A DNA stretch of 64,000 nucleotides from Patiria pectinifera (Eukaryota; Echinodermata; Asteroidea; Valvatida; Asterinidae), in contig CM057129.1 of assembly GCA_029964075.1 (NCBI GenBank), forward strand, positions 22,931,430 through 22,995,429. Direction: 5' to 3'. The translations under genes and the position numbers were made by a program. How positions within the stretch are numbered: position 1 is the stretch's first letter; every line of letters starts with the position of its first letter. Positions 1-64,000 of this stretch are shown in pieces. A model generated the notes under the pieces. It was not told the DNA's origin. It worked only from the letters and a program-made list of their open reading frames with translations, and did no database searches.

Positions 1-95
1 ACTGTTAGCTTGTTTTGAAAGCACTAAAAAACTTCCAGACTCGGCACTTAAATACCTTATTCCAGTGTCACTGATTATGAGTCACTGCTGTCATG

Positions 96-416
96 CAAAG
101 GCGGATCCAGATCACAATTTTTGGGGGGGGGGGCCAAAAAAATTTGGGTCCCCCAAAAAAGTGGGTCCAAAAAATTACGGCGTGGGGTTCGGGGCCCGCT
201 TAAGGGCCCCGAAAAATTTTCGGATTCTAGATGCTCTGTGGTGCGATCTGAGGCAATTTCTGACCACTTTAACCAATGTTTTTTTGAGGAAAAGATGGTG
301 GTGTACTCATTGCCTGCCTTTATTGCGATGTCACATAAAAAAAAAAAAAAATTGGTTCCGTTTTTTTGGGGGGGGGGGGGCATGGCCCCCTTTGGCCCCC
401 CCTGGATCCGCCCTTG
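96..416. mobile_element. hAT-like non-autonomous element, family G1
   Basis: A 321 bp element begins CAAAGGCGGATCCAG and ends CTGGATCCGCCCTTG (imperfect inverted repeats). It is flanked by the perfect 8-bp direct repeat CTGTCATG (88-95 and 417-424), the hallmark length for hAT elements. The interior is rich in G runs and has no transposase. It interrupts an older repeat whose uninterrupted copies lie near 1140 and 35500. Confidence 0.82.
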
Positions 417-429
417 CTGTCATGTGACC

Positions 430-1310
430 AAAAACTGCAGTATATTTAGCTGTTGCCATCAAGTCATAAATATTTATGAGCCGTTTCTCATACTGGGAAA
501 ATCCTATGTGTTGCAACACAAGAAGGGACTTCCCCTTGTTCAGAAATTGTGCATGTATTATATTCCAAGTTAGCTTTATTGTAATTGTCCTTTTGTAATA
601 AAAAAAATCAGGTATTTCATGTTTCAAACCTTTAATATGTTAGATTGTACACATGCAATTGAATTTTTGGCCTACTTTTATTTGCCACCTAATTGCAACA
701 GAAAATATTGCACAATATTTTGGATACTAGCTTATTTAGGCCTATAACTGATGCTCATCCAGGTTCATGATAACCAAACAATTCCCTATCAAATTTTTGA
801 TGACATCATCATGACATTTTTGATTCCAAACTGTGTGCGTTTTTCAATTAGGCCTACTCATCAAACCTATTTCAAAAAAGAATTATAAGAAACGTTTTGC
901 TTTTGCCAGATGTGTTTATTGGCCACAAATTTGAAAATTCATATAAAATCCTGACATCACTTTTTCATCTTTAAAAGGCAAATGGGGTTAACTTACCCTC
1001 CTGGTGGCATAATGATGGCACCATAAAACCAAAAGCAAGCAGCTATTAAAGAATATTTTAGACATCGATACAGTGAAGTCTACCCGGCATCAAATGCTGG
1101 ATATGTTGCTGGTACAGCACTTTAAATGGTACTGACTATGAGTCATTGCTGTCATGTGACCAAAATACTGTAGTACAATTGGATGTTGCCATCACGTCAT
1201 AAATATTTATGAACCGTTTCTCACGCTGGGAAAATCCCATGCATTGTAACAAAAGAAGGGACTTCCCCCTTCCTTTGTGTAAAGCATAAAACGTGTTCAT
1301 ACATGTTTAA
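430..1310. repeat. Older interspersed repeat, copies at 61-95/417-560 and 1125-1290, otherwise unassigned AT-rich DNA
   Basis: The stretch TGAGTCA(C/T)TGCTGTCATGTGACC, then CATAAATATTTATGA(A/G)CCG, then GGGAAAATCC and AAGGGACTTCCCC, occurs here twice and again at about 35495-35645. The first copy is split by the hAT-like element at 96-416. I cannot name the family. The 600-1100 portion has no gene or element that I recognise. Confidence 0.6.
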
Positions 1311-2219
1311 TACGGAAGCTTGAATTGCCTTCCGCGATACCGCGTTACCGCGATAATTTATCGCAGAAATCAGGAATTCAAAGATAAATACTTCCGCGAT
1401 ACCGCGTTACTGCGATAATTTATCACAGAAATCCGGAATTCAAAGATAATTCCTTCCTCGATACCGCGTTACTGCGATAATTTATCACAGAAATCCGGAA
1501 TTCAAAGATAATTCCTTCCGCGATACCGCGTTACTGTGATAATTTATCACAGAAATCCAGAAATCAGAGATACCTATTCCTCGATACCGCGTTACTGCGA
1601 TAATTTATCTCGTATACGGAGCTTTAAATTCATATGTCTCTCCTCTCTACAATCGATGAGTGCGCGGTGTCACGTGATAAATTATCACGGTAACGCGGTA
1701 TCGAGGAAAAGGTATCTCTGAATTCCGGATTTCTGTGATAAATTATCACGGTAACGTGGTATCGAGGAAGGAATTATCTTTGAATTCCGGATTTCTGTGA
1801 TAAATTATTGCAGTAACGCGGTATCGAGGAATACGTATCTTTGAATTCTGGATTTCTGTGATAAATTATCGCAGTAACGCGGTATCGCGGAAAGGATTAT
1901 CTTTGAATTCCGGATTTCTGTGATAAATTATCGCAGTAACGCGGTATCGCGGAAGGATTTATCTTTGAATTCCGGATTTCTGTGATAAATTATTGCAGTA
2001 ACGCGGTATCGAGGAATACGTATCTTTGAATTCTGGATTTCTGTGATAAATTATCGCAGTAGGTATCGCGGAAAGGATTATCTTTGAATTTTGGATTTCT
2101 GTGATAAATTATCACAGTAACGCGGTATCGCGGAAGGATTTATCTTTGAATTCCTGATTTCTGCGATAAATTATCGCGGTCATAACGCGGTATCGCGGAA
2201 GGCAATTCAAGCTTCCGTA
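1311..2219. mobile_element. Fold-back element with arms made of ~62-bp tandem subrepeats
   Basis: Terminal inverted repeats TACGGAAGCTTGAATTGCC ... GGCAATTCAAGCTTCCGTA bound a 909 bp structure. The left arm is about five tandem ~62-bp units in one orientation. The right arm is about nine units in the opposite orientation, around a short core near 1615-1670. Each unit contains CGCGATACCGCGTTACTGC and GATAATTTATC. Both flanks carry the direct repeat GTTTAA. There is no coding sequence. The architecture recalls Drosophila FB and Galileo elements; the family itself is not one I recognise. Confidence 0.8.
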
Positions 2220-2439
2220 GTTTAAAGTTCAGTAAGTTTGTATGTATTTTCAATAATCCAAGTTAGCTTTCTTGTAATGTCAATTGACTGGTGGTCGGTG
2301 ATTTGTTTCTACACGGGTGCTATTTTATGGGGTCTATGCTGGGTTTTTTTCAAACTACAGCACTGGGTGTATCTAGCCCCGTAAAATGTCTCTCAAATTT
2401 TACAAACCAATGTATGCAAAATTCCTGAACAGTTTTGTT

Positions 2440-3240
2440 TCCTGCCTTTGAAAAGAACCAGCATGATTTCTGCCATCAAGCATATCAAAAGTATCCCACT
2501 GCACCACAAAATTACGCAAGAGTTTAAATATACAATAAGAAATTCCATTTTTTTTTTTTAGACTTACGGTACTTACAGAAACTGTTACAAAATTCACATA
2601 CCCTTGGCAACCTTCCCCTCCACCCAAATTCCTAGCTTCTACATGGACTCCACACTGACAACAGTCTCACTGATCAGCCAGCATCCCCTGATCATCTGCT
2701 GCATCTTTCAATTCACTCGATCAGGCTGCTTTCAGTCACACTACATAAACTTCCCTTCACCATTCGAATCCCCTCAGTCTCCTGACGATGGGCAGAGCAT
2801 GCCGTGCAGCGCGCTTATATACACTGCGCGCAGAGCACCAGCGACGCGCACTGCCACCGGAACGCAGCCCGCGCACCAGCGCTCAGCAGCTACGGAAGCC
2901 CAGTGCGCGAAGCAATATTTCGTTACAATATCAACTGCTATTTTGATATAATTTTTTCCACTTGATGTGTGATTAAAAAAAAAATGTAGCGCTTTCATTT
3001 GGTGAATCTCTGTCCCAATTTAACATTAAATTTTTGTAGATGCAACTGTTTAAAACTTGCGAATTTTTTTGAAAAGCCTTCTTAAATATAACGAAAATAA
3101 TGCCACCATTAACAAAAATCTTTATTACAAACCCGTAAGCTTGGATGGATTTTCCACATAAAAGCCAGTGGTGTAGGCGGTGTGTTTCATCATTTAGTAA
3201 CAACATCCTACGAGGCCCTTTAAAGGGAAGATACAACATT
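2440..3240. repeat. Probable relic of a third copy of the duplicated unit's 3' flank
   Basis: Three blocks are collinear with the 3' flank of copy B: 2540-2600 with 37310-37390, 3035-3130 with 37715-37990 (shared TAGATGCAACTGTTT, AAGCCTTCTTA, AATATAAC) and 3150-3230 with 38975-39060 (shared GATTTTCCACATAA, AACATCCTA). The own 3' flank of copy A lies separately at about 4700-6860. No exon of a third copy is present. A GC-rich unique insert lies at 2790-2920. Confidence 0.55.
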
Positions 3241-3303
3241 TGCAAACATTAAACAACAAAATTATCACGGAATACCTTACTGGATTGTTAGGGAATGACA
3301 GTC

Positions 3304-3541
3304 TAAAGGGCGGATTGGGAGGGGGGAACAGGGCCATGCCTCCCCGGCCCCCTCTCAAAAAAAGGCAGCTATGTAAACCACCATCTTTTCACCAAAATTG
3401 GTTAAAGTGGTCAGAAATTGCCTAATATTGCTCCACAGTGCATCTAAAACCTTTTTTTTCGGGGCCCTTAGGTGGGTCCGAACCCCATGCCGTGAATTTG
3501 GCACCCCCCCCCCACAAAAAAATTGTGTTCTGGATTCGCCA
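3304..3541. mobile_element. hAT-like family G1, degraded copy in opposite orientation
   Basis: The reverse complement matches family G1: the ends AAGGGCGGAT... and ...TGGATTCGCC, and the shared internal stretch around GGTTAAAGTGGTCAGAAATTGC. No target duplication is evident and the interior is diverged. A further weak relative is present at about 31042-31311. Confidence 0.6.
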
Positions 3542-3659
3542 CTCCAGATGGTTGGTTTTCTTGGTTTTTCCAGCATCTACTAGCCAAAAATGTGAAACAT
3601 GTCAGTTTGACAATATTTGCTATAATATACAAGTCCTCTAACTTCATTTATTTCTGAAA

Positions 3660-4510
3660 ACTGCCCCTCCCCCTACTTACAAGACCAAATTAAATTTGGT
3701 CTTGAATGACCACAAGTTTTAGTTGAATTTAGCAGAAATTCTAACCCAAACAATTGGTTATAGAACAACCCAAGTTTGGGTAATTCCAGTTTTCACCCTT
3801 TCTTGGGTAGAATTAACCCAGGCAATTTTCAGTGTAGATTGTAGATGCGCTGAGTTTGCAGCAACATTTCAAAATTTACAAATCCTGACAGGAAATCAGA
3901 AAGTTCTTCCATTCAGTGATAGTACAGCAAAAGTCAAAACATACTAAATGTTATCTCTATTAGTGATCAAATTATTAGTAAGCAAGCGCATAGGGACCTC
4001 ACGGTGATTTGCGCTATATGAATGATTTATTATTATATGTAGCAATTTCTGCAATCGGCGTTCCTCTATATATTCTTCATGTGCATGAAAGGAGCGAATT
4101 TTCTGTCTAGTACTTTCTTATGGATAACTTTTGTACACGAAATCACATAAAAATTTGTGTGACAAAAGAGGGATCCAGTAATCATAAAAATAGCAAATTA
4201 AGAGCCACTGGCTGAGAAGGCTTGAAAGGGGTAACCAGCCAGTCAAAGATCTTGTTCTGTGACACGTGGCAAAGCCTGGCTGTGGGCCAATGAGAAGTAA
4301 GGTTGGTTCTTTACATCCTAGAGGCGGAAAGTTTAGGCAGGAAGGAAAAGTTGCTATGCGGTCACTTGTCTCAGCCTCTGAAGGAACAACTTGTACCGTA
4401 GTGCATAACTGGATTCACTGTGTCATAACACTTAACAAATCTTCTCATATGAGCTTACAGTTAATGTATAATAAAAAAAAAACCGCCCAAACTTCTGGCT
4501 GAGGCATGCA
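3660..4510. repeat. Intergenic DNA with small palindrome and SINE-like tail
   Basis: A short palindrome, CAAGACCAAAT-TAA-ATTTGGTCTTG, lies at about 3679-3703. GTGATTTGCGCTATATGAATG followed by ATTTATTATTAT at 3990-4036 resembles the 3' end of common animal SINEs. The rest has no gene that I can support. Confidence 0.4.
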
Positions 4511-6866
4511 CACACAAAAACCTTTCTGTGTTTCCTTGTAGTTTATTTTTGTCTGCTATATAAATCGCACATACCAGTACCCATAATCACATTTCAAATC
4601 ATAATCTAGAACCTCTATTCCAAATAGATTATATTTGCTAATAAATTATAAATTGCACCCAATGATTACACTTGAGTGGATAATATGTTATAAGCAATTC
4701 CATTTTGTACCTCTTTTTTTTTTTAAAGATTCGGTATTGTTATAATTGTATCACAAAAGACAGCTGCATTACTTTTTTTTTTTTAAATAACTTCCGTAAA
4801 ATCCATAGTCCTTTTAGAAGACATTACTGTTAGCCGTTTCATATTGACTTTCTAGTCTAGCTGGCACAAAGTTCTAACATTTTTTTAATATTACACATTA
4901 CATTATTTTGAAAAAAAAACTGCTAAAATGTAGATTCATATTATAAGGGCACTTTCTTTGGCTTCCCCTTTTTGTTTTTAAGGTGATGAAAATCATTTGC
5001 AAAAATGAGTTTCTGCCGATTCAAGGAACAACAATCGACCTTTCTGTCGCCAACCCGTGGTTGGCACATGTTGCCAACCACGGGTTGCCAAACTATGGAA
5101 GGCCCACACTGCAAAAAATGAAGAATTGTTATTATTGGTGACACAAATATTATTTGAATTGTGAATACAAAATAATCAACAAACGCAACAAAATACTTCC
5201 TAAACATGCCTTTTTCTTCAAATGAGGCGTTATGATGAGGACTTTTTGGGGAAATATGTAATCTCCACATTGTCTTCTTTTTACTGGGACCCATGGGAGA
5301 TCAGTGGATTCCACTGAATGGGCTACTCAATTAAAATAAGAAATAAATAAATAAAATGTTGCCAACCACAGCTTCAATTTATGCGCTTATGGCAGCCCAT
5401 ACAAAATGGCGCTCAATGTTTTCAAACAATAGAAAGGTCTATACAATCAATCTGAAGCAAGTTATTAAACAAATAACCTGTCAAAACTTTAGCTCAGTAA
5501 AATATACTTTTTGAAAAAACTGTGAAAATATATCTTCATATTTTCATGACGCAAAGCATAGATTATTAGATTTCCGTTGAAAGAACAATGGTTTGGTCCT
5601 AATCATTGCCAGGAAATGATGGCAAGTCCTTTTTTCAAAAAAAAAAAGAAAAAAGAAAAAAAGGACAGCATATTAGGTGTAATGATTACACAGGATGCTT
5701 GATCTATTATTTACTTGCAATCAATGAGGTATTTCATGATATTTTGACAGTTTAATTTTGTAATGTTTGCAAGTGGTGGCTATTACCTTTCAAGCTATTT
5801 TATAGAGACATTTCCCAATATGTATGAAAAAGTATTATGTTACCTATGAAAATATTACATGGCGTTTTATTTATGAATTAAAATTCATTACTTTTTGTAT
5901 TTGATACTTGATTGAAAACACAATGAAAAAATATAAAATTGTAAGTCCTGGACTTAAATAATGAGCATACCCCATGTCTAAATTCCACCGTTTCAAACTT
6001 ATGACATTGACAAGCGGTCTTTAGAACACTATGCCAAAACTAAACATAAGCTTTCAATTACAAATCTTTTTTTTTTAATCTACCAACAACTTTCTTGTAT
6101 AAAAATATGAAAATACACATCAAATAAGCCAAATAACATTTAGTGATGGTATCCAGGGTGGAGAGAACCACTCGAGGCTGAAGTGCCTAGATTAGTACAA
6201 TAATGGCCAGCTGGATTTGAACTCCAGACCCTCCAATCACAAGTCGCAAACTTTAACCCATAAGACCTGTACACTATTGAAAGACCTCTGGTGGTACCCA
6301 AAACTAAAAAATAAAATTAAAAAACCTGATCCTTCAGACCACCATTTCATAAATACATTTCTACTACTAACATTGGAATGTCTAAATTGATTGCAATTAT
6401 TTGGGAGCTGTTTCAAATATATGTTTTGCTCAGGCAGAGGAAATAATACATAGTTTCTCTGATAACAATAATTTTGTGATGCTTATGTGTCCCCTACATG
6501 TTTGTTTCTGTACCACGGTCACTTGCCTTTGAGAAAGGTCTCGCTAAAGACTGAAACGTTAGACCAGCTTCATGTCAATCCGGTCAGTAAGTAGTTTGCA
6601 GCAGTTTAGTTCATTATCAATTTGTAATGAGGGTAGATGGAGTGGCCACATAATGGCCTGGAGTGTATTCTGGATTTTTCTATCGGGGAAGGGGGTAAAA
6701 TTGGGTTAACAGCTTCCTATGAGGAACATTTGACCATCTGATCGAAGACCACATTTTGTCTTGGTTGGCTGGGGCAATTTGACTATTTCAGGGGAGAGGC
6801 ACCTGGGGAACTAGACATTTAGAGGGAATGAGCCCCCCCCTCCCCCCACTTTTGTATGTCTGCTCA
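4511..6866. other. 3' flank of copy A
   Basis: AT-rich DNA partly alignable with the 3' flank of copy B: 4700-4985 with 37300-37610, and 6060-6860 with 38090-39190. The second block includes an old reverse-oriented tRNA-like SINE at 6180-6290, whose counterpart is at 38170-38290. A perfect 16-bp-arm palindrome lies at 5051-5087. No polyadenylation site can be chosen with confidence. TTTATT (AATAAA on the minus strand) occurs at about 5869-5874. A C-run lies just past the stop at 6833-6847. Confidence 0.6.
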
Positions 6867-7714
6867 TCACAGGTACATGAAGAGCTTGACTTCTTTCCTG
6901 TCCATCCTGAGGGCTAGGTTTTGCAGACGACACAGCCTCACCCCACTGTTGTTCCCGGCACTGAACACCCGGTACAGGTGGAAGGCCTGACCCATCTCCA
7001 GAGCGAAGGCCACCTGCCTGGGTGATATCTCCACAACCTGCTTCTGGTCCCTGATTGTTGACTTCACCTCCACGTAGATGTTCTGGGTGCCGTGGCTGAT
7101 GACGATGTCAAATGGCTCCCCTGTCTCATCCTGCTGATTGATCCACCTGACTGTAACCTCTGACGCTTCTGGTGACATACTCTGAGCCTGTTGGCACAGG
7201 TAGAGGTACACCAGCTGCTCTCCCCAGCGTGCGATATCCGTCGTGTCTGGGTTGTCTCCGAGAGGTAGGCTGAGACCTTCCAGGCTTTCCACAAGGGCTG
7301 GACCAGGAGCAAGATCTTCAAATTCCACCTCAATGGCCTCGCCCTCGGCATGAGGCGGTAAGAAGAATTTCTTGACGCTGCCGGTGGAGGGAGGAGGTAG
7401 GGCTGCTGAACGCTGGACTTGGGGCGGACTGTGAAACTCTTCGTTGACCCTCTCTGGTGCTGGAATGCCTTCCTCAGCATCATTTCCATTGCCATTATCA
7501 TCTTTCTCCTCTCCTGATTCCTCGGATGTAGTATCCCAGGAATCCTCCTCTGTTGAACCGAGCTCCTCCACGTTTTTAGCTAACTGTGTGGGATCACTTG
7601 AGGATTCATTAGGAGACAAGGCTTCCTGCTGTGCCTGGGCGGGTCTGGGCTGTACTGGACCTCCTGCAGATGGTTGGTGAAGGTGAGGGGGACCAATGCC
7701 TTCTCTGCTTCCAC
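6867..7714 (-). CDS. Copy A exon 26: C-terminal DUF3883 (NO VEIN C-terminal) domain, PD-(D/E)XK-like
   Basis: The final exon encodes about residues 2989-3270. An acidic, low-complexity first half leads to the DUF3883 domain from about residue 3145 (DTTDIARWGEQLVY). Visible candidate catalytic residues are E3154 in RWGEQ, D3191 in EPFDIVI, and E3204 and K3206 in YVEVKST, with a conserved Q in SPRQVAF. This spacing matches the restriction-endonuclease-like fold, so a nuclease or nucleic-acid-binding role is plausible but not shown. The stop is TGA at 6867-6869. The exon has the same length as in copy B. Of the last 70 residues only two differ between the copies, while the linker before the domain has many changes. 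Confidence 0.92.
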
Positions 7715-10700
7715 CTGAACAAAATAATAATCGCACTGTTAATTACAGGTGTTTAATATGCCATTTACTCATATTCTATATTAAAGTTTTAACAAACTGC
7801 ATTAATCTGATTATTGGAAGATTCTGAACATAAATGTAGAAGTGTAGGGATTACAAATGTGGAAAATACAAAGTGAACATATTTAGCCACAGAGAATTTT
7901 AATTGAGTCAATATAAAGTCAATCACGAGTCAAATTGAAAGTCAGGTCACATGAAAAAGGAATGAACAAAGACTCGTATGGCGAATGCTAACATCTCCAA
8001 AAACCCGCTAACATCTCCAAACTACCTACTTCTTATTTCAACTATAAAATCCAAGTATCAGAAATTGTTTTCACATCAGTAAAACACCGTCCTACCTTGT
8101 CCAACTACCTGTCCTGGATAGGGTACCTCCCCTCCTCCAATGGCTCCTGAGGTCCGCACCACAACAAGGTCATCTTGGCTTCTCTGGTATTGTGGCATCC
8201 CTGGAGTAATTGCAGTGCCTTCATATGACATGCCATCACCAGGTTGCGGAGGACCCGGTGTAAAGGGGGCAGCTTGATGAGCACTGATTAATGGCTGGGG
8301 TGGAGGCCACATCTTGAGTACAGCTTCTTCATTCTTGGGCTGGCCACCAGCTGGAACAATCAAGCAAACATTTTCATTAAAAAGTGGACTATACTATAAA
8401 ACGCAAGGCATGTGTATGTGTGTAGGTGTTCATGAGCTGATCACTCACAAGTTTATAGTTCACGAGTTGATCACCCTAAAAGTAGGCGATTGCCAGCAAA
8501 GTGGGTAACTTACAATGTACCTATGAAGCAGGCAACAGGCGGCGAAGCAGCCTCACCCACATAAAGGGCGAGGTGAAGCCTCGTCTATATAATCATAACT
8601 TTCAATTACAAGAAATAAAAAATAAAGGGAAAAAAAGGTAGTCTGAAGTCCCTTTTGCGTTGAAATTTTAATTAAACAGGACTGCATGTAATAATGGCTG
8701 AAACACATTAACATCACCACTATGTACAAACGTGTGTACCTCAAACAATGCCCAATAGTGTTAATGTGCAATCTTTTACCTGAAATCCCATCAATTAGCT
8801 TTTTCTTTGTTCTACAACCTTTTGCTAAACAGATTGAAATGACTCATTAGTGATGCCATTAATCCTCGGGTATTCGGCGCTTACCTTTTGTTGATTTTTG
8901 TGGGCCATATGTTCCTGACCGAGGTGGCCAGCTGTGGATAGCTGCATCGTCATCACCCTCAAGCAGTGAACCGGCTGATGGCTGTGGCATAGTGGGTTCA
9001 GTCAGTGGCTTGACTTTGGTCGGTTTGACAACTGAAGAATTGGAAAAAAATATTGAGATATTATTTGTTGAGTGATCAGGCGATGAGTAAAATTGTACTT
9101 AACTTTAACTTTGCAGAAGAACTTATCCTGCAAAAATAGTGCAGTTGTTGTGTTTTATATGCATAAAAATCCTCGTTCCCAGCTTTTAGACTACTTTTTC
9201 TTCAATGACAAACCTTTTTTTCACTTTAAACCTCAACACAAAACTCAGCCATGCTAAATTGACAACAAAAAACCCCAAAATCCACAAGATGCATCCAGGA
9301 TAGGACATAAGACTGCTGCTCCCAAAAAAGTAACATTCTAAGGTTTATTCAAGAGAAGACATCAACTAACCAACTTCCTCTGGGATGAATGGTTTGGGTA
9401 CCTCCCACGGTTCATCATCGTCCTCTCGAGGGAAGGTCAGCCCCAAGGCCCTGCAGATGCCCTCATTGATTCCTTTCTCTCTGGATTCTTCCCGCTTGGA
9501 CCCCATCTCCAGGAGCAGATTGCCGATGAAACTGAACAATGCTTCTTGGACCTCAGTGCTCTCGCAGCTGAAGAGTTTGGCCACCTCTCGCCTCACATTG
9601 CTGTTCTGTCGCAGATTCTTGGAGATGCCTGTCACTATATAGAACTCTGTCAGCTCCTGGAGTCCACACTCAACGCTCTGCTCTGCAAATACACTGGGGT
9701 CATGTGTGAAACGGTAGACCTTGTCAATCTTTTTGGCTGACATGAAGCGCATGACTTTCAACTTGGCAGCGATGTTAACCTCTGTTATGAGTTTCTCGTA
9801 GGTGGATTTGAACTCCTTCTTGACACTGCGCTGCATGCTCATGTAGAGCTGGATGTAGGGGCAGACATCATGGAGGAAAAGCTGAAGTTGGAGAGATGGC
9901 TTTGTGAGTTCGCTGATGAATTCTTCTTTGATGCAGTCCAACAGCATCTCGATACCACATGCCTTGAGGAAAACATCCACATATTGTTGGCCCACTGATC
10001 CAGACAAACCTTCAACAACTTGGCCAAGACGATTCCGATCTCCAAAATTCAACAGATGCACCCCCTTCTTGTCCAAGAAGAGCTTCTGGATGTCAGAAGA
10101 ACGGCTGCCACAGATCAGGGGCTTCTCCTCCGCCGTCACCCACTTGTTGCCCAAAGTGGGAAAGATAGCTTGCCCCTCAAGGATGCTTTTCAAGAACTGC
10201 ACAGAACTCAACTCAAAATCTGGTTCCTGTTGATCCAAATACTGGCTATGTCCAGTTGAGCTTGACGCAGAGCACTTTTGCCCAAGCATGCTGTAGAGCA
10301 CCAGGACTTCTCCCTTGATGCGAGTATTGTCTGGAAGTGAAATATCCCCAGCGCAATGAACCAGGACCTGGGCATATTCTTTGATGGTCGGCATACTGTC
10401 AACATTGATCTGTCTCCGAAAGAAGTCTTCCATGTTTTCGGGGTAAAGTGCATACAGCTGGGCACGGGTGGACAACTTGGCATACTTCTGTAAGAGACAT
10501 GATGGATCCTGCCAGTAAACCAGAGACTTGTGGACAAATTGGCCAGGAACAGGGAACTCGTACTTTTGCAGCATGGCCTCCTGAGGAACAAACACAACTC
10601 TGTGATCACTGAATAATTCTTTGAGCTCCTTGGGACGGCAGTTCTGCTCCAGGTAACTGTACACCCTGATGATGTGACCCAAGGAGGTGCAGAAGGGGGT

Positions 10701-13700
10701 TCCAGATCTAAGATCTGGTGACTGGCCCTCATCACCACACCAAGACTTTAGCTTTGAAATCATGAAGTTGACATCAACTACTCCGAGGGAATTCAATCCA
10801 ATATATTGTAGCATGGGGCCTCCATCCCCTTGGACAGGGGCATCCAGGTATGGAACATGATCACAAAGGAGTTCCCTGGCTCTACCTGAACTGATGAAGA
10901 TGTCATTAGGCCTTCGAAACACCTCCTGACCTGTATTGTCCTCTCTGATCGGAGTTGAAGGCAGCCAAGGGCTTGTCTTCAGGTGGATTGCAAAGCTGGA
11001 CTCAGTGCTAGCAAGTTTTGTCCCAGACTGATCAAACACTTCAGCCCCCATGGAAGCAGGATAGTATCTGCTCCATTCGTGGTTGAGAATCTCAAGAAGG
11101 CACCGTCGCTGACTTTGTATGGTAGACATTTCCAGGTTGGCTTGGACCAACTCTTCAAACTCTTTGCAGGCATTATCATGGATTTTGTAGACACCATCTG
11201 CTGGTTTCTCCCAGAATCGGCCAAGATCTGCCCAGGGTGTCACATCCTGAAAAACAAATTTTGTTTGGATAAACTTATTATTTTTGTATCCATTTTGTAA
11301 TGAAATCTGAAAATACAAAATAGGAGAAGATAGCAATATAAAAAAAATCTAAATAAAACAATCGACGCATAACTCCACAACTCTCTCTCGAGAGAAATAC
11401 TTACCAGTTCCTCCACCTTCACAGTCAGTACTTTCTTCTCAACAGCTAGGAAATTCAGTACCCCTAGCTTTCTGAAGAAAGCATTCCATGATTCAGCCTC
11501 ATTGGGCTGGACTCTATGAGGCCCATTGTGGAAGATGTAGCAACTGTTCAACAGAACCCAATCACAGCCTGCCAAGAAAGAAAGAAAGAAAGACAAGACA
11601 ACTGTCGGTTAAGTCACTCCCCAATTTAGTGATTATTATTGACTGTTGTGCTAGTGGGTCACAACTTTTTTTTGGTCAGATGAACGCATAATACCTGAAG
11701 TTGGCCCCGGGATGCCATGCATCCTCATAAGTCATCCTGTGCCAAGTCAAGTCACAAGCTGCGATGACTTGTGATTTTGAAGTGATAGGAAAAATGTAGC
11801 TTTGTGAGAGTAGGTGTTCGCACACAGTGCGCACAGCCACATGTTTTCCTATCACTACATCGTGACTTGTGATCAACATGAGATGGATTTATGATTTTAC
11901 TTGTGATTGACTTGTGTTTAAATCGTGATTTGATGTGATTTTAACTTGCAATAGATTTACAATGATTTGTAATTGACTAGTGATGGACTTGTGATTTGAC
12001 TTATTGGGTTGTGATTTGAGTTATGATTGACTCGTTGTTTGACTTACAATTGGCTTGTGATTGATTTGACTTGTGATTTGAACTAAAATGGTTTTGTGAT
12101 ATGACTTGTGATTTGAATTGTGACTTGACTTGTCATTGGCCTGTGACTAACTAGTGATATGACGTGTGGCAGACTTGTAAGTTGACTTCCGATTTGACTG
12201 GCTCGTGACATCTTGTGATTTGACTTTTGATTCACTAAATCACAACTCAGCTGCCACCATACCTGGCAGGTCTTGATTAAGGTCAACAGGGTTGCCATAC
12301 GTCACAGTGAAGTGAACAGGTCTCTCCCTGGGTTGGATCAGTCCGTGGTTGGTCACAACGTGGATGCAGTCTGCTATCTTGTCCAAGTCACAGACATCTG
12401 GCTGCCTGGCTAGCTGTTCTTTGATGTACACTACGTAGCCAACCAGAACATCACGGGATTTGTCCTAAATTGTTCCAATGGGAATAACAATAAAACTGAT
12501 GTCACCATTTCACCTACACCTTGTAATGAAAACTAAAATTTCTGACATCTGTTTGTTCAGGGAAGAAATGTCTGATGATCACCCATTGTGTAGTGACAGT
12601 TCAATTTTCTTCAAGCAATGGTCTAATTATCAAACATTTTGTCTCAAACAAAGAGGTTTTGGGGTTTCATAGCCTCTTTAAGTTTTGAAAAGTAACATTT
12701 CTGCTTGACATCTGATCGAGAGAAAGAGAGTAACAGAACAATATCACTACGTACACATTTAGTTACAGGTTTATCCAAGTAGTAATCGCCAGTGCCGGTG
12801 AAGTCTACGATAGGAGGATTCAGGACTGTTAGGGCTATCCCTAACAGTCCTGAATCCTCCAATTTCAATATAATTTTGCACACCCCCTAGAGAGTTAGGG
12901 TTAATTTCAAGGGCTTAAGTTCCACATATGGTGCAGAGTACAGGCAACTAGTTTTCATCAGAATGTGCATCAAACCTATAGTATTTTTGCATAAATACTG
13001 TCATGAGGGGAGATAGTGTCGAAAAAACTGAGTTTTTACAATGCTTGTCAACTGCCTGTCTATTGGTATAGAAACGGAAGTTTCAGGTGCCTTTTCAGAA
13101 AAAAGCTTGTGACAGTATTTTCAGCAAGTACACACATCCGTCTTTTTAGTTGTCTCACTTCTTTTGAAAGAGTTTTTATCGTTAAGTAATTTTTTCAAAA
13201 TTCGCCTGGAGAAAAGTTGGTGCAAGTTTTCACATCTCCTCAAAAGTAGCCATTTCATTTTCACCACGAGAGTTGTTTTCGATATTAAATCAAATCGAAA
13301 ATCTACCTTCCACTGATCGGATTGGATGACCGGCAGTATGTGGTGGCCAATCACATCTCTAGGACTGATGCGAAGGACTCCGAGCTCCTCAAGCAGCTGG
13401 ACCACCTGGGAGTTGGCCACGCTGTCCAGGCTGGTCAGGACTCGGCCGTCTAAGGTACACATGTCCTCCTCCAAGGCCTGTAAGGGCTGGCTGTGAGCTG
13501 TTGGGCAAAACCAAAATTATTGCATTGATGATTATTATTTAACATATCATTATATGTGCACGATCACCACTCAAGAGCTCCAAAGACTAATTTGGAGAGC
13601 AAAATTAGACGCCGCATGTGTTCTTAAAAACAAGGCATTTTGGTAACCCTATAGACCCCTCTCATAACTCATAGACTGCCATCTTTGTAGGAAAGTTACA

Positions 13701-16700
13701 ACTGCGTGTTCAATGCCATCAGGTGCCTGTGCGCGCAGTGTGCAAAATGTTCTAAACATGTGCGCATGTTGCTCAAATTTCTTTGAAATAGGGCGCTGCC
13801 CATTTTCGTCACGAAAATTTGTCGCCCAAAATGCCGATACGTCGTGACAATCTGTAGGAATTTATGTCATTTGAGAGAGGCCCATTGGTCAAAGAAGCAC
13901 GGAGTGCTTGCATACTACCCGAGTGCGAGCCTGGTTCTACCTACAAATGGCTATTTTTGGTCGCCGAATCAGTCTACTAGGAGGGACACAATGTATCTGC
14001 AAGCACTGGTTCCTTAGCATGTATTGCCTCAAATGCACACAATCAATTTTTATCCGAGCCAAGCGTGTCTCAATTTGAGCTCAGGCTCATTGGTCTCAGG
14101 TTCAGTGGATAATGCCATTGTCACAAGATGCAATCAAGGTAAAACATAATGTAGGCCTCCAAAGATATGTTTTGTCTGTGGTTTGAATTGCTCACAATTG
14201 CTCCATCAACTGAACTCAGAATTACCCAAGAAAATTTAGCATTAAAATAAAATTGGCATATAAACACGAATATAAAAAGAGTTAAAAAAAAATTCTTCAC
14301 AAAAATAACCGTGTTTTCATTCGGTACTTTAATTTCATCGGATCCATCATCTCAGCATCCACCTTATTGGTCAAAGAAGAAATCACCTGATGGCATCTGG
14401 CCTTGTGATTGGTCGGTCCTGTCTTCCTCACTGATAGGAAAGAACACACTGCCCTCCTCCATGGTGACAACCCGTCCCGATGACAGTGGAATCATGGGAA
14501 TGGATCGTAGCTGGTCCAGTGTTCCCTGGGATACGTCGTATTTGTCGCGGCTGCGATAGATACAGGTCAGCCATTGTGCCACGGTTTTAGGAGACAACAG
14601 TTCCTCTGTAACAGCAATACCCATAGTTGCACATATGTGACAGGAATCCACAAAAGTCATACAACTCCTTTTTTCATGTCATAGAAAGAACATACTCTTT
14701 CATACTCTTTGTTTTGGGGTATCACTCAGATTGACATCTTAGAAGGTCTGCACTAGTTAGTAGGAGGTCATGGGTTCGAGTCCCACCTGAGTAAGCTTGT
14801 CAATATTTTGTTTGAAAGCCCTCGGACAACACTGAGTATGCAGTGGTAAATACATTGGCGGGGTAAAACTTAACATGAAAAAAATGTACATCTCCCTGAT
14901 GCAATTCTGTCTCATAAAAACTATGGATACAAAGCTAATCTTGCAAATTCTCCAAATTCAGAGCGGGTGGGGGAGGGGGGAATCGGAGGGGTGGGGTTAA
15001 AGGCATTGAAATGCCCCCCCCCCCCCAGTTACGTTTGCCACTATATACCTGTCTGTTTAGCTGCCCGTGCCACACTGCTCAGGATGTTCATCAGCTCCCC
15101 CATCTGTAGCACCTTGACTCCCAGACTCTTGAGCAACACCTCGCTGACGGCGCTTGCCACATGCGGATGCAGGTAGGAGCAGCTCAGATGCTCTCGTAAG
15201 GTGTCCTGTGGAACCAACTCACAGACCAACTCCCGGACGCTACGGTCTGGACACATGAGGGTCTCTGATGGCAACTTCCAACAAACATCATCTGAAGGAA
15301 AAATAAAATGCATTCAACTTGTAATTTCAATTTTTTTTTCCTATCCAATAATGTGCAATTATAATTATAACGTACATTTGTAGAACTTCTTGGTCCTGGC
15401 TTCCTGCTGTAGATGAAGATGTGCATGGCCATTGGTAACCGGCCACGCAACCAACCTCTGTAGGCTAGTCCAACTACAGACTAATCAAGCAATCATTGAC
15501 TATAAGCATGCATTTGATGCACAGTTGGTTAAAAGGTAAAGTATACATCTTGAACAAACTTGCTCATGGTCGTTAAGTTAGACAGTAGTCTTTTTAGATT
15601 ACGCACATTGCTATTAATGCACGGGGTAAGCTAAGACATGAAAATAAACCACTAGTTGCCCAATAGTCCTTCATCAAACTTTTCCACTGTTAGTCAAAGT
15701 GCGCAGTCTAACGGCCATGCACATTAGTCTATAGATTAATTTGGCAAACAAAATTAGAAGCCATTCTTGCTGTGGAACCACTTCCCTGCGCATGCCGCAT
15801 GTGTTCATAAGGACAAGGCGCCTTCGCATTTTGGTAACCAATTTGGTCAAAGGAGCCCGGAGTGGTGCGTATTACCTGAGCGGGACTGGCACAAGCCTGC
15901 CTGGTGCCACCTGAGAAAATGGCTGTTGCCGAATTAGTCTATATACAGCAAACTTGCCTTCTCCTTGGCCAGTGAGTACCGGCATACAGGGTGTGGCCTT
16001 CAGTCTCTGGTGGATGTTGGTGGCCACCTTCCGGAAGAAGTCCGTCAGAATCTGACTCTCCATAGGAACGAACTTGAGGAATTGGCAGACGGCATGGACG
16101 GGATCGCCGTGGTAGTGTGCCTAAACAAGGGATGGGATATTTCACAACACTTCAATATTTAAGCAGTTCACAATAAAAAAAATCATTATTAGGCCCAAAA
16201 AAAAAGTCTCCGGTTTCTGGTATGCGCGCGCGTCGCCGTAGCCATGCGCGTCGGCAAAATGAAAAAGTTTTTTTTTCAATACAAGATGATGTTTCAAAAC
16301 CGCCAAACTCACTGGTTTGACTGGAATTCTGCTGCTGCACAATTTTAACGTGTTTTTAGAAGGGGTTACATGATCGAGAATAAGATTTATGTGGCCTCTC
16401 TGGACTCCCATATATTTGCACTCAGTTTAGTCGGGCACCATTTGCAGTCATCAGCCGACATTTGAAGCCCCCCCCCAAAAAAAAAAAAACAGGTAAAAAA
16501 AAAAAAAAGCCGCGTCGCCGCACCACTTTTGGGGCAAGCTCCATACCAGAAACCGGAGACTTTTTTTTTTTGGCCTTAATAAAAACTCATGATTAAAAAA
16601 AAAGGAGAAATCACAGTTTCAAACAATTCTAAGCTTTTATTTTCTTCTCCAAATTCTGTAGTTGGGGAGGTCAAACAAATCTGGTTTCCCAGTTTCATAG

Positions 16701-19700
16701 TCACACAGCTACAGCTCAGTATTTCTCTGATATTTGCATACTCTGGTCAAGAGGAATACAATCCCCGTTTCAACATTGTTATTGCTAGTGTACGAATGCA
16801 TTTAGCATTGAACTAGCATAGTTCAACTCTGGCTCAGCTCAGCTGGATTACTGCCATAGTTCATAATACGCTAACCTTTTATAAGCCACTTTTTTTTTTA
16901 TTGAACCAGGTCCCAATTTCATGGCTCTGCTTACCGTTAGCGAAAAATCCATGCTTACTGAAGCAGAAAATTCCCTCCTTACAGTGAGCGTATTTCATGG
17001 GTTAGCAAGGATATTTGGCTTATGCATACATTTCGTAACCAGTGCTTACTGGGTTAGCGCAGAAAAATTTACTGCTGGCGCTGTTAGCACAAAAATGGTG
17101 AGCATAAGTGTGAAATTCTGTGGTTAGCAGGGGCATGAAATTGGGCCCAAATTACTCCAGTCTTGGTCCAAATTTGGATATTGTTTCAATGATGCAGCGA
17201 TGCAGTCATGATCCCTGGCAAGTTAGCCTATTCAAGCTGCTGTGAGGTACAGGGCACTATCAACAAGATGAGTCAAACCCAGGGGTGGGGAAATTTGGCA
17301 CACAAACCTGGGCATATCTCCAGAATGCACTAGCTTGAACTTATAGTGCACACATATTTACATGAATATAGTAAGGTATATGCTCAGAATTTTGGGTCTG
17401 AGTGCCAAAGTGCCTAAGACCGCATTTTATTGATCTCAGTGATATTGTCCACTACTGCTGTGGAGACTTAATTGGCATTGCTTTTTTCAGGGACTGGCTG
17501 CACTTGAAGGCAAAAAAAAATAAGTTCTGGACAAAGCCTAGCTCACTCTCTCACAATTAGAACAGATTTAACAGATATCTGCTGACCTTGAAGTTTTGCA
17601 GGGCATCGATGAAGAGCGGCGCAATCTCCCGCAGGAGCCACTGGTTCCAGGCAGAGTCAGCATCCACGTCCTCCCGAGATGATGGGATGTCAAAGTCACC
17701 TGTGATACAAAATATTGAGCATGGACTTGAGATAAACAATATAACAGTTTTGGTTCATAAAATTGGCCAATCACAAACAAACATACCCCCCTCCCCCATA
17801 AAAAAAGAACAATTGGAAAGAAACATCCTTTTAAAGAAGCATCCTTATAAAGAAGGAATCTGTTGACATTTTGTTAAAAACAAGATAAGAGAGAATGAAG
17901 TATCCTGGAAAGGAATAAGGAGGGAGTACAACAGAGGAAGCTTGAGGAAAATACTTCATCACAGCACTCCTCGGAACACAAACTGTTTATGGATAAGATG
18001 AGGCAGTAAATCTTGTCTTGAAATTTTGAGAACATTCTCAAATTATCTACAGTCACAACAAAATCAAATTCTCCAACAGTTAAATCTCTAGTTACCTACA
18101 TATTAAAAAGGGCTACTTCACCCGACACTGAGCAGAATTTCATGAATTTATCTCACCTTGAATGATGAAGCAGAAACCATAGCTTCTCAGTGGCAAGAAA
18201 GCAAAGACGTTCTGCTCGCTGGACATGCCATCAGACAGAGGGAAGGCTAGACCCAACTCTGTCGACTCAATGCCCACTCGCTGTAACTATTTGACAAAAA
18301 ATAAAACAAAACATTTTAAAGGCATGTTTAATACATTTAACAAAAAAAACTTAGGTGAAACCATGGGTTATTTTTTTGTTGTCATTACAAATTTCCCTCC
18401 AGACTTTAAGGAGCCAGCCTCAATCTAAGACTACGCTCAACAAAAAAATCAACAGACTTGGCAATTAAACAATTGCCACATAAAATATTGTCTATTCTTT
18501 TCCTGATTGCCCAACCAAAGAAATGTACATGAAGCCGTAGGTAAGTATCAGTTTACATTATAAGACTTGTTCATTGACATAAAATGTGTTATCAGTTGAA
18601 CGAAGGAAAGTGACTGCAGCCTGGTTCAACTTTATCAGTCAAGCACTGGAAAAATGATTTGAAAGCTACAGGTTCGAATCCCACTGCAGTCGCAGGAGAA
18701 TAAATGTTGTGCAGTACCTTGGTAGCATCCAAGCATTTCTTGATGAGCAGCCAGCTGTCTGTGTGTTTGGAGTGGCGGATCTCCACAACGTTGCCTCCTT
18801 TATCTCTTCTGCTCATGTGGCTTGTTGTGTTCTCTTCCTGAAAATTTACATCATAGCGTAGGAAATGTCCACGTGCACATGAACCAGTGAGGCAAATTCT
18901 CTCCTTTGACTTGTAGTTGCAGCAATTTCCAGTTACAAATTTTTTGGTTTGGAGAGATGCCAAATAATCTCAAAACGACCCCAAACCCCCATTTGCCCTA
19001 CTTGGAAAATTGTTAACAATAATTAGATCATACTTGTTTCCCCCTGGCCATTTACCCCAAAGGATATCACAGACGGTTTTCCACTATCACCTGGGAATTG
19101 TTCTAAAATTATGTGTGAAACTAAAATGACAACTAAAGAGAAAAATGCTGCTTCATGCAATAAAATAAAAACCAGTTGAAACCAGGCACATTTAAAATCT
19201 TAGAATCTTGGAATTTGAAAATAAATCAACACAAATACTTAAATTGTAAAACCAATTGAAGAGTTTAGGTGTATTATGAGAGCAAATGTTCCACAAATGA
19301 ACACAACGTTTAGAACTATTCGGGAAGACACATTACCATAGGGTCCGAGGCTCCTCAGTGCAGTCAAAATACTGGCGGGTTCATGCCCATGTAGTTTGCT
19401 GAGAGTGCTGCTGGTACATTTCCCAAAGTGGGCAAGGGTGGGGGATTTTCTTTAACTTTCCCTAAACATCCAGGTACCCTTTCACACTTTCAGGTGCATA
19501 TTCAAAGCATGAGGAACACAGAGTAGTATGGTGCTCCACTACGTGTAATGTAAAATAGAACTGAGAGGGTTATCAATCATAAACCGAACCTTGTTAACGA
19601 TGACAATTGATCGTAGTCTGTTTAAGAACAGCAGTAGGGATGGCTGGACATCCTCAAACTTGTTGACCAGGCTGGTGGTTCGCTGGAAGTCTCCCTTCAA

Positions 19701-22700
19701 AGGCAGGGTGATCCGGGTGGTCCAGCTGTTCAATTAAATATTCATGAGATCATGCAGATATGATGAATATTCATGAAATTCGCAAAGTTTCTGGACTGCC
19801 ACAAAGCCTCCCGTCAATGGCAGGATAAGTAATCTTGGTGGTAAAAAAACAACCACGGGGATGTCTTAATAGATCAATCTATTGGCAAGAATTGCAATCT
19901 ACGGTATCATCTGTATGACAAATTATTTAGCTCTTACGGCTTGCGAGGTTCCTCCATCTGGGCAACATCCTGGATCTCTTCAGGCCCTACCCAGGTCGGC
20001 AAGATGTAACCCATCTGATCGGAACTCTGATCGAAGCACACATGATAGCCCTTGGATGTGATCTCAGGTTTGTCAGTCACTCTGAACACTGACTTGAATC
20101 CGATGCCCTTGTGACCTGAATGGTGAATTGAAAAGGACCAGAACGGTCAAAAGTTTTCAGCATGAACCAGGATGTCACAACTTTGCATTCGTATATTTAC
20201 ATAATATTTTATAATTTATATACACTGGATATTATTTCGTAATATCCAGTGGCATTTACCGATGTATCCTCTCTTGTGTTTTCCTTTGGTGCTCCTCCCA
20301 ACATCACAAAGGGCCCGGATGTTGCTCTCTGAGAACCCGACCTCGTTGTTCAAGACAGTCACCTCAGACCTGCAGGGGAGCAATGATACATATACACAGA
20401 GGTATCAATAATCACGATACAAGAATGCCACAATAAGGCGTCACTGTACCAAATCTCTGCTGTGATCATTGGTGTTGAATCTTGTCGGCAAAAGACAAGA
20501 CTATATTTACAAAATGTACCAACAAAAGGAAAGATTTCAGACATAAGTCTGAGAAAAACTCATTCCTGTGATACATTTCATGACAGTAATGGGGATTCAG
20601 TTCCTTGCCTTCGAACGGCCTCGGTTCGAATCCCGCCCAAGACGACAAGTGGATTGGGATTTTCAGTCCCAGCACAATTCCATGGGTTTTCCCCAGAGTA
20701 TTAGTCTAAGGTTTTCCTTGCACTTTTCTTCATTGCCTTCTCTCTACAGGTTTCTTCCGGCTTGTGAGTTACAGTGACATGGACATTTTTGAGGAATCCA
20801 TTGTTTAAATACCCGAAATCAATTAACAATTTTAATGACGTATATTGTATTGCAACCTCTGTATCTTGATATGTACCATATTTTGAAATAGTATTATCTT
20901 GCCATGGCTACAATGCACTGACCTGTCCACTAGGAATATTAAGGAAGGCTCGACCCCAGTCTCATACTCATTGTCGTCAGCGTTCTGGATCAGCTCCAGG
21001 ACAAAGTGGGTGTCCTTGCTGTACAGCTCCTCAGAGAGTCGTTTGAGGCTGCGGCCGATGCGTTCCCGCTGCCGGTCCATCAGTCCTTTGGTCTGCTCAT
21101 CCAGCTCCATGCCCACGCCGAACTCATCACGGCAGATGCTGTGGATCACTGCCCGACAGTCCAACACGGTGCGCTGGAATGGTGTCAGGTTGGGCTCTGG
21201 TTCCACCTCGTCCTCGGTCGTGATTGTTTCTTCGTTTAGGGGCTGAGCATCTGCATCCAAACACTCGTCATGGGAGGAGGTGTCCTCTCCTGCGCCCACT
21301 GCCTGAGAGTCATCAGCATCACCTTCTCCTTAGCGGAAAGAAAATAGTTATATTTGATGTTTATTTTTTCTTTAATATTTTCATCCAAATTCTCACTCCA
21401 AGGTGAAATTTCTTCTCCTGAGCCCCCTACTGGAAAATCATCGGCACTACCTTGTAATTCTAGCGGAAATGAAATCATCAACTTAAATTTTGTTTAGTTG
21501 TCTTTAATCTTTTTTACTACCTCAAGAAAAAAAAAACCCACTTTGTTTCAATCCTTTTCTGTTTTACACATTTCTTTTATTCAAATGAATGTTTTTCAAC
21601 TCTTCTGCAAAACACCCCAACACTAAAAGAAGAATAGAGGCTTATGACAAACGCTACAAGACAAATAAATGTCTATGCTATTTTCTAGAACGCCATGTTT
21701 TAAGGACAAGAGTTAACATTAAGTCAAACCAATAAATCATGAGTTAATCACGAGCCGGGCATCAAGTAACAGGGGATGAACTACAAGAAATGTCTTTGTC
21801 AATCTTCACTAAATAACTTGTACTTTCACTTGAGACTGGACGGCCTCTGACTGAGATCGACTTGGGATCAAGCTTACAAATCTAGACATAGCCTTTTTTT
21901 TCCAACAAACTATAAAATCTACTAAAAAAAAATCCACAAAATCAGAGAAACGTTTAAATGTCACAGATTCTCTTACTTTCACATATGTCCTCCTGAACTT
22001 CCACATTTTCCTCATCATCTTCATAGCTTGCTTCAATGAGGTTGCCAAATTCATCTTCAGATTGTTCTTTAATCTTCTCTTCTTCAAGGATGTCTTGGGC
22101 ATCTCCTCTCTGTTCATCTTTTTCCAGCGATGTCTGGGAAAGCTCTTCGGCATCTTGAAGAGATGGTGTGTCAATGGGACTGACCTCTGCGGTTGAAGAG
22201 CTTTCTGCCGCCTACGGACAATGTAAGAGATTTGTCAATGCCTCTAATCAAAGATTGTGAAATTGACAAATCATGAATCAATTCACAATTAAGATTGCAA
22301 GCCAAGTCACAACTGGGGGATGAACAACGACTATCACAATTAATATGAATGCTCATGACTTGACTTGACTTTTCTTCAAGAAGCTCTACAAAGATATCAA
22401 AAGCCCAGACTCACATATAGGATAAACTTGCTTAATTTTGGAATCATGTTGCATTTTCTTTCTTCAAAAAGCTATGATATTGCTCAATTCAGATGCAACA
22501 CTGAGGAACTGTTTTATTTACTACCAGAAAGAATTCAGATAAATCGATAAAATTGTCACCTCGGTAGTTTTTGGAGCTTTGTGAATCCCAAGCAAGTTAC
22601 TGAAGTCAAACTCTTCATCATTTCCAAAGAAGTCCTCTTCAAAGTCTTCCTCCTTATCCATGTTCCGGGGCATCCTTTCCTCTGTGAAGCTGTTTTTCCA

Positions 22701-25700
22701 TTGGCTGATGCCCAGCAGGAGCCCCAGCCTCTGGATTTTTGTCCTCTGGGTGGTAGTGCAGCAGGCCTTGAGAATCAACTGTCTTGATTTGACCTCTGAC
22801 CCAATGACGGTTGTCAGGGGATTTAAGATGACCTGCAGTGACAAAAACAGTAGGGTCAATCTTTAAATTTAAAAATACTCAAAAATATTTTCATTAAGTT
22901 TTTGCCGTTTCTCAAGGAAATTGTGGTCAAGTGGTAAACATCTGCATTGGTAACAAGATGGTAGGTTAAAGACCCATTCCAGTTCAACCCTGTGAATGTT
23001 TTTCCAAGGGGTTGGTAAGTGACAAAATCTAATGTTAAAATGTACATCTCTCAAAGCAAAACTTCTAAAAAATTTCACAATCTGGGACATAACGTCCCTA
23101 CAGACCTGCCTAACAACTGCCTGTCCAATGAGGAGAGGCACAGCCAGTAGGCAGTCCAGCACAAAACCAATCACAGCGCTGTGTTTCATCTCCGCACCCT
23201 CAGACTCAACGGCCAGAACATTCAGAGCCGTCTCCATGTGGTTGCTAAGCAACGCCAGGGGGGTGTTGCCAGGGCCCTCCTTGGCCACCAAAGAGACAAG
23301 ATGACCGCTGGCTGTGACACTGTCACCTCGCTTTGCGGCTGCGGCAAACAGGTCAGGTGACGTCTCTGCAGCCAATCGGAGCAGGACTCCTGGTCGGACC
23401 TCCAAGGCATTGATTTCTATTGGTGGCGACACACTTTGACCTGAAAGTCAACATCAAAAGTTTTGGATTTCTTATTTCAAATTACATCCTTTTTGGTTAT
23501 AGCTAAATTTTTATTAAAATCTGCGAAGAACTTGTACCACAAGCAAAGTCACATAAGTGGCTTTAAAAATTACTTTACACAGTGAAATTCTGCCAAAGAT
23601 TCTCATGCTTTCCTGTAAAAAATTACAACCAGCACTGATAAATTACAAACGGGAGAGATGCTATAGTACCAAATTCTCAGATTCAACCTAAACAGGCCTT
23701 CCTAAATTCTGTTCCAGAAAGAGATAGCTCGCTGGTCGAGTGATAAGACACCTGCACTAGAAAGCAGGAGGTCCTGGGTTGAGTCCCACTCGAGTGATTG
23801 TTTCCAACTTTCACTCGGGAGGTAACACACTGAGTATACAGTGTTTAAACATCGGTGGGCAAAACCTAATTTAAAAAAAAATTCCATCTTATAATAGAAA
23901 GAGATATGTAATCACACAAATGCCATACCAGGATTTCTTTCCAGAAATGCTTTCAGGTTTCCATGTTCCGGCTCAAAGACCATCGACCAATGAGACCACT
24001 CGGCTAGATCCTCCAGCAAAGGGGCAGAGGCCAGACATGCGAGGGCGCTCTCCAGGCTCTGAGAGCCAAACAAGCCGACGTCCTTGCGTTTACTCTCATT
24101 CCGCCTTTAAAAGAATGTGTGCGAAAGAAAATAAGCTACATAGAACACTGCTGAATCCAAGAGTGGGAGGGGCAGGGAGGTGAAGCCCCCTGTGCTAATT
24201 TCTCTTCGTTGGCAATGCTTCTCATAACAGGCATGCAACTGGGAAGTAACTAAACAAAATAAAGAGGGAACAAAATAAAGAGGGAATTCCAAACTTTACA
24301 AGACTTTAAACAAAGTTTTTTAAATTTTAATGGCATACGTGTGCATTGAAAAAAGTTTAAATCAGCTGATACAAGGGAAAATTGCATGCCTGATACAAGC
24401 TTTCTTTCCTACCATGTCTGCGAAACTTGCTGGAACTTGTCAATAGTTGTGAATAAGAATGCTCAAGTTGACATTGTAATATATTCAAATATTGTGTGTG
24501 TAAAAATGTTGACTATTCTCATTACCTTTCGCTATACATAATTTCCAAAAACTTCTTTTATGCAACTCTGGTGAAATAGGACTCCTTAATTTGGGTCGGG
24601 TCATAGACAACTAAAATCACACCTATTTGATGCACACAATGCCGTCTCGTAGATGACGGCATTTTGCTCCTCTTGCTGGCCTAATTTACTGGCCATCTTG
24701 ATGATTTGTTGACTCAGCCGATTGACAGGTCCATGTCCTAGCTCCTCCACGCTGCTGACCTGGTAGTGGGCACACAGGCACATATCCAGGGTGTCTTGAG
24801 ATTCCTAAAAAAAAAAGGGTAAAGTTAAGGAATCCAAGGAAAGCTTAATTTGTTTCTACAAGAAGGTATGGACAGTGTGCATGAAAAGTAGATGGCTGCA
24901 TTAGAGCTCTAGTGGGAAGGACGCACCAGAGTTCTTGTGTGCATGGTGTGAAGTATACACACAACTAATTTTCTTCCATGAGCGTCAGGCACCATCGCGT
25001 TAGCAATAGGGTTCAGAGGAGTTGCGGCACCTACATTGAGACCCAGTAATGGAACTGACGAGGCAGTAGCTACAGCTGGTGAGCTCCTAATAAACCTGAC
25101 GCGTCCCACCTGGAAAGCGCACTTGTATAAAACAAAGCGTTACGTCATTAAGTCTTAGGTCAATTTTAATAGATCTAAGACTTAATGACGACACGCTTTG
25201 TTTACTTGGAAAGACACTTGGAAAAGCATCCAAGCATCTCTCCAAGTGGTCCCTCCCAACTTTCTCTTCATAACGGTCAAGGGAATGCTTGTGCATGGAA
25301 CCAAGAGTTACTTCTCATAAGTTGCATGAATCAAGTGATATAGCATCTGATTTTAGCTGATTTTAAGCATTAATACATTCAATGCAATTCTGGAGCATTT
25401 TCGTGATGAGAGAATAGGAAAGAGTTTTTTTTAGAAGAATAAACTAATTGTAGCTAGGTTCATATCCAAGTGAATTATGTTCTTCTTGTTCCTTACCCAA
25501 ACTGTAATTTTTTCTGGAGTACCAGAAGTCTTTAAGACTTCCAAGAAATAAGAGAACTTTACCTTTTCATTATTGAGTCATGGCTCTGGAGGTTTTTTTT
25601 TACGGATCGAAAACTATTTTATCTTGTTGGGTAGTGCATTGCGAGTGTGGAAGATAAACAAGTATAATTTAAATAGCCAATACCACGTGACTCACTCTCA

Positions 25701-28700
25701 GCCAATCAGGAGACAGAATCTGTCCCCAAGGTGTTAGATCACATGCTCTAACTAGAAAAAGTTTGGAAAGGGGATCTTTTTCACCAAGTTATAAATATTT
25801 CTTTCAGGTGTTGCTTATAACACATACTTTGCAAGGGTCGCACTGTCGGATGAATTCCACCAGATCCATGCGTGAGGGTCTGTAGATGGACCCCTGGCTG
25901 GGGTTGCTGGATACCAGCCCCATCAGGGTACCGCCAACACTCTCCAAAACCTGAGCAAATGTTAAAACATATATTTTTAAAGGATCGTTAGAGAAGCATA
26001 TTTATCAATGTATGTGGGTATATTAACCCAAGTTGCTATGACATAAAAAAAAAAATTGCATTACATTTTGGTAGTTAGATAGGACTTTGTTATGTCACAA
26101 CCATGCCATGGCTTAAATACATTTAAAACAGATTTCTTGCCATGTAACTATGACTTTCCTCCTCCTTTGTAGCAGTAATAGGGAGAAATTTTAATGTTTT
26201 AGTTTTTATGCTAATGAAAATTTCCATATTCATGGGCCAACACATGATGTCATTCAAGGCAGAACAGTAGTGTCTCCATAGCTTTGTGTACACATTAATT
26301 TCTCGGCAAAATTATCTGCCTGCCTGCCAAATCTTGTGTCCATGGGCAAACGTGTCCATATTGTCCTTTGGTGCCCGCAATCGCCCGCTTTGAACAGTGC
26401 CCCTGTTGGAAGATGTTGTCGGCGCAGAGTGACCGGGAACAAAATGGTTAATTTTAGGTGGTCTAGTGATGCTCTTGCCCATTGGTGCCATTTGCCATCT
26501 TGGGTATGCATAACACCATAGCCCATGCACAACAGAACAGGAAAATCGTATCATGCCAAATACTGAACGTAAAGGGTCTAAAAGCACAAGGACAAATAAA
26601 ACTGAAAAACGCTGATTAACCAGGAAAACAACAATTTGTTTGATATTGTTACCTCTGGATGATCCAGTGAAAGGAACTGTAGGAAGGTTTTCCTGGCTCG
26701 GCTGAGCGAAACAAAGTCCTGAAAGTCAAAATGCTTGCAAAGTTTGTCCTCGATGCGGGCAAGGTCTCTGAGATTGACATTTCCATGCTGAATACGTTCC
26801 AGGTAACGCTGCAGCTCTTCGCGGACTTGATCTAGGAGGCAAAAAAGAAAAAAAGAAACAAAGAGGTTTGTAGCAATTTTTGACACATAGCCGACTTCTC
26901 AAAGAATACTTTGGAAAGCTTCAACTAATTTCATTTATTTGTCCAACTTTGTACATATTTGGTTTTGCACACTGTGCACTGTGTACAAGCGCACTTTGGA
27001 ATACACAAAGCAGATATGGAAAAAATCTGGCACAGCTTTCATAACAATTTGTACACATTCCAAACCAACCACATTTCTCTCATTCAGTTGGTACCATCTG
27101 TTACTTTGGCTGCATACAATTTGAGTGTTTAGCCTATTTACCACTGGCAATGTAATAAAAGATTTTGTAAAAATGAGGAAAATAGAGCCCAGCTACTTTT
27201 AGTATCCCATCACAGTTGGGCTACAACATCACAGTGAATGATTTTGTAAGATCCAAGAATTAGGCTCCTATAAAAATATGCCTCTAGGGAATAATTTGCT
27301 TTAAATTCTTTATTGTAATCTTTCACGGGGGTGTTTAAAAAACTTGGCCTCATCTCTGGCTAGAGTTATTGTCTCTGACTTGAGATTCATCAATTCAGTA
27401 TCAGATCCTTTGTACCTGGTCAGATTTTTTGTTGTTATCTTGCTTCTCCTTTGGAAACAGAAGTCTTCAAAATGATGCTGAAGACAGATATGAAGTTGGA
27501 GCCAGAGACAAAGCCACTGTTTTAAGAAACCCATACCTTCAGTTGGTTTTGATTTGACTGGGCTTCTCTCCTCCTCATCAGGACCTCTTTCCTCCTCATC
27601 TTCGTCTTCAGAATCCAGAATCCCCTCTGGAAGGTCACTGGGTCGACTAAGGTCACCACTACAAATAGCCAACTGGAACAGCGACCGGCTCAGCCTGTCC
27701 ATAACCATGCTTTTCAGCGCCAAGCAGAACTGCTTCAGGTGTCTGCTGTAGACAGTCAACTCGTAGGCATTGTCAAACACCATGTTCACCGCCTCTGCCG
27801 CTGTCACGTTGCAGTAGCGGCGCCGCACCTCCAGCATAGGGCCCGGGGGGAACTGGTGCCCGGTAATGTCTGCAGGTGATATCACAGCTTTGCGGATTTT
27901 CTCCATGGCTTCAGTCACCTCTTCAGTCATGGAAGTCTTTATGTTTTCACGAGCCCGGTCCATGGTTGTTTTCTGTTCACGCTTGGCAGTCTTGAGTGCC
28001 TGAAAAAAATTAATAAAAAGTAGCATTTATTATTTCATAAATTTAGAAGTGTAAGGGAATGTAAAATTGTACCTCTTTAATTTAGTACAAAGACCTTCTT
28101 TTTCTTTTCGAGCTAGAAATCATCTTTAAGAAATCATTGTTACAAGGTTTGTGCGTGTGAGTAAATGTGTAATGGAATTGTAAATTAACTTCAGAATAGA
28201 AATAAAAGGATACTTACTGCAATGCCAAGACCGACACTCTGGATTCGCAAGCCCAAGTCATATGGCCCTTCCAGATCATACTCTTCTACAACGTATTCCA
28301 TAAAGTCCTCCAACTTGACACGATCCCTCCACAGATCTTTGGCAGTCAGAAATCTGTTCAGGACTTCCAAAACATCAACGGTAGTGATCTTGGGGATATC
28401 GCTGTCATCTTTGGTTGGTGGAAACTTAAAGAATTGATAGACCAGGGGCTGCTTGGATAAGGGACCTAGGTGAAGGGCAGCATAGTCAAGCTTCTCTGTC
28501 GAACCAGTTGGGGCATCCACCATAGCTAGAGATTCCCTGAGCTCGTGGAGGGTACCGATGGCCCGGACTTTGACAAATGCCTGGATGAAGGCATTGACTT
28601 TGGACTGGAGCCTCATCAACTGCTTCAGGGCTGGTAGTTGGTTCTCATTTCGTAGCCCCAGATTTTGCAAGCTGGTGGCCTGAAAATGCTGCTTGAGAAG

Positions 28701-30563
28701 CTCCACCACGCGTTCCACCGTCACCAGCTCATTGGCTGCAGCAAGGTTGTCAATAAGGGTCTGGGCCACTTCATCTAAGGTGCTCTGTTTTGGAGCTTGT
28801 TGCTTTGAGCTGCTGCTTCGTGATGAAGAAAGAGATGGGTACTGATCCAGTGGTAGGTATTCCTGTCTAGGTTTCTTTCGTTGCTGCTGCTGCTGCTGCT
28901 GCTGTTGTTGAGTTGATGCAGACCATTCCTGTTGTTTGTCTCTTGAGCTAAGGACTGCAGCATCCCTGCATTGATTTGTGTCCAGTTGTTTGACACTTGT
29001 TTTCATCTTGTGGGGCTGCCCCTGCAGCTGTTCCTTTAAATACGGCTGTGGCAACTGTGGCTGGGTTTGTTGCTGCGCATGTTCCTGCTTGATTGCAACA
29101 CTTTGCTTAGGTTTTTGGTCTCGTGGCTGTAACAGTGTCAATTCAGTTGCATCTAAGCTTCCAAACGTAATCTCTGAAGGATAACCACTACCTTTGTTTT
29201 TCTTACTTCTCTTTCCACTATCTTCCACAGGCTGTACTTTTGGCACACTTCTTATCTGCTCTTGTTGTACAAGACCAACTGCAGTTTTCTTCAGGGGCAG
29301 TTTTTGTGGTTGCTGTTGCTGAACCTGCCTTTGTTGATGTACCACAGGCCCAAGGAGACCTAGCTGTCCAGGTTGTGTATGTGGATTCTCAGTTGCAGCA
29401 CCAACATCAAGACCCATTAATGGAACTGGTGAGGCAGCAGCTACAGCTGGCGAGGCGCCTAATAAACCTGATCCACTGATGTCAAAACTTCCAAATGCAA
29501 CTCCTCCAAACCCTACTGGGGGTGGACCATAATAAACCTCTGGGGCAGCTCCCAACAGACCCAAAGAAGTCGACCCCAAACCTGTATTGTTGAACACCAT
29601 GGGAGGGAGTTGCTGACCTGAGGTGACAGCATCTCTTGCTCTCCCATCACCACCTGACTTGCTATGACCTGGTTTCAGCTGAAGAAAACGACACCTGGGT
29701 TTGTTGCACTTATTGAAGAATTCAAAACCATCCTTGCAGGTATCTATTATCAGCTGCCTCTTGGGTGCATTTTTGTGGTACTTTTGTGAGTATTTTGTGT
29801 TAATTGTTGTTAGCTTCAAACCTGCAGGGTAATTTTTAAGCAACTCTTTCAGTTCCTCTTGCAAGTTGTTAGACCGGGTCCGTTTACCATCGACTCTGTT
29901 TTGTTGAGCAGCTGCGTCTTCTGGCTTAATGCGGATATGTGGATGCTTGATGTGATCGCACTGACTGACAACCTCAAGAATGTCCCTGAATGTATCAGCA
30001 ATCGAGTCAACTGTGGTGATACCATATTCAGCAAGGTTCAGGGCTCTCTTGTACTTCTGCTCATAGGTTTCTGGCAGGGAGTGCAGTTCAATATGCCCTC
30101 CAGGTGAACTCTGAAGCAATTCCACCAAATCCTTCCTTAAGTCCACCAAGGTATCCCTCCCCACTGCCGAAGATTGATCTGTTTGATATCTCTTGGAGCT
30201 GGGCTCTGACCCTGCTGACAGATTTCCGATGTCTTTGGCTGAAGCAGTGTTGCTTTTAACTGGGTTGACTTTTCCTGCTCCACCCTTCTTCTGCGCTTTT
30301 GTGGCCACTGGCAACTTTTTCAACATCAGATATTTGGTTTTTCCAACAGTGATAATTTCTACCACATCCGCGAACAAAGCCACCAGTTGTTTAACCGAGG
30401 ATATGCCAAATTTCTTGATGGCGAGTTCCTTCTTGAATTGCTTGCTGTAGAGTGCCTGAAGATTCCCAAGGTCTATGTGAGGTTGGTTTGCTTTTAAGAG
30501 CTCCACAAGTTCTTCTCTTAATGTTGCAACCTGTTCCTCACTCATATTAGATGCAGAAGCCAT
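6867..30563 (-). CDS. LOTUS / GHKL-ATPase / NO VEIN C-terminal (DUF3883) giant protein, copy A, complete (26 coding exons)
   Basis: Spliced minus-strand gene. Exons, 5' to 3': 30563-28218, 27999-27537, 26831-26653, 25950-25828, 24804-24623, 24104-23929, 23440-23106, 22832-22560, 22211-21977, 21328-20923, 20369-20260, 20115-19938, 19725-19590, 18837-18718, 18286-18157, 17699-17587, 16120-15958, 15291-15049, 14605-14387, 13497-13307, 12464-12263, 11568-11405, 11246-9371, 9031-8885, 8350-8096, 7714-6867. I read each acceptor (AG) and donor (GT, except one GC) in the sequence. All phases match and the sum is exactly 3,270 codons plus TGA. Copy B shares the boundaries of exons 5-26, which validates them. 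The start ATG at 30563 has a good context (CAAGATGG), but no in-frame stop lies between it and the exon's acceptor, so a further upstream start is possible. The family resembles animal 'protein NO VEIN-like' proteins, with added N-terminal LOTUS modules. Cellular role unknown; no signal peptide or membrane segment was noticed. Confidence 0.9.
8096..9031 (-). CDS. Copy A exons 24-25: proline-rich linker
   Basis: Exons 24 (9031-8885) and 25 (8350-8096) encode about residues 2855-2988, rich in P, Q, G and S and probably disordered. Both are flanked by phase-1 introns, so either could be skipped or repeated without a frame change. Exon 25 is seven codons shorter than in copy B. Intron 25 (381 nt) holds nothing recognised. 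Confidence 0.82.
8380..8600. repeat. Interspersed repeat in intron 24 of copy A (and B)
   Basis: The stretch from ACTATAAAACGCAAGGCATG through GAAGCAGGCAACAGGCGGCG to AGGGCGAGGTGAAGCCTC recurs at 40610-40770 in copy B's intron 24 and, rearranged, at 49185-49375 in B intron 18. Presence at the same place in both genes dates it before the duplication. The family was not recognised. Confidence 0.5.
9371..11246 (-). CDS. Copy A exon 23: large 625-codon middle exon
   Basis: The largest internal exon (1,876 nt) starts after a TTTTCAG acceptor with DVTPWADLGRFWE and ends in phase 1 at GTTG|GTTAGT. It encodes about residues 2230-2854. The predicted protein is mixed helix and strand with no motif I can name; its layout fits the long segment between the ATPase and the C-terminal domain of NO VEIN-like proteins. 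Copy B's exon is seven codons longer because of an in-frame insertion near 43110. The last 250 nt differ from copy B at only about five positions, far fewer than other parts of the exon. Confidence 0.9.
11405..16120 (-). CDS. Copy A exons 17-22: helical middle region
   Basis: Six exons (16120-15958, 15291-15049, 14605-14387, 13497-13307, 12464-12263, 11568-11405) encode about residues 1836-2229. I recognise no named domain beyond similarity of layout to NO VEIN-like proteins. Exon 17 ends at a non-canonical GC donor (AAG|GCAAGT), which is the only donor here that keeps the frame. Exon 19 must end at the donor TCAG|GTGATT (14387), because reading on gives a stop 25 nt later, and the next exon continues in phase 1. 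Exons 17 and 20 are almost identical to copy B, while the introns between them are not. Confidence 0.85.
11740..12240. repeat. Degenerate CTTGTGATTTGA repeat tract, intron 21 of copy A
   Basis: About 400 bp built of diverged 10-14 bp units such as GACTTGTGATTTGA. The same tract sits in intron 21 of copy B (about 44630-44968 and 45295-45375), where it is split by a SINE. A pure GAAA microsatellite lies beside it at about 11574-11600. Confidence 0.6.
12813..12860. repeat. Perfect 22-bp-arm palindrome, intron 20 of copy A
   Basis: The arms GGAGGATTCAGGACTGTTAGG(G) and their exact complement are separated by the four-base loop CTAT. At the corresponding place in copy B's intron 20 a different and much larger fold-back element is inserted. 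Confidence 0.7.
13571..13978. repeat. Repeat R4 in intron 19 of copy A, with an internal insertion
   Basis: The outer parts match 15740-15948 in intron 17: AAAATTAGA.GCC...GCATGTGTTC, AAGGCATTTTGGTAACC, GGTCAAAG.AGC.CGGAGTG. Between them, about 13640-13885 is an extra segment with weak inverted ends (GACCCCTCTCA and TGAGAGAGGCCC), probably a small DNA transposon. Confidence 0.5.
14750..14885 (+). mobile_element. Old copy of tRNA-derived SINE1, intron 18 of copy A
   Basis: Contains box-B-like GGGTTCGAGTCCCACCTGAG followed by the SINE1 tail words AACACTGAGTATGCAGTG and GTAAAACTTAAC. The front is truncated. It is more diverged than the other SINE1 copies. Confidence 0.6.
15740..15948. repeat. 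Repeat R4, uninterrupted copy in intron 17 of copy A
   Basis: Second member of the repeat pair described at 13571-13978. It lies just inside the GC-AG intron, close to the exon 17 donor. Function and class unknown. Confidence 0.5.
16192..16575. mobile_element. Harbinger-like MITE, family H1, intron 16 of copy A
   Basis: Inverted ends GGCCCAAAAAAAAAGTCTCC/GGTTTCTGGTATG and their complement lie within a 3-bp TTA target duplication (16189-16191 and 16576-16578). The 384 bp interior contains the family words GGGCACCATTTGCAGTCATC and CCGCGTCGCCGCACCAC. There is no coding sequence. Confidence 0.78.
16909..17147. mobile_element. Small inverted-repeat transposon, intron 16 of copy A
   Basis: Inverted ends GGTCCCAATTTCATG and CATGAAATTGGGCC bound 239 bp with repeated TGCTTAC and GTTAGC words. 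Copy B reads through the site (TTGAACTTGATTACTCC), giving an empty-site comparison. Superfamily not assigned. Confidence 0.68.
17587..19725 (-). CDS. Copy A exons 13-16: rest of the ATPase module
   Basis: Exons 13 (19725-19590), 14 (18837-18718), 15 (18286-18157) and 16 (17699-17587) encode about residues 1669-1835. The pattern follows the sacsin/NO VEIN ATPase domain after the G2 motif: an LPLKG...LLLFLNRLRSIVI strand-helix, then a segment ending in GFCFIIQGDFDIPSSREDVD, which matches the usual 'nucleotide pocket closing' part of these proteins. Exon 15 has two acceptors six bases apart (18286 or 18280), both keeping frame. Introns 13 and 15 hold nothing recognised. Intron 14 contains a short fragment with a tRNA box-B-like motif near 18670. 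Confidence 0.85.
19938..21328 (-). CDS. Copy A exons 10-12: sacsin/NO VEIN-type GHKL (HATPase) ATP-binding core
   Basis: Exon 10 carries the N-box ELIQNADD at about residues 1549-1556, following a helix rich in R and E (DRQRERIGRSLKRLSEELYS). Exon 11 carries the G1 motif NNEVGF (about 1580-1585) and exon 12 the G2 motif GHKGIGFKSVF (about 1610-1620). The asparagine and glutamate needed to hold Mg-ATP in the Bergerat fold are therefore present. This arrangement is typical of sacsin and plant NO VEIN rather than Hsp90 or MutL. Exon 10 has two possible adjacent acceptors (after CTAAG or CTAAGGAG), both in frame; the first is also available in copy B. Introns 11 and 12 are short here (144 and 212 nt) but expanded in copy B. 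Confidence 0.9.
20223..20251. repeat. Perfect hairpin just inside intron 11 of copy A
   Basis: CACTGGATATTA, a five-base loop and TAATATCCAGTG form a perfect 12-bp stem that begins nine bases past exon 11's donor on the transcribed strand. Copy B has no equivalent. Confidence 0.6.
20590..20800 (+). mobile_element. tRNA-derived SINE2, intron 10 of copy A
   Basis: CTCGGTTCGAATCCCGCCC is followed by TTTTCAGTCCCAGCAC, TTCCATGGGTTTTCCCCAGA, CTCTCTACAGGTTTCTTCCG and GAGTTACAGTGACATGG. It sits in the same intron as the SINE2 in copy B, so it may predate the duplication, but I cannot prove the same insertion site. Confidence 0.7.
21376..21470 (-). pseudogene. Relic duplicate of the start of exon 10, copy A intron 9
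   Basis: Reading the minus strand, the intronic motif TTTCCGCTAG followed by GGTAGTGCCGATGATTTTCC and GGAGAAGAAATTTCACC aligns with the acceptor and first codons of exon 10 (21328), and aligns best with copy B's exon 10. It could be read with an acceptor at CGCTAG, but there is no donor, and the open frame runs into exon 10 out of phase. It is therefore a dead partial exon duplication. A matching relic exists in copy B, so it is older than the gene duplication. Confidence 0.6.
21977..24804 (-). CDS. Copy A exons 5-9: region before the ATPase
   Basis: Exons 5 (24804-24623), 6 (24104-23929), 7 (23440-23106), 8 (22832-22560) and 9 (22211-21977) encode residues 1038 to about 1437. Exon 7 looks like a helical-repeat segment; its alanine-rich stretch and LLSNHMETALNVLA resemble ankyrin-type helices, but I cannot assign it firmly. 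Exons 8 and 9 end in acidic D/E-rich stretches that lead into the ATPase. Exon 8 is three codons longer than in copy B, in the acidic tail where the two proteins differ most. Introns 5, 7 and 8 hold nothing recognised. Intron 6 carries a SINE. Confidence 0.85.
23727..23895 (+). mobile_element. tRNA-derived SINE1, intron 6 of copy A
   Basis: The box-A-type head CTCGCTGGTCGAGTG and the box B GGGTTGAGTCCC are followed by the family tail AACACACTGAGTATACAGTG and GGGCAAAACCTAATTT. An 11-bp target duplication, AGAAAGAGATA, lies at 23716-23726 and 23896-23906. The equivalent intron of copy B lacks it. Confidence 0.82.
25016..25095 (-). pseudogene. Fragment of LOTUS-gene exon 1 inside copy A intron 4
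   Basis: About 80 bp match exon 1 at 29390-29472 at roughly 80% identity in the same orientation. On the minus strand the fragment encodes SSPAVATASSVPLLGLNVG, compared with ASPAVAAASPVPLMGLDVG (about residues 370-388) in exon 1. It has no splice sites of its own. It may be a scrap of another paralogue or a local duplication. The equivalent B intron is only partly in view and shows no such match. Confidence 0.65.
25131..25203. repeat. Near-perfect inverted repeat, intron 4 of copy A
   Basis: ACAAAGCGTTACGTCATTAAG... and its complement form arms of about 27 bp with two or three mismatches around an AT-rich centre. It lies immediately beside the exon 1 fragment. Confidence 0.6.
25828..27999 (-). 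CDS. Copy A exons 2-4: helical region with acidic stretch
   Basis: Exon 2 (27999-27537) follows a poly-pyrimidine acceptor. It encodes a charged helix, then a highly acidic run (residues about 904-925, many D/E) before a phase-1 donor. Exon 3 (26831-26653) and exon 4 (25950-25828, 41 residues starting VLESVGG) follow in phase. I recognise no domain by name. The acidic run could be a flexible linker. Introns 2 (705 nt) and 3 (702 nt) are AT-rich and hold nothing I recognise. Copy B's counterparts are off the right edge, so these three boundaries rest on splice signals and frame alone. Confidence 0.8.
28218..30563 (-). CDS. Copy A exon 1: three LOTUS/OST-HTH modules plus Q/S/G-rich linker
   Basis: This exon encodes residues 1-782 and ends in phase 0 at a consensus donor (GCA|GTAAGT). 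Three winged-helix LOTUS-like repeats are visible at about residues 8-85, 136-213 and 232-297. Each starts with a helix of the LREELVELLK type, followed by a Y..K(F/Y)K..L segment and a hydrophobic helix such as FADVVEII. LOTUS/OST-HTH domains are known from Oskar, TDRD5, TDRD7 and MARF1, where they bind RNA or the helicase Vasa. Residues 300-600 are low in complexity: repeated GLLG motifs, a KKNKG basic patch, and a ten-glutamine run at about 552-561 encoded by a CAG repeat. The rest (600-782) looks helical. The start chosen is the first ATG after the acceptor-proximal stretch with a good Kozak context. The equivalent exon of copy B lies outside the window. Confidence 0.87.
28875..28904. repeat. 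CAG/CTG microsatellite coding for polyglutamine
   Basis: An in-frame triplet repeat inside copy A exon 1, reading as about ten glutamines on the minus strand. Probably length-variable. Confidence 0.85.
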
Positions 30564-30610
30564 CTTGACATGAATATATGTATCCTTCAAATTAACAAGG
30601 ACTTGTCTTC
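30564..30610 (-). other. 5' untranslated part of copy A exon 1
   Basis: A good 3' splice site (TTTTTCTTCACAG|GAAG, AG at 30611-30612) begins the exon 47 nt before the chosen ATG. The presence of an acceptor means at least one more 5' exon and the promoter lie upstream, at higher coordinates; I could not place them with confidence. The 47 nt are open in the coding frame. Confidence 0.6.
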
Positions 30611-31041
30611 CTGTGAAGAAAAAGAACATATCTGTAAAGTCCATTGTACAAAGTCTGGAATGGACTTGAGGCCTACCTTATCCAGTGAATATAGGTTTCC
30701 TAAATAGAATTAAATGGAAACTGTCACTTAATTTTCACATATTAATCCACAAATTTATGTATGAAGCTGAATTGTGAGAAAACGAAAATTTTGGTTGAAA
30801 CTGAATTATGTGCCCTTTTATGGTTGAGTTCAAACTGATTTATTAGGGGGCCTAAACATTCATCTTTGAGAGATTTGAGACCGAAACAAGCTCTCTGAAT
30901 ATTTTACCCTACAGGCCTAATCTCTGACTGCCTAATTTCTCTGAAGTGATATCCTTTACGTATATCTTTTACGTCTTAATTAAGGTGTCATTTACTTTTG
31001 CTTTAATTTTCAGAAATGGATGGATTAGGGCTACTATTTTA

Positions 31042-31311
31042 GGGGCAGATCTGGGGGGGGGCCCCTGGGGTCCAGCCTTTAAATCCCCCCTTTTGCTTAA
31101 AAAAGCAAGATAGAGAGAGGGAGAGAGACTCAAAAAGAAAAGAAAAGGGGGTCTGTCATACTTTTACAACACTTAAAAGGCAACGGGACCAAGAACTGCA
31201 ACTGATGCAATTTCTGACCACTTTAAGCATTTAATTGGGCCTTTGGTGGTGTATGCAGTGCCTGCCTTTGTTGCAACGTCACTTAAAAAAAAAGGGGGGT
31301 TCATTTTGGGA
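31042..31311. mobile_element. Diverged relative of family G1
   Basis: Shares the G-run edges and the internal words GATGCAATTTCTGACCACTTTAA and CAGTGCCTGCCTTTGTTGC with family G1, but is broken by a purine-rich AG/GA insertion at about 31105-31150. Confidence 0.45.
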
Positions 31312-31478
31312 GGGATGCCAGGACCGTGTTGGCTGATGACGTCATCGTGACAAAACTTCAGATTATGCATATTATTAACATTATCGAACCTCACACCAAG
31401 TTTCATGACGATCAGACCTTTCCTTATATAAAGCCACCCTTTGATACTATTCATCAGGTGAATTTACGTCGGGTGATG

Positions 31479-31900
31479 TAAATCAATATTAGGTTTTGCC
31501 CTTCACCAACGTATAAACACTGTATACTCAGTGTGTTACCTCCCGAGTGGAGTGTCACGACCTAGCAGTTAAGAGCACTGGACTCATGTTCTGGTGTTTC
31601 AGAGGCAACAGTGATGTGGGTTCGAGCCCGCCGGCGGACACTTGTGCCCTTAAGCAAGGCACTTAACCATTATTGCTTCATCCTTCGGATGGGATGTAAA
31701 GCCGTAGGTCCCGTGTGTTGTACAATGCACGTAAAAGAAAACACTTATCGCTAAGAGAAGGGGTTTGCCCCAGTGTTTCTGGCCTCCTGTATAAACTCCC
31801 ATGTGGAGTATTTACGAGAAGAACCAACCAAGAACCAAGAACCAAGAGTGAAAGTAGGGAGAAAAAAAATCACTTTGGGACTCGAACCCATGACCTTCTT
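31479..31900 (-). mobile_element. SINE1 in reverse, split by SINE4
   Basis: On the minus strand a SINE1 tail occupies 31479-31549 and its box-B end 31851-31900 (GACTCGAACCCATGACC on the plus strand). The two parts rejoin exactly across SINE4. The short direct repeat GAGTG borders the insertion at 31545-31549 and 31846-31850. Both outer flanks also carry an inverted copy of about 30 bp of AATCAATATTAGGTTT. Confidence 0.65.
31550..31845 (+). mobile_element. tRNA-derived SINE4 inserted in SINE1
   Basis: tRNA-like front (CCTAGCAGTTAAGAGCACTGG and box B GGGTTCGAGCCC), then a core containing AAGCAAGGCACTTAACC, CCTTCGGATGGGATG and AGGTCCCGTGTGTTGTAC. It ends in short tandem ACCAAGA units. Cores of this kind are widespread in invertebrate SINEs. 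Confidence 0.7.
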
Positions 31901-31999
31901 AAAAGGGCAAACCTAATATTGATTTACATCACCCTGATGCAAATTCAAATAGTGGTACCCACTGCTACATGTACATCAGATTCGAAGCATATTATCCCC

Positions 32000-32145
32000 C
32001 AAGCTCGGTGGTCGAGTGGTAAGACATCTGCACTAGAAAGCAGAAGGTCGTGGTTATAGACTCTCATGCCCGAGTGATTTTCCAACTTTCACATTGGAAG
32101 TAACACACTGAGTATACAGTGTTTATACATTGGTGAAGGGTTTAG
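32000..32145 (+). mobile_element. tRNA-derived SINE1, intergenic copy
   Basis: Plus-strand copy with AGCTCGGTGGTCGAGTGG, CACTAGAAAGCAGAAGGTCG and the tail GAGTATACAGTGTTTATACAT. Box B has decayed (GGTTATAGACTC). Confidence 0.7.
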
Positions 32146-32179
32146 GGATAATGTTTCCAACTGCCAGCATGGGGTTTAG

Positions 32180-32663
32180 TAGGCTTTAGTCAATTAAGTC
32201 CCACGCGTTTACCCGGACACGTGACGCACCCCGGATGTTGACACGTAAAAAGACTAGCGCAAGCGGCGCAGCCGCGAGGGCCTTTACCATCTCGTGGAGA
32301 ACGCTTATGTTTTTCTTTACATTTGTCTACCGATTTGGTAAACATGCATAATGCATTTCCCCTTGTGAATTGACCAATGAAAATGCAGAATTACTAACGT
32401 AAATCAGTCGTCGTCTGGCGCCAGACAGCACTCACGCGATGGCGCGTGTGCTGTGGCTGGTAACTGCAAACCACCCTTAGATGATTGGTTTATATTGCTT
32501 GATTTATATTACGTGAATAAATGAATAAGTGATTAGTTCCACGAGATGGTAAAGGCCCTCGCGGCTTCGCCGCTCGTGCTAGTCTTTTTACGTACCAGCA
32601 TCCGGGGTGCGTTACGTGTCCGGATGGTCCGGGTATAGGCGCGTGGGACTTGACTAAAGGCGA
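32180..32663. mobile_element. Mutator-like (MULE-type) non-autonomous element
   Basis: 484 bp with unusually long (about 115 bp) inverted arms. Left CTTTAGTCAATTAAGTCCCA...GGCCTTTACCATCTCGTGG mirrors right CCACGAGATGGTAAAGGCC...GGGACTTGACTAAAG. A 9-bp target duplication, GGGGTTTAG, lies at 32171-32179 and 32664-32672. Long arms with a 9-bp duplication fit Mutator-like elements. There is no coding sequence in the core. Confidence 0.78.
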
Positions 32664-32672
32664 GGGGTTTAG

Positions 32673-33638
32673 GGGTTGTTGCTCATTATGCTAACCTAAA
32701 GCTGACCTTTAAAAGTCATTTTCTCATTGGTTGATTGTTGCATAGAAATTGTTACGGCTTTGTGCCTGTCGCTGAAAAATGATGACTTTCCTATAACCTG
32801 TCGGCAAATTCACGAAAACGTTGTGACCACGACACGCTGCTCGTGTTGAAAGTTTCCGAGGAATAATTCGCTGCTAGAATTCAATCAACGCATCAGATCT
32901 TCGGACGACGAATGACCATCTCCGCCATAGTTGTACACGTAATGTTGCAAAGTAACTGCATATGACTTCGGGATTAACCAAGGCATGATGGGACAGTCCA
33001 CATATAAGCCCCGCCTACACTTATCTGTATTCGTATACGATGAAGGATGAACGATGTAAACAACAATGGCGGTTGTAGCTGTTCATCACTAACCCCCATG
33101 GCACATCTTACAGGAACATACACATCAATTTACGTAGTACCAGCATAGCTACAATTAACCTCGTACCCGAGGTCACACTACAACAGTGGAAACGACACTT
33201 TCAACAGCGGGAAAGATCAAGGTAATGTACCTGTGGGGTACATCACTCATGTACCACGGCGTACCTCACTCATGCATTTTTGTGGCATGTCACGTGATCC
33301 TCTTGGCCATATACAATTCACAATATATTACCGCGGTATAACATATAAGTATGTTCTATAGCTAGTGAGTTAGCAGCGCGGCGAGCATATTTGGCCGCCA
33401 GTTACGCGTGCGAGCGGCACGTGACGAATGCATTGACCACGGCTAATGCCTATATTTTGGGGGGGCTAGCACGGTGGATCCAGAATTTTGTTCAGGGAGG
33501 CGTGCTGAAATGTAGACCGGTAATTTTTTCCTGACACTTAGGCCTCCGAAAATCAATAGGTGGGGGCGGGGCTCATGCCATATTTTCAATGGGGAGTGCC
33601 AATAAAATCCTAAAATCATTCACACTATATTAACTAAT
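32673..33638. other. Apparently unique intergenic DNA upstream of copy A
   Basis: Mixed-composition DNA without repeats that I can match inside the window. It contains GC-type motifs (GCCCCGCC at about 33009) and two ATGGCGG words, one on each strand near 32920 and 33068. These may be promoter elements, but nothing ties them to a transcript. Confidence 0.3.
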
Positions 33639-33956
33639 CAAGGGCGGATCCAGAACACAATCTTGGGGGGGGGCCAAAAAAATTTTGGTCCCCCAAAAAA
33701 GTGGGTCCAAAAAAAATTACGGCGTGGGGTTCGGGGCCCGCTTAAGGGCCCCGAAATTTTTTTTGGATTCTAGATGCTCTGTGGTGCGATCTGAGGCAAT
33801 TTCTGACCACTTTAACCAATGTTTTTTTGAGTGGTGGTGTACTCATTGCCTGCCTTTATTGCGATGTCACATAAAAAAAAAAAAAAAAAAATTGGTTTCG
33901 TTTTTTTTTGGGGGGGGGGCATGGCCCCCTTTGGCCCCCGCCTGGATCCGCCCTTG
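33639..33956. mobile_element. hAT-like non-autonomous element, family G1, second copy
   Basis: Nearly identical to 96-416. It begins CAAGGGCGGATCCAG, ends CTGGATCCGCCCTTG and has the perfect 8-bp target duplication TAACTAAT (33631-33638 and 33957-33964). The high similarity to the first copy implies recent activity. Confidence 0.85.
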
Positions 33957-34204
33957 TAACTAATGCACCCTTGTCACGGCTATTTCTTCTTTAGGGGGAG
34001 ACCGTTCGCATGTACATCACAATCCTTCTTTTTGCTAATGCAATTATTTTTTTTTACGGAATTATTTTGGGGGGGCTAGACAAAATTTTGGGGGGGCTAC
34101 AGCCCCCCCTAGCCCCCCCGTAGAACCGCGCCTGCATTGAATGATGTTTGACAAAGATACATGACTGCTGGACGTGGCACTGAGAAAAGACGTGTACAAA
34201 ATCT

Positions 34205-34975
34205 ATGGATTTTGGGATAGAACTCCCTAGACCCGTGAACGTGGCTTGTAAACTACGCCACGCTCTTGTACATGTTCGAACCAAGCGAAATCGTCCTTCC
34301 GTGACAAAGACTGAACATTGCCTTATGGTGTGATAAGTATAATTTACATATCAAGCTTTCTTGAACATGTTGAAATCTGCTTTTACGCCAAATCTGGCAT
34401 TTGAACGATATTCGAGGTAAAATCTGGCAAGATCTCGACGTCCTGCAACCTCCTCCGATCATGCATGTGATTTACCACGTGATAAATGCTGCAGATAATT
34501 TGGTATCGCACAGGCGCTCCAGGCACTCCTGATGTCCGGATCATAAGTGCGATTCCAAATTATTAGCTGCGTTTATCACGTGGTCTCGTTATTGGCCAAT
34601 CAGACGCCGCCTATCATATGCGCCACACGAAGCCTGGGTTACACATGAAGCAGACGGGTATAGCTCGGAGGGCTCCGATAATGTAATTGCACGCAAATGA
34701 CCTTGGGTACTCGTCCAGGGTCATTTGTCAGGGTCACTTGTCAGGTTAAAATCTAATTTCTACACGTTCGTATGGGTCTTCATTGATGGCAAATTTCGTT
34801 GAAATGACACATCCTGAACACGCGGACAGGCAAATTTAGATTTCTAGGTAAGTACTCAACATCCATACGAAATTATGTATGGCGGATCGATTTCACTAGG
34901 TTCGAAAATACACAACAGCGTGGCGTTGTATACAATGCCACGTTCACGGGTCTATAAGAACTCCCAAGACTGAAT
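34205..34975. mobile_element. Element with ~100-bp diverged inverted ends and a nested palindrome
   Basis: The left end (AGACCCGTGAACGTGGC, GCCACGCTCTTGT, TTCGAACC) is the complement of the right end (ACAACAGCGTGGC, GCCACGTTCACGGGTCT). Inside, 34468-34584 is a second inverted repeat with arms of about 38 bp (ACCACGTGATAAA.GC and its complement). Exact ends and target duplication were not resolved. Confidence 0.55.
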
Positions 34976-36176
34976 TAAAAAAAAAAAACATGAGCAAAAA
35001 CAAATAAGCTTTTCCGCAACTATATATGCGGAAAAGCCAAAAAATCTTAACAAAAACAAAGGCATTTCAGCAACTTTGAGGAAAAGCCAAAATAACGTTT
35101 AAAGCTGGCCTTATATTTAATACACACAATGACACAGAAAACACAATACAAACAGACAGTGCGTACATGATGTATACTCCTTGAACTATGAGGCTCCACT
35201 GCGTGGAGCTTCATAGTTGTAGGAGTACATGATGTATTGTACATGTATCGATTTTTTATGTCAACACATCATGCATGATGGTGAAGGAAAATATAAGCTC
35301 AAAGCTGTCAAGATTAAAAGCATGGAAATAACTTACCAAGAATGGATGAATGATGGACACAATTCTAATCTGCCAAAAAAGAGACCAACTGTTGTTTAAT
35401 AGTACACACTTCTTTATAAACCTCTGTTATTGTTAATTTAAAAATGAACCAAGTTTTACGCCAAGCAGGCCGGCCATTTACACCAGCGACACTGCATGCG
35501 TGAGTCACTCCAGTCATGTGACCATACAATTGTAACACAATTGGCTGTTGCCAGCAAGTTATAAATATTTATGAGCTATTTCTCATACGGGAAAATCCCA
35601 TGCGCTGTAACACAAAAAGGGAATTCCCCTTCCAGTGCCTAAAGCATTTACGCAAGGTGACCGTTTTAGCCGATTTTCGGCTAACTTTGACAGATTTGTT
35701 GATAAAAAAAACGAGTTTGACAGAAAATTTGACAGAATGGATTTTTTGGGCAGATTTGTGGCAGAATTATACAAAAAATAGTTACTTGACAGAAAAGCAT
35801 AGCAAATCTGAAAAAAAGTGTTACATTTATTCAAAAAAGCTTTTCAAACAAACCCCTGCATAAATGGAACAGGTTGGTTGGTCTGGCATGCAGCGTGACG
35901 CAACCACATTTCGCCTGAACTTTAGGCAATTTCATAAATCTTTTTGTGGCTATAGATTGTTTATATTTGTAATTTGAGCCTTAATTAAGGCAATACTACA
36001 ACATCTGCACGTGATTTTCAGTGTATATAGTGTATTTTATCAAGATATTTGATAAATCTGACAGATTTTGGAAGCGCATTTGGCAGAATTTGGCCATGAC
36101 CTTACGGTCACCCTGCATATACGTGTTAACAATTCAATTATTTTTTTTGGTATTTTAATTCCAGTGTGCCTTCTTA
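34976..36176. other. Intergenic DNA with one old repeat
   Basis: An uninterrupted copy of the older repeat (compare 61-560) lies at about 35495-35650. A strong minus-strand donor-like word (TTCTTGGTAAGTTA) occurs at about 35330-35340. No gene is supported. Confidence 0.35.
35178..35226. repeat. Short hairpin flanked by an 11-bp direct repeat
   Basis: Arms ACTCCTTGAACTATGAGGCT and their near-complement, with TACATGATGTA on both sides (about 35164-35174 and 35225-35235). It could be a minimal inserted palindrome. Confidence 0.45.
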
Positions 36177-36421
36177 GGCCAAAAAAAACAAGTCTCCGGT
36201 TTCTGGTATGGAGCTTGCCCCAAAAGTGGTGCGGCGACGCGGCTGTTTTTTTTGTTTTGGTCATTTTTTTCTTTTCTTTAAATGTCGGCTGATGACTGCA
36301 AATGGTGCCCGACTAAATTTAGTGCAAATATATGGGAGAGAGGAGGCCACATAAATCTTATTCTCGATCATAACCCTAAAATCTAAAAACTTAAAAAAAA
36401 ATGCAGCAGCAATTCCAGGCC
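36177..36421. mobile_element. Harbinger-like MITE, family H1, intergenic copy with shortened right end
   Basis: Opens with TTA|GGCCAAAAAAAACAAGTCTC and contains GCTTGCCCCAAAAGTGGTGC and TGCCCGACTAAATTTAGTGC. It stops at CCAGGCC|TTA without the long right inverted repeat, so about 140 bp appears to be missing. Confidence 0.65.
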
Positions 36422-39194
36422 TTACATTTATTGTTCTTTTTTTGGAATAAAACAAGAATGAATTTTCACAGCATTTTAAACATACTGTTAGATTTTTTTA
36501 CATGCAGTTTAATTTTTGAGACACGTGTGTTTTAAAAAATTCAGCTTTTAAATAGCTATGGGGCTTGGTTAATAGTTTCACAATCAGAATTCTTTCAAGC
36601 CCAAACAAACTGGTTCTGATGTTTTTAAAGCAAACAACAGACCCATATTGAGCTATAGCCTATCATAAGGCAAGTGCATGTTAACAAATCAATATGTTGT
36701 GAAACAGCTATAATAAGTGAGTACTTTTGAATATGTTGCTTGTAGAATCCCTTACATAGATGTTCATTGCAAACTTGCATCAGGGCTGGGGTACCCAAGC
36801 AAGAATGGTTTCAAGCATAATTATTTTGAACAGGCCATCATGGTGAAAAATTATGCAACATGGAATGTTTTGGCACATATTTTATGTTCAAGTTGTCTCT
36901 CGATCTTGTAATTACATTTCTATTATGATCTGGCAATGCAATAACTAAGGGTACCTTCTAATAAGGCATTCTCCTGAAGTTGGTCAGAGCATACTGACCG
37001 GAACGTCGAGTTTATACCTCTGGTTCTTTTCAGAACCATTCTCTTAGTTGAGATATTATTCACACATGGTGTTTCTGCAAACTTTTCATTATTTGGCTGA
37101 CATATGTTTTTTTTATGACAATTTGAAAGAACTAGTGTGATCTCAAAAGTCTCCCATTGCACTGCATTTCTCAAACTGTAAACCTATAGGTTTTAATTTA
37201 TGATTCTGTATATCTTATGTGGGTTTTTTTTTTTGGTCAGCCAGCGGAGACGTGTAATAAAATAAAATAATAAATAAACACAGTACACAAGAGTGAAAAT
37301 CTACAATAAGCAATTTCATTTTTGTCCTTTTTAATTGTTTATAGTTTTTATGGTACTTTACAGCAACTGTTACAAAGTTATCACAAAATACCATTGCATA
37401 ACTTTTTTTTTTAGAAATAACTTTTTTTTGACAATGTATTATTAAATAAGGCCCAATACACTTCGTCTGCCTTGGTAGACTGGTTGAAACATTTGGATTA
37501 CACAATCCTTGAATATTACACAAATTATATTCAAAACTGACCTGTACTACCAAAAAACAAATTCGTGGGACTAATGGCACTTTCTTTGGCTTTTAATAAA
37601 TAATTTTAAATAAAAGATATTTAAATATAAGCTATTCAAAAGATGTTTACCAGTTTACATGGAAAGATGTGTGTTAACATATCGACTGTTGTGATATGAA
37701 ACATTCCATTTTTAGATGCAACTGTTTCAAACCTATCCATCTGTTTGCAAAGCCTTCTTAACCAGTTCGCGCCAGGATTATTTTGACAAGAACAGAACAA
37801 GGCGCACCTCTTGCCAGGCGGGTTTAAGTCATCACTCTTGGGCAGCACACTCGTATTTCTGGCCTCGCTCATTGCATGTTTATTCGTCATTTGTTTCAAT
37901 TCGCGCAAAACCTTTCCGGGTATAGACGTCATCTGGCGCGAACTGGTTAAATATAACAAACATCATGCCAACAGGAAAACAAATATTTCTCCTACAAACC
38001 CATTTCCCCCCGGCTCTTGTACAAAAACATAACAATAAATAAATAAGCAGAATGATATCAAAATAAATTCTGGCAAAAAGAAATTATAACTTCTTTTTTT
38101 TCTTCTACACTTTTACTACAAACTTTCTGACAATATCATTTATTCTTTTGGGCCGAGAAAACTATGTTGGGCTGAAGAGCCTAGCTAAACCTATGACACA
38201 GCACATGGTCGCCATCTGGATTGGAAACCCAGATCCTTTGATCACAAGTCAAACAGTTTTAACCCACAAGGTGAAACTTCCCCTGAAGTAAGATCTTTGT
38301 AATACTGAAAGACCAGTACCTGTGCCAAAGAAATAAACAGAACTCAGATCCTTGAAACCACAATTTCATAAACCATTGTAGTACTACTGTCGTAGGAATA
38401 TTGCTTTTTATAACACCTCACCCAGATTCTTTGTCTTGATTGGCCGAGAGCGAGTCACATGGTACTTTCTATTTTTGCTATCTTTCAGTGCACGGCCAAA
38501 AGTACTATACCCATAGCAACCAAAGTACTATACCTGTAGCAACCAAAGGACTTATATGCACTGCGTGCAAAATGCATAGGGGTGTGTGTGTTGCGCGTTG
38601 CGCGTATTGTTTCCAAGCACGAGCGCTACAGAGCTGGGGAGACACATTCAATGAAGAAGGGTAGCAAAAAAAAAGTAAAGTTTAATTTCAATGTCATATT
38701 CAAATAGAAGTAAATGTGTATGTGTATTAGATTAAATTTATCAGTTATCACTTAAAATCACAAAATCTGTAGAGAGGAAAACAAATATTGACTAAATTAT
38801 ATTGCTTTGCCTTGCTAAGAAAAAAGGAAAAGGAAAAGACTTCATCTTCATGGATCAATATTTGTTTAAAATTGCAATAACAAGAAGCTGTTTCAATTTT
38901 CTGTTCTGCTCAGGTAGAGAAAGTACTCCATAGCGTCCCTGATATCAAACTTTTTGTACTGAGCTTTAGTATGATTTTCCACATAACAGCCAGTGATGTA
39001 GGCAGGATTTTTCTAGTTGGGGGACTGAAATTTGGTAATAACATCCTATGGGCTCTTTAACCATCTGATCACAGACCACACGTTTCTTGGTTGGAGGTAT
39101 TATGGTTATTGAGGGAAGAGGCACTTGAGGCACTTGGAATTTAGGGGAATGGGGATGTGTGTCTTCAGCTCATGTATGCCTACTCATCTGCACA
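36422..39194. other. 3' flank of copy B
   Basis: AT-rich DNA collinear in blocks with 4700-6860 (copy A flank) and 2440-3240 (third relic). It includes an old SINE remnant at 38155-38300, shared with A, and a CpG-richer insert at about 38400-38660, not seen in A. GACCGGAACGTCGAG near 37000 resembles the conserved end of some retroelements. No gene is supported. Confidence 0.5.
37762..37946. mobile_element. PiggyBac-like MITE with TTAA target duplication
   Basis: 185 bp with perfect 14-bp inverted ends CCAGTTCGCGCCAG ... CTGGCGCGAACTGG, flanked by TTAA on both sides (37758-37761 and 37947-37950). The related DNA at 3080 reads CTTCTTAAATATAAC, i.e. the empty site with one TTAA. Confidence 0.85.
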
Positions 39195-40042
39195 TCACAG
39201 GTACATGAACAGTTTGACTTCTTTCCTGTCCATCCTGAGGGCTAGGTTCTGCAGACGACACAGCCTCACTTTACTGTTGTTTCCGGCATTGAATACCCGG
39301 TACAGGTGGAAGGCCTGACCCATCTCCAGAGCGAAGGCCACCTGCCTAGGTGATATCTCCACAACCTGCTTCTGGTCCCTGATTGTCGACTTCACCTCCA
39401 CGTAGATGTTCTGTGTCCCACAGGTGATGACGATGTCATACGGATCCCCTGTCTCGTCCTGCATGTTGACCCACTTGACTGTAACTTCTGACCCTTCTGG
39501 TGACATACTCTGAGCCTGTTGGAGCAGGTAGTGGTACACCAGCTGCTCTCCCCAGCGTGCGATATCCGTCGTGTCTGTGTTGTTGCCAAGAGGACGGCCC
39601 AGGCCTTTAAGACTCTCCAGGAGAGCTGGGCCAGGAGCAATGTCTTCAAACTCCACCTCAATGGCTTCTCCACTGGTGTGTGGTGGTAGGAAGAATTTCT
39701 TGATGCTGCCAGTGGAGGGATGGGGAAGGGCTGCTGAACGCTGGAATTGAGGCGGACTGCAAAAGTCTCCCTTGACCATCTCAGGTGCCGGAATGCCTTC
39801 CACATTATCATCACCATTGCCATTATCATCTTTCTCCTCTCCTGATCCCAAGGATGCACTCTCCCAGGAACCTTCCTCTGTTGAACCGAGCTCCTCCATG
39901 TTTTTAGCCAACTGTGTGGGATCACTTGAGGATTCATTAGGGGACAAGGTTTCCTGCTGTGCCTGGGTGGGTCTGGGCTGTACTGGACCTCCTGCAGATG
40001 GTTGGTGAAGGTGAGGGGGACCAATGCCTTCTCTGCTTCCAC
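39195..40042 (-). CDS. Copy B exon 26: DUF3883 (NO VEIN C-terminal) domain
   Basis: Same length as copy A exon 26 (848 nt), ending in TGA. The candidate catalytic set RWGEQ, DPYDIVI and YVEVKST is intact. Differences from A cluster in the acidic and proline-rich first half and in the strand before the ExK motif. The C-terminal 70 residues differ at two positions only (N for S and K for G). Confidence 0.92.
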
Positions 40043-43000
40043 CTGAACAAAATAATAATCGCACTGTCAATTACAGGTGTTTGACCCCTTAATATAACCT
40101 TTACTGTAATTTAATATAACCTTTACTGTAATTTGGATAGGGCAAATAAAATTATCAACGCGCTATGGCACTTAACATCTCCAAAAACCATAGCCAAACT
40201 ATATCTGTTTTCTTCTTATTTCAATTATAAAATCCAAGGATCAGAAATTGTTTTCATATCAAAACACAGTCCTACCTTGTCCAGCTACCTGTCCTGGATT
40301 GGGTACCTCCCCTCCTCCAATGGATCCTGAGGTCCGTACTTCAACAATGCCATCTTGGCTCCTCTGGTAGTGTGGCATCCCTTGAGTAATTGCAGTGCCC
40401 TCATGTGGCATGCCATAACGAGGTTGTGACTGCCTGCCAGTGGACTGCGGAAGACCTAATGGAAAGGGGGTAGCTTGATAAGCACCAACTGCCTGCTGGA
40501 CTGGATGCCACATCTTGAGGGCAGCTTCTTCAGTCTTGGGCAAGCCACCAGCTGGAACAATCATAAACAAAAATGGAAATGCCTGTCTGCTTAAGTGAAT
40601 CACCACTATACTATAAAATGCAAGGCATGTGTATGTGTGTTGGTTGTTCATGAGCTGATCAATCATGAGTTGATCATCCTCAAACCGGTGATCGCCAGGT
40701 GAAGGGAGCAACTTGCAAGTGGAGCAGGCAACAAGCTGCCTTACCCATTTAGAGGGCGAAATGAAGCCTCCTACTATCGAATAAAGCTTTCAATTAAAAG
40801 AGTAAAATAAAAAAAGAAGCAATGCAGAACAAGAGTAATCTGAAGGGAAAAAGGTAGCCTAAAGTCCACATAACGCTGTCATTTAACTTAACAGGACTGG
40901 ATGTAATAAATGGCTGAAACCCATCAACATCACCACCATGTACATGTACCCGTAAGTTTGTACCTCAAACAGTCCTCCATGGTGTCACTGTGCAAATCTT
41001 TTACCTGGGATCCCATCAATGAATGAATTCTCTAAGTTGCCACTGCCAGATGCTCAACAGTTTGAAATGTCTCATTAGTGACTCTAATTGTCAGGGAACC
41101 AGACATTACCTTGAGTTGATTTTTGTGGGCCGTAGGTCCCTGACTGAGGTGGCCAGCTGCGAATAGCCGCATAGTCATTACCCTGAAGCAGTGAACTGGC
41201 TGACGGCTGTGGCTGTGTAGGTTCCCTTACCGGCTTGATTTTGGTCGGTTTGAATACTGAAGTGTTGGAAAAAATAATGAGAATAGTTGAGTGATCAGGC
41301 AATGTGGAAAATTGTACTTCAACTTTGCAAAAGAACATATCCGGCACAAAAAGTGTAGAAGTTGTATTTTATACGCATACAAATCCTCATGCTAAACTTT
41401 CAGACCAATTATCCTTTAATGACAGACCTTTTTTCTCTTTTAACCTCAACACAAAACTCAGCCATGCTAAATTTACCCCCAAAACATACAAGATGCATCC
41501 AGTATAGGCCATAAGACTGTCGCTCCTAAAAAAGCAATATGCTTAAGTTAAGTCAATAAGTCAAAAGTAAAGCCCCAGTCACACATTTATGGATTGGAGC
41601 TACGAATATCCACGATTTGCCAAGAATCAATCAATAATGACGAACCGTCGAGATTTGTGGAGAAATCAACTTTCTAAGGATGCACTGCGGTTTCAGGACA
41701 ATTAGCCACGACTGTCCTACGGTTTCTCTACGAATACACCACAGTTTGTCAAGAATTAGGATGAATTGGTGAAGAATATTGATGGTATTACTAAAAATGA
41801 TGACATTAACGCCACAGTTGTCTGCGATTGGGCCACAGATGACCAAGGTTCTCCTACGAATAAAGCGTAGTAGTACAAACTTAGCAGAACCCTAGCACAT
41901 CCAGGCACATTGGTAGGACATTCGTAGCAAATTTGTAGAGATTTCTACTACAAATGAGCTACAAATCTCCAAGAATATGTACGAATAACCACATATAACA
42001 CTACGAATCAGTACGTATGTCCTACGGATGTCACATTTTCATGACGTTTCACCACGGAAGTTTTCGAACAGTTTAAAACTTCAATAGCCCCTTCCATATA
42101 ACCAAGGAAGATGACGGATAACTACGGATGTACTTAGAATGAATACGGTACTCCCATGGCTTATCATAAATTTCAAACCGTGGAGATCCGTAGAGCTCCA
42201 AACCGTAAATGTGTGACTGGGGCTTAAGAGCAGAAATCAACTGACCAACTTCCTCTGGGATGAATGGTTTGGGTACCTCCCACGGTTCATCATCGTCCTC
42301 TCGAGGGAAGGTCAGCCCCAAGGCCCTGCAGATGCCCTCATTGATTCCTTTCTCTCCAGATTCTTCCCGCTTGGACCCCATCTCCAGGAGCAGATTGCCA
42401 ATGAAACTGAACAATGCTTCTTGGACCTCAGTGCTCTCGCAGCTGAAGAGTTTGGCCACCTCTCGCCTCACATTGCTGTTCTGCCGCAGCTTCTTGGAGA
42501 TGCCTGTCACTATGTAGAACTTTGTCAGCTCCTGCAGTCCACACTCGACGCTCTGCTCTGCAAACACACTGGGGTCATGTGTGAAACGGTAGACCTTGTC
42601 AATCTTTTGGGCTGACATGAAGCGCATAACTTTCAACTTGGCAGCGATGTTCACTGCGGTCGATAGTTTCTCATAGATGGACTGGAATGCCTTCTTGACA
42701 CTGCGCTGCATGCTAATGTAGAGCTGGATGTAAGGGCAGACATCGTGGAGGAAAAGCTGAAGTAGGGGAGATGGCTTTGTGAGTTCGGTGATGAATTCTT
42801 CTTTGATGCAGTCCGACAGCATCTCGATGCCAAATGTCTCAAGGAAAACATCCACGTATTGTTGGTCTACTGACCCAGACACACCTTCAACAACTCGGCC
42901 AAGACGGTTGCGATCTCCAAAATTCAACAGATGCACCTCCTTCTTGTCCCAGAAGAGCTTCTGGATGTCTGTAGATTGGCTGTCACAGATCAGGGGCTTC

Positions 43001-46000
43001 TCCTCCGCAGTCACCCACTTGTTGCTCAAAGTGGGAAAGACTGCTTGCCCCTCAAGGATGCTTTTCAAGAACTGGACAGAACTCGACCTAACATCTGGTT
43101 CCTGCTGAGCTGACCCAACTGCATGTTCATCCGAGTACTGTCTATGTCCACTTGAGCTTGATGCAGAGCACTTTTGCCCAAGCATGCTATACAACACCAA
43201 GACTTCTCCCTTGATGCGCGCATTGTCTGGAAGTGTAATATCCCCAGCGCAATGCACCAGGACCTGGGCATATTCTTTAATGGTTGGCATACTGTCAACA
43301 TTGATTTGTCTTCGAAAGAAGTCCTCCATGTTTTGGGGGTAAAGTGCACACAGCTGGGCACGGGCGGACCATTTGATGTACTTCTTTAAGAGACTTGAAG
43401 GATCCTGCCAGTATACCAGAGACTTGTGGACAAATTGGCCAGGAACGGGGACCTCATATTTTTGCAGCATTACCTTCTGAGGAACAAACACAGCTCTGTG
43501 ATCACTGAATAATTCTTTGAGCTCCTTGGGACGGCAATTCTCCTCCAAGTAACTGTACACCCTGATGATGTGATTCAAGGAGGTGCAGAAGGGGGTTCCA
43601 GATCTAAGATCTGGTGACAGGCCCTCATCACCGCACCAAGACTTCAGCTTTGAAATCATGAAGTTGACATCAAGTACTCCAATGGTTTTCAATCCAATGA
43701 ACTGTAGCATGGGGCCTCCATCCCCTTGGACAGGGGCATCCAAGTAAGGAACATGATCACCCAGGAGCTCCCGTGCTCTAACTGAATATATGAAGATGTC
43801 ATTAGGCCTTCGAAACACCTCCTGACCTGTATTGTCCTCTCTGATCGGAGTTGAAGGTAGCCAAGGGCTTGTCTTCAGGTGGATTGCAAAGCTGGACTCA
43901 GTGCTAGCAAGTTTTGTCCCAGACTGATCAAACACTTCAGCCCCCATGAAAGCAGGATAGTATCTGCTCCATTCGTGGTTAAGAATCTCAAGAAGGCACC
44001 GTCGCTGACTTTGCATGGCGGACGTTTCCAGATTGGCTTGGACCAACTCTTCAAACTCTTTGCAAGTGTTATCTTGGATTTTGTAGACACCGTCTGCTGT
44101 TTTCTCCCAGAATTGGCCAAGGTCCGCCCAGGGTGTCACATCCTGAGAAACAATTGTTGATAAATTCAATCCTTTTTTATACATTTATTATTAAATCTAA
44201 AAATCCAAAATGAGTGTGATTAGCAATATTAAAAAAAACAAATAGCACAATTGACACAGAACTCCAAATCATTCGAGAGATGAGGGAAAGAAAAATACTT
44301 ACCAGTTCCTCCACCTTCACTGTCACTACTTTCTTCTTGACGGCTAGAAAGTTCAGCACCCCTAGCTTACTGAAGAAAGCATTCCATGACATAGTCTCGT
44401 TGGGCTGGAGTCTGTGAGGCCTGTCATGGAAGATATAGCAACTGTCCAACAAAACCCAATCACAGCCTGCAAGTTCAAACAAGACAAGACAACCGTTGGT
44501 TAAGTATATCCACATTATAAGTGATTACTATGAACTTTTGTGAAGTGGGATGCAACATTTTGTGTGTGCCAGGTGAACGCATACTGAAGTTAACCCAAGG
44601 GTGCCATGCATCCTCACAAGTCATACTATGTCATGTCAAGTCACAAGGTGTTCTAAAGTATTGCAACAAAGGCATTCCTTTGTCATATTTCGTCATCTTT
44701 AACTAAATATGATTTGGCTTGTGATGACTTGTGATTTTGTAGCAATAGGAAAAATGTACTTTTGCGAGAGTAGGCGCTATGACTACAATTTTGCTATGAC
44801 TACAATTTGACTTGTGACTTGATTTGTGATGTCCTCTATGATTGACTTGTGTTTAATTTGTGATTTAACATGATTTGGACTTGTAATTTACCTGTGATTT
44901 GACTTGTGATGGAGTTGTGATTTGACTTGGGATTGATTCGTCATTGACACAACTTGATTTGAGTTCTGACCGTTTGGGCACGTGTGGTCTAGCAGTGGAG
45001 CACAGGATTCGTGATCGAGAGGTTGTGGGTTCGAGCCCCACCGTGGCCATGCGTGCTGTGCCCTTGAGTAAGGCGCTTTACCTCAATTACTCCTCTCAAC
45101 CCAGGTGTTAAATGGGTACCAGCATTATTCAATGCTGGGAAGGCAACAGACTCGCTGTGGAGGAGGTGTGGCGATCCCCCCACAGCAGCATAATGAGTCT
45201 GGCCCAATCGCCAATGAATGAGAGATGGGCACTCCGTTCCTGTGAATACAGGTTCGTCCCCCTTTACCCCCCTCCCCCTACCTTTACCGTTTGGTGATTT
45301 ACTTTTCATTGTGATTTGCCTTGTGATGAACTTGTAACCTGATTGGTGGTTTTGCTTGTGATTTTTATTGGATTAAAAGTCAGCTGCTACACCATACCTG
45401 GCAGGTCTTGATTAAGGTCAACAGGGTTGCCATACGTCACAGTGAAGTGAACAGGTCTCTCCTTGGGTTGGATCAGTCCGTGGTTGGTCACAACGTGGAT
45501 GCAGTCTGCTATCTTATCCAAGTCACAGACATCTGGCTGCCTGGCTAGCTGTTCTTTGATGTACACTATGTAGCCAACCAGAACATCACGGGACTTGTCC
45601 TAAATCATTCCAATAAAACTAATGTCATCATTTCATCTACACGTCCAACCTACGAACCCCAAAATGACTGCTATCACAACAAAATGTCTGATTCACACCG
45701 ATAACTGACAGGTCCAAAGTTCCACAGACCATAGTGGAAATTTCAAATGTATTGTCTGAGACGAAGACGTTTTTGACATTTTGGGTTCATAGTGCCTTTT
45801 ATGGAGAATAAAGAAGCATTTTAGATTTTTTTTCTCCAAAAATGTTCTTAAAAGTAACCTTTCTGCCAGACCTCTGTTCAAGCATTAGAAAGTAACAGAA
45901 CAACATCACAATAAAACACAGCTGCTGGTAATACTGAGAGAAGTACTTGCAAGAGCCAGTGAAGGGCAATTCCACGGTTACTCACGTTACATTTTTGATG

Positions 46001-49000
46001 TACTTTTGAGTTTCCTTGGGCTGTAATTACCTTACTGAAAAGGTTTTATAACTGTTATCCCCATGGTAGATAGAGTAGACCTAGACCTACCAAAGCACCA
46101 AAGATGACATCCAGAAAAATGTGTTATGTATGATAAACAAGACGCACAAAATCGGTTACTCACGTTACATTTTCGTAATGTAAGTAACCGATTTTGTGGA
46201 TGTCATATTTGGTGTTTAGGTAGGTCTAGGTCTACTCTATCTACCATGGGAATAACAGTCATTAAACCTTTTCAGTAAGGTAATTACAGCCCAAGGAAAC
46301 TCAAAAGTACATCAAAAATGTAACGTGAGTAACCATGGAATTGCCCTGAAGGCTAAGTAAGGCCGTGTCTGAACTATTTGGCTATGGCTTGATTTTACAC
46401 ATGTGTTTATGGTAGCAGCCGCAGCCACTTGCCATAGACTTGTGTTACTTCAAGCCTTAGCCATTAGCTTAGCCTTAGCCTTAAGTTTCAAGTGCTAGTT
46501 CCTATATGTCACAGAGTATATGCAACTCTACTAAAGGTTTCATCTGAATATGCACTAACCCAATAGTGTCTTCTCATAAATACTGTCAACAACAGGTGAA
46601 ACACTGTCAAGAAAACCAAGTCTTTACAATGCTCGTCATCCGTCTGTCTGTTGGTACAGAAACGTAAGGTTCAAGTACTCTTTCTAAAAAAAACCCCAAA
46701 CATTTTTATATTATTTGCAGCAAGTACACGTCCATTGTGCTGTTTTATATCACTTTCTTTTGAAAGATTCATCCACTGTATTTTTTGTGGTTTTTACTTT
46801 ATGGTGGAGAATTCTGTTGGTATGTGCTATTGCGCTTCTCAAGGAAACCCTTCATTTTTACACAATAATATTTGATTAATCAAATCAAAAGCCTACCTTC
46901 CACTGATCGGATTGGATGACCGGCAGTATGTGGTGGCCAATCACATCTCTAGGACTGATGCGAAGGACTCCTAGCTCCTCAAGCAGCTGGACCACCTGGG
47001 AGTTGGCCACACTGTCTAGACTGGTCAGGACTCGGCCGTCCAAGGTGGACATGTCCTCCTCCAAGGCCTGCAAGGGCTGGCTGTGAGCTGTTGGACAAAA
47101 CCAAAATTATTGCATTTATTACATTAAAGCTATAGTCCATCATTTGCAGCAATCCGTAAAGTATTGTAGAAAAACATACTTGGTTGAAAGATAGTAAGTG
47201 GACTAAACTCCCTGTAAAATTATTCTTTCTGGCAAGCTGTCATTTTGAAGTAATCAACGAAAGAAGGCCTTTCCAACGGTGCGTCTTAAGACGCACCGTA
47301 GGAAAATTTAAATTAGTAGTTTGTTTTGTTATTCGGCGAAGCGCGCGCAAGCATTGGCACGACGCACACGCGGTTGCTATAATTCGTCGGATCAGTGCGC
47401 GGCATCGCATAGCTGCAATCGGCTCAGTGAGAACGTGTCTCGGACGCTGAATTCAGGCCCAATTCAAAACATGATTCAGCAACTTTTGATTTGAAATTGA
47501 GATCCTAGAATGCTGTTTTTCTCGGAATATACAGCTGAAGCTGAGCTGAAACTTCATCAGGTTAGTTGTTCAGTATCCTTCATTAGATTTTGAACACTTT
47601 TGTTGCTTCAAACAAACAAAATGCACAAATTGCAAATGATGGACTATATCTTTAATTAAAGCATTTTATCATAAGGTTTCATTGTTGTAGTAAAGTCATG
47701 AAACCAAAAGCGGCAACGGCGCTGTAGCTTGCAAGCCTGAAAATAATCTGCCGAGGGAAGACAATGAAACCATTTTTGGTTTTGGAAGTTGGGGGTAAAC
47801 TCCAGATGAGTGGAAATTGACCTGGTTCAAAGAGAGGAATGGCCAGTAGCACTGCACTAGATTGTCATGGTATATTCTCTTTTTCAATTAATATCTGGTA
47901 GAAAAACCTCAGAGACAGGCACCCAGCATTTGTCTCAAAGAGGTCCCTTTCAACTTCATATTTGACTTCCGTCATGTCTTGTTCTGTGCAATTAACCTAT
48001 CGTGGTAGAATCGTGTCAACGCAGAAATATTGTCCAATTGCATGATATACAAATTGACGCGGAAAGTGCCAAATCTGAGACAAAACTTAACGTACAAAAT
48101 TCCACAGGGTTGTCTCAGGGGCGTGGCTTACTCACAAACGGCGATAGGTCAATATCACACAAACTCAAATTCATTCAGACCCTCATTAATAAAAACCAAT
48201 GTCACTACAAATAGATGACAATTTCACAAGATGAAGTCGGTTTTGTTTGTGGTTTGAATTGCTCTCAATTACTTCATCAGCTAAAACTCTGATTTTCCAA
48301 TGAAAGTTTGCATTTAGATAAAATTGACACATTAATGGGATAAAAAGAGTTTAAAAACTATGTTCTTACAAAAGTTGCTGTTTTAATTCAGTACTTTAAA
48401 TTTCAGTGCATCTACCATCTCATTATCTGCGTTTATTGGTCAAAGAAGAAATCACCTGATGGCATCTGGCCTTGTGATTGGTTGGTCCTGTCTTCCTCAC
48501 TGTTAGGGAAGAACACGCTGCCCTCCTCCATGGTGACAACCCGTCCCGATGACAATGGAATCATGGGAATGGATCGTAGCTGGTCCAGTGTTCCCTCGGA
48601 TACGTCGTATTTGTCGCGACTACGATAGATACAGGTCAGCCATTGTGCCACGGTTTTTGGAGACAATGGTTCCTCTGTAACAGCAATACCAATAGTTCCA
48701 CGCAATGTGACAGGAATCAACAAAAGTCATACTATTACTTTTTTTAGGCCAAAAAGAAGTCTTCGGTTTCTGGTATGGAGCTTGCCCCAAAAGTGGTGTG
48801 GCGAAGCGTCTTTTTTTTTTTATACTTTTTTTCCTTCAAATGTCAGCTGATGACTGCTAATGGTGCCCGACTAAATTAAGTGTAAAATGTATGGGAGCCC
48901 AGAGAGGCCACATAAAGCTTATACTTGATCGTAACCCCATCTATAAATCACATTGAAATTGTGCAGCAGCAGGATTCCAGTCAAACCAGTGAGCATGGCG

Positions 49001-52000
49001 GTTTTGAGACATCATCTTACATTAAAAAAACCTTTTAATTTTGCCGACACGCACAGCTAGGGCGATGCGTGCGCAGACCAGAAACCGGAACATTTTTTGG
49101 GGGGCCTTATATGCAATAGAAAGAACGTATTCTTTTATAATCTTTATTTAGATGTATCAATCAGTTTGACATCACCGTTATACTATAAAGCGTAATATAG
49201 AGTATGTGTGCGTCTGTAAACCAGTGGCTTAACTGCTCATGCAAATTAGGCTGCTCCCGTTGGTCGCCCGCATAGCAGACAATCTGCTGCGAAGCAGGGA
49301 CTCATTCCTGAAGCAGGCAACACGCTCAGAGCAGGCAACAGGCCCGCATGGCAGGTGAGACAAAGCATCCTCTTATTTAAATGCAGATTAAATGTGATGC
49401 ATTTTGTTCAAAAAACGACTCTTTAGATTTAATTTAAAATACAGATTTTTTTCAATGATTTAATATTTAAAAACTGAACTTTCCTTGACAAAATTATAAA
49501 ATTTGTGATCTTAGAAAGGTCAAAACAGCTCGTTAACATTTTGGGCTATGAATAAAAACATACAATAATCACCCCCACACTGTTTCTTGGTCCTATCTCC
49601 ATTCCAAGCTCTGACCAGAAGCGTCTAGTTTTAACAGAACTTGTCACAAATAGGGCTGAAATTGATGACTGTCCTGGAAATGTTCAGAGTAGGTTGTGTC
49701 ACTATTGTTCTTCAAGACAAAAGTGTGCCAATGGCTCAAATAATTCTTCAAATTCAAAATGACAGGCAGTGTGACTCCATTCACTTAACACCTATTTTAC
49801 ACCTGTCAACTTAATTCAAATCCTTTGAATAATTTGGTTCAGTGCAATCCTGGTGCACCAATCTGAAACATGTGTCAAGCAACACCAACCTTTCCCCAGG
49901 AGTTTAACTATTTTCCATGCTACCTTTCCGATAGCGTAACTGGTGCCCATTAATTTGCAGGGGAACACTTAGGGGGAGTGATTCCTGGAAGGGGTTCACA
50001 ATTAGTTTGGTCATTTAAAAAAAAAAAAATTGTCTTTTTTTTAGTCTCCCAATTCTGAGTTGGGGTGGGGGAGATCAGAGGGGTGGAGTTACAGGCCTTG
50101 AAATGGGGGGACCTATCGCTATCCTCCCTTAGTTACGCCACTTTACCTGTCTGTTTAGCTGCCCGTGCCACACTGCTCAGGATGTTCATCAGCTCCGCCA
50201 TCTGTAGCACCTTGACTCCCAGACTCTTGAGCAATACCTCGCTGACAGAGCTCGCCACGCGCGGATGCAGGTAGGAGCAGCTCAGATGCTCTCGCAAGGT
50301 GTCCTCTGGAACCAACTCACAGACCAACTCCCGGACGCTACGGTCTGGACACATGAGGGTCTCTGATGGCAACTTCCAACAAACATCATCTGAAGGAAAA
50401 ATAAAATGCATTTGACTCGTAACTGAAATCTAATTTCAATAATGTTGCACCGATAATGGGCAATTCCACAGAATTATGACAGCTCAATACCAACATTTCA
50501 AGATGGTACAAATGCCACAAATGAAACATGTGTATCATTTTGAAGCTTATTATCTGTATATTATTGAAATATAGTTTATTTCTAACAATGTTCAAAGTTC
50601 GACTGTTACTTGCAACCGACAAATTAATTAACTGGTACATACAAAAATCAATTTGTCCAAGTATGTAGGACACCATGGTTTTTCAAGCCGATTTCTACTA
50701 GATCAAAAAAGTTGGGTGAAAAATTTCTTTGTTTTTAAAGCATTGTAGTAACTGATAGATACATTTCATCAAAATTAAAATCCACTTAATGATTATAATT
50801 ATAAGTATGTACAATGTCGAATAGTCCAAGATGTACGTCCGACGCAGTGGAACTACCCAGCTGTAAATTACGCGTGCATGGCCATTGGTTAACCAGTGTT
50901 GTGACCGCTCTTGGTAGGATGCATTTAATCACGGTTGGTTAAAAGGTCAAGCATAGGGGCATGTGGTTCCATCAGTGGTTACCAACAGATATGTCCATCA
51001 TATATCATAAAGCACAATGGGGAGCCAGGACCTGAAAAGCCAGGTGAGAAGTTTTGTGATCAAGTGTTGACCATCGTTTGAGTTGAGGCGTTCGCATATT
51101 GCTATTAGTGAGCAGGCGTAATGTCTCAAATGAACCACCGATTGTCCTATGGTCCTCGCACAGTCCGCTATGGGCTCCGTGCGCCGACGAAAGAGGGCGC
51201 CCTTTTGCCTAGCAATGACATCCCATGGGCGGGACAATGCGCTGGTTGACGCGCACCGTTCCTTGAGTGTGACGCACGTACACCAGGGGATTTGTACTAT
51301 GTAGGCCTACACGCAGTGGCCGCGCTTCGTGGCAAATGAATTGCAGTCAGGCAAGATGGCGTCCGTCGGTCACCCCCAACTGTTCCTTCTTTGCTGGTGA
51401 GGGGGTACTTGTGAACATAGCGGATAGGTCATGCACTCCGGCTATAAAGCATACTTGCCTTCTCCTTGGCCAGTGAGTACCGGCATACAGGGTGTGGCCT
51501 TCAGTCTCTGGTGGATGTTGGTGGCCACCTTCCGGAAGAAGTCCGTCAGAATCTGACTCTCCATAGGAACGAACTTGAGGAATTGGCAGACAGCATGGAC
51601 GGGATCGCCATGGTAATGTGCCTAAAAAAGGGATGTGATATTTCATAAACTTTACAAATTCCCGTCATTCACAATAAAATAAGGTGGTGCAAATACTGTT
51701 TAAGCTGTAGTGCTTCCAGTGGCATAACTTGATTCCCATTTCACGGGGGGTACTTGGGGTTCCTCGTTTTCTAGAGGGGGTACTAAATGGGTTGGAAATA
51801 GTTTCAAACAATGCAAAGTTTGCTTTGTTCTCCTTCTCCGAATTCAGAAGTGGAGGACACACAGGGTTCCTGAAGCATCACTGATGATCAAATCGAGTTT
51901 CTGAGTTTAACAATCACACATATACAACTCAGTTTGTCTCTGATATTCCTATAAGTTTCAATATCCGAAATAGTTTTAGGTAAACGGCCTGCAATGCTTG

Positions 52001-55000
52001 TTTCATCATTGTCATGGCCAGAGTATGAGTACATCTGGACAACTGTGTTCACAAATGAACTAGCATAGTTTGAGTCTCGCTCATCTTAGCTAGACTGCTG
52101 CCGTAATTCATCATTGTGTTCCCTTTTATAAGGCACCTTTCTTCTGATTGAACTTGATTACTCCTACAGTCTTGGTCGAAGAATGGATCCAAGTCTGGAT
52201 TCTGATTTTGTTCCCATGATGCAGCCATGCAGTCATGATCCCTGGCAAGTAAGCCTATTCGAGCCGCTGTGTGGTAGAGGGCACTATCAACAAGATCAGT
52301 CACATCCAGTGGGGAACGTTGGCTCTCGGACCTTGGCATACTTCAAGCATGCATTAACCCCCCTATGCAAACGTACATTCTGTGCCAAGTTGCAGTCAAA
52401 ATCAATCAAGTCTGTTTTCGACTGTTAAGAATTCCCAGCCCACATAAAGCAGGATTGACTGCCTTGGACTGCTTTAGTAACTTGATACAACTATGCTTTG
52501 ACTGCGGGTGAGTGATAAAACAGCTGTGACCACAACTTGCCTGCTTTGTCTGTTGACCCAGTTTGACTAGACAAAGTACTTTCTTGACATATGATCTGAC
52601 TGCTGGTGACTCGCTCTTGTCAAAAGTATAGCAGGGGAAAAGGAAGTGAATTTTGACTGTCCGTGACTGCTTAAATAGCAGGAGTTAACTTGAGTATAGT
52701 GAGCTATGCTCAGAAATTTTGGGGGTCTGAGTGCCAAAGTGCCTAATACCGGATTTGATTGATGTCAGAGATATCTTCCTCTGCTGCTAAGGAGTCTGTT
52801 TTGTCATGCTGGGAAAAGCTAAATCAAACTTTTGGACAAAGACTTGCTTTTGGCCAACAAGATATGTATCTGCTGACCTTGAAGTTTTCCAGGGCATCAA
52901 TGAAGAGCGGCGCAATCTCCCGCAGGAGCCACTGGTTCCAGGCAGAGTCAGCATCCACGTCCTCCCGAGATGATGGGATGTCAAAGTCACCTGGAATACA
53001 AAACATAAAAGAGTGAAATGAGAACGACAATATTGGAATTCAGATGTGATAATCAGGGACTTTTCCAAGGTATGCAAAATGTTCTGGGAAGTCAAAGAAA
53101 ATGTGTTTTTCTATTTTGTAATAGCTAAACATGTGGTGCACAATGAGGGAATCAGCCCATTAATTTTGAGATTAAGATGCCAGCAATGTACGACAATTCT
53201 TGTATGAGCTCTCTGCAAAAAATGTGCCATCTGGTATCAATATCTTCAAAAATGTCAAGTCAAAGGAGATGGTTCAGTCATGTGTTGCAATAACAGTTAG
53301 AATTTTAGTCATTATACTCGAAATATCATGCTAAACTAAACCAATCTTCATAAAGCCATAGATAGGTAGATGATTTAGTTCTCTTGGCTTGTGTCAGGCT
53401 GAGCATGCTAACCAAATTATTGAGTTAATGAATCTTGTTCTCCTCCCAACCATTTCTCTTTCAAAAGTAGTCACTTGTGCGGCTACAAATTCTCTAATTT
53501 TTTTCTTCTTTTTTGCATGGAAATGGAAGGAATTTCCTGGATTCATCTAATACCTTGAATGATGAAGCGGAAACCGTAGCTCCTCAGTGGCAAGAAAGCA
53601 AAGACGTTCTGCTCGCTGGACATGCCGTCAGACAGAGGGAATGCTAGACCCAACTCTGTCGACTCAATGCCCACTCGCTGTAGCTGTAAGACCAACCACT
53701 GATTGTTAAAATTTTTTCAAGACCCAGAAAAATGGGAAGTCAAGCATATCAAAAGATCCAAGGTATTAAGCAAAAGTTTGTATAAATGTTAGTGTTTTCC
53801 TAATGGCATTTTCTAGAGCACGTAGCTCTATGGTTACATACAGACTGTGAGAGATATTTAAATAGACATTCAAATGAACTCTGCCAACTACAAATGCATA
53901 TGTTTTATTTTCAAATTTTGGCCTGACCTCTGTTGTACCTTGGCCATCCGACCAAAGAAAAAATCTCAAAAGAGCACACGGTAAAAATTGGTGAACATCT
54001 GAAGACTGTCAGAATGTCAGAATATCAGAACAAAGAAAATTGACTGCAGCAGGATTCGAACCCCCAATGAGAATACTGTACCAGGTGCTCTACCGAATGA
54101 GCAATTTGGCCCTAATTTGGTAGACTTCTCAATTTTATAGGTCAAGCACTGAAACTGTTACCTAAAGGTTCGAATCCCACTCGAGTCACAGGAAGAATAA
54201 ACATTCTGCATTACCTTGGTAGCATCCAAGCTTCTCTTGATGAGCAGCCAGCTGTCTGTGTGTTTGGAGTGGCGGATCTCCACAACGTTGCCTCCTTTAT
54301 CTCTTCTGCTCATATGGCTTGTCGTGTTCTCTTCCTGTTAACACATACAGTGAAATATTGAGATAACTCAAAACAACTGTTCAGTCAAACAAATAAACCA
54401 TTCCCTTCAGTAGTATAGCAATATACAACCCTGCTTCACTCAAAACTCTGCTGAAGTCAAATTTTGAACCTGTTCCCTTGAGGTTTGACTTATCGAGATT
54501 TCACCGTATGTTGCAAATTGACAAGTGTGCATGAGCCAGAAAGGTACATTCTCTCACTAGACTGGCATGGACTGCAATGATAACTAAGGTGGAATGGCAG
54601 CCCAAAGTATCTGAAAAGTTGACCCAAAATCGTTTATCCCTCAATGTCGTTCTCCTCAGAAAATTACCTCAGCCCATTTCTCTTCCCAGAGGATAGCAAC
54701 TATGCTTCCGCAAACTCATCTGGAATTTTATTTTAATGCTCAGTTCAAGAAATGAACACGGACAAGTAAAGAGAACAATACCACTCCTACACATAAAAAA
54801 AATCCATCATTAGCAAAGGTGGCAGTATCAGAAGAAAAATGTTGGAGCCAGGCGCATTTGAACTATTCAGTAGAATACTGGAATTTGAAGAAAAAAATAT
54901 CAACAAATACTAAAGGAATAAAAACAAATGCCTCTGCACTTCTTTTAAGGTGCATACCCAAAGTACATGTATTTGGGATACAGGGCAGTATGGAGCCCCA

Positions 55001-58000
55001 CTATGTGTAATGTATATGTAACTAAATGGACTGAACTACTCATAAATATAACCTTATTAACGATGACAATTGATCGTAGTCTGTTCAGGAACAGCAGTAG
55101 AGATGGCTGGACATCCTCAAACTTGTTGACCAGGCTGGTGGTTCGCTGGACGTCTCCCTTCAATGGCAGGGTGATCCGAGTGGTCCAGCTGTTCAATTAA
55201 ATATTCATGAGATCATGCAGATATGATGAATATTCATGAAAATCACAAAATCTTTGTTACTGTCCTATAATTTGGGGTAACTTTCCTCGCCTTCCACCGC
55301 TGTAACCCGGGTTGGAATCCCGCCCGCTGGGCCAATAGGTGGTTTGGGTTTTCAGTCCCTACTTGATTCCGTGGGTTTTCCCCAGAATATTCTTCTGGAG
55401 CTTTTCCTCCCATCTCCAAAATTGCAGTTGCTTCTCTTTGTCTCCTCTCTACAGGTTTCTTCAGGCTTTCGGGCTACAGTGCCTAGGGCGCTTATGAGGA
55501 ACTTGGTTTCATTACCAGAAATAAATACTACTAATACACACCTATCCAAGCATGCTATCACTGTGCACACTCCCTGCCCCCACCCCTCCCCCACTCCCAT
55601 GGCAAACACATTGAGGTAAAACTGATAAAACTGTTTAGTAACTGTGATTCTACTATTTGTACCCAGAAAATAGCATCGTTAAAGCGTCCTCGTTTGCTCA
55701 AGGATCAGGCCTATTGACAAGTATTGTGAAGCACTATACGATTGTTTCAACAGCGTTAGCTCTTACGGTTTGGGAGGTTCCTCCATCTGGGCAACATCCT
55801 GGATCTCTTCAGGCCCTACCCAGGTCGGCAAGATGTAACCCATTTGGTCGGAACTCTGATCGAAGCACACATGATAGCCCTTGGACGTGATCTCAGGTTT
55901 GTTGGTCACTCTGAACACTGACTTGAATCCGATGCCCTTGTGACCTGAAAGAAGAGGGAGTCAGGTTGGCGCAGTGAATCTTTTCTCGCCTTCCACCGGG
56001 TTCGATTCCTGCCCCAGACCACCAGTGTTGCAGTACTCGTACTCGTACTCGAGTACTACTCGAGTACTTTTTTGGAGTACTCGTACTCGGTATTCGAATG
56101 TAAAAAGTACTCATACTCGAAATGACGGTACTCGTACTCGGGCAGCAAAGTACTCATACTCGACATGTTGAAATTGTACTTGATCATCAAAGTACTTGTA
56201 CTCGAATAGCAGTACTCGGTGGAAAATGGTATACCTTGACTTTTACCACGGCCTTATTTTATCGATACCTTCAGTTTGAAATGGTTATTGGCTTGCGGAG
56301 AAATCAAAGTTTCCTGATTTTCTTCTGTGCACGTCCAGACAAACACATTTAACAGCAAGCCGTGATGGTCTGCAAATCGGTCTAACTGGGCCTGGGCCGC
56401 ATTTACGCACAATGAACCATGTGCCGTATGGCTGTATTCGGAAATACAAGTACTCATACTCGTAATCGGAAGTACAGTACTCGTACTGGTACTCGTACTC
56501 GAAGTACAAGTACTCGTACTCCGAGACCTGTTCTTGTACTCGGAGGTACAAGTACTCATACTCGGCGACCTTAGTACTTGGCAGAACTCGGTACTCGGGA
56601 AAAAGTACTCGACTACAACACTGCAGACCACATGTGGATTGAGTTTTCAGCCCCTACCTGATTTTATAGATTTTCCTCAGAATTTTCTTCTGAGGTTTTC
56701 CTCCCACCTCTAACACTGTAATTTCTTCTCATTGTCTTCTCTGTAGGTTTCTTCAGGCTTGCGAGCTACAGTGCCTAGGGCACTTTGAGGAATCCCTGGT
56801 TTCATTACCAGTAAGAAATAAAAGAAAAATAAGTAAAAGAAATAGAAGAATTAAGAACAGATACAAACCCAACAATGAAAACAGAATCTGGTGTCAAAAG
56901 AAATTAATATCGTTATGACAATCCATCAACTGAGTTGATCAGATATGTTGGTGTTCCTCTCATTTGTCCATAAACCTGTCTTTGTTATTTCAGTACTATA
57001 AGATCCTTATTTAAAAAATTTCGGCAAAAACGGTCCTCATTTACAAAATTCCATTATTAAGGAACTAATAAATTTGAGGAAATTGCTAGAACTTTGTTCT
57101 TGTGCAAAACAAATAAGAGTGCGAGTCAAATTAATTTGATTTTTTGTTCAAATTAAAATCCAACCATTACATGCCAGTGGGATCTGTTGGAACTGAACCA
57201 AAAATACACAGTGTGACCAGGAATCAATCCCAAGTCAAGATCCGTCTTACCGATGTATCCTCTCTTGTGTTTTCCTTTGGTGCTCCTCCCAATGTCGCAG
57301 AGGGCCCGGATGTTGCTCTCCGAGAACCCGACCTCGTTGTTCAAGACAGTCACCTCAGACCTGTAGGGGTGTAATGACATATCACTGTATGGATAACGGT
57401 GCACATGCCGTGAATGTCTTGAAGAGTTTCAGCTAAGCTTAGACAAAGACAGATTTCAAAGGCAGATTACAAACAAGAGTCCAAACTTGTAACTGTGATT
57501 TACCATTGTTCTTTTTTTAGACATTTACCATTTAAAAAGTAATTTTGAAATGAAAGTCAAAAAGATACGCAGCTGTAACACTTTCGAATGGTTGAATTTT
57601 TTTTTTTGAATAACCAACAATCTGATGAACGAATTCAATTATTGCATGCGTGTCAGACAGCTGTATGTGCCAACCTGACTCATGATATGTATCTTGTGTC
57701 AGGTTGGCGCAGTGATTTCACTGCGGTGTGGTGCTTCTTTCCTTGCCTACCAACTCATTGGCCCAGGTTTGAATCCCTCCTGAGTCAACTTGTGGATTTG
57801 GTATTCAGTCACTGTCTGATTCCATGGTTTCTCTCTATAGGTTTGTTCAACAACGAGCTAACCGATCCCGTTAGCTCAGTGGTCGAGTGGCAAGATGTCT
57901 GCACTAGAAAGCAGGAGGTCGTGGGTTCGAGTCCCACCCGAGTGATTTTTTTCCAACTTTCACTCGGGAGGTAACACACCGAGTATACAGTGTTTATACA

Positions 58001-61000
58001 TCGGTGAAGGGCAAAACCTAATTTGATTTGAGGTTTGTTCAAGCTTACGAGCTACAGTGCCTTTTGTGAAATCCTTGGTTTCATAACTACTAACAATTTT
58101 TCATGTCACTGCCACTGACCTGTCCACCAGGAACACTAAGGAAGGCTCGACCCCTGTCTCGTATTCATTGTCGTCGGCGTTCTGGATCAGCTCGAGGACA
58201 AAGTGAGTGTCCTTGCTGTACAGCTCCTCAGAGAGTCGTTTGAGGCTGCGACCGATGCGTTCACGCTGCCGGTCCATCAGCCGCTGTGTCTGCTCGTCCA
58301 GCTCCACTCCCACGCCAAACTCATCCCGGCAGATGCTGTGGATCACTGCCCGGCAGTCCAGCACGTCGCGCTGGAATGGCGTTAGGTCGGGCTCCGGTTC
58401 CGCTTCGTCCTCGGTCTTGATTGTTTCTTCTGTTACAGGTGGAGTATCTCCATCCAAAGTTTCACCGCGAGCTGAGATTTCCTCTCCCCCGCCCTCTGCC
58501 TGAGAATCATCAGCATTACCCTCTCCTTAGCGGAAATGAAACAATCAAATTTGATGTGTATTTTTCCTTAAAATTTGCGTCCAAATTCTCATCCCAAGTG
58601 GATGTTTTTTTCCGAGCCCGCTGCCAAAGAATCATACTTTCCGATTCTACTGGACAAGAAATAATTAAATTTATTTTGTTCCGTTATTATTTAAACTGTT
58701 TTCTACTTTCAGAAAAAAATTCACACTCCCCAATTTGTTTCAGTCCCGTTCTATTTGAGAATGTTCCTTATACATGCTTTTAACACTAACATTATAAGAC
58801 AAAATGTTATTTTCTGAAATATCAGCGTTATAAGGACCACAGTTAAAATTGATGTCAAATAATATTAGTCAACCACCAGCCAGGCATCAAACACAGTATT
58901 ATAAAATAACAGATAAAGGAACGCTTTTGACACATTTTATTTGTACAGCTTTTGACTTGACTTTGGATAGGATGACAGGATGGCCTCTGATTAACATTGA
59001 CTTGGGATCACGATCACTTGATTACAGTGCTCGATACAGCCTTTTCAAAACACCACAAAATCAAGGAAACAACTCAATATCACAGACATTCTTACTTTCA
59101 CATAAATTCTCTTGAACTTCCATACTATCCTCATCATCTTCAAAACTGGCTGCAATGAGGTTGCCAAAGTCATCTTCAGATTGTTCTTTCGTCTCCTCCT
59201 CTTCACAGACGTCTTGGGCATCTTCGTTCTGCTCATCTTTTTCCAGCGATGTCTGGGAAAGCTCTTCAGCATCTTGAAGGGATGGTGTGTGAATGGGACT
59301 GACCTCTGTGGTTGAAGAGCTTTCTGCTGCCTACGGACAATGTAAGAGATTTGTCAATTGCCTCTAATCAAAGCTTGTGAAATTGACTAATCATGAATCA
59401 ACTCACAATTATGATCGCCAGTAAAGTCACAACTGTGCGTGAAAAATATGACTATTATATTGAATATCGCAATTAGTATGAATTCCTGCGCTTGACATGA
59501 GACTGGATGATTTTTGATTGACCAGCGACTGCTTTGTAATGACGGTATAAGTTGTGATGACTTGAAAATTCTGCTTTCACAAAAACATGAGTCCATTACA
59601 ACAGAAAAACCGGTTAGGTTTGACAAAACATTGTTTCTGACCCACAAGCATTCAGACCTTAGATGGGACATTTTGCAGTGAAACCTCTGTGAATCTTCTG
59701 CTCAAAATCTGATAGCTTATTACAGCTGATGTTTTTTTTTCAACAAGCTCTACAAATAAAATGCAAAGCCCAGACTCACGAATAGAATAAACATGCTTTA
59801 CCACTTGCCACCAGGATTATTTTTGACTGAAAAACTGATACTCACTGATATATCGGCCAAATTTTTAAGTCAAGTCAAACACTACAAATACTGACACTAC
59901 AATATTTATACGATGCTTCTAACCACCACTTCATATATGCAACACCCTGAGGCCCCGCAATGGAACAATATTTGCTACGACGACAGGCCATGTATAGCGG
60001 CCAATTCAAGTTCAAAACACAGTGTGCACACCACCAAAGACTCGGGGAAATCTTGATGATTTAACCCCTGTGAATATACATTACCAGGTCGTGTTTACAC
60101 ATTTTCCAGTATTAACTGGTTAACCCCAGAATCATGTTGTAATTTTGGGTTTTTTTTACAAAAAGTTATGATATTGTTCAATTCAGCTGAAACATTAAGG
60201 AACCTTCAGATTCATTACCAGAAAGAACTCGGATAAATCAATAAAATTGTCACCTCAGTACGTTTAGGAGCTCCGAGCAAATCAATGAAGTAACATTCGT
60301 CCTCACTTCCTAAGAAGTCCTCTACATAGTCTTCCTCCTTATCCATGTTCCGGGGCATCCTTTCCTCTGTGAAGCTGTTCTTCCATTGGCTGATGCCCAG
60401 CAGGAGCCCCAGCCTCTGGATTTTTGTCCTCTGGGTGGTAGTGCGACAGGCCTTGAGAATCAACTGTCTTGATTTGACCTCTGACCCAATGACGGTTGTC
60501 AGGGGATTTAAGATGACCTGCAGTGACCAAGTGCAGCGTAATAAATATTTTCATTAAGTTTTGCCTTTTGTCAAGGAAATTGTGGTCAAGTGGCAAACAG
60601 CTGCACTGGTAACGAGACGGTAGTTTAAAGTCCCACTTTCGTTCAAGGCTTTGAAAGTTTTTCCCAGGGGATTGGTGAATGGCAAAATCCAATGTTAACA
60701 TCTACATCTCTCAAGGCAAAACTTCCAGAAAATTGACCAACTTCGCAAATTTTCAAATGAGATGACTCTTTGGACATTTGTGATGCGATCAAGCTAAATC
60801 AGTTGTTTGTCGAGAATTTTCATTTGGAGATTCAGGCCAAAATAGGACCACTTCATCACATCACTTCATCACATTTCTTGGTGTTTCGACTTCCATAATT
60901 TTTGAACTAAAGATGGTACCAGCATGCGGTTTTCACAACAGTACTGCCGAGATTGTGCTCTTTTCAAATCTGTAAAAAAAGAAAAATTGACCAGGGTCGA

Positions 61001-63015
61001 CAAACGACTCATTCAGCCTGATCCCATCACATTTCAAGACTTGGATGCTATTCAGACCTCAGTTTTTTTCTGGGTGCTACAACTGAATAGTAGCCTAGCT
61101 TTGAACTTTTTGTATACCTGAACCGATATTTTGGCCAAAAAATACCTCAAGTTGGTGATGAACCGTTTTAGCTCAGCATTAATGTCAGAGTATTTTCATT
61201 TCATAAATTGAATCAATTAATTCTATTGTCACAGAGTTTTTAAAAAAAGTCTGTACACACCTGCCTAACAACTGTCTGTCCAATGAGGAGTGGCACAGCC
61301 AGTAGGCAGTCCAGCACAAAACCAATCACAGCGCTGTGTTTCATCTCCGCACCCTCAGACTCAACGGCCAAAACATTCAGCGCCGTCTCCATGTGGTTGC
61401 TAAGCAACGCCAGTGGTGCATTGGTAAGGCCCTCCTTGGCCACTAGAAAGGCAAGATGGCCGACGGCGTTGACGCTGTCGCCGCGCTTTGCGGCTGCGGC
61501 AAAGTGGTCAGGTGACGAATCTGTGGCCAATCGGAGCAGGACTCCAGGACGGACCTCCAAGGCATTGATTTCTATTGGTGGCGACACACTTTGACCTGAA
61601 GTTCAAGACCAAAAAAATCCTGATTTCCTTATTTACTACGAAGATGTGAAAAAAATCATCAGACAGATTGTACAATTTCGAAAAAAATTTTAAATTTCGT
61701 ATTACATACTACAATAAAGGGACTATAAAAATATTACAAAAAGGAAAAGAAACTTGTACTCAACTCTTAAAATCAAATAAAAAAACGGAATCCAAGAATT
61801 GAAATGAAAAGGAAATTTTAATCACACAAATGCCATACCAGGATTTCGTTCCAGAAATGCTTTCAGGTTTCCATGTTCCGGCTCAAAGACCATCGACCAA
61901 TGAGACCACTCGGCTAGATCCTCCAGCAGAGGGGCAGAGGCCAGACAAGCGATGGCGCTCTCTAGGCTCTGAGAGCCAAACAAGCCGACCTCCTTGCGTT
62001 TACTCTCATTCCGCCTTTAAAAGAATGTGTATAGGAGAGAAAACATTTGTAAGTTGGTCGGCAGGCAACGTGCAGCCAAGCCTACACACAGCAAAGCAAA
62101 TGCAGAAAGAACAGTTGATTCACATTTTACCAAACCACTCCCACTATTCATTTATTTAAACTGCAGAGGTATAGTTTAACCCTAACCCTGCCAGACGCAG
62201 CACAGTGCATCAGGTGGAAAAGTCTGGTGCACTTTGATGGAAAATGCTACCAACACCAGTGCAGAAACCGGCCACTTCTGAGACACTGAGAGCTAGTCCC
62301 ATAGAACAATGCCCGAGTTGTATCCTGCTGCGTTGGGGGACCACAGACTCTGAGGCAGTTTGGCCTCGAGACTTTTGACCTGATGGATCTTGCTACACTG
62401 GGCAGGCTTGTCACTTCGACAAGTGTTGCATGTTGCTGCGTTTGGCAGGGTTTCTAGCCAAAATACCCTGGAGGGTTAGGGTTAAGGGACTCCCATGCAT
62501 TAAATTGCATCAATAAACAACTGTTTGGCCTTGCCATTTTGTGAGCTGTAAATAAAAATATATCACCGGACCACACAAAATGAGTCTTGAAGCATTCTCG
62601 TAATTTATGTTGAGTTGAAAGAGAATTCCCAGCTTTTCATTTTCACGTATCGCAGTTTGACAATGTAATATATTTCTGTATTTTGCGGGTCAAAATGTTG
62701 TGTCAGTGAGAATCACTGACTTCAATTATGTACGATTTGTTAAGATTTGTATCACTTAGAAGTAATTTTGGCAACATATGACTCATTTTGATGGGCTGGG
62801 TCATAAATGTTGACAGTCACTAAAAAACAACACCTATTTGATGCGCACAACGCTGTCTCGTAAATGACAGCATTTTGCTCCTCTGGCTGGTTTACTGTAG
62901 CAGCCATCTTGATGATTTGTTGACTGAGACGATTGACAGGTCCATGTCCTAGTTCCTCCACGCTGCTGACCTGGTAGTGGGCACACAGGCAGATATCCAG
63001 GGTGTCTTCAGACTC
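39195..63015 (-). CDS. LOTUS / GHKL-ATPase / DUF3883 giant protein, copy B, 5' part cut by window edge (exons 5-26 visible)
   Basis: Tandem paralogue of copy A. Exons, 5' to 3' (numbered as in A): 63015-62834 (5), 62014-61839, 61595-61261, 60517-60254, 59330-59096, 58525-58120 (10), 57360-57251, 55944-55767, 55188-55053, 54334-54215, 53683-53554 (15), 52990-52878, 51621-51459, 50389-50147, 48674-48456, 47087-46897 (20), 45599-45398, 44466-44303, 44142-42246, 41256-41110, 40551-40276, 40042-39195 (26). The total is 6,735 nt, or 2,244 codons plus a stop. Only exons 8 (-9 nt), 23 (+21) and 25 (+21) differ in length from A, all in frame. There is no stop, frameshift or lost splice site, so this looks like a live gene and not a pseudogene. 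Exons 1-4, with the LOTUS modules, are expected beyond position 64000. In A the gap from exon 5 to exon 4 is 1,023 nt, and only 985 nt of it is visible here. Confidence 0.88.
40276..41256 (-). CDS. Copy B exons 24-25: proline-rich linker
   Basis: Exons 41256-41110 and 40551-40276. Low-complexity P/Q/S-rich sequence, as in copy A. Exon 25 is seven codons longer through an insertion around the GRQSQPRYG region. All flanking introns are phase 1. Confidence 0.82.
41571..42224. mobile_element. 654-bp inverted-repeat transposon, intron 23 of copy B
   Basis: Ends AGCCCCAGTCACACATTTA and TAAATGTGTGACTGGGGCT are perfect inverted repeats flanked by TAA on both sides (41568-41570, 42225-42227), as in Harbinger-type elements. 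The interior is rich in CTACGAAT-type words. Copy A's intron 23 has no such element. Confidence 0.82.
42246..44142 (-). CDS. Copy B exon 23: large 632-codon middle exon
   Basis: This 1,897 nt exon is homologous throughout to copy A exon 23. A seven-codon in-frame insertion (around SDEHAVGSA) is seen relative to A. Its donor (GTTG|GTCAGT, 42246) lies only about 21 nt from the end of a small inverted-repeat transposon in the intron. Confidence 0.9.
44303..51621 (-). CDS. Copy B exons 17-22: helical middle region
   Basis: Exons 51621-51459, 50389-50147, 48674-48456, 47087-46897, 45599-45398 and 44466-44303 equal copy A in length and phase. Exon 17 uses the same GC donor. The introns here are the most swollen of the gene (1,069 to 1,472 nt for introns 17-20) and hold a Harbinger-like element, a TTAA-flanked element, a fold-back element and a SINE, each described separately. 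Intron 17 contains a CpG-rich unique stretch at about 51160-51390. Confidence 0.86.
44978..45285 (+). mobile_element. tRNA-derived SINE3, intron 21 of copy B
   Basis: tRNA-like head GTGGTCTAGCAGTGGAGCAC with box B GGGTTCGAGCCCC, followed by a core with TGAGTAAGGCGCTTTACC and GGTGTTAAATGGGTACC. It is flanked by the 9-bp duplication ACCGTTTGG (44969-44977, 45286-45294). It splits a repeat tract that is unbroken in copy A. Confidence 0.83.
45965..46346. mobile_element. Fold-back element, intron 20 of copy B
   Basis: Almost the whole 380 bp folds on itself. GGGCAATTCCACGGTTACTC... mirrors ...GAGTAACCATGGAATTGCCC through arms of about 150 bp, and an inner palindrome (CACAAAATCGGTTACTCACG and its complement) fills the middle. 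A 4-bp TGAA lies on both sides. No coding sequence. Confidence 0.78.
47128..47651. mobile_element. TTAA-flanked inverted-repeat element, intron 19 of copy B
   Basis: Ends AGCTATAGTCCATCATTTGC and GCAAATGATGGACTATATCT are inverted repeats with one mismatch, bounded by TTAA (47124-47127, 47652-47655). 524 bp with a CpG-rich core at about 47330-47410. Copy A's intron 19 shows a single TTAA at the matching place. Kolobok-like or piggyBac-like. Confidence 0.75.
48747..49106. mobile_element. Harbinger-like MITE, family H1, intron 18 of copy B
   Basis: GGCCAAAAAGAAGTCTTCGG ... CAGAAACCGGAACATTTTTTG GGGGGCC with TTA on both sides (48744-48746, 49107-49109). It lies in the same orientation as the intergenic copy and is absent from copy A's intron 18. 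Confidence 0.75.
49185..49375. repeat. Interspersed repeat, intron 18 of copy B
   Basis: Shares ACTATAAAGCG..ATA and GAAGCAGGCAACA words with the repeat in intron 24 of both genes (8380-8600, 40610-40770). The rest of intron 18 up to 50146 is AT-rich with nothing recognised. Confidence 0.45.
52878..55188 (-). CDS. Copy B exons 13-16: rest of the ATPase module
   Basis: Exons 55188-55053, 54334-54215, 53683-53554 and 52990-52878 have lengths identical to copy A. The paired acceptors six bases apart at exon 15 (53683 or 53677) are also present. Introns 13 and 15 hold nothing I recognise. Intron 14 carries a tRNA-like SINE head. Intron 12, upstream of exon 13, carries a SINE absent from copy A. 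Confidence 0.85.
54041..54112 (-). mobile_element. tRNA-like SINE head, intron 14 of copy B
   Basis: On the minus strand a box-A-like GCTCATTCGGTAGAGCACCTGG and the box B GGGTTCGAATCCTGC have tRNA spacing, but the ends cannot form an acceptor stem. It is therefore a SINE remnant, not a working tRNA gene. A second box-B-like motif lies at about 54167-54190. Confidence 0.55.
55265..55540 (+). mobile_element. tRNA-derived SINE2, intron 12 of copy B
   Basis: CGCCTTCCACCGC, GGGTTGGAATCCCGCCC, TTTTCAGTCCCTACTTGATT, GTGGGTTTTCCCCAGAATA and GGGCTACAGTGCCTAGGGC identify the family. Copy A's intron 12 is only 212 nt and lacks it. Confidence 0.78.
55767..58525 (-). CDS. Copy B exons 10-12: GHKL ATP-binding core
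   Basis: Exons 58525-58120, 57360-57251 and 55944-55767 carry the same N-box (ELIQNADD), G1 (NNEVGF) and G2 (GHKGIGFKSVF) residues as copy A, so ATP binding should be retained. The acidic lead-in of exon 10 is the diverged part. Introns 10 and 11 have grown to 759 and 1,306 nt through nested SINE and hAT insertions, compared with 553 and 144 nt in copy A. Confidence 0.9.
55957..56820 (+). mobile_element. tRNA-derived SINE2 split by a hAT-like element, intron 11 of copy B
   Basis: The SINE2 head (GTCAGGTTGGCGCAGTGAAT, GGGTTCGATTCCTGCCCCAG) ends at 56022. The rest of the SINE (TTTTCAGCCCCTACCTGATT, GCGAGCTACAGTGCCTAGGG, GGTTTCATTACCAG) resumes at 56632. Confidence 0.8.
56023..56623. mobile_element. 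hAT-like non-autonomous element rich in TACTCG repeats, nested in SINE2
   Basis: A 601 bp element with terminal inverted repeats starting CAGTGTTG and ending CAACACTG, and a perfect 8-bp target duplication CAGACCAC (56015-56022 and 56624-56631). The ends and much of the interior consist of (GTACTC)n and (GAGTAC)n tracts facing each other. The core, about 56220-56440, is unique and has no transposase. Confidence 0.9.
57695..58095 (+). mobile_element. tRNA-derived SINE2 interrupted by SINE1, intron 10 of copy B
   Basis: The head GTCAGGTTGGCGCAGTG and the box-B-like GGTTTGAATCCCTCC are followed by the family words TTCAGTC and TCCATGG. After the SINE1 gap comes the tail AGCTTACGAGCTACAGTGCC. The 3' end lies only about 25 nt from exon 10's donor. 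Confidence 0.75.
57851..58030 (+). mobile_element. tRNA-derived SINE1 nested in SINE2, intron 10 of copy B
   Basis: The best-preserved SINE1 in the window. Box A is TAGCTCAGTGG, box B is GGGTTCGAGTCCC, and the tail is GAGTATACAGTGTTTATACA through GGGCAAAACCTAATTTGATT. It is flanked by the 12-bp target duplication AGGTTTGTTCAA (57839-57850 and 58031-58042), which lies inside SINE2. Confidence 0.88.
58553..58660 (-). pseudogene. Relic duplicate of the start of exon 10, copy B intron 9
   Basis: This is the counterpart of the copy A relic at the same intron position. It keeps GAGAATTTGGACGCAAATTTTAAGG and a weak GATTCTTTGGCAGC segment but has lost the clean acceptor. It is more decayed than in A. 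Confidence 0.45.
59096..63015 (-). CDS. Copy B exons 5-9: region before the ATPase
   Basis: Exons at 63015-62834, 62014-61839, 61595-61261, 60517-60254 and 59330-59096. They match copy A exon for exon, including the split codons. Exon 8 is nine bases shorter, in the acidic tail. Introns 5 (819 nt), 7 (743 nt) and 8 (923 nt) are AT-rich, with no transposon that I can delimit. Intron 6 (243 nt) lacks the SINE present in copy A. Confidence 0.85.
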
Positions 63016-64000
63016 CTGAAAGGGAAAAGTTATAGATTTGTAATTCTCACTTTGTTTCCGCAACAATTAGAATAAGTTTGCGGCTGCACCTCGTGACACG
63101 ACATCTCTTAGTTAGTGGGAGTTAGTGAGGATCTGACGAGAACCAGGGGGAACTCAACGTATCTGACATTATGCTCTGCCTATCATTAGGACACCGATTA
63201 CTCCATGAAGTTTAACATTTGTTTCTGCAACAAGATTCAGTCACTTCACATAAAAAGTATACCTGAGAAATATCACGATTAAAGCACTAAATCTAGTGAC
63301 TAGGTAGGCTATCAGCTTCGCTCCAAAAAATTGGCTACCGATATCAAATGATCGAAAGGAGCAATGCTCATAGCGATTTTTGGTAAGGTTTGCACATTTA
63401 GAGTTGGAAAATGTGTGATAGCTTTGCAGTGTGAGCGGTGGCAGTTTTTGTGGGTGTTATCACTTAATTTTTTTTTTCAAAATGGCCGCCAATTTTCTTG
63501 TTACCAGAATAATTATATTATTATTATTATTATTATTTATTCGACCTCAACAAAGAATTACAAACAGTGATACAAAACCAAACAAAAATTACACAAAAGT
63601 GGTTGAAAACGCACAACAAAAGAAACGTATAAACATGTAATTTAAATTTAAATTAAAATTCAAATTATTAACAAATCATGAAGTAGAGGGCATGCACTTA
63701 AAATGACAGCTGGAGTGGGCTTCCCAATTGGGAGTTGAACAATGACCAGTAAGACACAAAAAATCACAAAGAAAACGATTATGTGCGTCAGGGACCGCAA
63801 AAGCGAATCTAATCACTGTTGCTCGGAAGCATGCGGACCCGCACATAATGACAAATGAACAGGACAAAAAAGAACAAGATTACAAATGGCAGGGAAATAA
63901 CACAATAAAGGGAAGCCCGAAGATTAAACTTAAGATGTGGTAAAGAGCATGTTTTGCCCCCCCCCCCTTTTATGATAGTACCCAAAAAGCTGCCACCACT
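63016..64000. other. Part of copy B intron 4
   Basis: No exon matching copy A exon 4 is present. It contains an (ATT)n microsatellite at about 63498-63540 and a C-run near 63957-63968. A copy of the exon 1 fragment found in A intron 4 was not seen. Exon 4 is expected just past the right edge. Confidence 0.55.

Follow-up and report, generated by a model that had tools for sequence, protein, structure and literature searches.

A tandemly repeated sea star gene predicted to join LOTUS modules to a TmtA-like ATPase body and a NOV_C tail

The closest described counterparts of the protein considered here are TmtA, which we take to be the protein of the anti-phage system Tiamat, and plant NO VEIN, to our knowledge the only eukaryotic relative that has been studied; we know of no LOTUS modules in NO VEIN. 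In the portions of two papers available to us, the mechanism of Tiamat is described as unknown or poorly understood (PMC10482375, PMC12926258), and an excerpt of a third (PMC7260716) presents NO VEIN as a plant-specific nuclear factor for the vasculature of leaves. As for the LOTUS, or OST-HTH, modules, the available part of the main text of a 2010 survey of OST-HTH architectures is without ATPase, HSP90, sacsin, GHKL or DUF3883 (PMC2848206), and PMC3710099, for which one occurrence each of OST-HTH and DUF3883 was counted, has in its main text DUF3883 alone, in another context. Among the papers listed in searches of the open-licence PubMed Central literature, none joins LOTUS with NO VEIN, DUF3883 or Tiamat. 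As far as searched, the reading of a LOTUS-bearing animal Tiamat is undescribed, and the pairings of its domains may be visible in domain databases. The sequence described below ties together three literatures, those on Tiamat, on plant NO VEIN and on the LOTUS modules of germ granules.

The window, by which we mean the whole analysed stretch of 64,000 nucleotides of Patiria pectinifera DNA, contains a predicted gene, here gene A or copy A. The sequence comparisons show a single gene model with kept splice sites, predicted to encode a sacsin-type ATPase within a colinear TmtA body and a NOV_C tail with the complete PD-(D/E)XK residue set, present in three tandem copies. Its features and those of the neighbouring copy are as follows.

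6867..30563, minus strand: gene A, from exon chaining and splice conservation, 27 or 28 exons, 3246 or 3284 residues
28218..30563, minus strand: exon 1, 782 residues, with LOTUS modules, a Q-rich linker and conserved residues ~621-782
30309..30542, minus strand: LOTUS module 1, residues ~8-85, by Pfam OST-HTH and module profile
29922..30161, minus strand: LOTUS module 2, residues ~135-214, by Pfam OST-HTH (two stretches) and module profile
29670..29879, minus strand: LOTUS-like module 3, residues ~229-298; modules related to it in copy B are over the Pfam limit
22560..27999, minus strand: exons 2-9, residues 783-1397, an animal-only extension without known family, coding by conservation
23752..23865, minus strand: doubtful exon 7, 38 residues, inside a dispersed repeat
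20923..21328, minus strand: exon 11, with the N box ELIQNADD, residues 1587-1594
20260..20369, minus strand: exon 12, with NNEVGF, residues 1618-1623
19938..20115, minus strand: exon 13, with GHKGIGFKSVF, residues 1648-1658
14408..21079, minus strand: match to TmtA profile positions 19-528, residues ~1559-2100, the ATPase and the following part (PADLOC, E 2.5e-89)
15406-15376, minus strand: exon 19, from the exon-chaining model
9534..9980, minus strand: match to TmtA profile positions 945-1078, residues ~2716-2864 (PADLOC, E 1.1e-7)
6900..7241, minus strand: NOV_C/DUF3883 tail, residues ~3161-3274, matching TmtA profile positions 1183-1289 (E 2.2e-19)
6867-6869, minus strand: stop codon of gene A
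39195..64000, minus strand: C-terminal part of copy B, which runs to ~70116 overall
~67124-70116, minus strand: LOTUS exon of copy B, past the window end

An earlier sequence-only reading of this DNA had proposed a gene on the same strand and at the same coordinates, which proved correct, and had given its domain order as LOTUS, GHKL ATPase, DUF3883, which profile searches of the protein confirm; the three ATPase motifs listed above are present as it had quoted them. The gene model was built with an exon-chaining script and conservation against the sister copies, its splice sites being scored on copy A alone and its coding score drawing on the sister copies as well, and exon 1 and one long 3′ exon were left whole because their frames stay open. 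Residue numbers follow the 28-exon model, which is stop-free over its 3284 residues; after residue 1156, 38 is to be subtracted for the 27-exon model, in which exon 7 is omitted and the frame is still open over 3246 residues. Exon 7 is probably false, because it sits in a repeat and matches copy B outside the order of the other exons, and exon 19 has no counterpart in copy B and an acceptor that is not kept in copy C. Counting comparable sites only, the splice sites of gene A without exon 7 are kept at 48 of 48 positions in copy B and 47 of 48 in copy C, and with exon 7 included at 49 of 50 in either. As a control, GT or AG dinucleotides inside the introns of A are kept in 254 of 403 cases in B versus 916 of 1098 in C, so that copy B constitutes the strong test of splice conservation. 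No family over its cut-off was found by Pfam in residues ~600-1370, scanned in pieces; the best match in the middle region, to TFCD_C at 0.0023, is below the cut-off and was taken as chance. A tRNA-like match (Rfam, 39.1 bits) at window positions 57873-57945 lies inside a repeat that is also present at 23725-23872, the site of exon 7, and that is perhaps a tRNA-derived short repeat; ARAGORN reported no tRNA in 23500-24200.

The homology to TmtA concerns the body of the protein. The TmtA profile (PADLOC PDLC03972 and its sister profiles, length 1302; protein residue numbers were converted from the scan) matches in three stretches, in the ATPase half, in the middle and in the tail, which follow one another in the same order in gene A, and the body of ~1750 residues is, judging from these matches, a colinear homologue of TmtA. 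Because this whole body is homologous to TmtA, which the sequence-only reading had missed, the idea of a defence function stands on firmer ground than names of domains could give it. When prokaryotic contigs were searched with the ATPase alignment, 445 relatives were found, and the best 80 of the 445, with identity up to 44% over the ATPase, were retained; prokaryotic contigs searched with the tail alignment gave no match. In blastp of the animal protein against the frames of these best 80 of 445, 78 matched at 1e-3, the two unmatched frames (L073 and L088) having derived lengths of only 6 and 9 residues. A second, colinear match to the tail is present in 14 of the matched frames, counted by eye; residues 1534-2610, for example, match residues 5-991 of L029 (E 6e-117), followed by residues 3163-3256 against 1348-1457. 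Most prokaryotic relatives start near animal residue 1530-1570, while seven (L059, L079, L087, L093, L095, L098 and L100) have 146 to 535 extra residues at the front; the LOTUS stretch found no match in plasmid records. All four relatives scanned with PADLOC (L029, L030, L034 and L062) are TmtA, with best E-values of 2.4e-225 to 0.

Defence genes lie beside several of these relatives, as far as nine chosen neighbouring frames at five loci (L029, L030, L037, L039 and L062) can represent them: type III R-M and JetC3 at L037, GajB and BrxL at L039, and RTasRmuC at L029, with none at L030 (one neighbour scanned) or L062 (two neighbours scanned). Qat genes are annotated next to the TmtA-like gene of L015. 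At this locus, positions 6255-9961 of a Sulfuricurvum plasmid, a NERD-domain gene immediately precedes the ATPase-DUF3883 gene, after which come qatA, qatB, qatC and qatD, and the NERD gene with the ATPase-DUF3883 gene possibly forms a two-gene defence unit. Two haloarchaeal ATPase-DUF3883 genes (L012 6489-9418 and L013 6273-10207) each stand directly behind a small hypothetical gene, possibly a partner. Viral contigs gave no match with the animal ATPase or tail alignment, and one phage record had a partial ATPase match.

The ATPase itself is by sequence of the sacsin type, matching Pfam SACS, whose cut-off is 32.8, with 54.4 bits (E 2.1e-14) and the NCBIfam sacsin-type ATP-binding domain NF047352 with 71.9 against 50 (E 4.5e-20). 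Contrary to the sequence-only reading, the ATPase is not MORC-like: it matches SACS and stands in the tree with prokaryotic TmtA-like proteins, and Pfam gives SACS and HATPase_c_3 and no MORC domain in the ATPase stretch scanned. The tree comprises 89 rows, namely 77 prokaryotic, 9 of the 10 fetched sacsin rows and the 3 animal copies, and places the animal copies within a 49-row group (support 100/98), with all 9 sacsin rows outside it, the root being arbitrary, the sacsin branch long, this animal the sole eukaryote and the placement inside the group unsupported. By this grouping the predicted ATPase belongs with the prokaryotic TmtA-like proteins, apart from the animal's own sacsins; with its arbitrary root, long sacsin branch and lack of any other eukaryote, the tree backs neither gene transfer nor vertical descent. 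The residues of the N box and of GxxGxG are identical in 77 of the 77 prokaryotic rows, partly by selection, because the patterns used to find these rows contain parts of the two motifs. The position of the GHKL DxGxG aspartate, as read from the alignment, is N in 60 of the 77 rows and H in 16, and ATP hydrolysis is only putative because N or H stands there in most rows.

At the C-terminus, the tail matches NOV_C (Pfam PF13020) with 62.8 bits over a curated cut-off of 22.1 (E 3.2e-17). In an alignment of 16 tails, two from the window and 14 prokaryotic ones chosen because blastp had found their tail, E3168, W3193, N3195, D3205 and K3220 are identical in all 16, while at position 3218 13 of them have E and three have D. 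PD-(D/E)XK enzymes tolerate an exchange of E and D, and the E...D...ExK pattern that had been noticed earlier is indeed there, with E, D, E/D and K in order in 16 of 16 sequences. A profile built from the tail of A and the 14 prokaryotic tails finds the tail in 24 of the 80 relatives (best 80 of 445), the 14 included; of the relatives without a match, some have frames cut at contig ends and others have no recognisable tail. Weak hits of the tail to models of SfsA (from 3 of 16 members), of Hjc and of NERD (from 1 of 16 each), and to CARF_PDDEXK, point towards a nuclease of this kind; other weak hits in their lists do not, those listed with SfsA, Hjc and NERD being of no restriction-like fold. 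With hhalign, the tail against the CARF_PDDEXK set reached a probability of 7.8% over 18 columns (control 0.3%), and most of the cyanobacterial CARF_PDDEXK proteins compared are without the lysine. No credible match of the tail to solved structures in the PDB was found, and matches of the tail profile to SNX27 (0.0025, 0.0034) were taken as chance because only 35-37 columns match. DUF3883 is called a novel REase domain in the available part of PMC3710099. The tail is a probable nucleic-acid-cutting domain.

The three LOTUS-like modules that had been proposed at the N-terminus of gene A hold, two by Pfam and the third by way of copy B. In Pfam, OST-HTH matches copy A with E 6.5e-18 and 64.8 bits over a curated cut-off of 23.8, with two stretches over the limit, and module 3 of A alone falls below that limit; copy B has five OST-HTH stretches (1.4e-28). 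A small profile built from the three modules of A, whose matches to these same modules hold by construction, likewise finds five modules in copy B. Elsewhere in the genome, four OST-HTH matches are clustered at C18:16397196-16435509, perhaps in a MARF1-like gene.

The tandem duplication suspected earlier is real and fuller than supposed, for there are three copies, and the number of LOTUS modules differs among them, with three in A, five in B and none in C. The genome (613.5 Mb, 1020 contigs) contains three NOV_C matches, all of them in this array on contig C1. Copy B matches A in order from the first to the last exon except for exons 7 and 19, and in its exon 1 a frame of 989 amino acids is open; the residues matching the first 19 of A lie in another frame. 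Copy C, to the left of the window, matches A from residue ~535 on except for residues 2969-3008, and keeps the ATPase motifs and the residues of the nuclease pattern. In the copy C region searched, nothing matches residues 1-361 of A; the counterpart of residues 362-507 contains stops and is separated by a retroelement from the part that starts at residue 535. Copy C has, on this evidence, lost its LOTUS modules, and a retroelement is now in their place. The element, ~1586-6467 bases left of the window start and inside the former exon 1, has gag-like, protease, reverse transcriptase and integrase-like open frames, so labelled by reading.

Selection has acted unequally on the parts of the protein. 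Between A and B, dN/dS (with 95% bootstrap ranges) is 0.08 (0.03-0.18) for the ATPase, 0.27 (0.12-0.59) for the NOV_C tail and 0.71 (0.48-1.11) for the LOTUS modules together, the modules taken singly giving 0.35 (0.17-0.80), 0.58 (0.30-1.21) and, for module 3, 1.99 (0.97-5.78), an interval that begins just below 1; with the duplicated modules of B the pairing of modules is partly arbitrary, and the uncertain start of copy B is a further caveat on these values. For the tail, the comparison of A with C yields 0.76 (0.24-3.46), which is compatible with no constraint. The ratios thus demonstrate that the predicted ATPase is strongly and the LOTUS part weakly constrained, and the fast change of the latter may be, at least in part, relaxed constraint.

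The explanation that we favour, at about even chances, is that gene A encodes an animal homologue of TmtA and of plant NO VEIN to which LOTUS modules have been added, and that the protein would most likely act in defence against viruses or transposons or in germ-line RNA surveillance. We infer a mechanism in which the ATPase would serve as a nucleotide-driven switch or clamp that restrains the C-terminal nuclease and frees it on meeting foreign or misplaced nucleic acid. The LOTUS modules would be the address: by binding RNA or the helicase Vasa they would direct the protein to RNP granules, or to RNA from viruses or transposons. Observations that speak against this explanation include the lack of LOTUS modules in copy C and of an in-frame ATG before the first module of copy B, the A-C ratio of the tail and the possible relaxed constraint on the LOTUS part, the prokaryotic relatives with no recognisable tail, and the lack of a credible match of the tail to solved structures. 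In its most specific form, in which Tiamat would persist in animals as an RNA-addressed defence nuclease, with LOTUS modules, gained in eukaryotes and varying in number and sequence between copies, guiding a nuclease gated by the ATPase to the RNA of viruses or transposons in germ granules, the proposal is tentative and, taken whole, rather unlikely.

A TmtA body in a eukaryote does not have to serve defence, because plant NO VEIN is a developmental factor, as stated in an excerpt of PMC7260716 and in the title of Tsugeki 2009. The strongest alternative, somewhat unlikely in our judgement, is accordingly that of a developmental or chromatin factor like NO VEIN, a nuclear ATPase clamp or chaperone whose tail would bind nucleic acid without cutting it and whose LOTUS modules would localise it in germ cells, and it agrees with the ATPase being the most constrained part. 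However, the residues of the nuclease pattern are kept in A, B and C, and mere binding would not need them, while tandem copies with a varying number of LOTUS modules resemble a conflict gene more.

A division into two genes, the first coding for a LOTUS protein with exon 1 as its last exon and the second, downstream of it, resembling NO VEIN, appears improbable. An unspliced last exon is conceivable, as exon 1 has an open frame of 790 amino acids from the ATG that stops 24 bases past the donor, but the 218-base intron between the LOTUS-bearing exon 1 and exon 2 keeps both its GT and its AG in each of the three copies. Moreover, residues 621-782 of exon 1, which share the open frame of the LOTUS modules in A and B, are constrained in both comparisons, with dN/dS of 0.22 for A versus B and 0.20 in the other. 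The conservation of splice sites in the sister copies thus bears out the single gene of the sequence-only reading. Slightly less probable still is a sacsin-like chaperone with a role in protein folding, a member of a sacsin family that looks strongly expanded in this genome (45 SACS matches elsewhere, on contigs C8, C9, C18, C19, C21, C375 and C678), since, for all that its SACS domain is over the cut-off, the animal copies fall in a well-supported group without a sacsin row, and all three NOV_C matches are on C1 whereas the SACS matches are listed on other contigs.

If the favoured reading of an animal TmtA homologue with a defensive role is right, the protein would be a further case of immune machinery common to bacteria and animals, and its LOTUS part would suggest what is sensed by machinery of this kind; a protein without defensive role would show a defence body turned to other use.

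Among the known systems, the MORC ATPases share with the protein the GHKL class only. Sacsin shares the type of ATPase, with a weak match to a solved lizard sacsin domain (E 0.051), but is set apart by the ATPase tree and by NOV_C matches being confined to the array of gene A. The LOTUS/OST-HTH proteins Oskar, TDRD5, TDRD7 and MARF1 resemble it in their OST-HTH modules, which are over the cut-off, whereas the available part of PMC2848206 names for OST-HTH proteins no partner such as the ATPase-DUF3883 body of gene A. Plant NO VEIN, the founder of PF13020, was compared by this domain alone and resembles the animal protein in a NOV_C tail over the Pfam cut-off; it is called plant-specific and developmental in the excerpt of PMC7260716, unlike the defence reading of the animal protein. 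The most extensive likeness is to TmtA of Tiamat, with which the protein shares the order of a front sacsin-type ATPase, a long middle and a DUF3883/NOV_C tail over ~1750 residues, and to which the animal gene adds ~1500 front residues with LOTUS modules, and introns.
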